This document shows positions 1 through 47,082 of a stretch of DNA of 47,082 bases, piece after piece (position 1 is the stretch's first letter; each line of letters begins with the position of its first letter). The stretch is from positions 1 to 47,082 of the forward strand of contig JAQUWU010000038.1 of the NCBI GenBank assembly GCA_028692715.1, written 5' to 3'. This stretch comes from Paludibacter sp. (GTDB taxonomy: Bacteria > Bacteroidota > Bacteroidia > Bacteroidales > Paludibacteraceae). A program made the translations under genes and the position numbers. A model generated the notes under the pieces. It searched no databases. It saw only the letters and a program-made list of their open reading frames with translations, and was not told the origin of the DNA.

Positions 1-173
1 TAATAATGATATACGCAATATTTCAAAGAACTTTTTTAGGTTAATACAACCTATTATATGACTTTTTTCTAAACAAATTATTAATCAATTAAACTGTCTA
101 CTCAGACTTTTCGGAGTGGACTCATATTTGACTTTACATCCATTTCTAGCTGATAAGTTTTTACAAAAAACCT
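1..173. other. Intergenic, no gene seen
   Basis: AT-rich sequence between the window edge and the terminator of the broken GH78. No ORF with coding character and no convincing RNA gene was seen. It is probably the 3' flank of the minus-strand operon. Confidence 0.5.
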
Positions 174-210
174 AAACCGCCGCTAAAGCATCCAACTTTA
201 CCGGCGGTTT
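174..210 (-). terminator. Rho-independent terminator after the GH78 pseudogene
   Basis: Inverted repeat AAACCGCCG / CGGCGGTTT (174-182 with 202-210). The stem can extend inward through AAAG / CTTT. It lies about 20 nt past the minus-strand stop at 233, so it likely ends the minus-strand operon that begins near 11118. Confidence 0.65.
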
Positions 211-232
211 CAATTTATTTTTATTTAAGGAA

Positions 233-2383
233 TTACTTATAACTCACTACTACTTCATCTTTTCCATCAATCAATAACCTATATTTATCTCCTATTTTTT
301 CAATAGTACCTTTTGAAGCTTTTGGTTTCTTTTTGCTGCTGAAAGTCAGATAACCTTTCCCTTCGGTGACAGTAACTTTAATGGTTTTTGCATCCATATA
401 AAGTTTGATATCACCATTTGGTGTTGGAACAGTACCTTCCATCCATTTCAATCCGCCCAACACCGGAGTAATTGAAAATTCGGCATAACCTGCTTTTACA
501 GGTTGAATTCCTAAATAATATTTTCCTAACAAATAAATGGGACTTGCACCCCAGGCATGGCACAGACTTTTCCCGTAAGGACGGCCGTACATGGCTAAAT
601 GCTGTGCACCTTTGTCGGTAGGATTGTATTTTTCCCAGAATGAAGTGGCTCCCTCACGAATCATTCCGCCCCAATAATCTTTCATTTCCTTCATGACCAT
701 TTTTTGCTCACCCATGGCGCACAATGCTTCCAGTTCGTAAAAACGCATATAAGGCGTAGAAATTTTCATGATTGAATCGTTCATCAGTACCGATTTTTTG
801 ACAATTTGTTGCTTTTCGGGCGACAAATAATTATAGAAAACGGCAAACATATTGGAGTAACGGGTCACTTGTTCCTGTTGCTTTCCATCCAATCTATTAT
901 GGACCAATGCTTTTTTTGTTTCGTTCCAAAATGCAGGTTCCAGCTTGCTACGTAAAGTTGTGGCAAGTTTTTCGAATTTAGTTTTATCGGCTTCATTATT
1001 TGTAAGTGAGGCACATAATGCCATGGTTTCTAAACTTTTGCAAAACAGCACCTGCTCGTACGACAACTCTCCATGTTTGTCCATAAAACCATCTGCTCAA
1101 TCCACAAAAACCCAGTCACCGGTCAAGCCTTCCACCATTCCGTTTGCATTGGTACGACCCAACACATAATCCATCATGGACTGCATGCGTGGATAAACCT
1201 GCTCAATAAAATGGCTATCGCCGGTAAATTTGTAATAATCGTAAATAGAAAGGAACCAGTAGAATGTATAATCCATAATGGTATTGGTGTGACTCGTTAC
1301 CGGATCTTTTCCACGCAATAACCAAATGGTATTTTTAACCGTTTGTGCATCGAAAGACAAGTAATAATTCATCAGATAACTCTGAATGGCGTCTCCGCTC
1401 CAAGTCCAACGGTCGCGTTTGATACCATCAATAAAAAATTCGCGGGTTGTGAGTTGCATGGTGTAAGCACCTACTTCCCACATTTTGTTTACTTCCTCAT
1501 CGCTGCATTTAAACGAACCACGTACAATTTCGGGTTTGTACTCATACAACATATTAACATTTTTATAATCGACAGCATTATCTTTTGTTACATAAACATA
1601 GCGGAATGCTTTGCTGTTTCCTAAAGTATAAATGTCTGAAAGCTTGCTGGTAATAGCCATTGCATCGTCGGTTACTGAATTTCCATTCACAGTAAGCTGA
1701 TCCAATGTTTCGCAAAACATTTTATCCAAAGCCTCTTCCCTGCTCTCACCATAATAGATATTTACTTTTCCATTACCGCTTAGTTTTTCAAAACTCAAAT
1801 AGCCAAAAGTTTCTTTACCAAAATCAATCAATTGACCGTTTTCTACCTGTTCCACTTTTACCGCTTGCTGTACCTGAGTAGATAATTTGTATTTCGAAGG
1901 TAATGTTTCGGCCGAATTAAAAATATCCCAGCTTTCGGCATCCATATAAATAGTGGCAGAAGTATCACTGGCTTTTCCGCTTTCGTCAATCCATTCTTTG
2001 TCCTCGTAAGTTACTTTCCACGAAGCATCAGATTTGATTGTTTTACCATTTACAAAAATGGCAGGTGGAGTTGCCTGATTCCATACTTTGATATTCAGAC
2101 TATGTTTTCCAGCAGGAATAGTAAACTTTGTCGGCATACCGAATTGCAGTTTGCCATCCAATTTGATATTAAATTTACCTTCTACTGCAATTTCAATTTC
2201 CTCGGCTGCAGCCAAATCAAGTTTTTTGCTGAATTCCACCAATACATAATGACTATCCATTTCCCAGAAATGTGGAAAAAAGGCTCCTCGTTCGGTGCGG
2301 CGGTTGTTCATATTGTTTCCCAACCAGATTTCATAGTCACCCGGATACCAAATCCAGTTTGCTGAAGAAGAAGTATTATTCAT
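233..2383 (-). pseudogene. GH78 alpha-L-rhamnosidase split by an in-frame TGA
   Basis: Two minus-strand reading frames, 2383-1097 (428 aa) and 1084-233 (283 aa), lie in the same frame. They are separated only by a TGA at 1099-1097 and four sense codons. Read through, the product is 716 aa. The junction reads GDWVFVD-stop-ADGFMDKHGE; GH78 relatives have GDW(V/I)FVDWAD here, so the stop replaces a Trp codon (TGG to TGA). The N-terminal half has the beta-sandwich region (ANWIWYPGDYEIWL) and the start of the (alpha/alpha)6 barrel (FFIDGIKRDRWTWSGD). The C-terminal half has the barrel end (SLCHAWGASPIYLL) and a closing beta domain. There is no signal peptide, so the enzyme would be cytoplasmic, consistent with the MFS carrier just upstream in the operon. 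TGA is an ordinary stop elsewhere in the window (it ends SusC), so recoding is unlikely. It is either a recent pseudogene or a sequencing error; the rest of the frame is intact. Confidence 0.85.
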
Positions 2384-2398
2384 ATATATAAATATAAG

Positions 2399-2426
2399 CC
2401 ACCTAACCCCCTAAAGGGAAAACTGA
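2399..2426. repeat. Junction palindromic repeat, copy 1
   Basis: Contains CCACCTAACCCCCTAAAGGG. It is a diverged copy of the dispersed repeat with core CCCCTAACCCCTAAAGGGG. It lies in the leader just upstream of the broken GH78 start and is inverted relative to the copy at 2472-2497. Here the copy is not translated: the GH78 frame meets a stop codon within it. Confidence 0.75.
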
Positions 2427-2471
2427 GGCTGGTCATTAATCATTTATTTAGATACTTTTGAAGATGCACCA

Positions 2472-2497
2472 AGCTCCCCCTTTAGAGGATTGTGAGC
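2472..2497. repeat. Junction palindromic repeat, copy 2
   Basis: Contains AGCTCCCCCTTTAGAGGA, just downstream of the MFS stop (2513 on the minus strand). It is the inverted partner of copy 1, with 45 nt between them. This is the most diverged pair in the window. Confidence 0.6.
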
Positions 2498-2512
2498 TGA
2501 ATAGTTACCGTT

Positions 2513-3880
2513 TTAAATATCGTCTCCGTATCTTTCTTTTGTTATTTGTTGCAAAGTTTTGCCCTGGGTTTTGGGTGTCCAAATAGTTCCTATTATTAAT
2601 GCGATTAGGAGCAATCCGATCATCATGTAAGCCGCAGTATTAAATCCTTCGCCGTTTTCGCCGTAAATATGAACAAATACCAATCCCCAGATTGCGGCTA
2701 TTCCTCTTACGGCAAAGAACATAACTCCTTGCGCTCCCGCGCGATATTTGGCAGGAAAGAGTTCCGAAGCCCAAAGCGCATAAAATGCTTGTACACTTAC
2801 TCCTGCGTGAATACCCCAAAGAATGGTGAATGTCCATAATGCGGTATAATTTTTTATTCCAACAAAAATAAGGATACACCAAGCAGCTACACCAATCAAT
2901 GTGCCTACAAAATACAGCAGGCGCTGATTTACCTTATCGACTAACATAGCAAAGCCAAAATAAGTTACCGCAATAATCACGATCCATTGTACGGCCGATA
3001 CCATATTAGCTTGTCCGTTTGAAAGTCCGCCTGCATTTTCATAAATGTGTTGTTGAAAGAAACCCATCACGGAAGCAACCATGTTCCAAGAAATATAAAT
3101 ACCTGCAAGAAAAATAATTGTGCGAACATTTACTTTGTTTGTGAAAAGTGTTCTGAATGAAGCGAAAACACTCGGTTGTTTCTCATTGCCTTGCGCTTGC
3201 TTAGCGTCTTCCCAATCTTTTGATTCATTGAGTTTTCGTTGAAGAGTCCATGCCACAAACGCTACTATAAACAATGAGCCAAAAATAATACGGCTGCTGA
3301 ATACATTGACTGATTCAAGGCTTAAATCGTTTCCTAAAAAGAATGTCGCGATTTTTTGCACATAGTTGAATAAAACACCAGCTGAAGCATCAGCTTTACC
3401 CGGTGCAAGCAACATTCCCAAGAGTAAAATGATTGTCGGACCTACTCCCCAAGCAAACTGAGAAATACCCATATTTCGTCCGCGATTACTTACTTCCGAA
3501 TTTTCGGAAATATAAGTCCACGAGGCAGGAACACCGGCTCCTACTGATATACCTGTTATCAAAAATCCGGTCAACAGCATCGGGAAATTGACCGTGAACA
3601 TTATAATTGCAATCCCCAACATATATACAAGCATATTGTAGGTGTAAATCGTTTTTCGACCGTATTTGTCGGCAAGAAAACCACCGATGATTGCACCGAT
3701 TGCCGCTCCGAAACAGTTGGCGCTGATAGCGTTAAGCCACCCGAGATTTCCTTCGGTAAGTCCGAGGTAATTTTGCCAAAGCGTCAATCCGCTTGCACCG
3801 GCTACAATCGCACCTGCATCAAGATAATTTGTAAGCGATACTGCTATCGTACTTTTTAAACTCCCTTTTTTAAGTTCCAT
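2513..3880 (-). CDS. MFS sugar transporter, inner membrane
   Basis: A 455-aa hydrophobic protein with about 12 predicted membrane segments. The loop between segments 2 and 3 carries the major facilitator signature (ADKYGRKT, near residues 68-75). A related motif (ERGR-like SNRGRNMG) follows segment 4. The length is normal for the sugar-porter branch. Its place between an esterase and a cytoplasmic-type GH78 suggests uptake across the inner membrane of a sugar or small oligosaccharide released from RG-II, perhaps rhamnose-containing. That substrate is inferred from neighbours only. The start at 3880 follows a 56-nt gap after the esterase stop, so it is probably cotranscribed. No SD-like motif is obvious, as is usual in Bacteroidota. 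Confidence 0.85.
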   Translation of the reverse strand: MELKKGSLKSTIAVSLTNYLDAGAIVAGASGLTLWQNYLGLTEGNLGWLNAISANCFGAAIGAIIGGFLADKYGRKTIYTYNMLVYMLGIAIIMFTVNFPMLLTGFLITGISVGAGVPASWTYISENSEVSNRGRNMGISQFAWGVGPTIILLLGMLLAPGKADASAGVLFNYVQKIATFFLGNDLSLESVNVFSSRIIFGSLFIVAFVAWTLQRKLNESKDWEDAKQAQGNEKQPSVFASFRTLFTNKVNVRTIIFLAGIYISWNMVASVMGFFQQHIYENAGGLSNGQANMVSAVQWIVIIAVTYFGFAMLVDKVNQRLLYFVGTLIGVAAWCILIFVGIKNYTALWTFTILWGIHAGVSVQAFYALWASELFPAKYRAGAQGVMFFAVRGIAAIWGLVFVHIYGENGEGFNTAAYMMIGLLLIALIIGTIWTPKTQGKTLQQITKERYGDDI

Positions 3881-3936
3881 GTGTTTTTAGTAATATTTTA
3901 TTTTAATACTGATTTATAAATATCTATTCTTTTCAA

Positions 3937-4818
3937 TCATTTAGCGTTGATATCCAACAACCAATTGTAAAAACTATTTTTCCATGTTTCTACCGAATGT
4001 CCTTTATCGTAGCCCAGACCAAAACCATGATTTCCTTTGGAATAAATATGTAATTCGGACCTATCCACTTCTAATGCGATTGCTGACAAAAAAGGAATGA
4101 CTTCCGTCAATGGCAATTTCTTGTCGTCACGGGCAACCGCCATAAAGAAAGGAGGTAAGCTTTGTTTGTTTTTTAATTGTTTATATGCTTTTAAATTATC
4201 ACCATGATAAATTAGCCCGACAAAAGCCGGCTTCCAGTCAAATTCACCTTCGAGGGATTTAAAGGCAATTCTTTCGGACAACCAACCGCCAGCAGAAAAA
4301 CCTAGCAACCCAATTTTGTCTTTGTCAATTTCTAAACTGTCTGAAATACTTTTCATTTTTAAAATGGCTGTTCTGGCATCCTGATATATAGCCCCTTTGT
4401 AATCTCCAAAATCGATTTTAAATTTTCTATTATTATCTTTGATATTCGTTCGATATTTTACAACCATACAACTAATCCCTTTGGAGGATAACCATAACGC
4501 CAAATCAGTTCCTTCCTTGTCCAACCAAACATTTACTAATCCGCCTCCCGGAAAAATGACAACTCCAATATGTTTATTGTTTGATGTTGCTGCCGGATAT
4601 AATGAATAGGTTGGCTCGGAGATATTAGTTATTACCCTGTTTTGCTTTGATAATGACAATGGGCTTACTACTGAATCGACAATTCTTTCTCCTAAATCAT
4701 ATTTCACCGGATTATTAGTGATACCATTAGGAAATAATGGAAGTTGCTCCGAGACCTGAGCAGATACAATATTCGAAAGGAAAATTAAGAAGAGAATGAT
4801 GTTATATTGTTTTTTCAT
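3937..4818 (-). CDS. Secreted alpha/beta-hydrolase esterase
   Basis: Starting at the internal Met (codon 4818-4816) gives 293 aa with a clean signal peptide (MKKQYNIILFLIFLSNIVSA). The upstream Met at 4866 would add 16 non-signal residues. The protein has an oxyanion-type FPGGG segment (89-93) and the nucleophile elbow GFSAGG (Ser175). A later Asp (in RDDKKLP) and a His (GNHGFGLG) complete a plausible triad. It resembles the acetyl-esterase/dienelactone-hydrolase group. RG-II carries acetyl groups on some side-chain sugars, so a periplasmic acetylesterase fits, but the substrate is inferred. It is encoded between the oxidoreductase (375-nt gap) and MFS genes. Confidence 0.75.
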   Translation of the reverse strand: MKKQYNIILFLIFLSNIVSAQVSEQLPLFPNGITNNPVKYDLGERIVDSVVSPLSLSKQNRVITNISEPTYSLYPAATSNNKHIGVVIFPGGGLVNVWLDKEGTDLALWLSSKGISCMVVKYRTNIKDNNRKFKIDFGDYKGAIYQDARTAILKMKSISDSLEIDKDKIGLLGFSAGGWLSERIAFKSLEGEFDWKPAFVGLIYHGDNLKAYKQLKNKQSLPPFFMAVARDDKKLPLTEVIPFLSAIALEVDRSELHIYSKGNHGFGLGYDKGHSVETWKNSFYNWLLDINAK

Positions 4819-5192
4819 TGTGGTGAATTGTGTTGAATTATTTTGAAATCTTTTAATTATCAGCAATTAGTACTTGTCAAGAGAAACTGAATGCGATATT
4901 AATACTTTGAAAATCTTTATTTTATCCAAGGTGCTTCCGCCCCTAAAACCCTAACTTCCTTTTTGTCTTAACACAAAAAGTAGAAAAAAAAGAGTTCAAG
5001 ACTACGTCCACTTCATTCGAAAAAATTTTCATTTGTAAGCTAAAAACTTTAAACTCGCCCCCGACAAAATACGTCGAAGCTCAAACAGAAAAGTTTTCTA
5101 CGCCTACTTCACTCCATTTTTGGTTCACTGGACGAGGTCGGTCATTTAGGAATATTGCAAAAATCAATTAGTTGTCAAGACTGATATTCATT
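4819..5192. other. Gene-free gap with a hairpin and repeat-like sequence
   Basis: No coding frame is supported in these 374 bases. A perfect hairpin CTTTTTGT / ACAAAAAG with a 6-nt loop lies at 4959-4980. The sequence after it (about 4990-5150) differs in texture from the neighbours and resembles an intergenic repeat I believe recurs in Bacteroidota genomes; I cannot verify this here. It splits the otherwise tight minus-strand operon. Confidence 0.4.
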
Positions 5193-6263
5193 TTAAACAA
5201 ACAACTGATATTCGCTTAATATCTCCTTAATCTTTACAGGTTTCCCTGTCTGTAACGATTTATCCATGGCTTGCAGCAAAACGATGGTTCCAATTCCCTC
5301 TTTCAAATCGGGATAAGCCGTAAATTCCTGTTCTATGCTGTCGGCAAAATACTCCAGATAATTTTGATATTCACCGGCATGATGCGTTTCACCTTCGAAG
5401 CGGAAATAATGGCTGAGTTTATCAGCGCCCCAGTGAATGATTTGTTCCTGTCCATCCTTTGTCGTTACAGCGTAACGTAATTCGTGATAATCGGCCTGAC
5501 TGGCTCCCTCCGTCCCTCTCAAAATACAGCTCATTTCACTTTCTCGTTGCGCTGGTTGCGTTGGCGAACTGTAAACGCCACTAACCCTTGCAATTCTTCC
5601 ATCCGCAGCTTTAAAAATAAAATGCATAGTATCTTCATTTTTCAACCCGGCAACTTTTGCATTCTGACTTATCATCCCATAACCCATAACTTCTTCAATA
5701 TCGGGCAAATACCATCTGACAAAATCAACAGGATGACTCAAACCTCCAAAAAGCCACTTAAATGCAGCTTGTTTCGACCATTCTTTAACTAAAAACCAAC
5801 GATGATCGGCATTATAATGCGATTCAATAGTAATTAATTCGCCGATAAGTCCGGCTTCAAAATCTTCCCGTTGTCTTTTTGCCGGTTCAAAAAAACGTGA
5901 ACTTTGTCCTACAAAAACCTTTTTACCTGATTTTTTACTTAATGTCAACAATTCATTTGCTTTGGATAAATCATCGATAAATGGTTTTGTACAAACCACA
6001 TGTTTTCCATGAATCAAAGCTTGCTTAATATGTTCTGCATGTAAATGATCAGGAGTATAAATAGCAATAATATCTATTGATTCATCTTGTAAAAGTTCAT
6101 CGTAATTGGTGGTATAGAAATGAAAATTAAACTCGCTCGCCCTTTGTTTACAAAGTTCTTCATTTCTGTCGCATACTTTTATCAGTTGCAATTTTGTGCT
6201 TTGCAAAACTGCCGACATAGTACTACGCCCCTCTCCAAGTCCTAAAATCCCTACTCCTAACAT
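5193..6263 (-). CDS. Gfo/Idh/MocA-family oxidoreductase
   Basis: A 356-aa protein with no signal peptide, so cytoplasmic. The N-terminal Rossmann fold carries the dinucleotide-binding loop GILGLGEGRS (residues 5-14) and the strand ending in VCDRN. The lysine motif of this family appears as CTKPFIDD, close to the usual EKP. The C-terminal half has the alpha/beta substrate domain (HPVDFVRWYLPDIEEVMGYG). Members oxidise or reduce sugars and sugar acids with NAD(P). Lying 15 nt after the GH141 stop and within the glycosidase operon, it probably processes an unusual RG-II monosaccharide after import; which one cannot be read from the sequence. Confidence 0.85.
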   Translation of the reverse strand: MLGVGILGLGEGRSTMSAVLQSTKLQLIKVCDRNEELCKQRASEFNFHFYTTNYDELLQDESIDIIAIYTPDHLHAEHIKQALIHGKHVVCTKPFIDDLSKANELLTLSKKSGKKVFVGQSSRFFEPAKRQREDFEAGLIGELITIESHYNADHRWFLVKEWSKQAAFKWLFGGLSHPVDFVRWYLPDIEEVMGYGMISQNAKVAGLKNEDTMHFIFKAADGRIARVSGVYSSPTQPAQRESEMSCILRGTEGASQADYHELRYAVTTKDGQEQIIHWGADKLSHYFRFEGETHHAGEYQNYLEYFADSIEQEFTAYPDLKEGIGTIVLLQAMDKSLQTGKPVKIKEILSEYQLFV

Positions 6264-6278
6264 TATATTTGTTGTATC

Positions 6279-8831
6279 TTAAATCTGTTTTTTTAATTGT
6301 ACCCAAACTTCATTTGGTTTTGCACCTTCAATTCCGGTCTGGTATTTTTTCATAATACCATTCCAATCGTCAACCCGGGGATTATTTTCGGTTGTTTTTG
6401 GGTTTAACTCATCCAAACTTGTACCTTTTGGTATACTTATGACCAATATTAACTGACGTCCGTTTTTATAAACTTGCAATTGTTGAAAATCGGCATTACA
6501 AAATCCGTTGGATACTTCAGGCCATTTTTCAAATTGTGTTTTGTGCTCATCCAGATATTCCTGTTGAAGTGTTGGATCATCAATCAAATTGGCCGTAAAT
6601 ATAATATGTTCCCATTCAGCAGCCAACTTTTTATCGTCACAATTCTTAAATTTATTGAAATTGTAAAACGGTTGATTGTAGGCATTTATCATACCCGTTG
6701 GATAAACCGATTGAAGTATTGTTTTGAACCTATCGACATGATTCATTTTTGCATATAAAACCAAATGATTTTGCCATTTATAAAATTGAGGTTCGATAAC
6801 TCCATTCAAAACAGAAAGCTCTTTTAATTTAGCAATATTAAATTCTGTTCCAATTAATTCGATAGCGGCAAAGTGTGGAATCTCCTGTAATGCTTTAGTT
6901 GAATCGATGACAACTTTATCTTTCAGATTTCCGAATTGAGGAGAGATACCTGCGTTTTGTTTAATACTGTCATTGACATATTCGTTGTTATTTTCCCAAT
7001 AATTATTGGGTCCGGTCGCATTTTTCAATATTTTTTCTGCCGGAATCCAATTATTTTTTACGGTTATAAACGACGAACCTTCGTCGGTATACAAATAAAA
7101 CCAATGATGCGGATCGTGAACATAGCCCGGCATGTAAATATCGTGAATATAATTTTCAGATATTACTGTTTTTGGCTGAGAACCGAGCGTATAAATTGCC
7201 GAAACATCGTACATGTGTTTTGCATAATGGTGTATATTATTTGCATATATACGATTATTATGCATACGATTCACCGTTTGATTCCAACCCCAACCCAAAC
7301 TAATACCCATATAGGATACATCATTAATTTCGTTGTGCTCAATATTAATATTACTGACATATCCGGCACAAATTCCAACGCAACCCCAGTCTTCGTTGGT
7401 AGCGTTTGTAATAAGGTTATTGATTATTTGTTGCCCATCGCACATTTCGCGTTCATCGTGTGGAATATATGGAATGTGCGTTTCGAGAGCAGGAGGCGAA
7501 ACACTACCCACCAAAATTCCATTTCCGGCAATATCTGAAAATAAGCAATTCTGTACTTTTCCACCTTTGTCGCCATACGCATAATCCAAACCGGAATATC
7601 CAAGATGTTCAAACGAACAATTTTCAAAATTCACAGCGTTGGAACATTTTACCGAAACTGCCGAAGGAGCGCGTTCCAACCAAACCTGATTATCCAATTT
7701 GTGATTATTATCTCCTCGAACTATTTGTGGATCGAGTCGATAGGCTTCAGTTACATACATTCCGGCTTGCAAAGGAACATGCCCTTTTTCAGAAGGATGC
7801 ATCCAAGTAGTATAATTAAAAGCAATATTTTTAAAATTCACATTCTCAACCGGACGATCCAGTGTTCCTTCGATCTGTACCAATGTTTCTATGCATGGAA
7901 CGACTGCTTCTTCGATTTTCTCGCCTTTCAAGGGATAATAATACAGTTTGTTAGTACGAATATCGTGAAACCATTCTCCCTGTTGATCTAACAACTCGAT
8001 GGCGTTCGTTAAGTAAAATGGCGAATTTACCCCATCTCCAATGGAAGGTCGCGGCCAATAACGATCAAATTGCAGTTTATTTTCAGGATTGTGGAAGCGA
8101 ATGGCAGCAGAATCACCATGTATCTCAATTGATTTTATGCGCAGAATCGACACTACCCACATCTGATGCAAAACCATTTCGGGATAAGGAGCTTTTAGAA
8201 TCAATTTTACCGCTTTTGCAGGAGTCCATAGTATCTGATTTTTTTTATCGTTGCCAATAATGCGATTCATTTTTTCAAAATCAGCCACATCGCGTGCCCG
8301 TACAGCTTTTTTACCGTTCACATATAATTGACGAAAATCAAGTGGACGACCGTTAAAATCAGGTACATAGGCCACCCAAAGCTTTCCTGATTTTTTCCAG
8401 TTATTGATTTTTACTCCTCCACTCAAAATAACTTTTTCGCCCTCAGCACCACAAATTGTAGTAGGTGATTGAGGCGTTCCACTATCTTCAGGACGCACAA
8501 AAAGTGGTTCATACATTTCATATTCACCACCTTTTAAAATTATCTGAATTCCGTTTTCAATTCCGTCAACTTTCAGTCTACGCATCTCGCGTGCCTGACG
8601 AAGCGCTGCCAAAACAGTTGCTTTTGGAGCAGTTATAGAACCGTTATTTGTATCCTTTCCGTTGGGAGAGACGTAAATGTCGGCTGCAAAAGTATAAGAA
8701 CAAAAAAACAATAAAAAGAACAACAAAGAACCCCTAACCCCTAAAGGGGAACAGAAGTTAGTTTTGTTTACCCCTAACCCCTGAAGGGGGAAAAGTGCGG
8801 TTCTGTTTATTAATTTAAGATTAAAATTCAT
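6279..8831 (-). CDS. GH141-like beta-helix glycosidase fused to a mutarotase domain
   Basis: The N-terminal part (about 45-640) is a right-handed parallel beta-helix opening with DIYVSPNGKDTNNGS and including GDNNHKLDNQVWLERAP. It resembles GH141, whose RG-II founder is the BT1002 alpha-L-fucosidase of chain A. The C-terminal 165 residues (about 684-850) look like an L-rhamnose/L-fucose mutarotase domain: EYLDEH, then EKWPEV, then NPRVDDWNGIM, and KPNEVWVQL near the end. The start is placed at the Met codon 8831-8829 (850 aa); an earlier ATG at 8864 adds 11 residues. The signal peptide is unusual: two copies of the dispersed repeat are translated between the charged start and the hydrophobic core (SLLFFLLFFCSYTFAA). 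The upstream neighbour is GH127, the same pairing as BT1002/BT1003. The fusion would release a sugar and speed its anomeric interconversion in the periplasm (inference). Confidence 0.75.
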   Translation of the reverse strand: MNFNLKLINRTALFPLQGLGVNKTNFCSPLGVRGSLLFFLLFFCSYTFAADIYVSPNGKDTNNGSITAPKATVLAALRQAREMRRLKVDGIENGIQIILKGGEYEMYEPLFVRPEDSGTPQSPTTICGAEGEKVILSGGVKINNWKKSGKLWVAYVPDFNGRPLDFRQLYVNGKKAVRARDVADFEKMNRIIGNDKKNQILWTPAKAVKLILKAPYPEMVLHQMWVVSILRIKSIEIHGDSAAIRFHNPENKLQFDRYWPRPSIGDGVNSPFYLTNAIELLDQQGEWFHDIRTNKLYYYPLKGEKIEEAVVPCIETLVQIEGTLDRPVENVNFKNIAFNYTTWMHPSEKGHVPLQAGMYVTEAYRLDPQIVRGDNNHKLDNQVWLERAPSAVSVKCSNAVNFENCSFEHLGYSGLDYAYGDKGGKVQNCLFSDIAGNGILVGSVSPPALETHIPYIPHDEREMCDGQQIINNLITNATNEDWGCVGICAGYVSNINIEHNEINDVSYMGISLGWGWNQTVNRMHNNRIYANNIHHYAKHMYDVSAIYTLGSQPKTVISENYIHDIYMPGYVHDPHHWFYLYTDEGSSFITVKNNWIPAEKILKNATGPNNYWENNNEYVNDSIKQNAGISPQFGNLKDKVVIDSTKALQEIPHFAAIELIGTEFNIAKLKELSVLNGVIEPQFYKWQNHLVLYAKMNHVDRFKTILQSVYPTGMINAYNQPFYNFNKFKNCDDKKLAAEWEHIIFTANLIDDPTLQQEYLDEHKTQFEKWPEVSNGFCNADFQQLQVYKNGRQLILVISIPKGTSLDELNPKTTENNPRVDDWNGIMKKYQTGIEGAKPNEVWVQLKKQI
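8730..8752. repeat. Junction palindromic repeat, copy 3 (translated)
   Basis: Plus strand reads CCCCTAACCCCTAAAGGGG. On the minus strand it is translated as SPLGVRGS, directly before the hydrophobic core of the GH141 signal peptide. It is a tandem neighbour of copy 4 and is inverted relative to copy 5. Confidence 0.9.
8770..8794. repeat. Junction palindromic repeat, copy 4 (translated)
   Basis: Plus strand reads CCCCTAACCCCTGAAGGGGG. It has the same orientation as copy 3, 17 nt away, but is translated in a different frame, as FPLQGLGV. Two copies in two frames within one signal peptide argue that the DNA, not the peptide, is conserved. Confidence 0.9.
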
Positions 8832-8865
8832 ATATAACAACTTAAAATCATTAGTACTATTCATG

Positions 8866-8890
8866 TTCCCCTTTAAGGGCTAGGGGGTCT
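8866..8890. repeat. Junction palindromic repeat, copy 5
   Basis: Plus strand reads TTCCCCTTTAAGGGCTAGGG, the inverse of copies 3 and 4. It fills the space between the GH127 stop (TAG at 8891-8889) and the first ATG of GH141 (8864-8862), ending within the stop codon. Facing arms 71 nt apart could form a long hairpin in the mRNA. Confidence 0.85.
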
Positions 8891-10964
8891 ATTTCACCAA
8901 CGGCATCCAAACGGTCATATCCATTTTTCCACGATTGCCCCATGCATAATAAGGTATTAGTTTAACATTTACAGTTTTAGTTGATTTTCCTATCTCGCGA
9001 TACAAGGTGTTTTTCCACGAATCTTCGTTTGCCAAACGGGCTGTACCTTTTAAGGCAACGATTGGACTTCCATCAATAACTATTTTTTCGGGTGTCAGTT
9101 TAATATCAGCTGGAATCATCACATCATCTATTTTTTTGCCATCGGCAATGTCCATTCCTTCCAGACAATAAACAATCGGTCCACGCTTTACAGCAGTTTG
9201 GTTACGGGTTTCTTCAACTAATGGATTTGATTCGATTAATCTCACTTTCATTTCCATGTTCAATTCTATCTTATCGCCTTTTTTCCATTGACGGTTAATA
9301 GATGTATAGGTATTTGCTTTGTTATCGGATACAAAACTTTCTCCGTTTACAGTTATTGTTGCATTGTCGCACCATTCGGGAATGCGTAAATTGATAGAAA
9401 AGATTTTTTTCTTAGGCGTCTTATCCACCACAATTGTCACTTTTCCATCCCAAGGATAATCAGTTGTTTGTGTCAGTTTCACTTCTTGTTTTGGTTCTAA
9501 GGTAGTGTTGAACTCGCTTCCACCATACAAGTTACACCAAATATTATTTTTCCCAACAGAATATGCATAGTCCTGAGCTTCACAAAGTGTACGAACTGTA
9601 TTTGGCGGACAACAGTTGCATTTTTTTATATACACTTCACGTTCCTTCGACCAACGCAGTGTGTAAGGTAAATCTTCTGAAATTCGGAGCGGATTGGTGT
9701 AGAAAAAGCGTTTTCCATCCAAACTCACACCACTCAACACACTGTTGTACAAAGCTGTTTCGAGTACATCGGCATATTTTGCATCACCCGACACTTGTAG
9801 CATGCGCCAGTTGAATAACATATTTCCAATATTAGCGCAGGTTTCGTTATGTGCAGTTGAGTTTGGTAACTGATAAGGTCGACCATAACTCTGATGTACT
9901 TTTTGGATACTATCAGGCTTGTAATTAGTGCCATCAGGCGAAGTACCATCATACAAAGCACCACAAGCTCCGGTAATATACATTTTACGGGTTGTAATGT
10001 CTTTCCAGATACTTTCCAGATTGTCCAACAATAATTTTTCTCCGGTTTCGGCATATACATCGGCAACACCGGCATACAAATAATTCGCACGAACCGCATG
10101 TCCCATAGCCGTTTTTTGCTGACGAAAAGGAACACGATCCTGATTATCGTCGGTACCATTTTCAACCATACCACGAATATTAATCAGGTTTTTCGAAAGT
10201 TCAAGATAACGTGGATTACCCGTTTCGCGATACATTTCGGAAACTCCCATATAATGTGATGGACATATAGCATTACGCGCCAGTTCAGCAGATGCCGTTT
10301 CGTAAAAATGGCACAGAAAATCGGTTGCTTTTACTGCCACATTAAAAAGTGTAGTTTTACCAGTTGCGCGTTTGTGAATAATCCCGGCCATCATCAAATG
10401 TCCAAGATTGTAGGTTTCGAAATTCAGTCGATTTTCAAAAGCCTTGTCATTTTTCTTTCCAGTTTTTGTTCCAGTTTCTACACTTTCGTTACTATGCGAA
10501 TCAATTCCTTTATTCATTTCGGCAATAATTACCGGTGTATGAATATATCCATCAGCACGTTGTACTTTTATAATAGTGGCAATAATCTTATCCATCAAAG
10601 CATCCAATTTTGGATCTTTTGTAACCGCATAAACAGATGCTACTCCTTCGAGCCATTTGTAAAAATCACCATCATGAAAAGGAGGTCCAGCATGGCTGCC
10701 CTCAGCTTCTCCGGCTGCAATTTCAAAATTTCTAAACGAATGACTTAGATCAGGATTATCAAAAGTTTTCCACATGGATAGAATCATGCTGTCTTTGAAA
10801 ACTGAATATCTCTCCGCCCAAAAACCATTTGTCCATTTAACTGCGTCAATATTTGTACTGCTCATTTTGGCAAACTTACTGGCCGAAGTGTTTGTCAAAC
10901 CTTTGTTTTGAGCAGTTATAGTTAAAACAACAAATAAGAAAGTGATAAATAGGGATTTTCTCAT
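8889..10964 (-). CDS. GH127 glycoside hydrolase
   Basis: A 691-aa secreted protein (signal peptide MRKSLFITFLFVVLTITAQ) with the DUF1680/GH127 fold: an (alpha/alpha)6 barrel followed by beta-sandwich domains. The family's metal-linked active site is complete. Glu374 and Cys376 lie in HNETCANIGN, and Cys451-Cys452 lie in KKCNCCPPNT; spacing matches Glu338/Cys340/Cys417/Cys418 of the beta-L-arabinofuranosidase HypBA1. In RG-II systems a GH127 (BT1003) removes aceric acid from chain B, and its gene sits next to GH141 as here, so that role is more likely than plain arabinofuranosidase. Substrate is inferred from synteny. It is the first gene of the minus-strand operon, with a good promoter upstream. 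Its stop codon touches a copy of the junction repeat. Confidence 0.88.
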   Translation of the reverse strand: MRKSLFITFLFVVLTITAQNKGLTNTSASKFAKMSSTNIDAVKWTNGFWAERYSVFKDSMILSMWKTFDNPDLSHSFRNFEIAAGEAEGSHAGPPFHDGDFYKWLEGVASVYAVTKDPKLDALMDKIIATIIKVQRADGYIHTPVIIAEMNKGIDSHSNESVETGTKTGKKNDKAFENRLNFETYNLGHLMMAGIIHKRATGKTTLFNVAVKATDFLCHFYETASAELARNAICPSHYMGVSEMYRETGNPRYLELSKNLINIRGMVENGTDDNQDRVPFRQQKTAMGHAVRANYLYAGVADVYAETGEKLLLDNLESIWKDITTRKMYITGACGALYDGTSPDGTNYKPDSIQKVHQSYGRPYQLPNSTAHNETCANIGNMLFNWRMLQVSGDAKYADVLETALYNSVLSGVSLDGKRFFYTNPLRISEDLPYTLRWSKEREVYIKKCNCCPPNTVRTLCEAQDYAYSVGKNNIWCNLYGGSEFNTTLEPKQEVKLTQTTDYPWDGKVTIVVDKTPKKKIFSINLRIPEWCDNATITVNGESFVSDNKANTYTSINRQWKKGDKIELNMEMKVRLIESNPLVEETRNQTAVKRGPIVYCLEGMDIADGKKIDDVMIPADIKLTPEKIVIDGSPIVALKGTARLANEDSWKNTLYREIGKSTKTVNVKLIPYYAWGNRGKMDMTVWMPLVK

Positions 10965-11086
10965 AATAATAAAAAGATGATTTTCTAAAAAAATGATTGA
11001 ACGTTATAATGAAGCACTTGTTTGCAAATTTAAGAGTAGAAAAGATACGACTTTCGTATTTTTTCGAAACTCTACAAAAAACAAAG

Positions 11087-11118
11087 CAAATATAAGTCAT
11101 TTTTTTACTTTACGCAAA
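11087..11118 (-). promoter_or_regulatory. Promoter of the GH127 operon
   Basis: On the minus strand a TTTG (11118-11115) is followed after exactly 20 nt by TATATTTG (11094-11087). This matches the Bacteroidota housekeeping promoter (TTTG, 19-21 nt, TAnnTTTG). Transcription would start near 11080, leaving a leader of roughly 115 nt before GH127. Confidence 0.6.
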
Positions 11119-11204
11119 TTCAATCTGGTTTAGTGACTTTCATTAAACAGATATTGTTATTAAGACGCATTTTTACTTTGTATTGTACTATTGAATAAAA
11201 ACAA

Positions 11205-11236
11205 AAAAACTCCTGAACTTACATCCAGGAGTTTTT
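11205..11236 (-). terminator. Terminator after the first T9SS protein gene
   Basis: Perfect 11-bp stem AAAAACTCCTG / CAGGAGTTTTT around a 10-nt loop, 20 nt past the stop at 11257. On the minus strand the stem ends in a run of T. It separates this gene from the GH127 operon. Confidence 0.85.
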
Positions 11237-11256
11237 CAAATTATTTATTTAGTCAA

Positions 11257-12876
11257 TTATTGAACGACTACTTTTTGAACTAATTTACCTGTTTTAACAA
11301 CATAAGCACCTTGTGAAACCTGAATCCCTTTTTTAGCTAATTCAGGACTAACAATTTTTACAGTTTGTCCGGCAAGGTTTGTTACATACACATCTTCCTC
11401 TGCATTATAAGCATAAATACTACTATTAAATGCAGTAACTCTTAAAGCATTTTGACCAATTACAGGAGCGGCTGAAGGAGTTACCCCTATTGCACCAATA
11501 TTATACCATATACGTGTACCATTAGTAATTTCTAATCTTGTTGAACTGGTAACATCAAGACCGATCGTAGCATTCAATGTTACTTCGAGAGTATCATTAG
11601 AATACGCTGCACCTTCGGCCATCGGTATAGTTAATTTATAAACGGTTGTTCCATCAGATTCAACTAATGTATAAGGTACGTCAACTGTAAATTGTCCCGA
11701 AGCGTCTTTAGATTTTACTGCTCCTGTAGTAGGGAAAGCAAATTTTGCATTGTGATATTTGTCAGTATTATCTTCAGTTAAAACAATATCAGAAGTTCTG
11801 TTAATACTAGTCAAAAGAATTTTAATTGGAGATTCAGTGTCACTTGTTACTTCAACTTTATTTCCTCCTGAAAAGTCGTCACTTGTAGTCACTACCGGAG
11901 CGCCATTGTTGTGATTAATATACGCATTACTAGTTGCATTTGCAGGGACAACCCAAGAAGCAGGAATATAAGATACTTCTATGTTATCAACACCAAGAAC
12001 AGGTTCAAAAATTCCGGGAGCTATATTTGTACCAGTACCACTTGTATAAAGCATTACAGCTACATAATTTCCATTAATTTCTTCAGTTGTCATGCCAATT
12101 GCTTGGGCAACATTAATTTTTACTCTTGCTCTTGTACTATCAGTTGTTGTAGCGTAAATGCTATCCACAACATATAATTTATCTGTGCCTACTGTAGAAT
12201 AATATGAACTTACATTCGCTGCAGTGATAGTATCTAAATCGGCTACCGTTTTAAAACCGTTGTTGCCAAAACCATTATTTATTTTTCCGCCCAATTCAAC
12301 AATCATTTTATATTGAGCTGTTTTACCTGAATTACCGGTATCATAAGTCAATAATTCGAAACTTAAATCTGAACCAATAACGCCTATGTTTGTAAGATTT
12401 GCTCGTAAAGCAAAAATACTTCTTTTATACATTCCTGGATAATTAATCCAAACCTGATCAGTAGCAGCTGCATCCAAATCAACAATAAAGTTTCCTTCTT
12501 TCCAATACTCTTGAACCGGGCTCCAAATTGGCAATGTGTCAGCCGTAGCAAAGCTCAATAATTCAGGGATATCTTTGATACGATGAAAATTTGCTCCTGA
12601 ACCAATTTTGTTTGTTTTTTTTCCTTTAATAACATCTGCCATTCCTACCGGAGCTTCAGATGAAATAGCAATACTTTGAAATGCTTTGAAATTGTTATCA
12701 GATCCACTTTTTCCATAATCGAGGTCTGAAGTGAAGTTAAAGGCCATTTTAAATGAGCCATCGCCATTGTCAATGGCACCGTCACCACCAATCTGGGTGT
12801 TTGTTCTGTCTTTTCTTAACTGGGCAAAAGCTGTCACTGACAAGGCCATTAACCCGAATAAAAGTAATTTTTTCAT
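11257..12876 (-). CDS. T9SS-exported protein of unknown function (paralog 1)
   Basis: 539 aa when started at MKKLLLFGLM (codon 12876-12874); a Met at 12927 would add 17 residues before the signal peptide. After the signal peptide (cleavage near AFAQ) it appears all-beta: an N-terminal domain (about 20-320) and a second domain (about 325-460) starting near SWVVPANATSNAYINHNNG. The last 75 residues form a T9SS-type sorting domain (VYVTNLAGQTVKIV ... GAYVVKTGKLVQKVVV). I do not recognise a catalytic motif. It is a clear paralog of the next gene upstream (shared NHNNG.PVVTTS, KDASGQFTVDVPYT and RLEITNG motifs). It is flanked by its own terminator, so it is probably monocistronic. A surface glycan-binding role is possible but not shown. 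Confidence 0.75.
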   Translation of the reverse strand: MKKLLLFGLMALSVTAFAQLRKDRTNTQIGGDGAIDNGDGSFKMAFNFTSDLDYGKSGSDNNFKAFQSIAISSEAPVGMADVIKGKKTNKIGSGANFHRIKDIPELLSFATADTLPIWSPVQEYWKEGNFIVDLDAAATDQVWINYPGMYKRSIFALRANLTNIGVIGSDLSFELLTYDTGNSGKTAQYKMIVELGGKINNGFGNNGFKTVADLDTITAANVSSYYSTVGTDKLYVVDSIYATTTDSTRARVKINVAQAIGMTTEEINGNYVAVMLYTSGTGTNIAPGIFEPVLGVDNIEVSYIPASWVVPANATSNAYINHNNGAPVVTTSDDFSGGNKVEVTSDTESPIKILLTSINRTSDIVLTEDNTDKYHNAKFAFPTTGAVKSKDASGQFTVDVPYTLVESDGTTVYKLTIPMAEGAAYSNDTLEVTLNATIGLDVTSSTRLEITNGTRIWYNIGAIGVTPSAAPVIGQNALRVTAFNSSIYAYNAEEDVYVTNLAGQTVKIVSPELAKKGIQVSQGAYVVKTGKLVQKVVVQ

Positions 12877-13238
12877 AAAGCAATTTGTTTTAAATAATTT
12901 AGAGAATTTGTGTAATTTTAAAAACATGACGCAGTCAAAGTTTTTCGTGTACTCAAAATAAAATTAACAAACAGCTTTTGGACAACTAAAACAATACAAT
13001 TTCAGTTCGAATTTTAACTACATTACGACCTGTATTTCAAAAGGTAAAAAAACATATAAACTTTTGATTTACTACACATTGACCAACAACTCATTTATTA
13101 CTTTTGAACAGCCTGAATTTCAGATATAGGATTTTTGAAAGTTTAACAAAAAAAAATGTATTTAAGATTGTAAATCAATCACTAAAATGGCTTATATTTT
13201 TCAAATTCGTATTTATAAATTTGATTCAAATTTCTTCA
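12877..13238. other. Gene-free gap between the two T9SS paralogs
   Basis: About 360 AT-rich bases hold no supported ORF on either strand and no close match to TAnnTTTG on the minus strand. It presumably carries the promoter of the 11257-12876 gene, which I could not locate. Confidence 0.5.
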
Positions 13239-13274
13239 AAAAAAACTCCGAAATTTTCATTCCGGAGTTTTTTT
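13239..13274 (-). terminator. Terminator after the second T9SS protein gene
   Basis: 12-bp stem AAAAAAACTCCG / CGGAGTTTTTTT with a 12-nt loop, 27 nt past the stop at 13301. The stem core ACTCC/GGAGT is the same as in the terminator at 11205-11236, in line with duplication of the gene with its 3' flank. Confidence 0.85.
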
Positions 13275-13300
13275 AGTTGACGTTATTAAAAAAATTGTCT

Positions 13301-14935
13301 TTATTTTACCATCACTTTTTGAACGAACGATCCGGTTTTTACAATATATATTCCACTCTGAATTTGTAAGCCACTAGCTGCTTCAGCAGGAGTTGCTACT
13401 TTTACTCTTTGTCCGGCAAGATTAGTAATAACTACATTTTCAGAAGCATTTGCAGCAAAAACAATATTTTTTGAACCATATATTACGATATCTGAATTTT
13501 TAGTTTTATTAGCTCCGGTTCCCAAATCTCCAATTGCAGAGATATTATACCAAAAACGAATACCATTTGTTATTTCAAGACGTTCTTGCACAGTTTGATT
13601 TAATGCAACTCCTGTAGCGGTAAGGGTAACTTCAAGATCATCATTTACAGAACCTGTTGCAGGAGCTGGGATGGTTAGCGAGAAGATCATATTAGTTGTT
13701 CCATCATAAGGAACATAAGTATAAGGTACATCAATAGTATATCCTCCTTCTGAATCTTTTGCTTTTACAGCTCCAGTTAGAGCAAAAAAGAATTTCGTGC
13801 TATGAAAACTTTCATTATTTCCCTCTTTAATATTTATTGTTCCAATACGATCAGATCCTTTCAGCATAATTTTAACAGGTGAGTCTGCATTTACATATAC
13901 AGGAACTGCAGTACCTCCACTTACATCCGCAGAAGTTGTAACAACAGGATTACCATTATTATGATTCCAGGTACTTCCTTCAATAACGCCTGCAGGCATC
14001 TGCCATGAAGCAGCAGAATAGATGAGTACAAAATTATCAAAAATGATAATAGGATCAACTGCAACAGGTATATTATTTTCGTCAACGGCATTTGGTAATC
14101 CGTCAACAATATTTGAAGCATTAGAAGTTCCTAGTGTTTTTATTACAATATATAAGTTTTTATTTGATAAAGCTGATGAACTAACACCTATTTCCTGAGC
14201 AACTTTTACATTCTTTGCACCATTTCCGGTTGTATATACGTCAACTTTTGAACCAATAAGATTTGCATCAGAAACAGAACCCGAATATACTGCCATTTCG
14301 TAAGTAGCTGTTTTTCCTGTTGTACCTAGATCATATGTATTAATATCAAAAGTAATATCTTCCGGACATGCTTTGCTACTGTAATCGAATCGATACAAAT
14401 ATTCAATTTTCTTTGCCTTACCTGGATACATACCAAATGCAATCTCATCTGTTCCTACATTAAACAAACATGCTGCAGGTCTTGACAATGAATCACTTGT
14501 ATTACCATTGACAGTAGAAGTTGTACCTTTAACAGAGTGAATTAAATATTGTTTCAATGAATCTAAACTTGCTACACGTCCTGGGTTACCATTACTTCCA
14601 GCATTATTACATTTAAAACTGCCATTTTCATAAGCAGAAGTTGTAGTATTATCAAGAAATGCTTTTACCTGAATACCTTTTTGAGTTTGAAGTGTTTTCT
14701 TGTACACGGAGTCCTTTCCAATATTTGCTCCCACAGTAACCTTTGCCCATGCAGAAACTGGAGTGGCAGTTGTAGTTTTAAAATCTAAAATCAATGTGTC
14801 TTGATTAGCTGTATTAACAGCTTTCAATTCTTGTCCAACATAAGATGAAGTGTTATACGTTGACCATCTAATTTGTGCAAATGCACTACCAAAAATAAAT
14901 ACACTCAAGAGCGTGGAAAGTAATAATTTTTTCAT
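13301..14935 (-). CDS. T9SS-exported protein of unknown function (paralog 2)
   Basis: 544 aa with signal peptide (MKKLLLSTLLSVFIFGSAFA). It is predicted all-beta, with an N-terminal domain whose core includes YDLGTTGKTATYEMAVYSG and a second domain beginning SWQMPAGVIEGSTWNHNNG. It ends in a T9SS sorting domain (VVITNLAGQRVKVATPAEAA ... GIYIVKTGSFVQKVMV). The C-terminal 230 residues align well with the downstream paralog, while the N-terminal domains are more diverged. It is transcribed divergently from the GH43 gene across a 245-bp spacer. No enzyme motif is visible; function unknown. The context suggests a surface or secreted helper for pectin, but that is inference. Confidence 0.75.
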   Translation of the reverse strand: MKKLLLSTLLSVFIFGSAFAQIRWSTYNTSSYVGQELKAVNTANQDTLILDFKTTTATPVSAWAKVTVGANIGKDSVYKKTLQTQKGIQVKAFLDNTTTSAYENGSFKCNNAGSNGNPGRVASLDSLKQYLIHSVKGTTSTVNGNTSDSLSRPAACLFNVGTDEIAFGMYPGKAKKIEYLYRFDYSSKACPEDITFDINTYDLGTTGKTATYEMAVYSGSVSDANLIGSKVDVYTTGNGAKNVKVAQEIGVSSSALSNKNLYIVIKTLGTSNASNIVDGLPNAVDENNIPVAVDPIIIFDNFVLIYSAASWQMPAGVIEGSTWNHNNGNPVVTTSADVSGGTAVPVYVNADSPVKIMLKGSDRIGTINIKEGNNESFHSTKFFFALTGAVKAKDSEGGYTIDVPYTYVPYDGTTNMIFSLTIPAPATGSVNDDLEVTLTATGVALNQTVQERLEITNGIRFWYNISAIGDLGTGANKTKNSDIVIYGSKNIVFAANASENVVITNLAGQRVKVATPAEAASGLQIQSGIYIVKTGSFVQKVMVK

Positions 14936-15180
14936 AAAATTTGTTTTTTTTAATTAATTAATTGAGAATTAAAGTATTATAGAATTAGATATTGCTTTAT
15001 TTTCAACATTTTTAAGTATGAAAATTTGTATGTGAATATTGATTTAATATAAGGCAATTTAAGATTTAAACTGTACTCATTTTTAATGACAAATAAATCA
15101 ATATTTTAAAAATATTTTTTTTGAGTACTTTCTACACTTTTATACGTCATAAAACAACAAGAATGCATTACCCTATTTAC

Positions 15181-16140
15181 ATGAATAAAAAAAGTACGTA
15201 CAAACCGATATTTCTCCTTTTAATATTTTTTCATCTTATTGTATTTCAGTCATGTGACTCTAATAAAGAATTATATATTTCTACTTCTTTTCATGAACCT
15301 GCAACTGAAGGATTGCGTTTTATATACAGCGAAGATGGATTAATCTGGGACACTATACCCGGTATTTGGCTCAAACCAATTGTCGGCAATCAAAAAGTAT
15401 TACGCGACCCATCAATTGCAAAGACTCCGGATGGTGTTTTCCATTTGGTTTGGACTTCCAGCTGGAAAGGTGATCTTGGGTTTGGTTATGCCGAATCGAA
15501 AGACTTAATTCACTGGTCGAAACCAAGACTGATTGAGGTAATGAAAAACGAACCTACAACCATAAATGTATGGGCACCTGATATTTTTTACGATAATGAA
15601 AATAATCAGTTTGTAGTCGTTTGGGCATCCTGTGTTCCCGGAAAATTTCCTGATGGTGTAGAAGAAATAGAAAACAATCACCGCTTATATTACATAACAA
15701 CCAAAGATTTCAAAACAATTTCCGATACAAAACTATTATATGAACCGGGATTTAGCTCCATTGATGCCACCATTGTGAAACGCGAATCATCGGATTATGT
15801 ATTGGTATTTAAGGATAATACAAGACCAAACCGAAATTTAAAAATCGCCTTTGCAACATCACCTACAGGGCCTTACAGAGCACCTTCTACAACTTTTTCT
15901 GAAGACTTTGTTGAGGGTCCCACTGTAATAAAGAAAGATAATGATTATCTGATTTATTTTGATGAATACAAAACATCAACATACGGTGCAGTAAAAACCA
16001 ACGATTTTATACATTTTCAAAATATATCAAATAAAATATCCGTTCCGGTTGGTCATAAACATGGGACAATATTTAAAGCGCCTGCCACAATAATTAGCAA
16101 TTTGAAAAAGTACTACGAACTTAATCATCAGTATAAATAA
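15181..16140 (+). CDS. GH43 family glycosidase, lipoprotein
   Basis: 320 aa started at ATG 15181 (MNKKSTYKPIF); the frame continues upstream only to a TTG that gives no better signal. The signal ends in a lipobox-like LIVFQSC (Cys25), so it is probably lipid-anchored. It has a five-bladed propeller with GH43 landmarks: LRDPS (Asp76, candidate base), VWAPD (131-134), SSIDATIV (Asp195, pKa-modulating position) and FVEGP (Glu245, candidate acid). The length is normal for a single-domain GH43. In the B. thetaiotaomicron RG-II locus a GH43 gene lies next to the GH143-GH142 gene, as here. An arabinofuranosidase or related exo-activity is likely; the exact linkage is unknown. It is the first gene of the central plus-strand cluster. 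Confidence 0.78.
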   Translation: MNKKSTYKPIFLLLIFFHLIVFQSCDSNKELYISTSFHEPATEGLRFIYSEDGLIWDTIPGIWLKPIVGNQKVLRDPSIAKTPDGVFHLVWTSSWKGDLGFGYAESKDLIHWSKPRLIEVMKNEPTTINVWAPDIFYDNENNQFVVVWASCVPGKFPDGVEEIENNHRLYYITTKDFKTISDTKLLYEPGFSSIDATIVKRESSDYVLVFKDNTRPNRNLKIAFATSPTGPYRAPSTTFSEDFVEGPTVIKKDNDYLIYFDEYKTSTYGAVKTNDFIHFQNISNKISVPVGHKHGTIFKAPATIISNLKKYYELNHQYK

Positions 16141-16250
16141 GTCAACTGTATTAACAGTAACTCTTTCGTTGATTTTTATTGAGTATTTTTTCAAAATTAC
16201 AAAATTCAGAAATTACTGCTTATATTTGTAAAACTTTCATTTCCATTAAT

Positions 16251-19200
16251 ATGAAGATTATATCTATTAAAATTTTTCTTCTCGTAGCACTTCCTTTTAT
16301 AACAAATGACGTTGTTTTCGCTAAGGAGAAAATTCATTATACCGGCTCAACACTTTCCAACCCGACCTACCACGACGGACAACTTTCTCCTATTGTAGGA
16401 GTACACAATATACAGGTAATGCGCGTTAACAGGGAACATCCGGATGCATCCAACTGCAATGGCTGGACCTACAATCATCAACCTATGATGGCCTATTGGA
16501 ATGGAAAATTCTACCTGCAATTTCTGAGTGATGAAGTAAGCGAACATATTCCACCATCACAGACCTTTTTGCAAACATCTACAGATGGTTATAGTTGGAC
16601 AAATCCGCAAGTTTTATTCCCTATTTATAAAGTTCCCGATGGTTTTACAAAACCAGACATTTCAGATGTAGCTAACAACCTAACTGCCATTATGCATCAA
16701 CGGGTTGGTTTCTACGTTAGTAAATCCAATCGCCTTATCACTATGGCTTTTTATGGTGTGGCATTGAACAGTAAAGATGGTCCGAATGATGGAAACGGTA
16801 TTGGTCGTGTGGTTCGTGAAATAAAAAAAGATGGATCTTACGGACCAATTTATTTTATCCATTACAATCACGGTTTTAATGCTAAAAATACCGATTATCC
16901 AAATTTTACAAAAAGCAAAGATAAAGATTTTGTAAAAAGTTGTCAGGAAATACTCGACAATCCATTGTATATGATGCAATGGGTGGAAGAGTCAGACAGA
17001 GGTGATAAAATCATTCCTTTCAATAGAGAGTTACAGGCATTTAATTACTACCATTTGCCCGACGGAAATATTGCCTGTTTATGGAAACACGCCTTGACTT
17101 CAATAAGTACAGATGGTGGAAAAACATGGGACGAAAATGTGCAACGTGCACAGGGTTTTGTGAACAGTAATGCCAAAATTTGGGGACAGCACTTAACCGA
17201 TGGAAGTTATGCAACTGTTTATAATCCTTCCGAATTCCGTTGGCCGTTAGCTATTTCCACTTCAGCTGATGGTCTGAATTATACAACACTGAATCTAGTA
17301 CATGGCGAGATAAGTTCTATGCGTTACGGTGGAAACTACAAATCGTACGGACCACAATACGTTCGCGGCATTCAGGAAGGAAACGGAATTCCGCCTGATA
17401 AAAATATGTGGGTTGCCTATAGCGTAAACAAAGAGGATATATGGGTTTCGAAAATTCCGGTTCCGATCAAAATTAATCCGACTTCACAAGCTGACGATAA
17501 TTTTGAGAAATACAACAATATCTCGGAATTGGCTGACTGGAACATTTACTCGCCACTTTGGGCACCTGTATCGTTGGAAAAAGTAAATGGTAAAAACTGG
17601 CTGACGTTAAAAGATAAAGATCCATTTAGTTTTGCCAAAGTTGTTCGAAAAATACCGGCCACTAAAGAGCTAAAAGTATCGTTTAATTTGATAGCCGATC
17701 AAACAAAAAACGGCATTTTTCGTATTGAATTTATGGATAATAAAGGAATTGTCTGTTCGCGGTTGGAATTGACGGATGAAGGAATATTTCGTGCCAAAGT
17801 AGGCTACAGATTTTCTAATATAATGAAATATGAATCAGGTAAAAATTATCAGGTTGAAGCTATACTTTCGACCACCAACCGCAATATAACAATTTTTGTT
17901 GATGGTAAACAAGTTGGACTCAGGATGTTTTTTGCTCCGGTTAGTTCTATCGAACGTATTGCTTTTAGCACGGGCGAAACCAACGAATTCCCAACTGCGG
18001 AAACGCCAACCGATCAAAACTACGACCTGCCAAACGCAGGAGAACAGGATTCACTTGCTGTTTTCAAAATTGCCAATTTTAAGACTGAATCGTTGGATGC
18101 TAATGCATCGGCTTCTATACTAAAATTTGTAGATTTTAAACATTACGTGGATTATTTCAACACGATGGAAGATGAAAATATTGTTCAAGCCATACCAAAT
18201 TCTCAAGCATCTGAATGGATGGAGCAAAATATCCCATTGTTTGAATGTCCCCAAAAGAATTTTGAAGAAATGTTCTACTTTCGCTGGTGGACATTGCGCA
18301 AACACATTGAAAAAACACCGGTTGGTTATGCTTTTACAGAGTTTTTAGTAAACCGGACGTATGCCGACAAATATAATTTAATATCCTGCGCCTTGGGTCA
18401 TCACATGTACGAAAGTCGCTGGTTGCGCGATACAACTTATATGAATCAGGATATTAAAACCTGGTATCGTGGCAATGAAGGAGTACCCATGAAAAAAATG
18501 ATGAATTTTAGTTCATGGAATATAGATGCACAGTTGAACCGCTATTTTGTGACTAGTGATAAAACGTTTTTATTGGAAATGCTCAACGATATGGAAGCAG
18601 AATATGCTCGTTGGGAAAACTCACACCGACTAAGAAACGGTCTTTACTGGCAAGGCGATGTGCAAGACGGCACGGAAGAAACCATCAGCGGTGGACGACA
18701 CAAACAATATGCACGTCCAACCATCAATAGTTATATGTACGGTAATGCCAAAGCTTTATCTATAATTGAAAAACTTGCCGGGAACGATGAAAAATCAAAA
18801 ATCTATAGTTTAAAAGCCGACACGCTAAAAAATCTTGTTGAAACTAAACTTTGGAGCGGAAAACAAGGATTTTTTGAAACGATGAGAAAAGATACCTTGG
18901 CCAATGTACGGGAGTTTATTGGCTATTTACCTTGGTATTTCAATATGCCTTCGTGTTCAAAATATGATAACGCATGGACTGAATTAGCCAACGAAAAAGG
19001 ATTCTCTGCTCCATACGGAATGACTACTGCCGAGCAACGTCACCCTGAATTTCGCACTCGAGGCGTTGGAAAATGTGAATGGGATGGAGCTATTTGGCCT
19101 TTTGCCACATCGCAAGTACTGACAGCGATGGCTAATTTCATGAACAACTATCCACAAAAAGTAACTAACGACAGCATATATTTTAGTCAATTAGAAAAAC

Positions 19201-19595
19201 TGGTACAATCGCAGTCGCATCGTGGATTGCCATACGTTGGAGAATATTTGGACGAAACAACCGGCTATTGGCTTAAAGGCGATCAGGAACGCAGTCGATA
19301 TTATAATCATTCTACATTTAACGATTTAATTATTACCGGGTTAATCGGACTTCGTCCACGTATGGACAATACCATTGAAGTAAATCCACTTTTACCTGAA
19401 GGTAAATGGGATTGGTTTTGTTTGGATAATATTCTATATCACGGTCATAATCTCACAATTGTTTGGGATAAGAATGGTAACAAATATCATGTAGGGAAAG
19501 GACTTCAAGTGTTGGTGGATGGAACAGTAGTTGGGAAGTCAGATAAACTGACGAAAATACTCTGCCCCCTAAATTCCCCAAAAGTGGACTTATAA
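16251..19595 (+). CDS. GH143-GH142 two-domain enzyme (DHA hydrolase / beta-L-arabinofuranosidase)
   Basis: 1114 aa started at ATG 16251 (MKIISIKIFLLVALPF, signal peptide ending near VFA); the frame extends back only to a TTG. Three parts are visible. A beta-propeller (about 30-415) contains Asp-box-like repeats (STDGGKTWD, STSADGLNY). A beta-sandwich of LamG/CBM type (about 425-605) follows. The rest is an (alpha/alpha)6 barrel (about 620-1090: FRWWTLRKHI, WLRDTTYMNQD, CEWDGAIWPFATSQ, YYNHSTFNDLIITGLIGLRP). This size and order match BT1020, whose N-terminal GH143 domain cleaves DHA and whose C-terminal GH142 domain cleaves beta-L-arabinofuranose, together removing RG-II chain D. The last residues (CPLNSPKVDL) are encoded by a copy of the dispersed repeat. 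GH78 starts 35 nt after the stop. Confidence 0.8.
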   Translation: MKIISIKIFLLVALPFITNDVVFAKEKIHYTGSTLSNPTYHDGQLSPIVGVHNIQVMRVNREHPDASNCNGWTYNHQPMMAYWNGKFYLQFLSDEVSEHIPPSQTFLQTSTDGYSWTNPQVLFPIYKVPDGFTKPDISDVANNLTAIMHQRVGFYVSKSNRLITMAFYGVALNSKDGPNDGNGIGRVVREIKKDGSYGPIYFIHYNHGFNAKNTDYPNFTKSKDKDFVKSCQEILDNPLYMMQWVEESDRGDKIIPFNRELQAFNYYHLPDGNIACLWKHALTSISTDGGKTWDENVQRAQGFVNSNAKIWGQHLTDGSYATVYNPSEFRWPLAISTSADGLNYTTLNLVHGEISSMRYGGNYKSYGPQYVRGIQEGNGIPPDKNMWVAYSVNKEDIWVSKIPVPIKINPTSQADDNFEKYNNISELADWNIYSPLWAPVSLEKVNGKNWLTLKDKDPFSFAKVVRKIPATKELKVSFNLIADQTKNGIFRIEFMDNKGIVCSRLELTDEGIFRAKVGYRFSNIMKYESGKNYQVEAILSTTNRNITIFVDGKQVGLRMFFAPVSSIERIAFSTGETNEFPTAETPTDQNYDLPNAGEQDSLAVFKIANFKTESLDANASASILKFVDFKHYVDYFNTMEDENIVQAIPNSQASEWMEQNIPLFECPQKNFEEMFYFRWWTLRKHIEKTPVGYAFTEFLVNRTYADKYNLISCALGHHMYESRWLRDTTYMNQDIKTWYRGNEGVPMKKMMNFSSWNIDAQLNRYFVTSDKTFLLEMLNDMEAEYARWENSHRLRNGLYWQGDVQDGTEETISGGRHKQYARPTINSYMYGNAKALSIIEKLAGNDEKSKIYSLKADTLKNLVETKLWSGKQGFFETMRKDTLANVREFIGYLPWYFNMPSCSKYDNAWTELANEKGFSAPYGMTTAEQRHPEFRTRGVGKCEWDGAIWPFATSQVLTAMANFMNNYPQKVTNDSIYFSQLEKLVQSQSHRGLPYVGEYLDETTGYWLKGDQERSRYYNHSTFNDLIITGLIGLRPRMDNTIEVNPLLPEGKWDWFCLDNILYHGHNLTIVWDKNGNKYHVGKGLQVLVDGTVVGKSDKLTKILCPLNSPKVDL
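19563..19591. repeat. Junction palindromic repeat, copy 6 (translated)
   Basis: Reads TGCCCCCTAAATTCCCC then AAAAGTGGACTT. It encodes the last nine or ten residues of the GH143-GH142 protein and stops just before its TAA. It is the inverted partner of copy 7, 78 nt away. Confidence 0.8.
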
Positions 19596-19630
19596 CTAGT
19601 AATAACTAGCATTAAAAAAAAACAATTAAT

Positions 19631-22444
19631 ATGAAATTACTTATAAATAGTCCAAACATCTGGTTCTTTAAGTCCCCCTTCGTGGGGTTTAGGGGGCTTC
19701 TATTTTTACTTTTTATATCAATTTCTTCCAATGCCATTGAAATCACCAAACTTACCAGCGAGTTTCAGCAAAATCCATTAGCCGTAAACACCTTACAACC
19801 ACGTTTGGGTTGGCAATTTACATCTACTGAAAATGGAACCATGCAATCGGCTTATGAATTGGAAATTAAAGCAGCAAGTTTTATTTGGAACAGCGGGAAA
19901 GTTACTTCTTACAAAAGTCAGCTTATAAAATACACAGGAAGTCCTCTCAAATCAGGAGAAAAATACCAATGGCGGGTTCGTGTTTGGGACGAAGAGGGAA
20001 ACCTATCAAATTGGAGTGCTTGGACAACATTTCGAACCTCACCCCCAACCCCTCTCCTTGAGGAGAGGGGAGCGTGGATTGGTGCTATCCGCACCGATTC
20101 AGCCCACATTCCTGCAGGAAAAAGGTTCCTGAGTTGGGAAATGGGAACGCCTGAATACAAAGCGGTCTGGAAAAATATCGATTCCATTTCACGAAAAAGT
20201 ATTTTTTTGCGAAAAGTATTTAAAGCTCCGAACGAAATTCAGGAAGCCATCACATACATTTGCGGGCTCGGGCATTATGAATTCAGCATCAATGGTAAGA
20301 AAATAGGCGATGGCGAATTTGCACCTTTCTGGAGCGATTACGATAAAACGGTTTATTACAATACTTTCGACATAACTTCTTATCTAAAAAAAGGGGAGAA
20401 TGTGTTCGGAGTTTTGCTCGGGAATGGTTTTTATAATACACAAGGCGGTCGATACAGTAAACTGAAGGTTTCGTTTGGTGCTCCTACTTTGTTTTTCAAA
20501 ACCGTTATCCGATACGCTGACAATTCCACACAAGAAATTCTTTCGGACTATAGTTGGAAATTTGATTTTAGCCCAATTACTTTTAATGATATTTACGGCG
20601 GTGAAGATTACGATGCCCGACTGGAACAACAAGGTTGGAATTTACCCAAATTTAATGACTTAAATTGGAAATCAGTTGCTATTCAGGAAGCTCCAAAAGG
20701 AAAACTCACCCCACAGCAAGGCTATCCAATCAAAATCATGGAGCGAATCGATTTCACAAAAGAAAAACCCTTATATTTATTTAAAGATCAATTAGGAAAA
20801 TTGTCTTCAATTCCCCCTTTAGGGGGTGAGGGGGCATCTGCTATGGTTTTTGATATGTATCAGAATCTTTCCGGTTATCCTGAAATTACTGTCAGCGGTA
20901 AAAAAGGCGATAAAATAACGTTGATTGTTGGAGAATCAGTTACTCCCGAAGGAGCTGTTGATCAGCGTCAGACTGGGCGTCCTCATATTTACACTTATAT
21001 ATTAAAAGGCGAGGGTAATGAAACCTGGCATCCACGTTTTTCCTATTATGGATTTCATTATATTCAAGTGGAAGGTGCTACTTTAAAAGGAGATAAAAAT
21101 CCACGTAAATTGCCCGTTTTGAAAGATATTAAATCGTGTTTTGTGTACAATTCAAATCCACAAATATCAACTTTTGAATGTTCGAATGACATTTTCAACA
21201 AAACCCATATATTGATTCAAAAAGCGGTTGAAAGCAATATGCAGGGAGTTTTTACAGATTGTCCGCAACGCGAAAAACTGGGTTGGCTGGAGGAAGTTCA
21301 TTTGAACGGACCTGTGCTGATGTACAATTATGACCTTGCGGCTTTTATGACAAAAGTAATGCAAGATATGGCCGATGCACAGCAACTTGATGGAATGGTG
21401 CCAACCATTGCACCCATGTACAATATTTTTGGGAATAAAGAAGGATTCGATGATTTTGGGAATTCTCCTGAATGGGGAAGCACACTCAATATTTTACCCT
21501 GGATGTATTTCGATTTTTATGGGGATTCTACATTAATAATCAAATACTATCAAAACATGCGACGATATGTTGATTACCTGACAAGTCGTGCCGAGAATCA
21601 CATTCTTTCTTTTGGGTTGGGCGATTGGTACGATTATGGTGATTTTAAAGCTGGATTTTCGCGCAATACTCCTGTGCCGTTTGTTGCTTCAGCATATTAT
21701 TTTTACGATTTGACTTTACTGGTAAAAGCAGCTCGAATGGTTGGAAATAAATATGATGAAGCCTATTATCAAAAACTTGCTGACAAAGTTCGAATTGCCA
21801 TCAATTCAAAATTTTTCAATCCGGAAACGAAGCAATATGCCACCGGTAGTCAGACTGCTAATTCTATGGCTGTTTATTTGAATATTGTTGAGGAACAATA
21901 CCGTAAAGCAGTGTTGGAAAACCTGAAAAAGGACATTCAAAATCATGGTAACAGGCTCACAACCGGCGATATCGGCAACCGTTATTTATTCCAGACTTTG
22001 GCAACCAACAGATTAAATAATTTGATGTACCAAATGTTTAATCATGAAGATGCTCCCGGCTACGGTTTTCAGTTGAAACATGGAGCTACCTCCCTTACCG
22101 AGCAATGGGATCCCCGCAGAGGTGCTTCGTGGAATCATTTTATGCTGGGGCAAATTGACGAATGGTTTTTTGCTTCTTTAGCAGGGATACAGACTGACGC
22201 AAAGCAACCCGGCATGCAATATTTTATTATTAAACCCGAAGTTGTCGGTGATTTAAAATTTGTAAAAGCCTCAACAGAAACACTGTATGGAAAAATTTCA
22301 GTAGACTGGAAAAAGGAGACAGATAAATTTACACTCAGTATACAAGTTCCTGTAAATTGTACTGCAGATGTTTATTTACCCGGAGATACAATTGCAACTG
22401 TTGTAAAAAGTGGAATTTTTAATTTTTATAAGGGGTTAAATTAA
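19631..22444 (+). CDS. GH78 alpha-L-rhamnosidase, with three translated repeat copies
   Basis: 937 aa and full length for multi-domain GH78. Order: signal peptide (core LLFLLFISISSNA), a fibronectin-III-like domain (about 37-135), beta domains including YICGLGHYEFSINGKKIGDG, the Bac_rhamnosid region (VFDMYQNLSGYPEITVSG), the (alpha/alpha)6 barrel with DCPQREKLGWLEEV (about 543-556), and a C-terminal beta domain. It corresponds in order to the RG-II rhamnosidase BT1019, beside GH28 and GH143-GH142. Three stretches are encoded by dispersed repeats: SPFVGFRG in the signal peptide, SPPTPLLEERG (about 137-147) and IPPLGGEGA (about 395-403). All are in frame and at linker positions between domains, so the enzyme may still fold. 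Confidence 0.88.
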   Translation: MKLLINSPNIWFFKSPFVGFRGLLFLLFISISSNAIEITKLTSEFQQNPLAVNTLQPRLGWQFTSTENGTMQSAYELEIKAASFIWNSGKVTSYKSQLIKYTGSPLKSGEKYQWRVRVWDEEGNLSNWSAWTTFRTSPPTPLLEERGAWIGAIRTDSAHIPAGKRFLSWEMGTPEYKAVWKNIDSISRKSIFLRKVFKAPNEIQEAITYICGLGHYEFSINGKKIGDGEFAPFWSDYDKTVYYNTFDITSYLKKGENVFGVLLGNGFYNTQGGRYSKLKVSFGAPTLFFKTVIRYADNSTQEILSDYSWKFDFSPITFNDIYGGEDYDARLEQQGWNLPKFNDLNWKSVAIQEAPKGKLTPQQGYPIKIMERIDFTKEKPLYLFKDQLGKLSSIPPLGGEGASAMVFDMYQNLSGYPEITVSGKKGDKITLIVGESVTPEGAVDQRQTGRPHIYTYILKGEGNETWHPRFSYYGFHYIQVEGATLKGDKNPRKLPVLKDIKSCFVYNSNPQISTFECSNDIFNKTHILIQKAVESNMQGVFTDCPQREKLGWLEEVHLNGPVLMYNYDLAAFMTKVMQDMADAQQLDGMVPTIAPMYNIFGNKEGFDDFGNSPEWGSTLNILPWMYFDFYGDSTLIIKYYQNMRRYVDYLTSRAENHILSFGLGDWYDYGDFKAGFSRNTPVPFVASAYYFYDLTLLVKAARMVGNKYDEAYYQKLADKVRIAINSKFFNPETKQYATGSQTANSMAVYLNIVEEQYRKAVLENLKKDIQNHGNRLTTGDIGNRYLFQTLATNRLNNLMYQMFNHEDAPGYGFQLKHGATSLTEQWDPRRGASWNHFMLGQIDEWFFASLAGIQTDAKQPGMQYFIIKPEVVGDLKFVKASTETLYGKISVDWKKETDKFTLSIQVPVNCTADVYLPGDTIATVVKSGIFNFYKGLN
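19670..19698. repeat. Junction palindromic repeat, copy 7 (translated)
   Basis: Reads AGTCCCCCTTCGTGGGG then TTTAGGGGGCTT. It is translated as SPFVGFRG immediately before the hydrophobic core of the GH78 signal peptide. It is the inverted partner of copy 6. Confidence 0.85.
20037..20076. repeat. Internal palindromic repeat, copy 8 (variant, translated)
   Basis: Contains CCCCCAA followed by the perfect hairpin CCCCTCTCCT / AGGAGAGGGG with a 2-nt loop (20049-20070). It is translated as TSPPTPLLEERGAW inside mature GH78, between the fibronectin-like domain and the WIGA segment. The stem is longer than in the other copies, so it may be a separate subfamily. Confidence 0.85.
20811..20837. repeat. 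Internal palindromic repeat, copy 9 (translated)
   Basis: Reads TTCCCCCTTTAGGGGGTGAG then GGGGCA. It is translated as IPPLGGEGA in GH78, just before the conserved VFDMYQNLSG segment, where relatives have a short loop. Confidence 0.85.
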
Positions 22445-22485
22445 TCTAAATACAAATAAAATTTTTCAAGATAATAGGTTTGTGT

Positions 22486-22493
22486 TATCTTTG
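22486..22493 (+). promoter_or_regulatory. Candidate -7 element upstream of GH28
   Basis: TATCTTTG matches TAnnTTTG, 25 nt before the GH28 ATG. The -33 region is only T-rich with no clear TTTG at 19-21 nt. It may give GH28 a second promoter inside the cluster. Confidence 0.4.
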
Positions 22494-22518
22494 TTTTTAT
22501 TCACTAATTATTTATTTT

Positions 22519-23862
22519 ATGCATAAAATTCTTTTCGTTTTATTCACTTTTCTCCAATTATCATCATTTAGCGCAAATGCGAAACTAGTTGATATGAAAA
22601 AAGCCGGTGCAAATTCATCCGGGACAAAACTAAACACAATATTAATCAATAAAACCATCGACAAGCTAAATGCGAAAGGCGGTGGAACTTTGTATTTCCC
22701 TGCTGGAACTTATCTTACAGGTGCCATTAAACTTAAAAGCAATATCACCATTGATTTAGAAGCGGGTGCAACTCTCCTATTCTCAGATAACTTTGATGAC
22801 TATTTACCTTTTGTGGAAATGCGTCACGAAGGAATTATGATGAAAAGCTTCTCTCCGCTCATTTATGCAGTTGATGCTGAAAATATCACTATCAAAGGCG
22901 AAGGGACTATTAACGGACAAGGCAAAAAATGGTGGGATGAATTTATGCGTGTCATCATTGACGTGAAAAAAAATGGCAAAAAAGACATTAATAAATACCA
23001 ACCCATGTGGGACGAAGTGAATAATGCTAATGCAATTGCCGCTGATATCAACGAAGATTATTCTGAAGCTTTAGAACGACGGTTTTTCCGACCTCCATTT
23101 ATTCAACCTATTCGTTGTAAAAACGTTCGTATAGAGGGAATTAAAATAATCAACTCTCCTTTCTGGACCGTGAATCCTGAGTTTTGTGAAAATGTAACTA
23201 TCGACGGAATTACAATAAATAATCCATTATCCCCAAATACCGATGGCATCAATCCGGAATCATGTCGTTATGTACATATTACAAACTGCCATATTTCGGT
23301 AGGCGACGATTGCATTACACTAAAAAGTGGTCGCGATAAGCAAGCACGTGATTTAGGTTGGGCAAATGAAAATATAACTATTACCAACTGTACAATGTTG
23401 GCCGGACACGGCGGTGTGGTTATTGGCAGCGAAATGAGTGCTGGAGTAAAAAAAGTAGTAATCAGCAATTGCGTTTTTGATGGCACCGATCGTGGTATCC
23501 GCATTAAATCGACACGTGGACGTGGAGGTGTGGTTGAAGATATTCAGGTGAGCAATATCGTTATGCGCAATATACAAAGGGAGGCTTTTATGCTGAATTT
23601 AAAATACAGTAAAATGCCGGAAGAACCACTAAGTGAGCGTACGCCGATTTTTAGAAATATCAATATTAGTAATGTAACCGCCAATGATGTAAATACTCCG
23701 ATTAAAATTATCGGATTGGAAGAATCACCTATTACTGATGTTACGTTTACCAATGTTAATATAACTAATGCTAAAAACCCAACTTCTATGACAAATTGTG
23801 AAAATATAAAATTTAAGGAAGTGTATGTGAATGGGGAAAAGTTAATAGCTCCGGAACAATAA
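22519..23862 (+). CDS. GH28 polygalacturonase-type glycosidase
   Basis: 447 aa started at ATG 22519 (MHKILFVLFTFLQLSSFSANA, signal peptide); an in-frame TTG upstream is rejected. It is a right-handed beta-helix with all GH28 landmarks: N240-T-D in NTDGIN, D263-D264 in GDDCITLKSG, H297 in GHGG, and RIK in RGIRIKSTRG. These give the three catalytic Asp and the substrate-binding His, Arg and Lys. GH28 enzymes cleave alpha-1,4-galacturonic acid links or trim galacturonate side groups; in the RG-II locus a GH28 (BT1018) sits between CE19 and GH78, exactly as here. Exo-action on the RG-II backbone is therefore likely (inference). A decayed gene on the opposite strand abuts its stop codon. Confidence 0.9.
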   Translation: MHKILFVLFTFLQLSSFSANAKLVDMKKAGANSSGTKLNTILINKTIDKLNAKGGGTLYFPAGTYLTGAIKLKSNITIDLEAGATLLFSDNFDDYLPFVEMRHEGIMMKSFSPLIYAVDAENITIKGEGTINGQGKKWWDEFMRVIIDVKKNGKKDINKYQPMWDEVNNANAIAADINEDYSEALERRFFRPPFIQPIRCKNVRIEGIKIINSPFWTVNPEFCENVTIDGITINNPLSPNTDGINPESCRYVHITNCHISVGDDCITLKSGRDKQARDLGWANENITITNCTMLAGHGGVVIGSEMSAGVKKVVISNCVFDGTDRGIRIKSTRGRGGVVEDIQVSNIVMRNIQREAFMLNLKYSKMPEEPLSERTPIFRNINISNVTANDVNTPIKIIGLEESPITDVTFTNVNITNAKNPTSMTNCENIKFKEVYVNGEKLIAPEQ

Positions 23863-23864
23863 AC

Positions 23865-24157
23865 CGAAGATTTGTCCATCGAAAAAGATGCCTTGCTTTG
23901 GCTTGATTTAATTCAATTACGTTAAGAATTTGATTAATTTGTTGTTCTGTTACAGTTTGTTTTAGTTCAACTGTTTCAAAACGTTGAAATATTTGTGCAT
24001 TATTCAATATAAATTTGCACATTTCAACAGCTGTATCACTTTTTAATATTGCTGACAACATTGTAATGCCTTATTCGATAAACACATAGGGTTTATATTT
24101 GTTATTTTTACCCGCGATTGTTTTGGACTCAAATATCAAGGTCACAAAATATAACCT
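23865..24157 (-). pseudogene. Relic of an ORF6N-domain (RhuM-like) protein gene
   Basis: Read on the minus strand, the stretch gives KYKPYVFIE, an in-frame TAA (24073-24071) where relatives have Gln, then GITMLSAILKSDTAVE. After that come CKFILNNAQIFQRFETVELK and TEQQINQILNVIE. This is the familiar 'PYVFTEQG-MLSAVLKS' to 'NNAQIFQR' region of ORF6N-type proteins. About ten residues between TAVE and CKFIL are missing. After NVIELNQ the frame must shift by one base to continue as KPKQGIFFDGQIF, the conserved tail motif. The match stops right at the GH28 stop codon. So a stop, a deletion, a frameshift and a truncation mark it as dead. Relatives occur in mobile and phage-linked DNA, which hints at an old insertion or rearrangement point inside the locus. 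Confidence 0.75.
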
Positions 24158-24255
24158 TGATGTTTTGATTCAGTTCGACTAAGATGGCTTACCCATTTGT
24201 AAAAAAGATTAAGTTAATATATACCACAGAGATATAAATTCTAATTATTTGAATT

Positions 24256-26262
24256 ATGATTAAACTTAAAAAAAACGAAGCATTCAAAATATTTCTTCTA
24301 ATATTTGGAATGACTTTTTGTAATTTTCTAAATGCCCAATCCTACGAGACTCAATTTGCCAAACCACTGGGACAGGTTTTAAATGAAATTGGCAGCCGCT
24401 TCGATGTGCAATTGAAATACGATGCTGACACCACAGAAAAAGTTGTTCCTTTTGCCGATTTTCGCATACGTCCCTATTCTGTTGAAGAATCGTTGACCAA
24501 TGTGTTGTCACTTTTCGATTATAAATATGTGAAGCAAGGTGATAAAACCTATAAAATTAAGGTATATGAATATCCCCGTCGCACACCCAAAGACGGTGAG
24601 AAAATGTTGGCATATCTCAACACTTTGTATAAAGACACAGTTGAATGGAATGCCCGCAAAGAATGTCTAAAAAAAGACGTGCGTGAAAAATTAGAGATTG
24701 ATCCGATTTTGGCACAACGTGTAAATTCGAAACCAATTCTATCTAAAATCCGCAAATACGATGGATATTCCGTTCAGAATTTTGCCATCGAAACATTACC
24801 CGGATTATATGTTTGCGGGTCCATTTACAATCCACTAAGTAAAGGCCAACACGCTCTGATTCTTTGTCCGAATGGACATTGGGGCGGAGGGCGTTACAAT
24901 TCAGATGAACAAACCCGCTTCGGAACATTGGCACGCATGGGTGCAACCTGCGTAAGTTACGATTTATTCGGCTGGGGCGAGTCGGAATTTCAGGTAACCA
25001 TGACGGCACATCGTACCAGCGAAGCTCAGATTATTCAAATAATGAACGGTTTAACCATACTCGACTACATGTTAACCCGCAAAGACATTGATTCAAAACG
25101 CGTTGCTTCCAACGGAGGTTCAGGAGGAGGCTCACAAGTGGTATTGCTCTCGGTTCTTGACAATCGTTTTACAGCAGCTTGTCCAACAGTAAGTCTGGCT
25201 TCTCACTTCGATGGAGGTTGTCCCTGCGAAAGCGGAATGCCAATACAACTTGCATGCGGTGGAACTAATAATGCAGAACTTATGGCTACGTTTGCTCCAA
25301 AACCATTGAGAGTTATTTCGGATGGTGGTGACTGGACGGCATCCGTTCCCACTTTGGAATATCCATATTTACAACGGATTTATGGCTTTTTCGATGCTGT
25401 AAAAAACGTTTCAAATGTACATTTACTCAACGAAAAACACGATTTCGGGGTGAATAAACGAGCAGCAGTTTATAATTTTTTTATTCCAATTCTTGGACTT
25501 GATAAAAAAATGCTGGATGAATCGAAAGTGACCATTGAGCCTGAACTTGTTATGCACAGCTTTGGCGATAATGGTGAAAAAATGCCGGTTAATGCAATAC
25601 GGGAATTTAAATATGTTGAGAAATATTTCAATAAAAAAGCCAATGTCCAAATCAATTCAGATATCGACTTGGAAAAACGAGCCCATAGTTATGTTGAATC
25701 GTTAGAACTGAATGATAAACAAAAAGAAATTCGCGTTTACAATGTTATCCGTACTCATATGCGTGCAGTGCGTGACTGGCACAACGAACATCCATATACA
25801 ACCGTTCCAGCTGGAATAAATCCACGTACCGGTGAAGTTCTAACAAATGTTTATCGGGATGTAATTGCGTGTTCGGCAAAACCGGCATCAGTTCATGAAA
25901 ATTTAATGAACGGATTAAGAAAAGATCTTACCGAAGAACAGGTAGAGAAAATTCTTGATTTTTATACCATTGGTAAACTTCAATTTACATTAAATGGGTT
26001 TAAAAACATTGTGCCAAACATGACCGAAAAAGAAGAAGCATATGTAGTGAGTCAGCTTCGTTTGGCACGTGAGCAAGCGGTAGATTATAAAACGATGAAA
26101 GGTGAAATTTCGGCTATATTTGAAATATATAAAGACAATTGCGAAAAATACTTCAACGATAACGGTCGCAACTGGCATCAAATGTATAAAGAGTATGTTG
26201 CCAAACTTAAAGCCGAAAAAGAAGCGAAGAAGAAAGCAGAAGAAAATCAGGATAAGAAATAA
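24256..26262 (+). CDS. CE19-like pectin methylesterase with STN and DUF3826-like domains
   Basis: 668 aa, signal peptide (MIKLKKNEAFKIFLLIFGMTF..NA). Three regions are visible. Residues about 35-105 look like a secretin/TonB short N-terminal (STN) domain (KPLGQVLNEIGSRFDVQLKY ... SVEESLTNVLSLFDYKYV). Residues about 165-425 are an alpha/beta-hydrolase with nucleophile elbow NGGSGGG (Ser289), nearby Asp356/Asp359 and His395 (NEKHDFG). Residues about 470-655 align without gaps over some 95 positions to the stand-alone DUF3826 protein at 41327-42049. It corresponds to BT1017, founder of CE19, which removes methyl esters from RG-II galacturonate. The C-terminus is a Lys/Glu-rich tail. GH95 follows after 9 nt, so the two are surely cotranscribed. 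Confidence 0.8.
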   Translation: MIKLKKNEAFKIFLLIFGMTFCNFLNAQSYETQFAKPLGQVLNEIGSRFDVQLKYDADTTEKVVPFADFRIRPYSVEESLTNVLSLFDYKYVKQGDKTYKIKVYEYPRRTPKDGEKMLAYLNTLYKDTVEWNARKECLKKDVREKLEIDPILAQRVNSKPILSKIRKYDGYSVQNFAIETLPGLYVCGSIYNPLSKGQHALILCPNGHWGGGRYNSDEQTRFGTLARMGATCVSYDLFGWGESEFQVTMTAHRTSEAQIIQIMNGLTILDYMLTRKDIDSKRVASNGGSGGGSQVVLLSVLDNRFTAACPTVSLASHFDGGCPCESGMPIQLACGGTNNAELMATFAPKPLRVISDGGDWTASVPTLEYPYLQRIYGFFDAVKNVSNVHLLNEKHDFGVNKRAAVYNFFIPILGLDKKMLDESKVTIEPELVMHSFGDNGEKMPVNAIREFKYVEKYFNKKANVQINSDIDLEKRAHSYVESLELNDKQKEIRVYNVIRTHMRAVRDWHNEHPYTTVPAGINPRTGEVLTNVYRDVIACSAKPASVHENLMNGLRKDLTEEQVEKILDFYTIGKLQFTLNGFKNIVPNMTEKEEAYVVSQLRLAREQAVDYKTMKGEISAIFEIYKDNCEKYFNDNGRNWHQMYKEYVAKLKAEKEAKKKAEENQDKK

Positions 26263-26271
26263 AACACATTA

Positions 26272-28734
26272 ATGATGAATTTATTGAAACATAAAATCAA
26301 TATTATTTTCGCCCTACTAATTGGCTGCTTGCAAGGTATAACAAGTCAGACAAATGAGTACAAACTTTGGTACGACCAACCTGCTCAGGTTTGGACAGAA
26401 GCGTTACCATTGGGAAACGGACGTTTAGGTGCTATGGTTTATGGCAATCCGGCCATAGAACAAATTCAGTTGAACGAAGAAACTATTTGGGCAGGAAGTC
26501 CGAATAGTAATGCGAATCCGGAGGCTTTATTGTACATCCCTAAAGTACGTGAGTTGGTTTTTGCAGGTAAATATCTAGAAGCACAGGATTTGGCTACCGA
26601 AAAAGTGATGTCGAATACGAATTCAGGTATGCCCTATCAAACATTTGGCGATTTACGCATTGCTTTCCCCGGACATTCCAGTTATACCAATTATTACAGA
26701 GATTTAAATCTTGATTCGGCTTGTGCGACGGTTCAATATAAAGTAGATGGAGTTACATTTAACAGAGAAATCTTCACGTCATTTACCGAACAGGTCATCA
26801 TTGTACGACTAACAGCATCGAAGCAAAAGCAAATCACCTTCAATGCACAACTTACATCACCTCAACAAGATGTTTTTATTAACTCGGAAGGAAACGAAGT
26901 AACATTAAGTGGTGTTACACCCACGCACGAACGCCAAAAAGGGAAAATAAAATTCAATGGCCGACTGACTGCTAAAACCAAAGGCGGTAAATTGATCTGT
27001 AAAGATGGCATACTATCTGTTGAGAAAGCAGACGAAGTGATTCTTTATGTTTCTATTGCTACCAATTTCAATAAATACGATGATATTCAGGGCGATGAAG
27101 TTGTTCGTGCAAAAAATTATCTTGACAATGCTATTTTAGTAGATTATCATCATGCAAAAAAATCGCACATCGATTTCTTTAGTAAATACATGCAACGTTC
27201 CAGCCTCGATTTAGGTCCGAATATTTCAAAAGAAACAACCGATAAACGCATTGAACATTTTGCAGAAACGAATGATGCTCATTTAGTGGCAACTTATTAC
27301 AAATTTGGCCGTTACTTGCTCATTTGCTCTTCGCAACCGGGAGGCCAGGCAGCTAATCTACAGGGAATTTGGAACGATAAAATGTTTCCTTCGTGGGATA
27401 GTAAATATACGACCAACATCAATTTGGAGATGAATTATTGGCCGGCGGAAGTCACCAACTTGTCCGAATTGTCAGAGCCACTTTTACGTTTAACAAAAGA
27501 AGTGAGCGAGACAGGTAAAGAAACTGCAAAGATTATGTACGGCGTAGATGGCTGGGTGTTGCATCACAATACTGATATTTGGCGAATAACAGGTCCGGTC
27601 GACAGAGCTGCTTCTGGCATGTGGACATCCGGCGGAGCATGGCTCTGTAGCATGTTGTGGGAGCATTATTTATACACCGGCGATAAAGAGTTTCTGAAAT
27701 CGGTATATCCGACAATGAAAGAATCGGCCATTTTTTTTGATAAAATAATGGTGAAAGAACCTGACCATAACTGGTTGGTGGTCTGTCCGAGCAATTCCCC
27801 GGAAAACACACATGCAGGAAGTAATGGAAAAGCAACTACTGCCGGAGGAGTTACAATGGATAATGAATTAATTTCGAACTTATGGAATATCATTATTGAA
27901 AGTTCAAAAATATTACAAACCGACACAGACTTTGCCAATCATTTAAAAAACCGTTTGACTGAAATGGCACCTTTTCAAATCGGACATTGGGGGCAATTGC
28001 AGGAATGGATGTTCGATTGGGACAATCCCGAAGATATTCACCGTCATGTTTCGCATTTGTGGGGACTTTTCCCGGGGAATCAAATTTCACCTTATCGTAC
28101 ACCAGAATTATTCGATGCAGCCCGCACTTCACTTATTCATCGTGGCGATCCTTCCACAGGCTGGAGCATGGGTTGGAAAGTATGCTTGTGGGCACGTTTG
28201 CTCGATGGAGACCATGCATATAAATTAATCACGGATCAACTATCTTTGGTCAGAAACGAGCCTAAACATGGAGGTACCTATCCAAATTTATTTGATGCTC
28301 ATCCCCCATTTCAAATCGATGGGAACTTTGGATGTACAGCCGGAATTGCCGAAATGTTGATGCAAAGTTATGATGGATTTATATATTTATTACCTTCGTT
28401 ACCAGGCATTTGGGAAAACGGAGAAGTAAAAGGACTTGTAGCTCGAGGAGGTTTTGAGATGGACATAAAATGGAGCAATGGGAAAGTAGAGAAAGTGACA
28501 ATCCACTCACGAAATGGCGGAAATTGTCGTCTTCGCTCGCTTAACACACTAAAAGGAAAAGGTTTACGAAAAGCAAAAGGTGCAAATAAAAATTCTTTTT
28601 TTGTAGTTCCTGAAAATACAAAACCATTAATTAACGAGAATGCAAAACTAAATCCGGTAATTTTAAAAGACACGTATCTTTACGATTTGAAAACTGAAAA
28701 GGGTGGAACTTACATAATAACCCCCAACCCCTAA
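26272..28734 (+). CDS. GH95 alpha-L-fucosidase/alpha-L-galactosidase
   Basis: 820 aa, normal GH95 length, with signal peptide (MMNLLKHKINIIFALLIGCL..SQ). An N-terminal beta-sandwich opens with LWYDQPAQVWTEALPLGNGR (NGRLGAM), and an (alpha/alpha)6 barrel follows with NLQGIWNDK, NLEMNYWPAEVTNLSE and VCPSNSPENTH, then IDGNFGCTAGIAEML. These are hallmark GH95 motifs. In RG-II degradation the GH95 enzyme BT1010 acts as an alpha-L-galactosidase on chain A; presence of GH141 for fucose supports that role here, although fucosidase activity remains possible. The stop codon TAA (28732-28734) lies inside a copy of the dispersed repeat, so the C-terminal TPNP is repeat-encoded. Confidence 0.9.
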   Translation: MMNLLKHKINIIFALLIGCLQGITSQTNEYKLWYDQPAQVWTEALPLGNGRLGAMVYGNPAIEQIQLNEETIWAGSPNSNANPEALLYIPKVRELVFAGKYLEAQDLATEKVMSNTNSGMPYQTFGDLRIAFPGHSSYTNYYRDLNLDSACATVQYKVDGVTFNREIFTSFTEQVIIVRLTASKQKQITFNAQLTSPQQDVFINSEGNEVTLSGVTPTHERQKGKIKFNGRLTAKTKGGKLICKDGILSVEKADEVILYVSIATNFNKYDDIQGDEVVRAKNYLDNAILVDYHHAKKSHIDFFSKYMQRSSLDLGPNISKETTDKRIEHFAETNDAHLVATYYKFGRYLLICSSQPGGQAANLQGIWNDKMFPSWDSKYTTNINLEMNYWPAEVTNLSELSEPLLRLTKEVSETGKETAKIMYGVDGWVLHHNTDIWRITGPVDRAASGMWTSGGAWLCSMLWEHYLYTGDKEFLKSVYPTMKESAIFFDKIMVKEPDHNWLVVCPSNSPENTHAGSNGKATTAGGVTMDNELISNLWNIIIESSKILQTDTDFANHLKNRLTEMAPFQIGHWGQLQEWMFDWDNPEDIHRHVSHLWGLFPGNQISPYRTPELFDAARTSLIHRGDPSTGWSMGWKVCLWARLLDGDHAYKLITDQLSLVRNEPKHGGTYPNLFDAHPPFQIDGNFGCTAGIAEMLMQSYDGFIYLLPSLPGIWENGEVKGLVARGGFEMDIKWSNGKVEKVTIHSRNGGNCRLRSLNTLKGKGLRKAKGANKNSFFVVPENTKPLINENAKLNPVILKDTYLYDLKTEKGGTYIITPNP

Positions 28735-28742
28735 AGGGGAAT
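28720..28742. repeat. Junction palindromic repeat, copy 10 (holds the GH95 stop)
   Basis: Reads CCCCCAACCCCTAAAGGGG. It supplies the last codons and the TAA stop of GH95. It is the inverted partner of copy 11, 76 nt away, and the two arms are almost fully complementary. Confidence 0.9.
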
Positions 28743-28777
28743 TTATTTAGTATTACTTAATTTTTAATTTTAAAAAA

Positions 28778-30244
28778 ATGATTTTAAAAAAAAGCTACAA
28801 AAACAAAACTAATTTCTATTCCCCTTTAGGGGTTAGGGGTAGTCTTCTTCTCTTGCTTTTTACAACAACAACAACAACTCTTTTTGCTGCAAATCCTTTT
28901 CAAAACGGGAAACTAAAAGTTAGTGAAAATCAGCATTACCTTCAGTACGAAAACGGTCAACCTTTCTTTTGGTTAGGCGATACCGGTTGGTTGTTACCCG
29001 AACGTCTCGATCGTGATGAAGCAGAATATTACATTGATGAATGTAGTAAACGAGACTACAATGTTGTTCAGGTTCAAACAATTAACGATGTACCATCGTA
29101 CAATATTTATGGTCAATCGTCAAATCCGGATGGATTTGATTTTAAAAACATAAATAAAAAAGGGGTTTATGGCTACTGGGATCATATGGATTATATTATA
29201 AAAATGGCCGAAAAAAAAGGAATTTATATTGGAATGACCTGCATATGGGGTGGACTGGTAAGTTCCGATAAAATGAATGTGAAAGAAGCACAGTCTTATG
29301 GAAAATTCTTAGGTGAGCGCTACAAAGACTCTCCAAATATCATTTGGATGATTGGTGGCGATATTCGTGGCGATATAAAAACGGAGGTATGGGAAACCTT
29401 GGCAAAAGCGATCAAAGCGGTGGATAAAAATCATTTGATGACTTACCATCCTCGTGGCAGAACCTGTTCGACAACCTGGTTCAACGATTCTGAATGGTTG
29501 GATTTCAATATGTTTCAAAGTGGACATCGCCGTTACGGACAACGAAATGGAGACGGAGATTATACTATAGCTGAAAACACCGAAGAGGATAGCTGGCGTT
29601 ATGTGGAGAAAAGTTTTTCCATGTTACCTGTAAAACCTGTTCTTGACGGCGAACCTTCGTACGAAGACATTCCGCAGGGATTACATAATTTGAAAGAAGT
29701 TCGCTGGAACGACAATGATGTACGTCGCTATGCCTATTGGTCGGTATTTGCCGGTTCGTTTGGTCATACATACGGTCATAATTCAATTATGCAATTTTAC
29801 AAACCCAGCATTTTTGGAAATTATGGTGCAGATCGTCCATGGTACGATTGTTTGAAAGATCCAGGTTATAATCAAATGAAATATCTTAAAGATTTGATGC
29901 TGGCATTTCCTTTCTTTGAGCGAGTTCCAGACCAAAACATTATTGCCGGACAAAACGGTGAACGTTACGATCGAGCCATTGCAACTCGTGGAAACGATTA
30001 TTTATTGGTGTATAATTATACAGCTCGTCCAATGTCCATCGATTTATCAAAAATAAGTGGTGAAAAGAAAAAATGCTGGTGGTTCAATCCTAAAAATGGA
30101 GATTTACAATTCATTGGAGAGTTTGACGGTTCTAAAGTAACTGATTTCACCATCGATGCCGGATATAATTCTGGAAACGACAGAGTGTTAATAGCAGTGG
30201 ATAGTAGCAAAGATTATGTCAAAAAAATAATGCAAAAAAAATAA
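28778..30244 (+). CDS. GH140 apiosidase
   Basis: 488 aa. A TIM-barrel of the DUF4038 type (about 40-395) opens with LKVSENQHYLQYENGQPFFW and LGDTGWLLPERL, followed by a C-terminal beta domain (GNDYLLVYNYTARPMSIDLS). Candidate catalytic acids are Asp195 in MIGGDIRGD and Glu292 in LDGEPSYED. Their 97-residue separation equals that of Asp187/Glu284 in BT1012, the founder of GH140, which cleaves the apiose link that joins side chains A and B to the RG-II backbone. The signal peptide is MILKKSYKNKTNFY, then repeat-encoded SPLGVRGS, then the core LLLLLF and a Thr run before LFAA. The Thr run comes from an ACA repeat. Confidence 0.88.
   Translation: MILKKSYKNKTNFYSPLGVRGSLLLLLFTTTTTTLFAANPFQNGKLKVSENQHYLQYENGQPFFWLGDTGWLLPERLDRDEAEYYIDECSKRDYNVVQVQTINDVPSYNIYGQSSNPDGFDFKNINKKGVYGYWDHMDYIIKMAEKKGIYIGMTCIWGGLVSSDKMNVKEAQSYGKFLGERYKDSPNIIWMIGGDIRGDIKTEVWETLAKAIKAVDKNHLMTYHPRGRTCSTTWFNDSEWLDFNMFQSGHRRYGQRNGDGDYTIAENTEEDSWRYVEKSFSMLPVKPVLDGEPSYEDIPQGLHNLKEVRWNDNDVRRYAYWSVFAGSFGHTYGHNSIMQFYKPSIFGNYGADRPWYDCLKDPGYNQMKYLKDLMLAFPFFERVPDQNIIAGQNGERYDRAIATRGNDYLLVYNYTARPMSIDLSKISGEKKKCWWFNPKNGDLQFIGEFDGSKVTDFTIDAGYNSGNDRVLIAVDSSKDYVKKIMQKK
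28819..28841. repeat. Junction palindromic repeat, copy 11 (translated)
   Basis: Reads CCCCTTTAGGGGTTAGGGG. It is translated as SPLGVRGS just before the hydrophobic core of the GH140 signal peptide, the same peptide as in GH141 on the other strand. It pairs with copy 10. Confidence 0.9.
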
Positions 30245-30298
30245 TCTCATAGCTTCATCTAAATATATTTCTTTGTTAACCTTTTTGTAAATGTGTAT

Positions 30299-31678
30299 AT
30301 GAAAAAACAAATATTCTTTCTGTTATTAGCATTTATTACAATAAGTGCTTCGGCTCAAATGCCTACCCGAACACAGGATAATGTTGACAAATATAAACAA
30401 ATTTGCCGAAAATACATTTATGCTGAAATGAAAGGGATGTATCGCGAAGCCGGCGGTTCTCTGAAGTATCCATTTCTTGCACCGGGAAGCAATCAATACC
30501 TCGATATGCTTTGGGATTGGGATTCGTGGTTAAGCGATGTGGCATTACGACAGATACTACTCGAAAAAGGGACTGATAAAGACCGTAAAGATGCATTAAA
30601 ATACGAGCAGGGTTGTGTACTGAATTCATTAAGTTATGGTGGTATGGAAGGTTGGATTCCCATTTGGATTGAACGTAATGCACCATCACGTGCTGAAATG
30701 TTGAGCACAAAAAATCCATGGAAAAGCAATATGCACAAACCGACATTAGCTCAACATGCTGCTTTTATTATCAAAAACATGAACGGCGATGCTGAATGGT
30801 TACGCGAAGATTTCTATACTTTACAGGCTTTTGAAAGCAGATATTTGAATTTTCAACAGCATAAAGCCACCGGATTGATGTATTGGGAAAACGACGAGGC
30901 CATTGGTGTAGATAATGACCCAAGCACTTTTTACCGTCCAAACGAAAGTTCCGGTTCGATATTTCTGAACGCGCTAATGTACAAAGAACTAAAAGCTACA
31001 GCTTATATTGCAGAATGTCTTCATCAATCGGATATAGCTAAACAATATGAAAAAGAAGCAGTTAAATTATTGGGAAACATTCGTGAACATTGCTGGGATC
31101 AGCGTGACGGATTCTATTACAGTGTAGATTTAAATCTGCGTCCGGTGGTAAAACCCGATATTGAAGCATTAAAACCGGGAATGTTATTTTTTCATGTAGG
31201 ACAACCGCGAACCTACGATTGTTTGATTCAACGTTTCAGTGTTTGGAGTGGATTTATGTCTATGTGGGCAGGAATTGCAACTCCCGAACAAGCTAAGATA
31301 ATTGTTGAGAAACAATTCAGGGATACAACATCCTTTAATGCTCCTGCCGGAATTCGTTCGCTATCGCCACTCGAAAAAATGTATGATACCCGTGCCAGTG
31401 GTAATCCATCGTCATGGCAGGGTCCAATCTGGGTTATCGTAAACTACATGGTTTTCCGTGGGCTTGTACAATATGGTTATACAGCCGAAGCCAAAGAACT
31501 GACCGAAAAAACAATATTGCTTTTAGGACGGGATTTTGAACGTTTTGGAGCTTTGCATGAATATTATTTACCGGATAATGGCGAACCGGTATTGAACAAA
31601 GGTTTCCAGAACTGGAATTTCTTGGTGTTGAATATGGCGGCTTGGTTGGATGAAAAAGCGGTTGTTACTGAATTTTAA
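30299..31678 (+). CDS. (alpha/alpha)6-barrel glycosidase, GH63/GH37-like
   Basis: 459 aa started at ATG 30299 (MKKQIFFLLLAFITISASAQ, signal peptide); the frame extends back two codons to a GTG. It is a single (alpha/alpha)6 domain with motifs shared by trehalases, GH63 and mannosylglycerate-hydrolase-type enzymes: MLWDWDSWLSDVAL, NPSSWQGPIWVIVNYMVFRG and FGALHEYYLPDNGEP with GFQNWNFLVLN. The acidic residues in WDWD and HEYY are the likely active site. I cannot assign a substrate. Its place directly after GH140, 54 nt downstream, implies action on an RG-II linkage not covered by the named families. It is probably the last gene of the central cluster. Confidence 0.65.
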   Translation: MKKQIFFLLLAFITISASAQMPTRTQDNVDKYKQICRKYIYAEMKGMYREAGGSLKYPFLAPGSNQYLDMLWDWDSWLSDVALRQILLEKGTDKDRKDALKYEQGCVLNSLSYGGMEGWIPIWIERNAPSRAEMLSTKNPWKSNMHKPTLAQHAAFIIKNMNGDAEWLREDFYTLQAFESRYLNFQQHKATGLMYWENDEAIGVDNDPSTFYRPNESSGSIFLNALMYKELKATAYIAECLHQSDIAKQYEKEAVKLLGNIREHCWDQRDGFYYSVDLNLRPVVKPDIEALKPGMLFFHVGQPRTYDCLIQRFSVWSGFMSMWAGIATPEQAKIIVEKQFRDTTSFNAPAGIRSLSPLEKMYDTRASGNPSSWQGPIWVIVNYMVFRGLVQYGYTAEAKELTEKTILLLGRDFERFGALHEYYLPDNGEPVLNKGFQNWNFLVLNMAAWLDEKAVVTEF

Positions 31679-31702
31679 GTTCAAAGAATTAAAAAAAAAA
31701 CA

Positions 31703-31710
31703 TATCTTTG
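31703..31710 (+). promoter_or_regulatory. Candidate -7 promoter element before the small ORF
   Basis: TATCTTTG matches TAnnTTTG. No TTTG is found at the expected -33 position. It may drive the small ORF at 31769 and the susCD transcript with a long leader. Confidence 0.35.
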
Positions 31711-31768
31711 CATTTTCATTCAGTCACTATTAAATGGTTGAGATTATTTTAAAATATAAATTCAACTT

Positions 31769-31906
31769 ATGAAAATTTTTCGTCTTTTAATATGGTTGTT
31801 TTTTCTACAACTAAATTTTTTATTATTAAATGTACAAAACGCTTTTACATCTGCTAAAGTTATCACTACAAATGGAGTCACGTTTTCAGGTTTAATTGAT
31901 ATTTAA
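31769..31906 (+). CDS. Small hypothetical protein with signal-like N-terminus
   Basis: A 45-aa frame from ATG to TAA. It begins MKIFRLLIWLFFLQLNFLLL and ends VITTNGVTFSGLIDI. The first 20 residues look like a signal peptide or membrane segment. A candidate -7 element lies 59 nt upstream and susC starts 195 nt downstream. I do not recognise it. It could be a real micro-protein, the remnant N-terminus of a lost secreted protein, or chance. Confidence 0.3.
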   Translation: MKIFRLLIWLFFLQLNFLLLNVQNAFTSAKVITTNGVTFSGLIDI

Positions 31907-32101
31907 AAGCAATTAAAAACAAGTGATTAAAGAAGGTACAATCGTACGTCTTTTGTAATATAATGATTGACAACTTTTATGATAGAGATAGTTCCTGCCA
32001 GTCATGTTAAAACATAAAGCTTGGCATATAGGTAAATTACTCCATTAAATTTTAAAATTATAAATAATATTAATATTAACTTTAAATTAAAAAAGAATGC
32101 A
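31907..32101. other. susC leader region, no gene seen
   Basis: About 195 nt between the small ORF and susC. AT-rich, with no clear TAnnTTTG promoter and no strong hairpin. The last 20 nt before the ATG are purine-rich (TTAAAAAAGAATGCA), which may aid initiation. Confidence 0.4.
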
Positions 32102-35100
32102 ATGAAATTAGAAAAAAAACATTTCGTAGCGATTAACACTAATGCTTTAAGAAGATGTTTGCTGGCTGTAATGTTAATTTGTTTCAGTCTGAGTCCTTTT
32201 GCCCAGACCTCAATTTCTGTATCCGGAGTAGTAAAAGATCAACAAGGTGATCCGCTAATCGGAGTATCAATAAGATTGGAGAATAGCAAAACAGGTACAA
32301 TCACGGACATAAATGGTAATTTTACACTTGTGGTTCCAACAAAGAGCTCACTTACTTTTTCGTATGTCGGTTATGCCCCAAAAACTGTTTTAGCTACACA
32401 GTCCCAAATGAATGTTATTTTGGATGAAGATAACAATGATTTAGATGAAGTAGTTGTTGTTGGCTATGGCACTGTTAAAAAAAGAGATTTAACTGGTGCT
32501 ATAACTTCAGTCAAGAGTGATGCTATTACTTTGACGCCTTCGTCTAATCCGATGTTGTCACTTCAAGGACGCGTTGCTGGCTTGGATATTACAAAGTCAT
32601 CAGGTCAGGCAGGCACAGGAGTTTCAATGCAACTACGTGGTAACCGCTCATTTGCAGCTTCAGGGACTCCACTTTTTATAATCGATGGTATGCCGGGAGA
32701 TTACTCTACCATGAATCCAAATGATATTGAAAGTATCGAAATTTTGAAAGATGCATCGTCAACAGCAGTTTATGGTTCAGCCGGATCTAATGGAGTTATC
32801 ATTATTACAACAAAAAAAGGGAAAGAAGGAGTAATGAATGTAAACTTCAATACATTTATGGGATACAATGGCTGGTCTATATTGCCTAAAATGCGTAGTG
32901 GAGATAGTTATATGAATACCATTCGTTTAGCTCGTCAGGAAGCCGGAACTTATATTGATGATACAGATTTGGTGGATCCTGCTATTTATGAAGCTTATCA
33001 GAAAGGTCAAAATATTGATTGGGCTAATGCTTTGATGCAAACAGGAAATGCTCAAAACTATTCACTTTCCATTTCAAACGGAACAAAAAAGACCAAGGAA
33101 TATTTCTCGTTAAATTATTCAAATGAGAATGGTCAATACACAAATGACAATTACCAAGTCCTTTCTACCAATATCCGGTTGGACCAACAAATCAACAAAT
33201 TTATTGCTACTGGTATCAATGTTCAAGGTTCATACACGATGCAGAACAAAACATACAGTAAGATTTACAATGCTTTAGTTGCCTCACCATTTGGAACTTT
33301 ATACGATGAAAGTGGTAATCTTAATCCATATCCTGTAGTTGGAGACAATAAACAGGTAAATTTACTTCTCAATCAGAATAAAGATGCCTATTTAAATAAT
33401 AATCAAGGTCTGCGATTGTATGTAACTCCATATATTCGAATCTCCCCAGTTAAAGGAATGACCATTGAGTCTAGATTAAATGGTAATTTGTCCTTCTCAA
33501 ATTCCCATCAATTTTTAGGTTACGGATCCTATCAATTTTACGATGCATTAGGAACAGGTGCTTTAAACGCAAGTGACGATTTACAAAAAGCACAGGTTTC
33601 GGCTACAATAAAGGGAAGTAGCAATTACAACTATAAATGGGAAAACATACTAACTTATAATTTTAAAATCGCCAAAGATCACGATTTTACTTTTACAGGT
33701 GTGGGTAGTTATAATTCTAACCAGTCTGAATCACTTAGTAGTAGTATGACTGGTATCACAAGTAATATGTATAACTGGACAAATCTGGGTGCTGGAACGG
33801 GTGTTCCTACTGTTGAATCAGGATATACTATGTCAAAGGGAATTGGATTAATGGAACGTATTTCCTATTCTTACTTGGGTAGATATCTTTTTTCGGCTTC
33901 TATGCGTCAGGATGCTTCATCCAGGCTAGCCATAGGACATCGTTGGAGTACTTTCCCTGCTGTTTCAGCAGGTTGGCGTGTATCAGATGAATCTTTTATG
34001 GCATCTACAAAAACTTGGTTAGATAATTTGAAGATTCGTGTAGGTTATGGAGTTACTGGTACTGCCGGTATTGACCCTTATTCTTCCTGGTCCATCCTTC
34101 AACAAGGTAATTTATCTCTGGCAGGAGAAAAACTCACAAACTACTATTATCCACAAACAGTACCAAATCCTGACCTTTCATGGGAAAGATCATATAATAC
34201 CAATATTGGTTTAGATATGTCATTCCTTAATAACCGAATTGATTTAAGTGCTGATTATTATATCACTAATACTGATGGCGTTATTTGGACACAAGCCATG
34301 CCTATAACAGGTGGTGGATATGATGCATCCTCTTACTACAGTACGAATGCCAATATTGCTTCTACTAAAAACCAAGGTATTGAGTTAGCTTTAACTACCA
34401 GAAATATTGTAACTAAAGATTTTAATTGGGTAACTACCATTACCTATTCAAAAAACAATGAAGAGGTTACTTCATTAGGTGATGGAACACAGGACTATGT
34501 AACAAATGGAGATTATACACTTCATGTAGGTTCACCAATTAAGTCATATTACAATTATAAAGTTACAGGCGTTTGGCAGAATGGTGAAGAAGCAGATGCA
34601 GCAGTTTTTGGAGCTGTTCCGGGCGATATTAAGGTTGATATTCCCGACTTGATCAAAGATAGTGAAGGTGAATATCACAAAACAATAAAAGGAGATGACG
34701 GAACAGATGTTACAACCGCTTACAATGCTCAAAACAAATATGCTATTGGTACGAATGATTATCAGATAATTGGCCATAACTCTCCCGATTGGTCGTTAGG
34801 ATTCCAGAATACAGTAACTTATAAAGGATTTGATTTTGGAATCTATATGTATGCACGATTTGGTCAGACAATAGACTATTCGTTACTAACAGCTTATAAT
34901 AATTCGGGTACTAGTAATTTCCCTGAATATTTCAATTACTGGACATCAACCAATCCATCCAATGATTTCCCGGCTTTGAATAGTTCAAGAGAAATTAAAC
35001 AAATGACTGGTTATTATGCACTTTCGTTTGTTGACGGATCGTTCTTTAAAATTAAAAATATAACTATGGGCTATTCTTTATCAAAAAAATGGAGTAAAGC

Positions 35101-35257
35101 TCTAAAAATAGAGAAGTTAAGAGTATATGGAACTTTAACGAATCCATTAATTATAGCTAACAGTCATTTAATTAAAGACTATGATCCTGAAATGAATGGT
35201 AATCTTGATTTTCCCTCGACTAAACAATTAGTATTTGGATTAAATTTAACATTTTGA
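32102..35257 (+). CDS. SusC-like TonB-dependent outer-membrane transporter
   Basis: 1051 aa. A signal peptide (core LAVMLICFSLSPFAQ) is followed by a carboxypeptidase-regulatory-like domain (about 38-110: VSGVVKDQQGDPLIGVSIRL ... TDINGNFTL). Next come the Bacteroidota linker DEVVVVGYGTVKKRDLTGAI and the plug domain with QLRGNRSF and IDGMPGD. A long beta-barrel ends in the typical aromatic-terminated strand (KQLVFGLNLTF). SusC proteins import oligosaccharides with TonB energy together with the SusD lid. Its location places it as the importer for RG-II fragments. susD starts 5 nt after its TGA, so the two are translationally linked. Confidence 0.97.
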   Translation: MKLEKKHFVAINTNALRRCLLAVMLICFSLSPFAQTSISVSGVVKDQQGDPLIGVSIRLENSKTGTITDINGNFTLVVPTKSSLTFSYVGYAPKTVLATQSQMNVILDEDNNDLDEVVVVGYGTVKKRDLTGAITSVKSDAITLTPSSNPMLSLQGRVAGLDITKSSGQAGTGVSMQLRGNRSFAASGTPLFIIDGMPGDYSTMNPNDIESIEILKDASSTAVYGSAGSNGVIIITTKKGKEGVMNVNFNTFMGYNGWSILPKMRSGDSYMNTIRLARQEAGTYIDDTDLVDPAIYEAYQKGQNIDWANALMQTGNAQNYSLSISNGTKKTKEYFSLNYSNENGQYTNDNYQVLSTNIRLDQQINKFIATGINVQGSYTMQNKTYSKIYNALVASPFGTLYDESGNLNPYPVVGDNKQVNLLLNQNKDAYLNNNQGLRLYVTPYIRISPVKGMTIESRLNGNLSFSNSHQFLGYGSYQFYDALGTGALNASDDLQKAQVSATIKGSSNYNYKWENILTYNFKIAKDHDFTFTGVGSYNSNQSESLSSSMTGITSNMYNWTNLGAGTGVPTVESGYTMSKGIGLMERISYSYLGRYLFSASMRQDASSRLAIGHRWSTFPAVSAGWRVSDESFMASTKTWLDNLKIRVGYGVTGTAGIDPYSSWSILQQGNLSLAGEKLTNYYYPQTVPNPDLSWERSYNTNIGLDMSFLNNRIDLSADYYITNTDGVIWTQAMPITGGGYDASSYYSTNANIASTKNQGIELALTTRNIVTKDFNWVTTITYSKNNEEVTSLGDGTQDYVTNGDYTLHVGSPIKSYYNYKVTGVWQNGEEADAAVFGAVPGDIKVDIPDLIKDSEGEYHKTIKGDDGTDVTTAYNAQNKYAIGTNDYQIIGHNSPDWSLGFQNTVTYKGFDFGIYMYARFGQTIDYSLLTAYNNSGTSNFPEYFNYWTSTNPSNDFPALNSSREIKQMTGYYALSFVDGSFFKIKNITMGYSLSKKWSKALKIEKLRVYGTLTNPLIIANSHLIKDYDPEMNGNLDFPSTKQLVFGLNLTF

Positions 35258-35262
35258 TAGAT

Positions 35263-37266
35263 ATGAAAAAGACATTATATAAATTAGCAACAATCGTATG
35301 TGCAATTGCAATGCTTAATTCATGTAGTTTGGATGAATATAATCCGGCCGCAGGTGATGCATCTCTTACCGCATTTAAAGCTTGGTCGGGGTTGCAACTA
35401 AATTGTTATTCTCCATTGTATTCTCAGTTGTTTTCAGCTACTGACTATTTATCTGTAGCGGAACCCGGAACTGATTTGTGGTTTGTAAAAGCAAACGGAA
35501 CCTCAGGTAAAGAACTTTTTTATTATGAGAGTCTTACAACAGGCACAAATGCTACAAACAAGCTATTCAAGCAATGTTATTCTATGATTGCTTCTTGTAA
35601 TTCTGTGATAAATGAAGCTAAAAACGTAACAGATGGTACAGAAGCAGACATTAAGGTACTTGTGGCTGAAGCTAAATGTTTACGTGCCTATTATTATTCG
35701 GTGTTAGTTTGTCAGTTTGGACCCATTACATTGAATCTTGATAAAGTAGGAACTACGATTTTAAATCCGGTACGTTCTACAGAAGCTGAAATTTACACTC
35801 AAATAGTTAAAGACCTTAAAGAGGCATCAGCTGATTTAGGAGTACAACCTTACAAGAATAATTATGCGAGAGTAACAAAAAAATCTGCTTTAGGTCTTTT
35901 AGCAAGAGTATATGCACAGGGTGCTGGATTAGATCTTACTGAAGATGGGAAGTCTTATTGGCAGCGAGCTAAAGAAGTCTCCGTAGATTTGATTACAAAT
36001 GCTACCACCTATGGAGCTTACTTATATCCAGATGTATCGGACCTTTGGGCCGATGCTAATAACCGGAATAACAAGGAAGCTTTGTTTATAGCAGCTGGTC
36101 CTCAAGCAGGTGAAAGTGACGCACTTAATTTTGCACAAGGAGCCAATAAATTATATGCCTATACTTGTGGTAATCCGGGAGCATTAACTGAGTTCTGGAA
36201 TGCCAATCACAAACCAAGTGATAAAGGATATTTTTATGGACGTATGAATTCATCGACCTATATGCCATCTAAATATTTGATGGATTGTTTTGATCCAACA
36301 TGGGATAAACGTTGGGAAAACTCATTTACATACGGCTACTCTGAATGGAGTATGGTTCAACCATCACCGGCTTGGGTAACTTATGAAAAAGGAACTGTTA
36401 CAATAACTCAGGCAATGATTGATAAGTATAAACTAAATCCGACCCTATTAGGCCAAAAATATTATCCTTATGCAGATTGTAATGCTATAACAACTACTTA
36501 CGGTGGGAATCAATATCCGGCTTCTGTATGGCCAAAAGGAGATCATTCTGGCAATGTGGCTAATCTGTTACATCCAAAGAAAGTTTATGTGGTAGACTAT
36601 CCAATAGCACCAGATGATGATCGTTTTAATATAGTTTGCTCAAAAACACGACTTACCGATGCGGAAAAGTTAAACTACAGATACTTTGTTATAAATATTG
36701 ACGATCTATATGATAGTGAAGGACTTCCATGGTCAGCTCCATTTGATCAAACTGGAACTTCAGCTGGTACAAATGCTTATCAGGCTTATCCTTCATTAAA
36801 TAAATTTAACTGGTCGTATACTGGTGTATTTATGGGTTCAAATCTTCAGGTAAAGTATGGAGATATGTTTGTAATGCGTATGGCTGAAGTTTATTTAATC
36901 GCAGCCGAAGCAGAACAAAAATTGGGTAATGGTCCGGAAGCTGCCGGTTATTTAAACGTACTTCGTGAACGTTCTGTTCGTGACGGTGTTGCAAAAACAA
37001 GCGTTAAATTAGCTACAGCTACTGAAGATAATATTTTTGATGAATATGCACGTGAAATGTGTGGTGAATTCAATCGATGGGCTTTATTGAAACGTCACAA
37101 AGCATTTGAAACTCGTTTGCAAAAATATAATACTCGAGCTTATGCAAGTTTTACATCCGTTTGTTATTATCGTCCCATTTCACAAGACTTCTTATCTCAA
37201 ATTTCAAACAAAGAAGAATTTGGTGACAATGGATATGGTACTACAGCGAATTCAGGTTTAAAATAA
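35263..37266 (+). CDS. SusD/RagB-like glycan-binding lipoprotein
   Basis: 667 aa started at ATG 35263 (MKKTLYKLATIVCAIAMLNSC); a TTG three codons upstream overlaps the susC stop and is rejected. The lipobox ends at LNSC, giving a surface lipoprotein. The protein has the helical TPR-like scaffold and C-terminal SusD motifs (FVMRMAEVYLIAAEAEQKLG, LNVLRERSVRDGV, EYAREMCGEFNRWALLKRH). It forms the lid of the SusC channel and binds the incoming glycan. It is somewhat longer than the usual 500-600 residues, with extra sequence around 370-500. A hairpin terminator follows. Confidence 0.96.
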   Translation: MKKTLYKLATIVCAIAMLNSCSLDEYNPAAGDASLTAFKAWSGLQLNCYSPLYSQLFSATDYLSVAEPGTDLWFVKANGTSGKELFYYESLTTGTNATNKLFKQCYSMIASCNSVINEAKNVTDGTEADIKVLVAEAKCLRAYYYSVLVCQFGPITLNLDKVGTTILNPVRSTEAEIYTQIVKDLKEASADLGVQPYKNNYARVTKKSALGLLARVYAQGAGLDLTEDGKSYWQRAKEVSVDLITNATTYGAYLYPDVSDLWADANNRNNKEALFIAAGPQAGESDALNFAQGANKLYAYTCGNPGALTEFWNANHKPSDKGYFYGRMNSSTYMPSKYLMDCFDPTWDKRWENSFTYGYSEWSMVQPSPAWVTYEKGTVTITQAMIDKYKLNPTLLGQKYYPYADCNAITTTYGGNQYPASVWPKGDHSGNVANLLHPKKVYVVDYPIAPDDDRFNIVCSKTRLTDAEKLNYRYFVINIDDLYDSEGLPWSAPFDQTGTSAGTNAYQAYPSLNKFNWSYTGVFMGSNLQVKYGDMFVMRMAEVYLIAAEAEQKLGNGPEAAGYLNVLRERSVRDGVAKTSVKLATATEDNIFDEYAREMCGEFNRWALLKRHKAFETRLQKYNTRAYASFTSVCYYRPISQDFLSQISNKEEFGDNGYGTTANSGLK

Positions 37267-37315
37267 ACGGTTAATTAGATTGCGTTAAAATATATACTAA
37301 TAATCACTTAGAATT

Positions 37316-37349
37316 AATAGGAGAGTGTACCACTGGTCATTCTCCTATT
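37316..37349 (+). terminator. Terminator after susD
   Basis: 12-bp stem AATAGGAGAGTG / CATTCTCCTATT with one G-T wobble and a 10-nt loop, followed by CTTTT. It lies 50 nt past the susD stop and separates susCD from the next gene. Confidence 0.75.
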
Positions 37350-37491
37350 CTTTTACCGGGATATATCGCTAACATTAAGCCAAATACATAAATACTGAAA
37401 TCGTTTTTGAAACACAATAATCTTACTGTTTTTATTTTTGTTTATTAATATAAAAAAAAAAGAAACATTCGTCTTATAATAAGAATAAAAC

Positions 37492-37499
37492 TAATTTTG
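37492..37499 (+). promoter_or_regulatory. Candidate -7 element upstream of the GH78 fusion gene
   Basis: TAATTTTG fits TAnnTTTG, 26 nt before the ATG at 37526, after the susD terminator. The -33 region has only a partial match. Confidence 0.35.
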
Positions 37500-37525
37500 T
37501 ATTGAAACAGAAAAAGCTACTAATT

Positions 37526-40500
37526 ATGAAACTTAAATATCTATTTCTTCAGACTTTCCTACTAATTGCATTTGCTTTAAATGCAACTATCTCTTTAACG
37601 GCACTTAAAACTGAAGGCTTAAACAATCCTTTGGGAATTGATGCAATGAAACCTCGATTTAGTTGGAAAACAGAAGCAAGTACTGAAAGGAGGGTAATGC
37701 AAAAAGCCTATCAAATTATGGTTGCTTCAAGCATTGAGTATCTCGATAAAAATATCGCAGATGTTTGGAATAGTGGAAAAAAATCGTCGGATGAGCAACT
37801 CTGGATTCCGTTTGCCGGAAAAGCATTAGAAACTAATAAAGCATATTTTTGGAAAGTGAAAGTCTGGACAAATAAAGGCGAAAGCGATTGGAGTTCTTCT
37901 GCTAACTGGAGTATGGGATTATTGTCTGATAATGATTGGAGAGCGCAGTGGATTGGTTTGGACAAAGCCATGCCTTGGGATTCGGAAAATTCGGACAGCC
38001 GACTTTCTGCCCGTTATCTGCGAAAAGAATTCGAAACAAAGAAATTGATAAAACGTGCTACTGTTCACATTTCAGGATTAGGACTTTATGAGCTATTTAT
38101 CAACGGACAACGAATTGGTGATCAGGTGTTGGCTCCAACTCCTACCGATTATCGGAAAAGCACATTGTACAATACTTACGATGTAACCACTCAGGTTCTT
38201 CAAGGCAAAAATGCAATTGGCGTCATAGTCGGTAATGGACGATATTACACAATGCGTCAGCATTATAAAACCTATAAAATTCCTAATTTCGGCTATCCAA
38301 AAATGCGATTGAGCCTAATAGTGGAGTATACCGACGGAACAAAAGAAACTATTGGCAGTAATAACACATGGAAACTGACTCCCGATGGTCCAATTCGGAG
38401 TAACAACGAATATAATGGCGAAGAATACGATGCCCGAAAAGAATTAATTGGATGGACAAAAGTTGGATATGACGATTCAAACTGGATGGATGCCGAACGT
38501 GTTGCAATTCCGGATGGAATAGTTCGTCCTCAAATGATGCCGGGAATGAAAGTACTGGACAAAAAATCAGTTGTTTCCATAACACCCCTTGGCAATAAAT
38601 TTATTCTTGATATGGGGCAAAACATGGCCGGAAGATTAAGAATAAAAGTCAGAGGAGATTCCGGTGATTCTATTATTTTGCGTTTTGCCGAGACCTTACA
38701 GTCAAACGGTGAACTCTATACCGAAAATCTTCGAAGTGCCCGAGCTACCGACGTTTATATTTTGAAAGGGAATCAAAAGGTGGAAGAATGGGCTCCCGCT
38801 TTTGTGTATCATGGTTTTCGGTACGTTGAAGTATCGGGATTAAACTATACGCCAACCGATAAAGATTTTATTGCAGAAGTAATTAGTGACGAAATGGAAC
38901 AGCTCGGCACAATTACTACTTCGAATGATGTATTGAATCAGGTACTGAAAAATGCATGGTGGGGTATTTTGAGCAATTATAAAGGAATGCCTGTAGATTG
39001 TCCGCAGCGCGATGAACGTCAACCATGGCTGGGCGACCGTACAATGGGTTGTTGGGGTGAGAGCTTTTTGTTCGATAACAATGCCATGTATGCAAAATGG
39101 AGTAAGGATATTTGTGAGGCACAGCGTTACGATGGTTGTATTCCGGATGTTGCGCCCGCCTTTTTAAATTATTATTCCGACAATATTACCTGGCCTTCTG
39201 TTTTACCATTGATGAGTGATATGACCTATACTCAATTTGGAAATCTCCAGCCAATTAAGGATAATTATCCAACCATAAAAAAATGGATGACACATATGAA
39301 AGACAGTTATATGACAACCGAATATATCATAACAAAAGATCAGTACGGCGACTGGTGTGTGCCGCCCGAAAGTCTGGAACTAATTCACAGTCAGGATCCA
39401 AAACGAATTACCAATGGTGCCTTAATTTCAACGGCATATTATTATAAAATACTCCAATTGATGACTCGCTTTGCAGAGTTGCAGAATTTTAAAGCTGATG
39501 CAAAAGAATACAAATCATTAGCAGATAAAGTAAAAGACGGATTTAACACTAAATTCTTTCGAACCGATTCATTGTTTTATGGGAATAATACAGCGACTTC
39601 AAATTTGCTTCCATTGGCTTTCGGAATGATCCCAAAACAATATGAAGACTCGGTTTGCAAGCAAATTATTAAAACGATAGCTCCCAAAAACATGCCTGAG
39701 ATTACGACAGGATTAATTGGGATACAGTGGCTAATGCGAGAACTGAGTAAAATGGGACGTGCCGATGTAGCTTTTGCGCTGGCTACAAATACAAATTATC
39801 CTTCGTGGGGCTATATGGCTGTGAACGGTGCAACCACTATTTGGGAGTTGTGGAATGGAAACACTGCCAGTCCGAAAATGAATTCAGGCAACCACGTTAT
39901 GTTGCTGGGCGATTTGCTACCGTGGAGTTTTGAAAATCTGGCAGGGATAAAATCTGATGATCAAAAAAATGCTTTCAAACACATTATAATGAAGCCCAAT
40001 TTTGATATTCCGGATTTGGAAAATGTTGATGCATCGTATATTACTCCTTATGGAAAAGTGATCAGTAAATGGAAGAAGACTCCAATGCATTTGGATTGGG
40101 AGATTTCCATTCCGGTGAATACAACGGCTGAAGTTCATTTACCAAACGGAAAAGTAAAAAAAATAAGATCAGGAACATATAATTTTAGTATAGACATTCC
40201 ACAGAGAAAGGGAATAATACTTAATCAGTTTGTTTATACTAAAGAATCTTTTCCACAATGTCATGCAGCAACGATAGCAGAAACTACTGAAGGCGATTTA
40301 CTTACCTCATTTTTCGGAGGTACACGCGAAGGAGCTCCTGATGTTTGTATTTATACCAGTCGCAAAGCAAAAGACAGCAATGAATGGACAAAACCCAAAC
40401 TTGTGGCCGATGGAATTTTAAGTCCAACACTGCGAAAAGCCTGTTATAATCCGGTACTTTATCAAATGCCTGAAGGACCACTTTATTTGTTTTACAAAAT

Positions 40501-41254
40501 CGGAAATCGTGTTTCGGACTGGGTGGGTTATTTAAAATTGAGTAAAGATGGTGGTCGTACATGGAGCAAAGCTTTTCAGCTTCCCGAAGGATATCTTGGA
40601 CCCATTAAAAATAAAATTGTAGATGTAGATGGAAAGTCCATTGCGCCTTCAAGCACCGAAGTAGGTGGTTGGAAAGTTCATTTCGAAATAGCAGAAGATG
40701 GTGGTAAAAAAACTCATATTGTTGGACCACTAGCAGCCGACAGTGCTCTTTTAACTCAGGATATGATAGCCCAGAATGGAGAAGTAAAGATAGATGAAGA
40801 ATCCGGTAGTAATACCAAACAAAAAACCATTCAGGCCATTCAGCCGAGTATTTTGAAACACAAAGATGGACGATTGCAGATTTTATGTCGTACCCGCAAC
40901 GGTCGTATTGCCACTTCATGGAGTACGGACAAAGGGGAAACATGGTCAGCGCTGACTTTGACAAACCTGCCAAACAATAACTCAGGAACGGATGCGGTAA
41001 CACTTCAGGATGGAAGACAAGTATTGGTATACAATGATGTTGCCACTGCTCCTGGAGCGCCAAAAGGACCACGAACGCCCTTAAATGTAGCAGTATCGAA
41101 AGACGGAATAAACTGGAAAATGGTGATGACACTGGAAGATTCACCGGTGTCACAATACTCCTACCCCAGCATTATTCAAAGCAAAGATGGTAAGATTCAC
41201 ATAGTTTATACATGGAGAAGACAACGGGTAAAATACATGGAGATAAAACTTTAA
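37526..41254 (+). CDS. GH78 alpha-L-rhamnosidase fused to a sialidase-like propeller
   Basis: 1242 aa started at ATG 37526 (MKLKYLFLQTFLLIAFALNA, signal peptide). Residues 20-885 are a full GH78: fibronectin-like domain, beta domains (HISGLGLYELFINGQRIGDQ), VDCPQRDERQPWLGDR near 490, and the (alpha/alpha)6 barrel. Residues about 894-1242 are a complete six-bladed sialidase-like domain with Asp-box motifs (SKDGGRTWS, STDKGETWS) and FPQCHAATI, FFGGTREG, NKIVDVDG, CRTRNGRIA and HIVYTWRRQRVK. Such domains are widespread as stand-alone 'sialidase-like' proteins. RG-II chain C is L-rhamnose linked to Kdo, a sialic-acid-like sugar, so one protein could cut both bonds. I recall a comparable GH78/GH33 gene in the B. 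thetaiotaomicron locus; function here is inferred. Confidence 0.82.
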   Translation: MKLKYLFLQTFLLIAFALNATISLTALKTEGLNNPLGIDAMKPRFSWKTEASTERRVMQKAYQIMVASSIEYLDKNIADVWNSGKKSSDEQLWIPFAGKALETNKAYFWKVKVWTNKGESDWSSSANWSMGLLSDNDWRAQWIGLDKAMPWDSENSDSRLSARYLRKEFETKKLIKRATVHISGLGLYELFINGQRIGDQVLAPTPTDYRKSTLYNTYDVTTQVLQGKNAIGVIVGNGRYYTMRQHYKTYKIPNFGYPKMRLSLIVEYTDGTKETIGSNNTWKLTPDGPIRSNNEYNGEEYDARKELIGWTKVGYDDSNWMDAERVAIPDGIVRPQMMPGMKVLDKKSVVSITPLGNKFILDMGQNMAGRLRIKVRGDSGDSIILRFAETLQSNGELYTENLRSARATDVYILKGNQKVEEWAPAFVYHGFRYVEVSGLNYTPTDKDFIAEVISDEMEQLGTITTSNDVLNQVLKNAWWGILSNYKGMPVDCPQRDERQPWLGDRTMGCWGESFLFDNNAMYAKWSKDICEAQRYDGCIPDVAPAFLNYYSDNITWPSVLPLMSDMTYTQFGNLQPIKDNYPTIKKWMTHMKDSYMTTEYIITKDQYGDWCVPPESLELIHSQDPKRITNGALISTAYYYKILQLMTRFAELQNFKADAKEYKSLADKVKDGFNTKFFRTDSLFYGNNTATSNLLPLAFGMIPKQYEDSVCKQIIKTIAPKNMPEITTGLIGIQWLMRELSKMGRADVAFALATNTNYPSWGYMAVNGATTIWELWNGNTASPKMNSGNHVMLLGDLLPWSFENLAGIKSDDQKNAFKHIIMKPNFDIPDLENVDASYITPYGKVISKWKKTPMHLDWEISIPVNTTAEVHLPNGKVKKIRSGTYNFSIDIPQRKGIILNQFVYTKESFPQCHAATIAETTEGDLLTSFFGGTREGAPDVCIYTSRKAKDSNEWTKPKLVADGILSPTLRKACYNPVLYQMPEGPLYLFYKIGNRVSDWVGYLKLSKDGGRTWSKAFQLPEGYLGPIKNKIVDVDGKSIAPSSTEVGGWKVHFEIAEDGGKKTHIVGPLAADSALLTQDMIAQNGEVKIDEESGSNTKQKTIQAIQPSILKHKDGRLQILCRTRNGRIATSWSTDKGETWSALTLTNLPNNNSGTDAVTLQDGRQVLVYNDVATAPGAPKGPRTPLNVAVSKDGINWKMVMTLEDSPVSQYSYPSIIQSKDGKIHIVYTWRRQRVKYMEIKL

Positions 41255-41259
41255 ATTCA

Positions 41260-41300
41260 AAAACTCCCATAATCAACAAAATGCCGATTTTGGGAGTTTT
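41260..41300. terminator. Bidirectional terminator between convergent genes
   Basis: 10-bp stem AAAACTCCCA / TGGGAGTTTT with a 21-nt loop, between the plus-strand GH78 fusion (stop 41254) and the minus-strand DUF3826 gene (stop 41327). A-rich and T-rich flanks make it usable on both strands. Confidence 0.75.
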
Positions 41301-41326
41301 CTTGTATTAATCTATAAAAAAACTAT

Positions 41327-42049
41327 CTATTTCGATTTATTTGCTTTAATTCTCTCATACCAATTTTGACGTTCTTTCGTCAAATCATAACCCCTTGCCG
41401 AAAGATAATTATTGATTCGACCTTTGTATTTGCCAAATGCTTCGTGCTTTTTGTTTGAACTTTCTGCATCAATAGCAAATTCACGAGCTTCTTTCAACCA
41501 AGCTAAAATTTGTGCTTTTTCTTCTTCTTTTAAAGAAGGAATCATATCCAAAGTTGAATCATATGTAACTTTCACTACTCCATAGGTTATTCCATCTTTA
41601 ACAGACTCTATTTGAGATGTTGTAAGATAAAGTGATAAATCAGCTGGAAATGCAAAATGAGAACGATATAAAGCAGCCTCTTTTCTGTTTTGTGCCATTT
41701 CTAATGCACTATTTTTAGCCTCACCTGTAAGTGTTCTTTTCATTTTGGACACAGCACTATCTCGTTCAGTGTAAATATCATTTAAACTAAAGTATTTATT
41801 TGCAATAATATTCCTTACCTGAGTAATTGTTTCATCGCTTTTCAATTCAAGTTTATCTACAATTTTTTGTGAACGTGCCACTATCGTCTCGACATATTTA
41901 GGGTCACGGTTTTTTGAATCCAGAGCAACTGCGTAAATAGACTGGGCTATTATTAACAGAAAAAAAAGAACCACTAGCCCCTGAAGGGGAACTAAATTAG
42001 TATTGTTTTTTGTTTTTTTATTTTTTGTCATATTTCTATTTCTTTTCAT
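41327..42049 (-). CDS. DUF3826 secreted protein
   Basis: 240 aa. The N-terminus has basic residues (MKRNRNMTKNKKTKNN), then repeat-encoded VPLQGLVV, then a hydrophobic core (LFFLLIIAQSIYA). The mature part is all-helical, with blocks LTTSQIESVKDG, MIPSLKEEEKAQI, LKEAREFAID and a tail WYERIKANK. It belongs to DUF3826, often found beside pectate lyases in Bacteroidota pectin loci. The same domain forms the C-terminus of the CE19-like esterase at 24256-26262, which ties it to esterified pectin. Biochemical role unknown. The Met at 42031 is an alternative start. It lies directly after PL1 and is probably cotranscribed. Confidence 0.75.
   Translation of the reverse strand: MKRNRNMTKNKKTKNNTNLVPLQGLVVLFFLLIIAQSIYAVALDSKNRDPKYVETIVARSQKIVDKLELKSDETITQVRNIIANKYFSLNDIYTERDSAVSKMKRTLTGEAKNSALEMAQNRKEAALYRSHFAFPADLSLYLTTSQIESVKDGITYGVVKVTYDSTLDMIPSLKEEEKAQILAWLKEAREFAIDAESSNKKHEAFGKYKGRINNYLSARGYDLTKERQNWYERIKANKSK
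41971..41992. repeat. Junction palindromic repeat, copy 12 (translated)
   Basis: Plus strand reads CCACTAGCCCCTGAAGGGGA. On the minus strand it is translated as VPLQGLVV at the start of the hydrophobic core of the DUF3826 signal peptide. It is the inverted partner of copy 13. Confidence 0.85.
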
Positions 42050-42074
42050 GTTCCCCTTTAGGTGCTAGGGGTGG
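42050..42074. repeat. Junction palindromic repeat, copy 13
   Basis: Plus strand reads TTCCCCTTTAGGTGCTAGGG. It fills the gap between the PL1 stop (42077) and the DUF3826 ATG (42049-42047), which it touches. The arms are 57 nt apart and enclose the start codon. Confidence 0.85.
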
Positions 42075-42076
42075 TA

Positions 42077-43768
42077 TTACATCAATTTTCCTTTTTTGGT
42101 CAAGGTATCGTAATTATTTTTTGGGTTTTTCCAATCTACTTTTTTCTTTGGATTAATGCCATTGATGTATTTTTCGATATTGGTATAACCATCACCATTA
42201 CAATCTTTTATTGCATCAGATGAATCGTTTGGATTCAATTTATATTTTTTCTCCCATTCATCCGGCATACCATCATTGTCAGAATCTGTATAAGGTATTC
42301 CTTTGTATTCAGGATAACCGCCTACCTGACGGATATCAGTAATAATTCCATGTTTATACGAATCTTTTGACAATCGTCGATATTTAAACTGATAAAAATC
42401 AATTGAATCGGCACGCTCATCATAATATACTTTTCCTGTTTTTACCTGCTCAATAATATGTTGATCGATAATATCTCTTTTGGGGAATGTTGCTCCCACA
42501 TTGTCCATTACAAAATCATACGCTTTATTAGCACTCATTATAGGAAATTCGGGCATTGGAAAAGGTGTGTTCCAGCGCATTGAATCAGTATACTGAGCGG
42601 CATTAGGTAAATCCTCCACCTGAACGCCACCATCCCAGTTATCTTTCGTTACAGTTTCGTTTCCTTCAACAATATTTCCATTACAATACACGCGACCAAA
42701 GACCAGATAGCCTAATTTACTTCTTCCTGATTCCGGTTTCACAATACGATGAGATAGCGGTCCTGTTTTAGGAGTTAATGGTCCTGGTTTATAATAATTG
42801 TTGATAATATTATACAATGCAGTATAGTCGCCACCATCAACTGAACGATGAACCCAGTTATAAATTACGTTATTGGCAAAATTGAAAACGCCATTCCAAC
42901 CGATAGAAGGATTTCTCCCTGCATTATTTGCCCAAAGATTACGCATAAAAGAACAGTTTTCGCCTCCTAATGTACTACCAAAAGCGTGATTATACGTGTC
43001 CAATGCCTGAGCCGAAATTGTATTTTGAATAGTTACATTTACTGTCGGGAGTTTTAACTCTTTACTGCCATCTCTTGGATCGAACATATGACGATAAAAA
43101 GAAATATTTTCATCCAATCCCCACATACACGAACAGTGGTCAATCATTATATTTCCTACAGGATTTCCACCAAAAGTATCATCACGACGCTCAACCTCGG
43201 TAGCTCCTCTACGGAATCGCATATGACGAACTACCACATCATGCGTATTAACCCAAAAAGACTCACCTGCCAAACAAACACCATCACCCGGAGCAGTTTG
43301 TCCTGCAATGGTTACATAAGGTGCTTTAATAATAATAGGACTCTTAATATTTATTATGCCGGCTACATTGAATACAATAATTCTTGGGTCAACGTATTCT
43401 TCACATGCTTCGCGCAATGTACCCTTACCTCGGTCAGCAAGACTTGTTACAGTTAGAACGATGCCTCCTCTCCCACCAAATGAGTAGGCTCCACCTCCCA
43501 TTGCTCCCGGGAAAGCCGGAATATTTGCTTGTGGTAAATCAGTAGGACGTGCCGCCCATGGAATATATGGCTTACCAGTTGTTTTTAATTTTTTTAAAAC
43601 ATCCACTTTTACCAACATTACACTATCTACAAATGCCTCTTCATTACTGATAGTTTTATCAGCTTTGGCTTTTAGTTCTGAAGAATATTGAGGATATTGA
43701 GCATGTGTAAATGTAAGTGGAGAAAAGATTAAAATTATTAAAATCGCCATTGAAAATCGTCTCATCAT
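42077..43768 (-). CDS. PL1 pectate lyase
   Basis: 563 aa started at the Met-Met pair (codon 43768-43766; MMRRFSMAILIILIFSPLTF signal). The frame runs upstream to 43852 without a signal. It has a right-handed beta-helix with PL1 features: FPGAMGGGAYSFGGRGG, the helix-entry TIAGQTAPGDGVCL, VVRHMRFRRGA and MIDHCSCMWGLDENIS with a conserved Asp/Arg region. A Ca-binding segment near the C-terminus (DSDNDGMPDEWEKKY, then DCNGDGYTNIEKYI) resembles the EF-hand-like tail of Bacteroidota pectate lyases. It cleaves de-esterified homogalacturonan by beta-elimination and would open the RG-II backbone; a PL1 is also part of the B. thetaiotaomicron RG-II locus. It has no T9SS sorting domain, unlike the PL1 at 45194. 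Confidence 0.88.
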   Translation of the reverse strand: MMRRFSMAILIILIFSPLTFTHAQYPQYSSELKAKADKTISNEEAFVDSVMLVKVDVLKKLKTTGKPYIPWAARPTDLPQANIPAFPGAMGGGAYSFGGRGGIVLTVTSLADRGKGTLREACEEYVDPRIIVFNVAGIINIKSPIIIKAPYVTIAGQTAPGDGVCLAGESFWVNTHDVVVRHMRFRRGATEVERRDDTFGGNPVGNIMIDHCSCMWGLDENISFYRHMFDPRDGSKELKLPTVNVTIQNTISAQALDTYNHAFGSTLGGENCSFMRNLWANNAGRNPSIGWNGVFNFANNVIYNWVHRSVDGGDYTALYNIINNYYKPGPLTPKTGPLSHRIVKPESGRSKLGYLVFGRVYCNGNIVEGNETVTKDNWDGGVQVEDLPNAAQYTDSMRWNTPFPMPEFPIMSANKAYDFVMDNVGATFPKRDIIDQHIIEQVKTGKVYYDERADSIDFYQFKYRRLSKDSYKHGIITDIRQVGGYPEYKGIPYTDSDNDGMPDEWEKKYKLNPNDSSDAIKDCNGDGYTNIEKYINGINPKKKVDWKNPKNNYDTLTKKGKLM

Positions 43769-43880
43769 TTTTATTGTTTTTAGTAAATTAGAATAAAATC
43801 TTATATTCTTATCTTTAACCATAAGACGGTATATAGCTGCCACCGTACTCATTTGAAAGAACTACTAATATTAAAAAAAG

Positions 43881-43908
43881 AAGAGAATTGCCTATAGGCA
43901 ATTCTCTT
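43881..43908 (-). terminator. Terminator after the T9SS-sorted 370-aa protein gene
   Basis: Perfect 12-bp stem AAGAGAATTGCC / GGCAATTCTCTT with a 4-nt TATA loop. On the minus strand it is followed by a run of T. It lies 72 nt past the stop at 43981 and separates it from PL1. Confidence 0.88.
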
Positions 43909-43980
43909 TCATTCTTATATATCAGGCTATTAAATAGATTATTTTTAAATAATTGAAGATAGCTAAAAAAACCATAAATA

Positions 43981-45093
43981 TTATAATCTAATTTTCTTAT
44001 TCAGCCTTTTACCATTATCATCTGTTACTCTTAAAATATAGATACCTTTGTCTATCGAAGAAATATCAATAGATTTTGTTTTTTTATTCAACAATTGTTT
44101 TCCTAAGATATTATATAACTCTACATTGAATTCATCAGAAAAACGGATAGTATTCCCTGAAATGCTATATTGAATTTCATTCGAATTAGGATTGAAAACT
44201 GCATTTGGAGCACTTTCAGGTATCATTCCAGAAAATATCTTAATTTGGTGAATGCGAACAACTTGTTGTGAAGCATAAGGTGAATTTACCGTTGTAAATG
44301 TAACTCCTTCAGTTTTTGTCTCATCAAAATGAATACTGTCTCCATCCCAGATTCTCCATCGAACTGAAATTAATGATTCGGGATCATCTCCATTTCCAAT
44401 CAACTCCTCAAACTGATAACCCTGTTCGGCAAAAGTGGCATAAGAATTATTATTACTTGCCTCCCAGCGCAAAGGTTGCCATCCGTTTCCATCATGGTAA
44501 TCAATATCGCATTTCACTCCACGTTTGTAGCTCGTCGCCGAAAATGACCATTGAATTCTTTCAACTTGTGGCAAATTATCAATCTCAATATAACCATGAA
44601 GACTGGGTGGTGTGTCTGCTATTGCAGATGGTTGGCGGCTTAGTTCTATAAATCCTTTCTTATCCCATATTGGACTTGTTACAAATGAATTGTCGTTTAG
44701 CGTACAGTTTGTTGCCGTACCGGAAGGATTTGCTCCCGTAACATTTACTTTTGTATAAGCACTATTATAAAAAGTAGGAGCAATACAAGCCATATAATAA
44801 TTAACTGGCCACATAACAGATGTTTCAGTATAAGTTATACCATCGGTAGTAGCCATAACCGGGGTCGTAAATGAACCGGTACCAAAAGTACTGGAAGTTG
44901 CAGTTCCATCCGATTTGTCGTGCTGAGGCAGGGATGTTCCGGTTAGTTTTTCTGCATCAATGTCAATTATTTGATAATATTCGGATTCCGTCCATCCTGC
45001 ATTAGTTGTGTAATAAGGTAAACACTGAGCAACTGACTTGACAGATAACGGGAGAATCAATATTAAAATAATAAGTTTCGTAAAGTTTTTCAT
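43981..45093 (-). CDS. T9SS-sorted secreted protein, possible pectin-binding
   Basis: 370 aa with signal peptide (MKNFTKLIILILILPLSVKS). It is predicted all-beta: residues about 25-290 resemble a discoidin/CBM-like sandwich (HGYIEIDNLPQVERIQWSFS, DIDYHDGNGWQPLRW). The last 75 residues are a typical T9SS type-A sorting domain (FNVELYNILGKQLLNKKT ... GIYILRVTDDNGKRLNKKI). No catalytic motif is recognised. Position between two PL1 genes suggests a secreted pectin-binding helper or a non-catalytic module; this is inference. It may be cotranscribed with the upstream PL1 (100-nt gap). Confidence 0.7.
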   Translation of the reverse strand: MKNFTKLIILILILPLSVKSVAQCLPYYTTNAGWTESEYYQIIDIDAEKLTGTSLPQHDKSDGTATSSTFGTGSFTTPVMATTDGITYTETSVMWPVNYYMACIAPTFYNSAYTKVNVTGANPSGTATNCTLNDNSFVTSPIWDKKGFIELSRQPSAIADTPPSLHGYIEIDNLPQVERIQWSFSATSYKRGVKCDIDYHDGNGWQPLRWEASNNNSYATFAEQGYQFEELIGNGDDPESLISVRWRIWDGDSIHFDETKTEGVTFTTVNSPYASQQVVRIHQIKIFSGMIPESAPNAVFNPNSNEIQYSISGNTIRFSDEFNVELYNILGKQLLNKKTKSIDISSIDKGIYILRVTDDNGKRLNKKIRL

Positions 45094-45193
45094 TTTATTT
45101 GCATTTAAAGTTAGACATTATATTTTATATAAAGACGTGAAGTATATTATTTTGTACTACCCATGCTTCTAATTTTTTTATTTTATACAACTT

Positions 45194-46972
45194 TTATTTT
45201 TTTATAAATTTAAAATGTTTTGAAATGCCATTTTCATTGATAACTGTAAGTAAGTAACAACCTTGACGAATGAGAGTTGCATCAACCGAGTTAATTTGAT
45301 TAGCTTCAATACTGTATAGCTTTACGCCACTTAGTGAGAAGATGGATGCAGAAATTACAGGCGCATCGGAAACAATTGAAATTTTGTCTATTACCAATGA
45401 AGGATAAATTGAAATATGATCTGCACTAAGTTCATCAATTCTGTTTGCACTAAAATCATGATCAATCATTTCACCCATCAAACTATTCAGGTACACTTCT
45501 AATGCAGTATAATCTTCATCTGTTGTTAGATTACGATCGCTTGCATCTGCAGGATTCAGACCATTGGCAATTTCCCATGCATCGTCCATTCCATCGCGAT
45601 CATTATCAACCGGCGCAACGGCCTCAGGATAATCTAAATAACCTTCGGCATCATACGATTTATCAATTATACCGGGTTTTCCCAGTGATGCCGAGTACAT
45701 TGCAGTTTCATCCTTAACTTCATTAATTACGCGGCGTTCAACTGAATCTCGATTGATTGTACCTGCTTTTGATAATACAGATTGATATGCATTTTCCGCA
45801 GATTCTATGTTTATTTTATATTTCTGATAACCAATCCATTCTCCGTCATAAACCAAGCTTTGTGGTGGAAAAAGAAGTGTGTCTGATGCTAATTGTTCTT
45901 TAGTAGGTAAAGTTGTTCCTGCAGTCCCTGACCATTTTGTTACAAATCCGGTCCAGTTATCTGCACTCATAGCTGAGTTCCCTTCCATAATATTGCCTGT
46001 TAAATACCATTTTGGCAGGTTAGCTCCATTTACGATATAATTTGTAAAAAACCTTCTCGTAGATGAGGTAGCAGGCCCAGGTTTATAATAATTAGCTACA
46101 AAATTGGCAGTATGTGATCTGAGAGTTCCTATATTTACGTCGCCACCATAGGCAGCTTCCGTACTGCCCCAATTATAGTTCACATTATTAATGTATTCGA
46201 TAAATACACGTATCTCTGTTTCTGTACGCGCCCCATTCAAACGAGGTGAACGTGATTGATTATGAGCAAATAAATTGTGATGTAACGTTGCATTTACTCC
46301 TCCTAACTGACCACCATAACCTCTGTTTCCCTTTCCATGTCCATCATCATACAGAGCTTCATGAAAAACTGACCATTGAACAGTGGTGAACCGATTATCA
46401 TACATAGTTAGATTTTCTTCACCTGACCAACCAAAAACGCAATGATCAAAGATTACTCTTGTTGCATTTTCACAGCCAACAGACCCCCCGGGTATAAATG
46501 TACTGTCAGCTGCATTTTCTCCAATACGAAAACGCATATCCCGAACAATCAAATCTGTAGATCCACCCAGATTAATTTTGGAATTACGTATGCAAATCCC
46601 CTGACCAGGTGCAGATTGTCCTGCGATAGTAAGGTTTGCTCTTGAACATCGTATATCATTTTGGTTTTTACCACTTACAATGTAAGGTTTAAGTTTAATA
46701 GTACCCGAAACACGAAAAATTACCGTTAATGGTTCTCCGGGATATTGAGTAAGTGCCCACCTGAAACTTCCGGAAATTGGTGTCTCAAGGTTGTTATAAG
46801 CAATATAATCATCAAGGTTCTCCACAAAAACGACTTGTCCACCACGCCCACCAGTAGCATATCTGCCATAACCTTCGGCTGTAGGGAATGCAGGTGTTTG
46901 TGCTTTCAATCCACTAAAAGCAAGCAAAACTATTAGTGAAATAATATACTTCAGTTGTATTTTTCTATTCAT
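45194..46972 (-). CDS. PL1 pectate lyase with T9SS sorting domain
   Basis: 592 aa with signal peptide (MNRKIQLKYIISLIVLLAFS). The beta-helix lyase domain (about 28-420) carries FPTAEGYGRYATGGRGG, TIAGQSAPGQGICI, IVRDMRFRIGE and IFDHCVFGWSGEENLTMY. A short Ca-binding-like segment follows (DNDRDGMDDAWEIANG). Residues about 515-592 form a T9SS sorting domain (ISASIFSLSGVKLYSIEAN ... GCYLLTVINENGISKHFKFI). It is thus likely exported to the surface or medium to cut homogalacturonan before SusCD uptake. A candidate -7 element (TATATTTG, 47003-46996 on the minus strand) lies 23 nt before the start. Confidence 0.88.
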   Translation of the reverse strand: MNRKIQLKYIISLIVLLAFSGLKAQTPAFPTAEGYGRYATGGRGGQVVFVENLDDYIAYNNLETPISGSFRWALTQYPGEPLTVIFRVSGTIKLKPYIVSGKNQNDIRCSRANLTIAGQSAPGQGICIRNSKINLGGSTDLIVRDMRFRIGENAADSTFIPGGSVGCENATRVIFDHCVFGWSGEENLTMYDNRFTTVQWSVFHEALYDDGHGKGNRGYGGQLGGVNATLHHNLFAHNQSRSPRLNGARTETEIRVFIEYINNVNYNWGSTEAAYGGDVNIGTLRSHTANFVANYYKPGPATSSTRRFFTNYIVNGANLPKWYLTGNIMEGNSAMSADNWTGFVTKWSGTAGTTLPTKEQLASDTLLFPPQSLVYDGEWIGYQKYKINIESAENAYQSVLSKAGTINRDSVERRVINEVKDETAMYSASLGKPGIIDKSYDAEGYLDYPEAVAPVDNDRDGMDDAWEIANGLNPADASDRNLTTDEDYTALEVYLNSLMGEMIDHDFSANRIDELSADHISIYPSLVIDKISIVSDAPVISASIFSLSGVKLYSIEANQINSVDATLIRQGCYLLTVINENGISKHFKFIKK

Positions 46973-46995
46973 GATTTTTTCTTTTTTTTTATTTA

Positions 46996-47003
46996 CAAAT
47001 ATA
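46996..47003 (-). promoter_or_regulatory. Candidate -7 element of the T9SS PL1 gene
   Basis: Minus-strand TATATTTG fits TAnnTTTG just upstream of the 46972 start. No TTTG is found 19-21 nt further upstream, so support is partial. Confidence 0.35.
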
Positions 47004-47082
47004 TTGTATTTTAGGCATAATAACCGTTGTAAATTGACTTTTTAGGTGGATTAATTGAGATAAAAGTCATTTTTCAATTATC

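Follow-up and report, generated by a model that had tools for sequence, protein, structure and literature searches.

A REPIN-like family of palindromic doublets in Paludibacter that probably spreads as a unit, sits behind stop codons and may sometimes supply the start of the next protein

We found that the palindromic repeats at gene junctions of a Paludibacter contig belong to a family of doublets, two inverted arms around an AT-rich loop, spread over the genome and the genus. The family is probably mobile and REPIN-like, multiplying as a unit in Paludibacter, settling after stop codons and sometimes giving the next gene its start codon and N-terminus. Among the readings first offered from the sequence of the window (the whole stretch of DNA analysed, 47,082 nt), REPIN-like elements tolerated at junctions had been listed last, and it is the best supported of them.

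The 19-mer core has 8 matches within the window at three or fewer mismatches (shuffles, 0/100), and the 12-mer CCCCTAAAGGGG has 10 at no more than one mismatch, against 0.09 expected. Exact cores number 243 in the whole Paludibacter genome, versus one control match. Of 35 same-genus relatives 32 have the repeat, as do 10 of 24 genomes from other families, the latter mostly with 1–7 copies each. The arm takes approximately the form (A/G)CCCC-TAA-CCCCTAAAGGGG, and a single arm is able to fold a small CCCC/GGGG hairpin. Paired and single cores both occur, with junctions mostly holding pairs; doublets have a median size of 110 nt (range 78–145 nt). Core pairs 35–115 nt apart were collected from three genomes as non-overlapping cores with a 3–4 nt centre, so that degenerate arms, such as those at the convergent junctions L003 and L005, fall outside this set of 78. 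The genome-wide search proposed in the sequence-only reading gave orientations far from random, with 70 of the 78 pairs facing each other, and positions close to the upstream stop. A scan of the window with Rfam 15 gave no match above gathering score, and a literature search of an open library returned no paper on this repeat or on CCCCTAAAGGGG-type strings.

All five junctions at which facing arms had been described hold. Between the MFS and GH78 genes, transcribed on the minus strand, the stop-side arm (2477..2496, −; PWM score 14.7) lies past the MFS stop at 2513 and the start-side arm (2400..2419, +; PWM score 19.3, sequence read) precedes a GH78 ATG (2383, −) that is outside the loop, past this second arm; the RNA of 2396–2494 folds with z −3.66. 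Three arms lie at GH127/GH141: one from the core search, PWM and sequence read (8868..8887, −) between the GH127 stop (8889) and the GH141 ATG (8864, −), and two within the GH141 N-terminus, read as FPLQGLGV (8770..8789, +; core search, translation) and, second in tandem, as SPLGVRG (8730..8749, +; exact core match, translation). A diverged stop-side arm (19564..19592, +), read by eye and recovered by the inverted-repeat scan, lies in the final codons of the BT_1020-like (GH143/142) gene, whose protein (16179–19595) matches BT_1020-like domains. It forms an inverted repeat (fold z −5.01) with the arm at 19669..19697 (−), found by inverted-repeat scan, RNA fold and translation within the signal peptide (KSPFVGFRGLLFLLF) of a GH78 gene starting at 19631 (+). 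The arm at 28720..28739 (+; core search, translation) terminates the GH95 gene with its own TAA (stop 28734), and its partner (28821..28840, −; core search, orthologue comparison; fold z −5.40) is within the signal peptide (YSPLGVRGSLLLLLF) of the GH140 apiosidase (28778..30244, +; Pfam PF13204, orthologue comparison). At the fifth junction, one arm (41970..41989, +; core search, translation; fold z −4.86) lies within the DUF3826 signal peptide (LVPLQGLVVLFFLL) and the other (42053..42072, −; core search, PWM, sequence read) between the upstream stop (42077) and the DUF3826 ATG (42049, −). The downstream ATG is in the loop at four of the five junctions (8864−, 19631+, 28778+ and 42049−), as had been read. 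Other details changed: there are 12 copies instead of at least 13, the twelfth being a lone arm (20814..20833, −; PWM 33.7) that encodes IPPLGGEGA inside the GH78 reading frame and is shared, among 12 aligned relatives, with G002 only; and facing cores are 57, 78, about 76, 81 and 63 nt apart, where 45–79 nt had been given for the arms. Pfam agrees with the gene names for MFS, both GH78, GH141, GH127, GH95, the apiosidase (GH140) and DUF3826, while the supposed PL1 protein gave no Pfam hit at E 1e-5.

Full-length copies at unrelated loci have alignable loops and shared ends. Two copies in genome G016 (L352 and L353), lying in opposite orientation, are 90.6% identical across 117 nt, loop included; the alignment is bounded exactly by ACCCC and GGGGT, and homology stops at both bounds. 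Three G002 copies are 90–96% alike, with homology extending about 35–40 nt past one end. Loop-loop comparisons, leaving out L349 (a local duplication) and loops shorter than 50 nt, scored at least 50 in 30 of 1830 cases versus none in the shuffled control. These results contradict the earlier description of the loops as unconserved, which had set the elements apart from a MITE. Most loop pairs score at chance level, implying great age or heavy divergence for most copies; the likeness of arms around such diverged loops could be a sign of arm function. The target-site duplication of fixed length expected of a DDE-type MITE was not seen: in the set of pairs with 12-nt cores (70), used for both the target-site and the covariation tests, duplications of 1, 3, 4, 5, 6 or 7 nt were present at 0 of 62 copies and of 2 nt at 3 of 62.

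Inverted REP arms at limited spacing, spreading as a doublet, are what define a REPIN, a REP doublet that forms a hairpin and is associated with a RAYT (Bertels and Rainey 2011; PMC3116915). The Paludibacter doublets share these features, as inverted pairs of short palindromic repeats in units of about 70–110 nt, hundreds per genome and mostly extragenic; target-site duplication is unseen in them. We infer that they may still be moving, perhaps by a ssDNA-type transposition, with selection acting as the filter on where copies survive. Unlike those of REPINs, the arms flank no RAYT among the loci inspected and have, as far as the arm consensus (A)CCCCTAACCCCTAAAGGGGAA was inspected, no GTAG/CGTC tag at the REP foot. 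The missing tag weighs little, because the structures of the Bacteroidetes RAYT subclass 2.6 are themselves called 'atypical secondary structures' (PMC6006769). A protein search found genes in the genus that resemble RAYTs and carry NH[IV]H, WQ and YIH motifs; the genus is in the same phylum as that subclass. We took 32 RAYT-like loci (the best genus-search matches plus L034 and L035); a CCCC..GGGG core within 350 nt was present at one, and came from a different single-unit repeat. No cognate RAYT flanked by these arms, and no transposase carrying them, was thus seen among the 32 loci; the RAYT-like genes of the genus bear their own hairpins, of CCCCTCGTTTGCAACGAGGGG and GGGATTTGCAATCCC type. 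Genomes that match RAYT strongly (n = 18) have a median of 88 core copies and those that do not (n = 17) a median of 15 (p 0.008, ignoring genome size and relatedness), and a RAYT may thus be linked to the doublets in trans. Six genomes with at least 50 copies have no strong match.

The doublets show a mild preference for tandem junctions: 69 of 73 are at same-strand junctions, compared with 82.7% of all junctions under rough gene calls (p 0.003), whose yield of 0.66–0.72 genes per kb implies that short genes were missed. Divergent junctions hold 4 of the 78 core pairs and convergent junctions none of 73 strict pairs (p 0.001), with degenerate pairs at the two convergent junctions mentioned above. 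The core lies a median of 12 nt from the upstream stop. Where the start is beyond the element, the gap to the stop has a median of 6 nt and that to the start 19.5 nt, and the stop is the closer in 33 of 38 (38 of 48 were kept, leaving out pairs whose start is in the loop or whose distances are odd). An unbiased scan for long-loop inverted repeats (score at least 13) found them at 8 of 188 tandem junctions in G000 against 1.6 expected, at 8 of 165 in G016 against 0.55, and at 0 of 13 and 5 of 27 convergent ones, respectively; such repeats therefore do not crowd the genome, and convergent gaps hold their own kind. Of the end types, B left/A right relative to gene orientation was counted 10 times and the reverse twice, most pairs being unclassified, a bias too slight to rely on.

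These positions suggest how copies might survive. The two arms and loop would spread together as one element, and survivors would be mostly in same-strand gaps, tight against the upstream stop, where neither gene is broken and the next initiation region is untouched. If the gap is short, the element would straddle the next start: the upstream gene could end on the CCC-TAA of the left arm, the loop could provide an ATG, and a right arm open in frame would then add a repeat-derived segment to the downstream protein, in many cases separating n- from h-region in its signal peptide.

In 16 of the 64 tandem pairs from three genomes, a minority overall, the start is inside the loop and the first 20 codons past the arm contain no Met. 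In these pairs the right arm reads as the N-terminus of the next protein (SPLGVRG, VPLQGLGV). Judging from the reading frames, about a quarter of same-strand copies thus appear to provide the next protein with its start and first residues, with the loop ATG as the presumed start codon. Orthologues are filled in some relatives and empty in others: in leuC from 30 species, an in-frame arm lies between Met and LFDKIW in 12, a short MKT/MSKT-type start is found in 16 and an extension without an intact arm in 2, and the GH140 element is present in the window, L108, L110 and L177 and absent from L107 and L168. The downstream frame runs open through the right arm in 24 of 64 pairs, approximately the third expected at random, so selection for frame across all copies is unsupported. 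Nor is a TTCAG variant in the PLQ frame independent evidence of translation, since the open frame there requires TTCAG. Palindromic repeats read in frame within proteins are also represented by the Rickettsia palindromic elements, which belong to another phylum and have another sequence; the Paludibacter arms differ in being mostly at gene starts, with the doublet around the start codon. If the reading is correct, palindromic doublets are more than extragenic, serving as a portable stop, leader and start, and can therefore cross a gene boundary, joining a housekeeping enzyme or signal peptide unbroken. This would be a concrete path from repeat DNA to protein, and would affect gene-start annotation genus-wide.

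The same junctions may be empty in relatives or filled by unrelated palindromes, which under the mobile-doublet reading would make them natural replicates on the role of operon hairpins. At galK-galM a significant inverted repeat was found in 17 of 24 resolvable species, in three or more kinds unrelated in sequence (7 CCCC, 7 GTTAATTGG/CCAATTAAC, 2 TAATTCATAATGC and 1 short hairpin), and at rpsN-rpsH in 19 of 30 species (29 scored), the kinds assigned by eye being 9 CCCC, 6 ATTTACCATT and 4 others. Control gaps not picked for the element were seldom filled (rsfS-ftsH 0/30, nuoK-nuoL 3/29). It could be argued from this that some stop-to-leader gaps in operons require an inverted repeat, whatever its sequence, perhaps to stop readthrough, to isolate or couple translation or to protect the upstream message, each lineage filling the gap with its own palindromic family. 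We regard this as unlikely. Both filled gaps were picked for carrying the element in G000 (and G002), a choice that favours permissive gaps; lengths and loops vary widely among families; some species are empty at the studied gaps (L381 and L387; L227 and L232 at galK-galM); and repeated visits to a tolerant gap account for the same facts. The neighbouring ribosomal gaps are too short for an element: of 112 junctions 6 were long enough to score and none was significant. A combined form, in which Paludibacter 'hairpin slots' keep an inverted repeat while its sequence is swapped among unrelated families, with mobile doublets as replaceable parts that in short gaps also give the next protein its start and N-terminus, seems to us doubtful, if conceivable.

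Stems around the start codon had been proposed as a translational-coupling or stability device. Bracketed junction RNAs are indeed more stably folded than their shuffles (5 of 6 folds with z −2.6 to −5.4; the sixth, z −1.2, lacks the upstream arm in the folded piece), a consequence of the arms being an inverted repeat. Outer arm parts agree with their partners beyond permuted ones (0.713 versus 0.614, 0/1000), whereas agreement in the central four bases is no better than with permuted partners (0.882 versus 0.871, 122/1000). Coupling, with a putative stem opened by the ribosome that terminates on the upstream gene, would suit the energies of the stems (−28.9 to −44.2 kcal/mol, four junctions having the start in the loop), the reach of that ribosome to the left arm and the same-strand bias; it is very improbable given that 48 of 64 starts are outside the loop, that arm centres do not covary, that divergent and convergent junctions and the interior of a gene carry copies too, and that the leuC orthologues of 16 of 30 species manage without the element. 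REP sequences act as mRNA 3′ barriers and stabilizers in enterobacteria, and the constant closeness of arms to the upstream stop would allow the stop-side arm such a role with the second arm incidental, yet we give this hardly any credence, as pairs predominate at junctions despite the existence of single cores and strict pairs are missing from convergent junctions, where a barrier would be equally useful. The loops, 38–105 nt from core to core in 64 tandem pairs, do not fit the short-loop hairpin of an intrinsic terminator.

Comparison with other repeats further places the mobile doublets. Whereas just 14 16-mers overlap genes in SBW25 (PMC3116915), a quarter of the Paludibacter tandem copies enter the coding region. 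The BrickBuilt MITE of Porphyromonas gingivalis is likewise dispersed and itself noncoding, with an AT-rich interior and terminal inverted repeats; according to PMC4596501 it is always 49–591 nt from coding sequences and has target duplications at some copies, whereas the Paludibacter copies abut stops or starts with no duplication seen. Intergenic TAACTGA heptamers are also short repeats near start codons, with two sets reported in P. propionicigenes WB4 (PMC4679880), and differ from the inverted doublets in sequence and in forming direct arrays.

The repeat is a real REPIN-like family (REPIN, inverted REP doublet) whose behavior at the borders between genes is unusual. Both in the window (36.8% G+C), which lies on contig 54 of the 4.85-Mb draft genome G000, and across that genome, it is found far above chance expectation; CCCCTRAAGGGG has 124 forward and 119 reverse copies in G000, against one match for the reversed control. 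The description in the sequence-only reading of five window junctions with the repeat was borne out, subject to corrections of detail. Among 35 same-genus relatives, 32 carry the repeat, with up to 335 copies each, and G003, G006 and G033 have none; in other families of the order it occurs in 10 of 24 genomes, two with 25 and 67 copies and the remaining eight with 1–7. A pair pattern with free centre, CCCCNNNNGGGG-N55-85-CCCCNNNNGGGG, yielded 20–81 pairs per genome in all six genomes scanned, while controls gave none in five and one per strand in the sixth. We found no publication on the Paludibacter doublet in the open-access literature searched.

The doublet appears to be the unit. Two copies in the relative G016 (L352 and L353), 63 kb apart and in opposite orientation, align over 117 nt at 90.6%, from ACCCC through to GGGGT. 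Three copies in another relative, G002 (L336, L344 and L362), are 90–96% alike, yet their similarity extends ~35–40 nt beyond one end, making them weaker evidence on the element ends. Elements measure 78–145 nt from arm end to arm end (median 109.5), and no target-site duplication was seen at their ends. We compared 61 loops stripped of their arms (1830 comparisons): 30 scored at least 50 and 148 at least 40, vs. 0 and 24 in a control with one loop shuffled. Since the majority of loop comparisons are at chance level, the doublet family is probably mostly old.

Placement was examined with 78 distinct consecutive core pairs spaced 35–115 nt apart, from loci of G000, G002 and G016, some fetched precisely for carrying the repeat. 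The cores face each other in 70 of the 78. By junction type, 69 pairs are co-directional, 4 divergent, 1 within a called gene, 4 untypable and none convergent. The co-directional base rate in our own gene calls is already high (238/273 junctions in G000, 202/259 in G016), so that 69/73 is only a mild excess (p 0.003); the absence of convergent junctions among typed pairs is significant (p 0.001), although convergent junctions do hold two degenerate pairs after all (L003, L005). For the 64 oriented tandem pairs, the start lies beyond the right arm in 40, and inside the loop, with no Met within 20 codons past the arm, in 16; the other 8 have an arm open in frame and a loop without ATG. By distance (−7), the stop falls inside the stop-side arm itself in 5 of the 64. 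Start-downstream pairs sit a median of 6 nt from the stop and 19.5 nt from the ATG, and 33 of 38 are closer to the stop.

Relative to SBW25 REPINs, for which a passage of PMC3116915 gives only 14 16-mers overlapping genes, coding use of the arms is frequent. In window genes GH140, GH141, GH78 and DUF3826 the arm falls where the n- and h-regions of the signal peptide meet, and from this layout and the lack of another Met we infer that the loop ATG is the putative true start. The GH95-GH140 gap is filled as in the window at L108, L110 and L177 among 16 loci printed out of 80 fetched; L114 has an apparent remnant, and the arm is absent in the other 12. At leuA-leuC, 12 of 30 species have an in-frame arm between Met and LFDKIW (e.g., MNSKTQETPFRGNGGQTLFDKIW, MSNNAQTPPSGGRGAATLFDKIW), one of them (L086) with a second Met inside the arm; 16 begin MKTLFDKIW or one residue longer, and two (L091, L104) are extended without an intact arm. 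A solitary arm at 20814, inside GH78, codes IPPLGGEGA; G002 has TPPSGGRGA at the equivalent site, and the other 11 aligned relatives have an unrelated, slightly shorter stretch. The GH78 gene adjoining the MFS gene (window 233–2383, minus strand) is split into ORFs 1097–2383 and 233–1084. The Pfam match to the first ORF covers no more than the initial half of the catalytic domain, so the gene may be frameshifted or misassembled.

Agreement between paired arms in the outer nine bases is 0.713 vs. 0.614 permuted (0/1000); the central four show no excess (0.882 vs. 0.871, 122/1000), and the inner flank is weakly above permuted (46/1000). Shared descent of both arms explains this pattern as well as compensation does. 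Six window RNAs folded with z of −1.19 to −5.40. The putative coupling function of the doublet is unproven.

Certain gaps attract or retain inverted repeats of many kinds. At galK-galM, 24 of 30 loci were resolvable; an inverted repeat reached p ≤0.01 in 17 of these, 7 being of the CCCC doublet family and the rest of sequence-unrelated kinds. One galK-galM element (L231) is a hybrid, keeping the outer CCCCTAA...TTAGGGG ends with the inner CCCC/GGGG palindromes swapped for other hairpins (CCGTCAGCTGACGG, CCCGAAGTATCGGG). At rpsN-rpsH, 29 of 30 loci were scored, giving 19 significant repeats, only 9 of the CCCC family; four neighboring junctions of the same ribosomal operon have none in 112, just 6 of these being long enough to score. 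The rpsH leader has a short hairpin, AATATTGTCCCGnnnnCGGGAT, in all 30 species printed (L365–L394), whatever fills the gap upstream, with one or two substitutions in some. At leuA-leuC 11 of 26 are significant, all of the CCCC family except L089 and L092; a CTGTTGTCTGTCGTCTGTTGTCCGTCGTC-type repeat lies directly upstream of leuC at L089, L092, L095, L100, L101 and L106, in species without a CCCC element. Control junctions, picked as G000 gaps without repeat, have inverted repeats in 0/30 (rsfS-ftsH) and 3/29 (nuoK-nuoL). The test junctions were picked for holding an element in G000, so the cautious reading is repeated use of permissive gaps; the bold one is selection for a hairpin in certain gaps.

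For a mobilizing enzyme, G000 has seven Y1-transposase matches. The RAYT-like (REP-associated tyrosine transposase) proteins of the genus have motifs NHVH/NHIH, WQ and YIHxNP, and resemble subclass 2.6 as described in PMC6006769. Repeat copies are more numerous where a genome has a strong RAYT match, in a comparison that ignores relatedness and genome size. Just one of 32 RAYT-like loci inspected has a CCCC..GGGG core close by, which belongs to a single-unit repeat distinct from the doublet; the others have other hairpins. A highly conserved single-unit repeat, GTAACTACTCAGCCCCCCAACCCCCTAAAGGGGGAGTTCTGGAGCGACATTC..., contains the same core without being a doublet, and is found in G000 at L004, L015, L021, L038, L041, L046, L048, L053, L061, L064 and L069; on contig C43 a relative precedes a RAYT-like gene by ~200 nt. 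Hairpins such as CCCCTCGTTTGCAACGAGGGG and GTTGGGATTTGCAATCCCAAC flank many of the genus's RAYT-like genes (L235–L257), on one side or on both.
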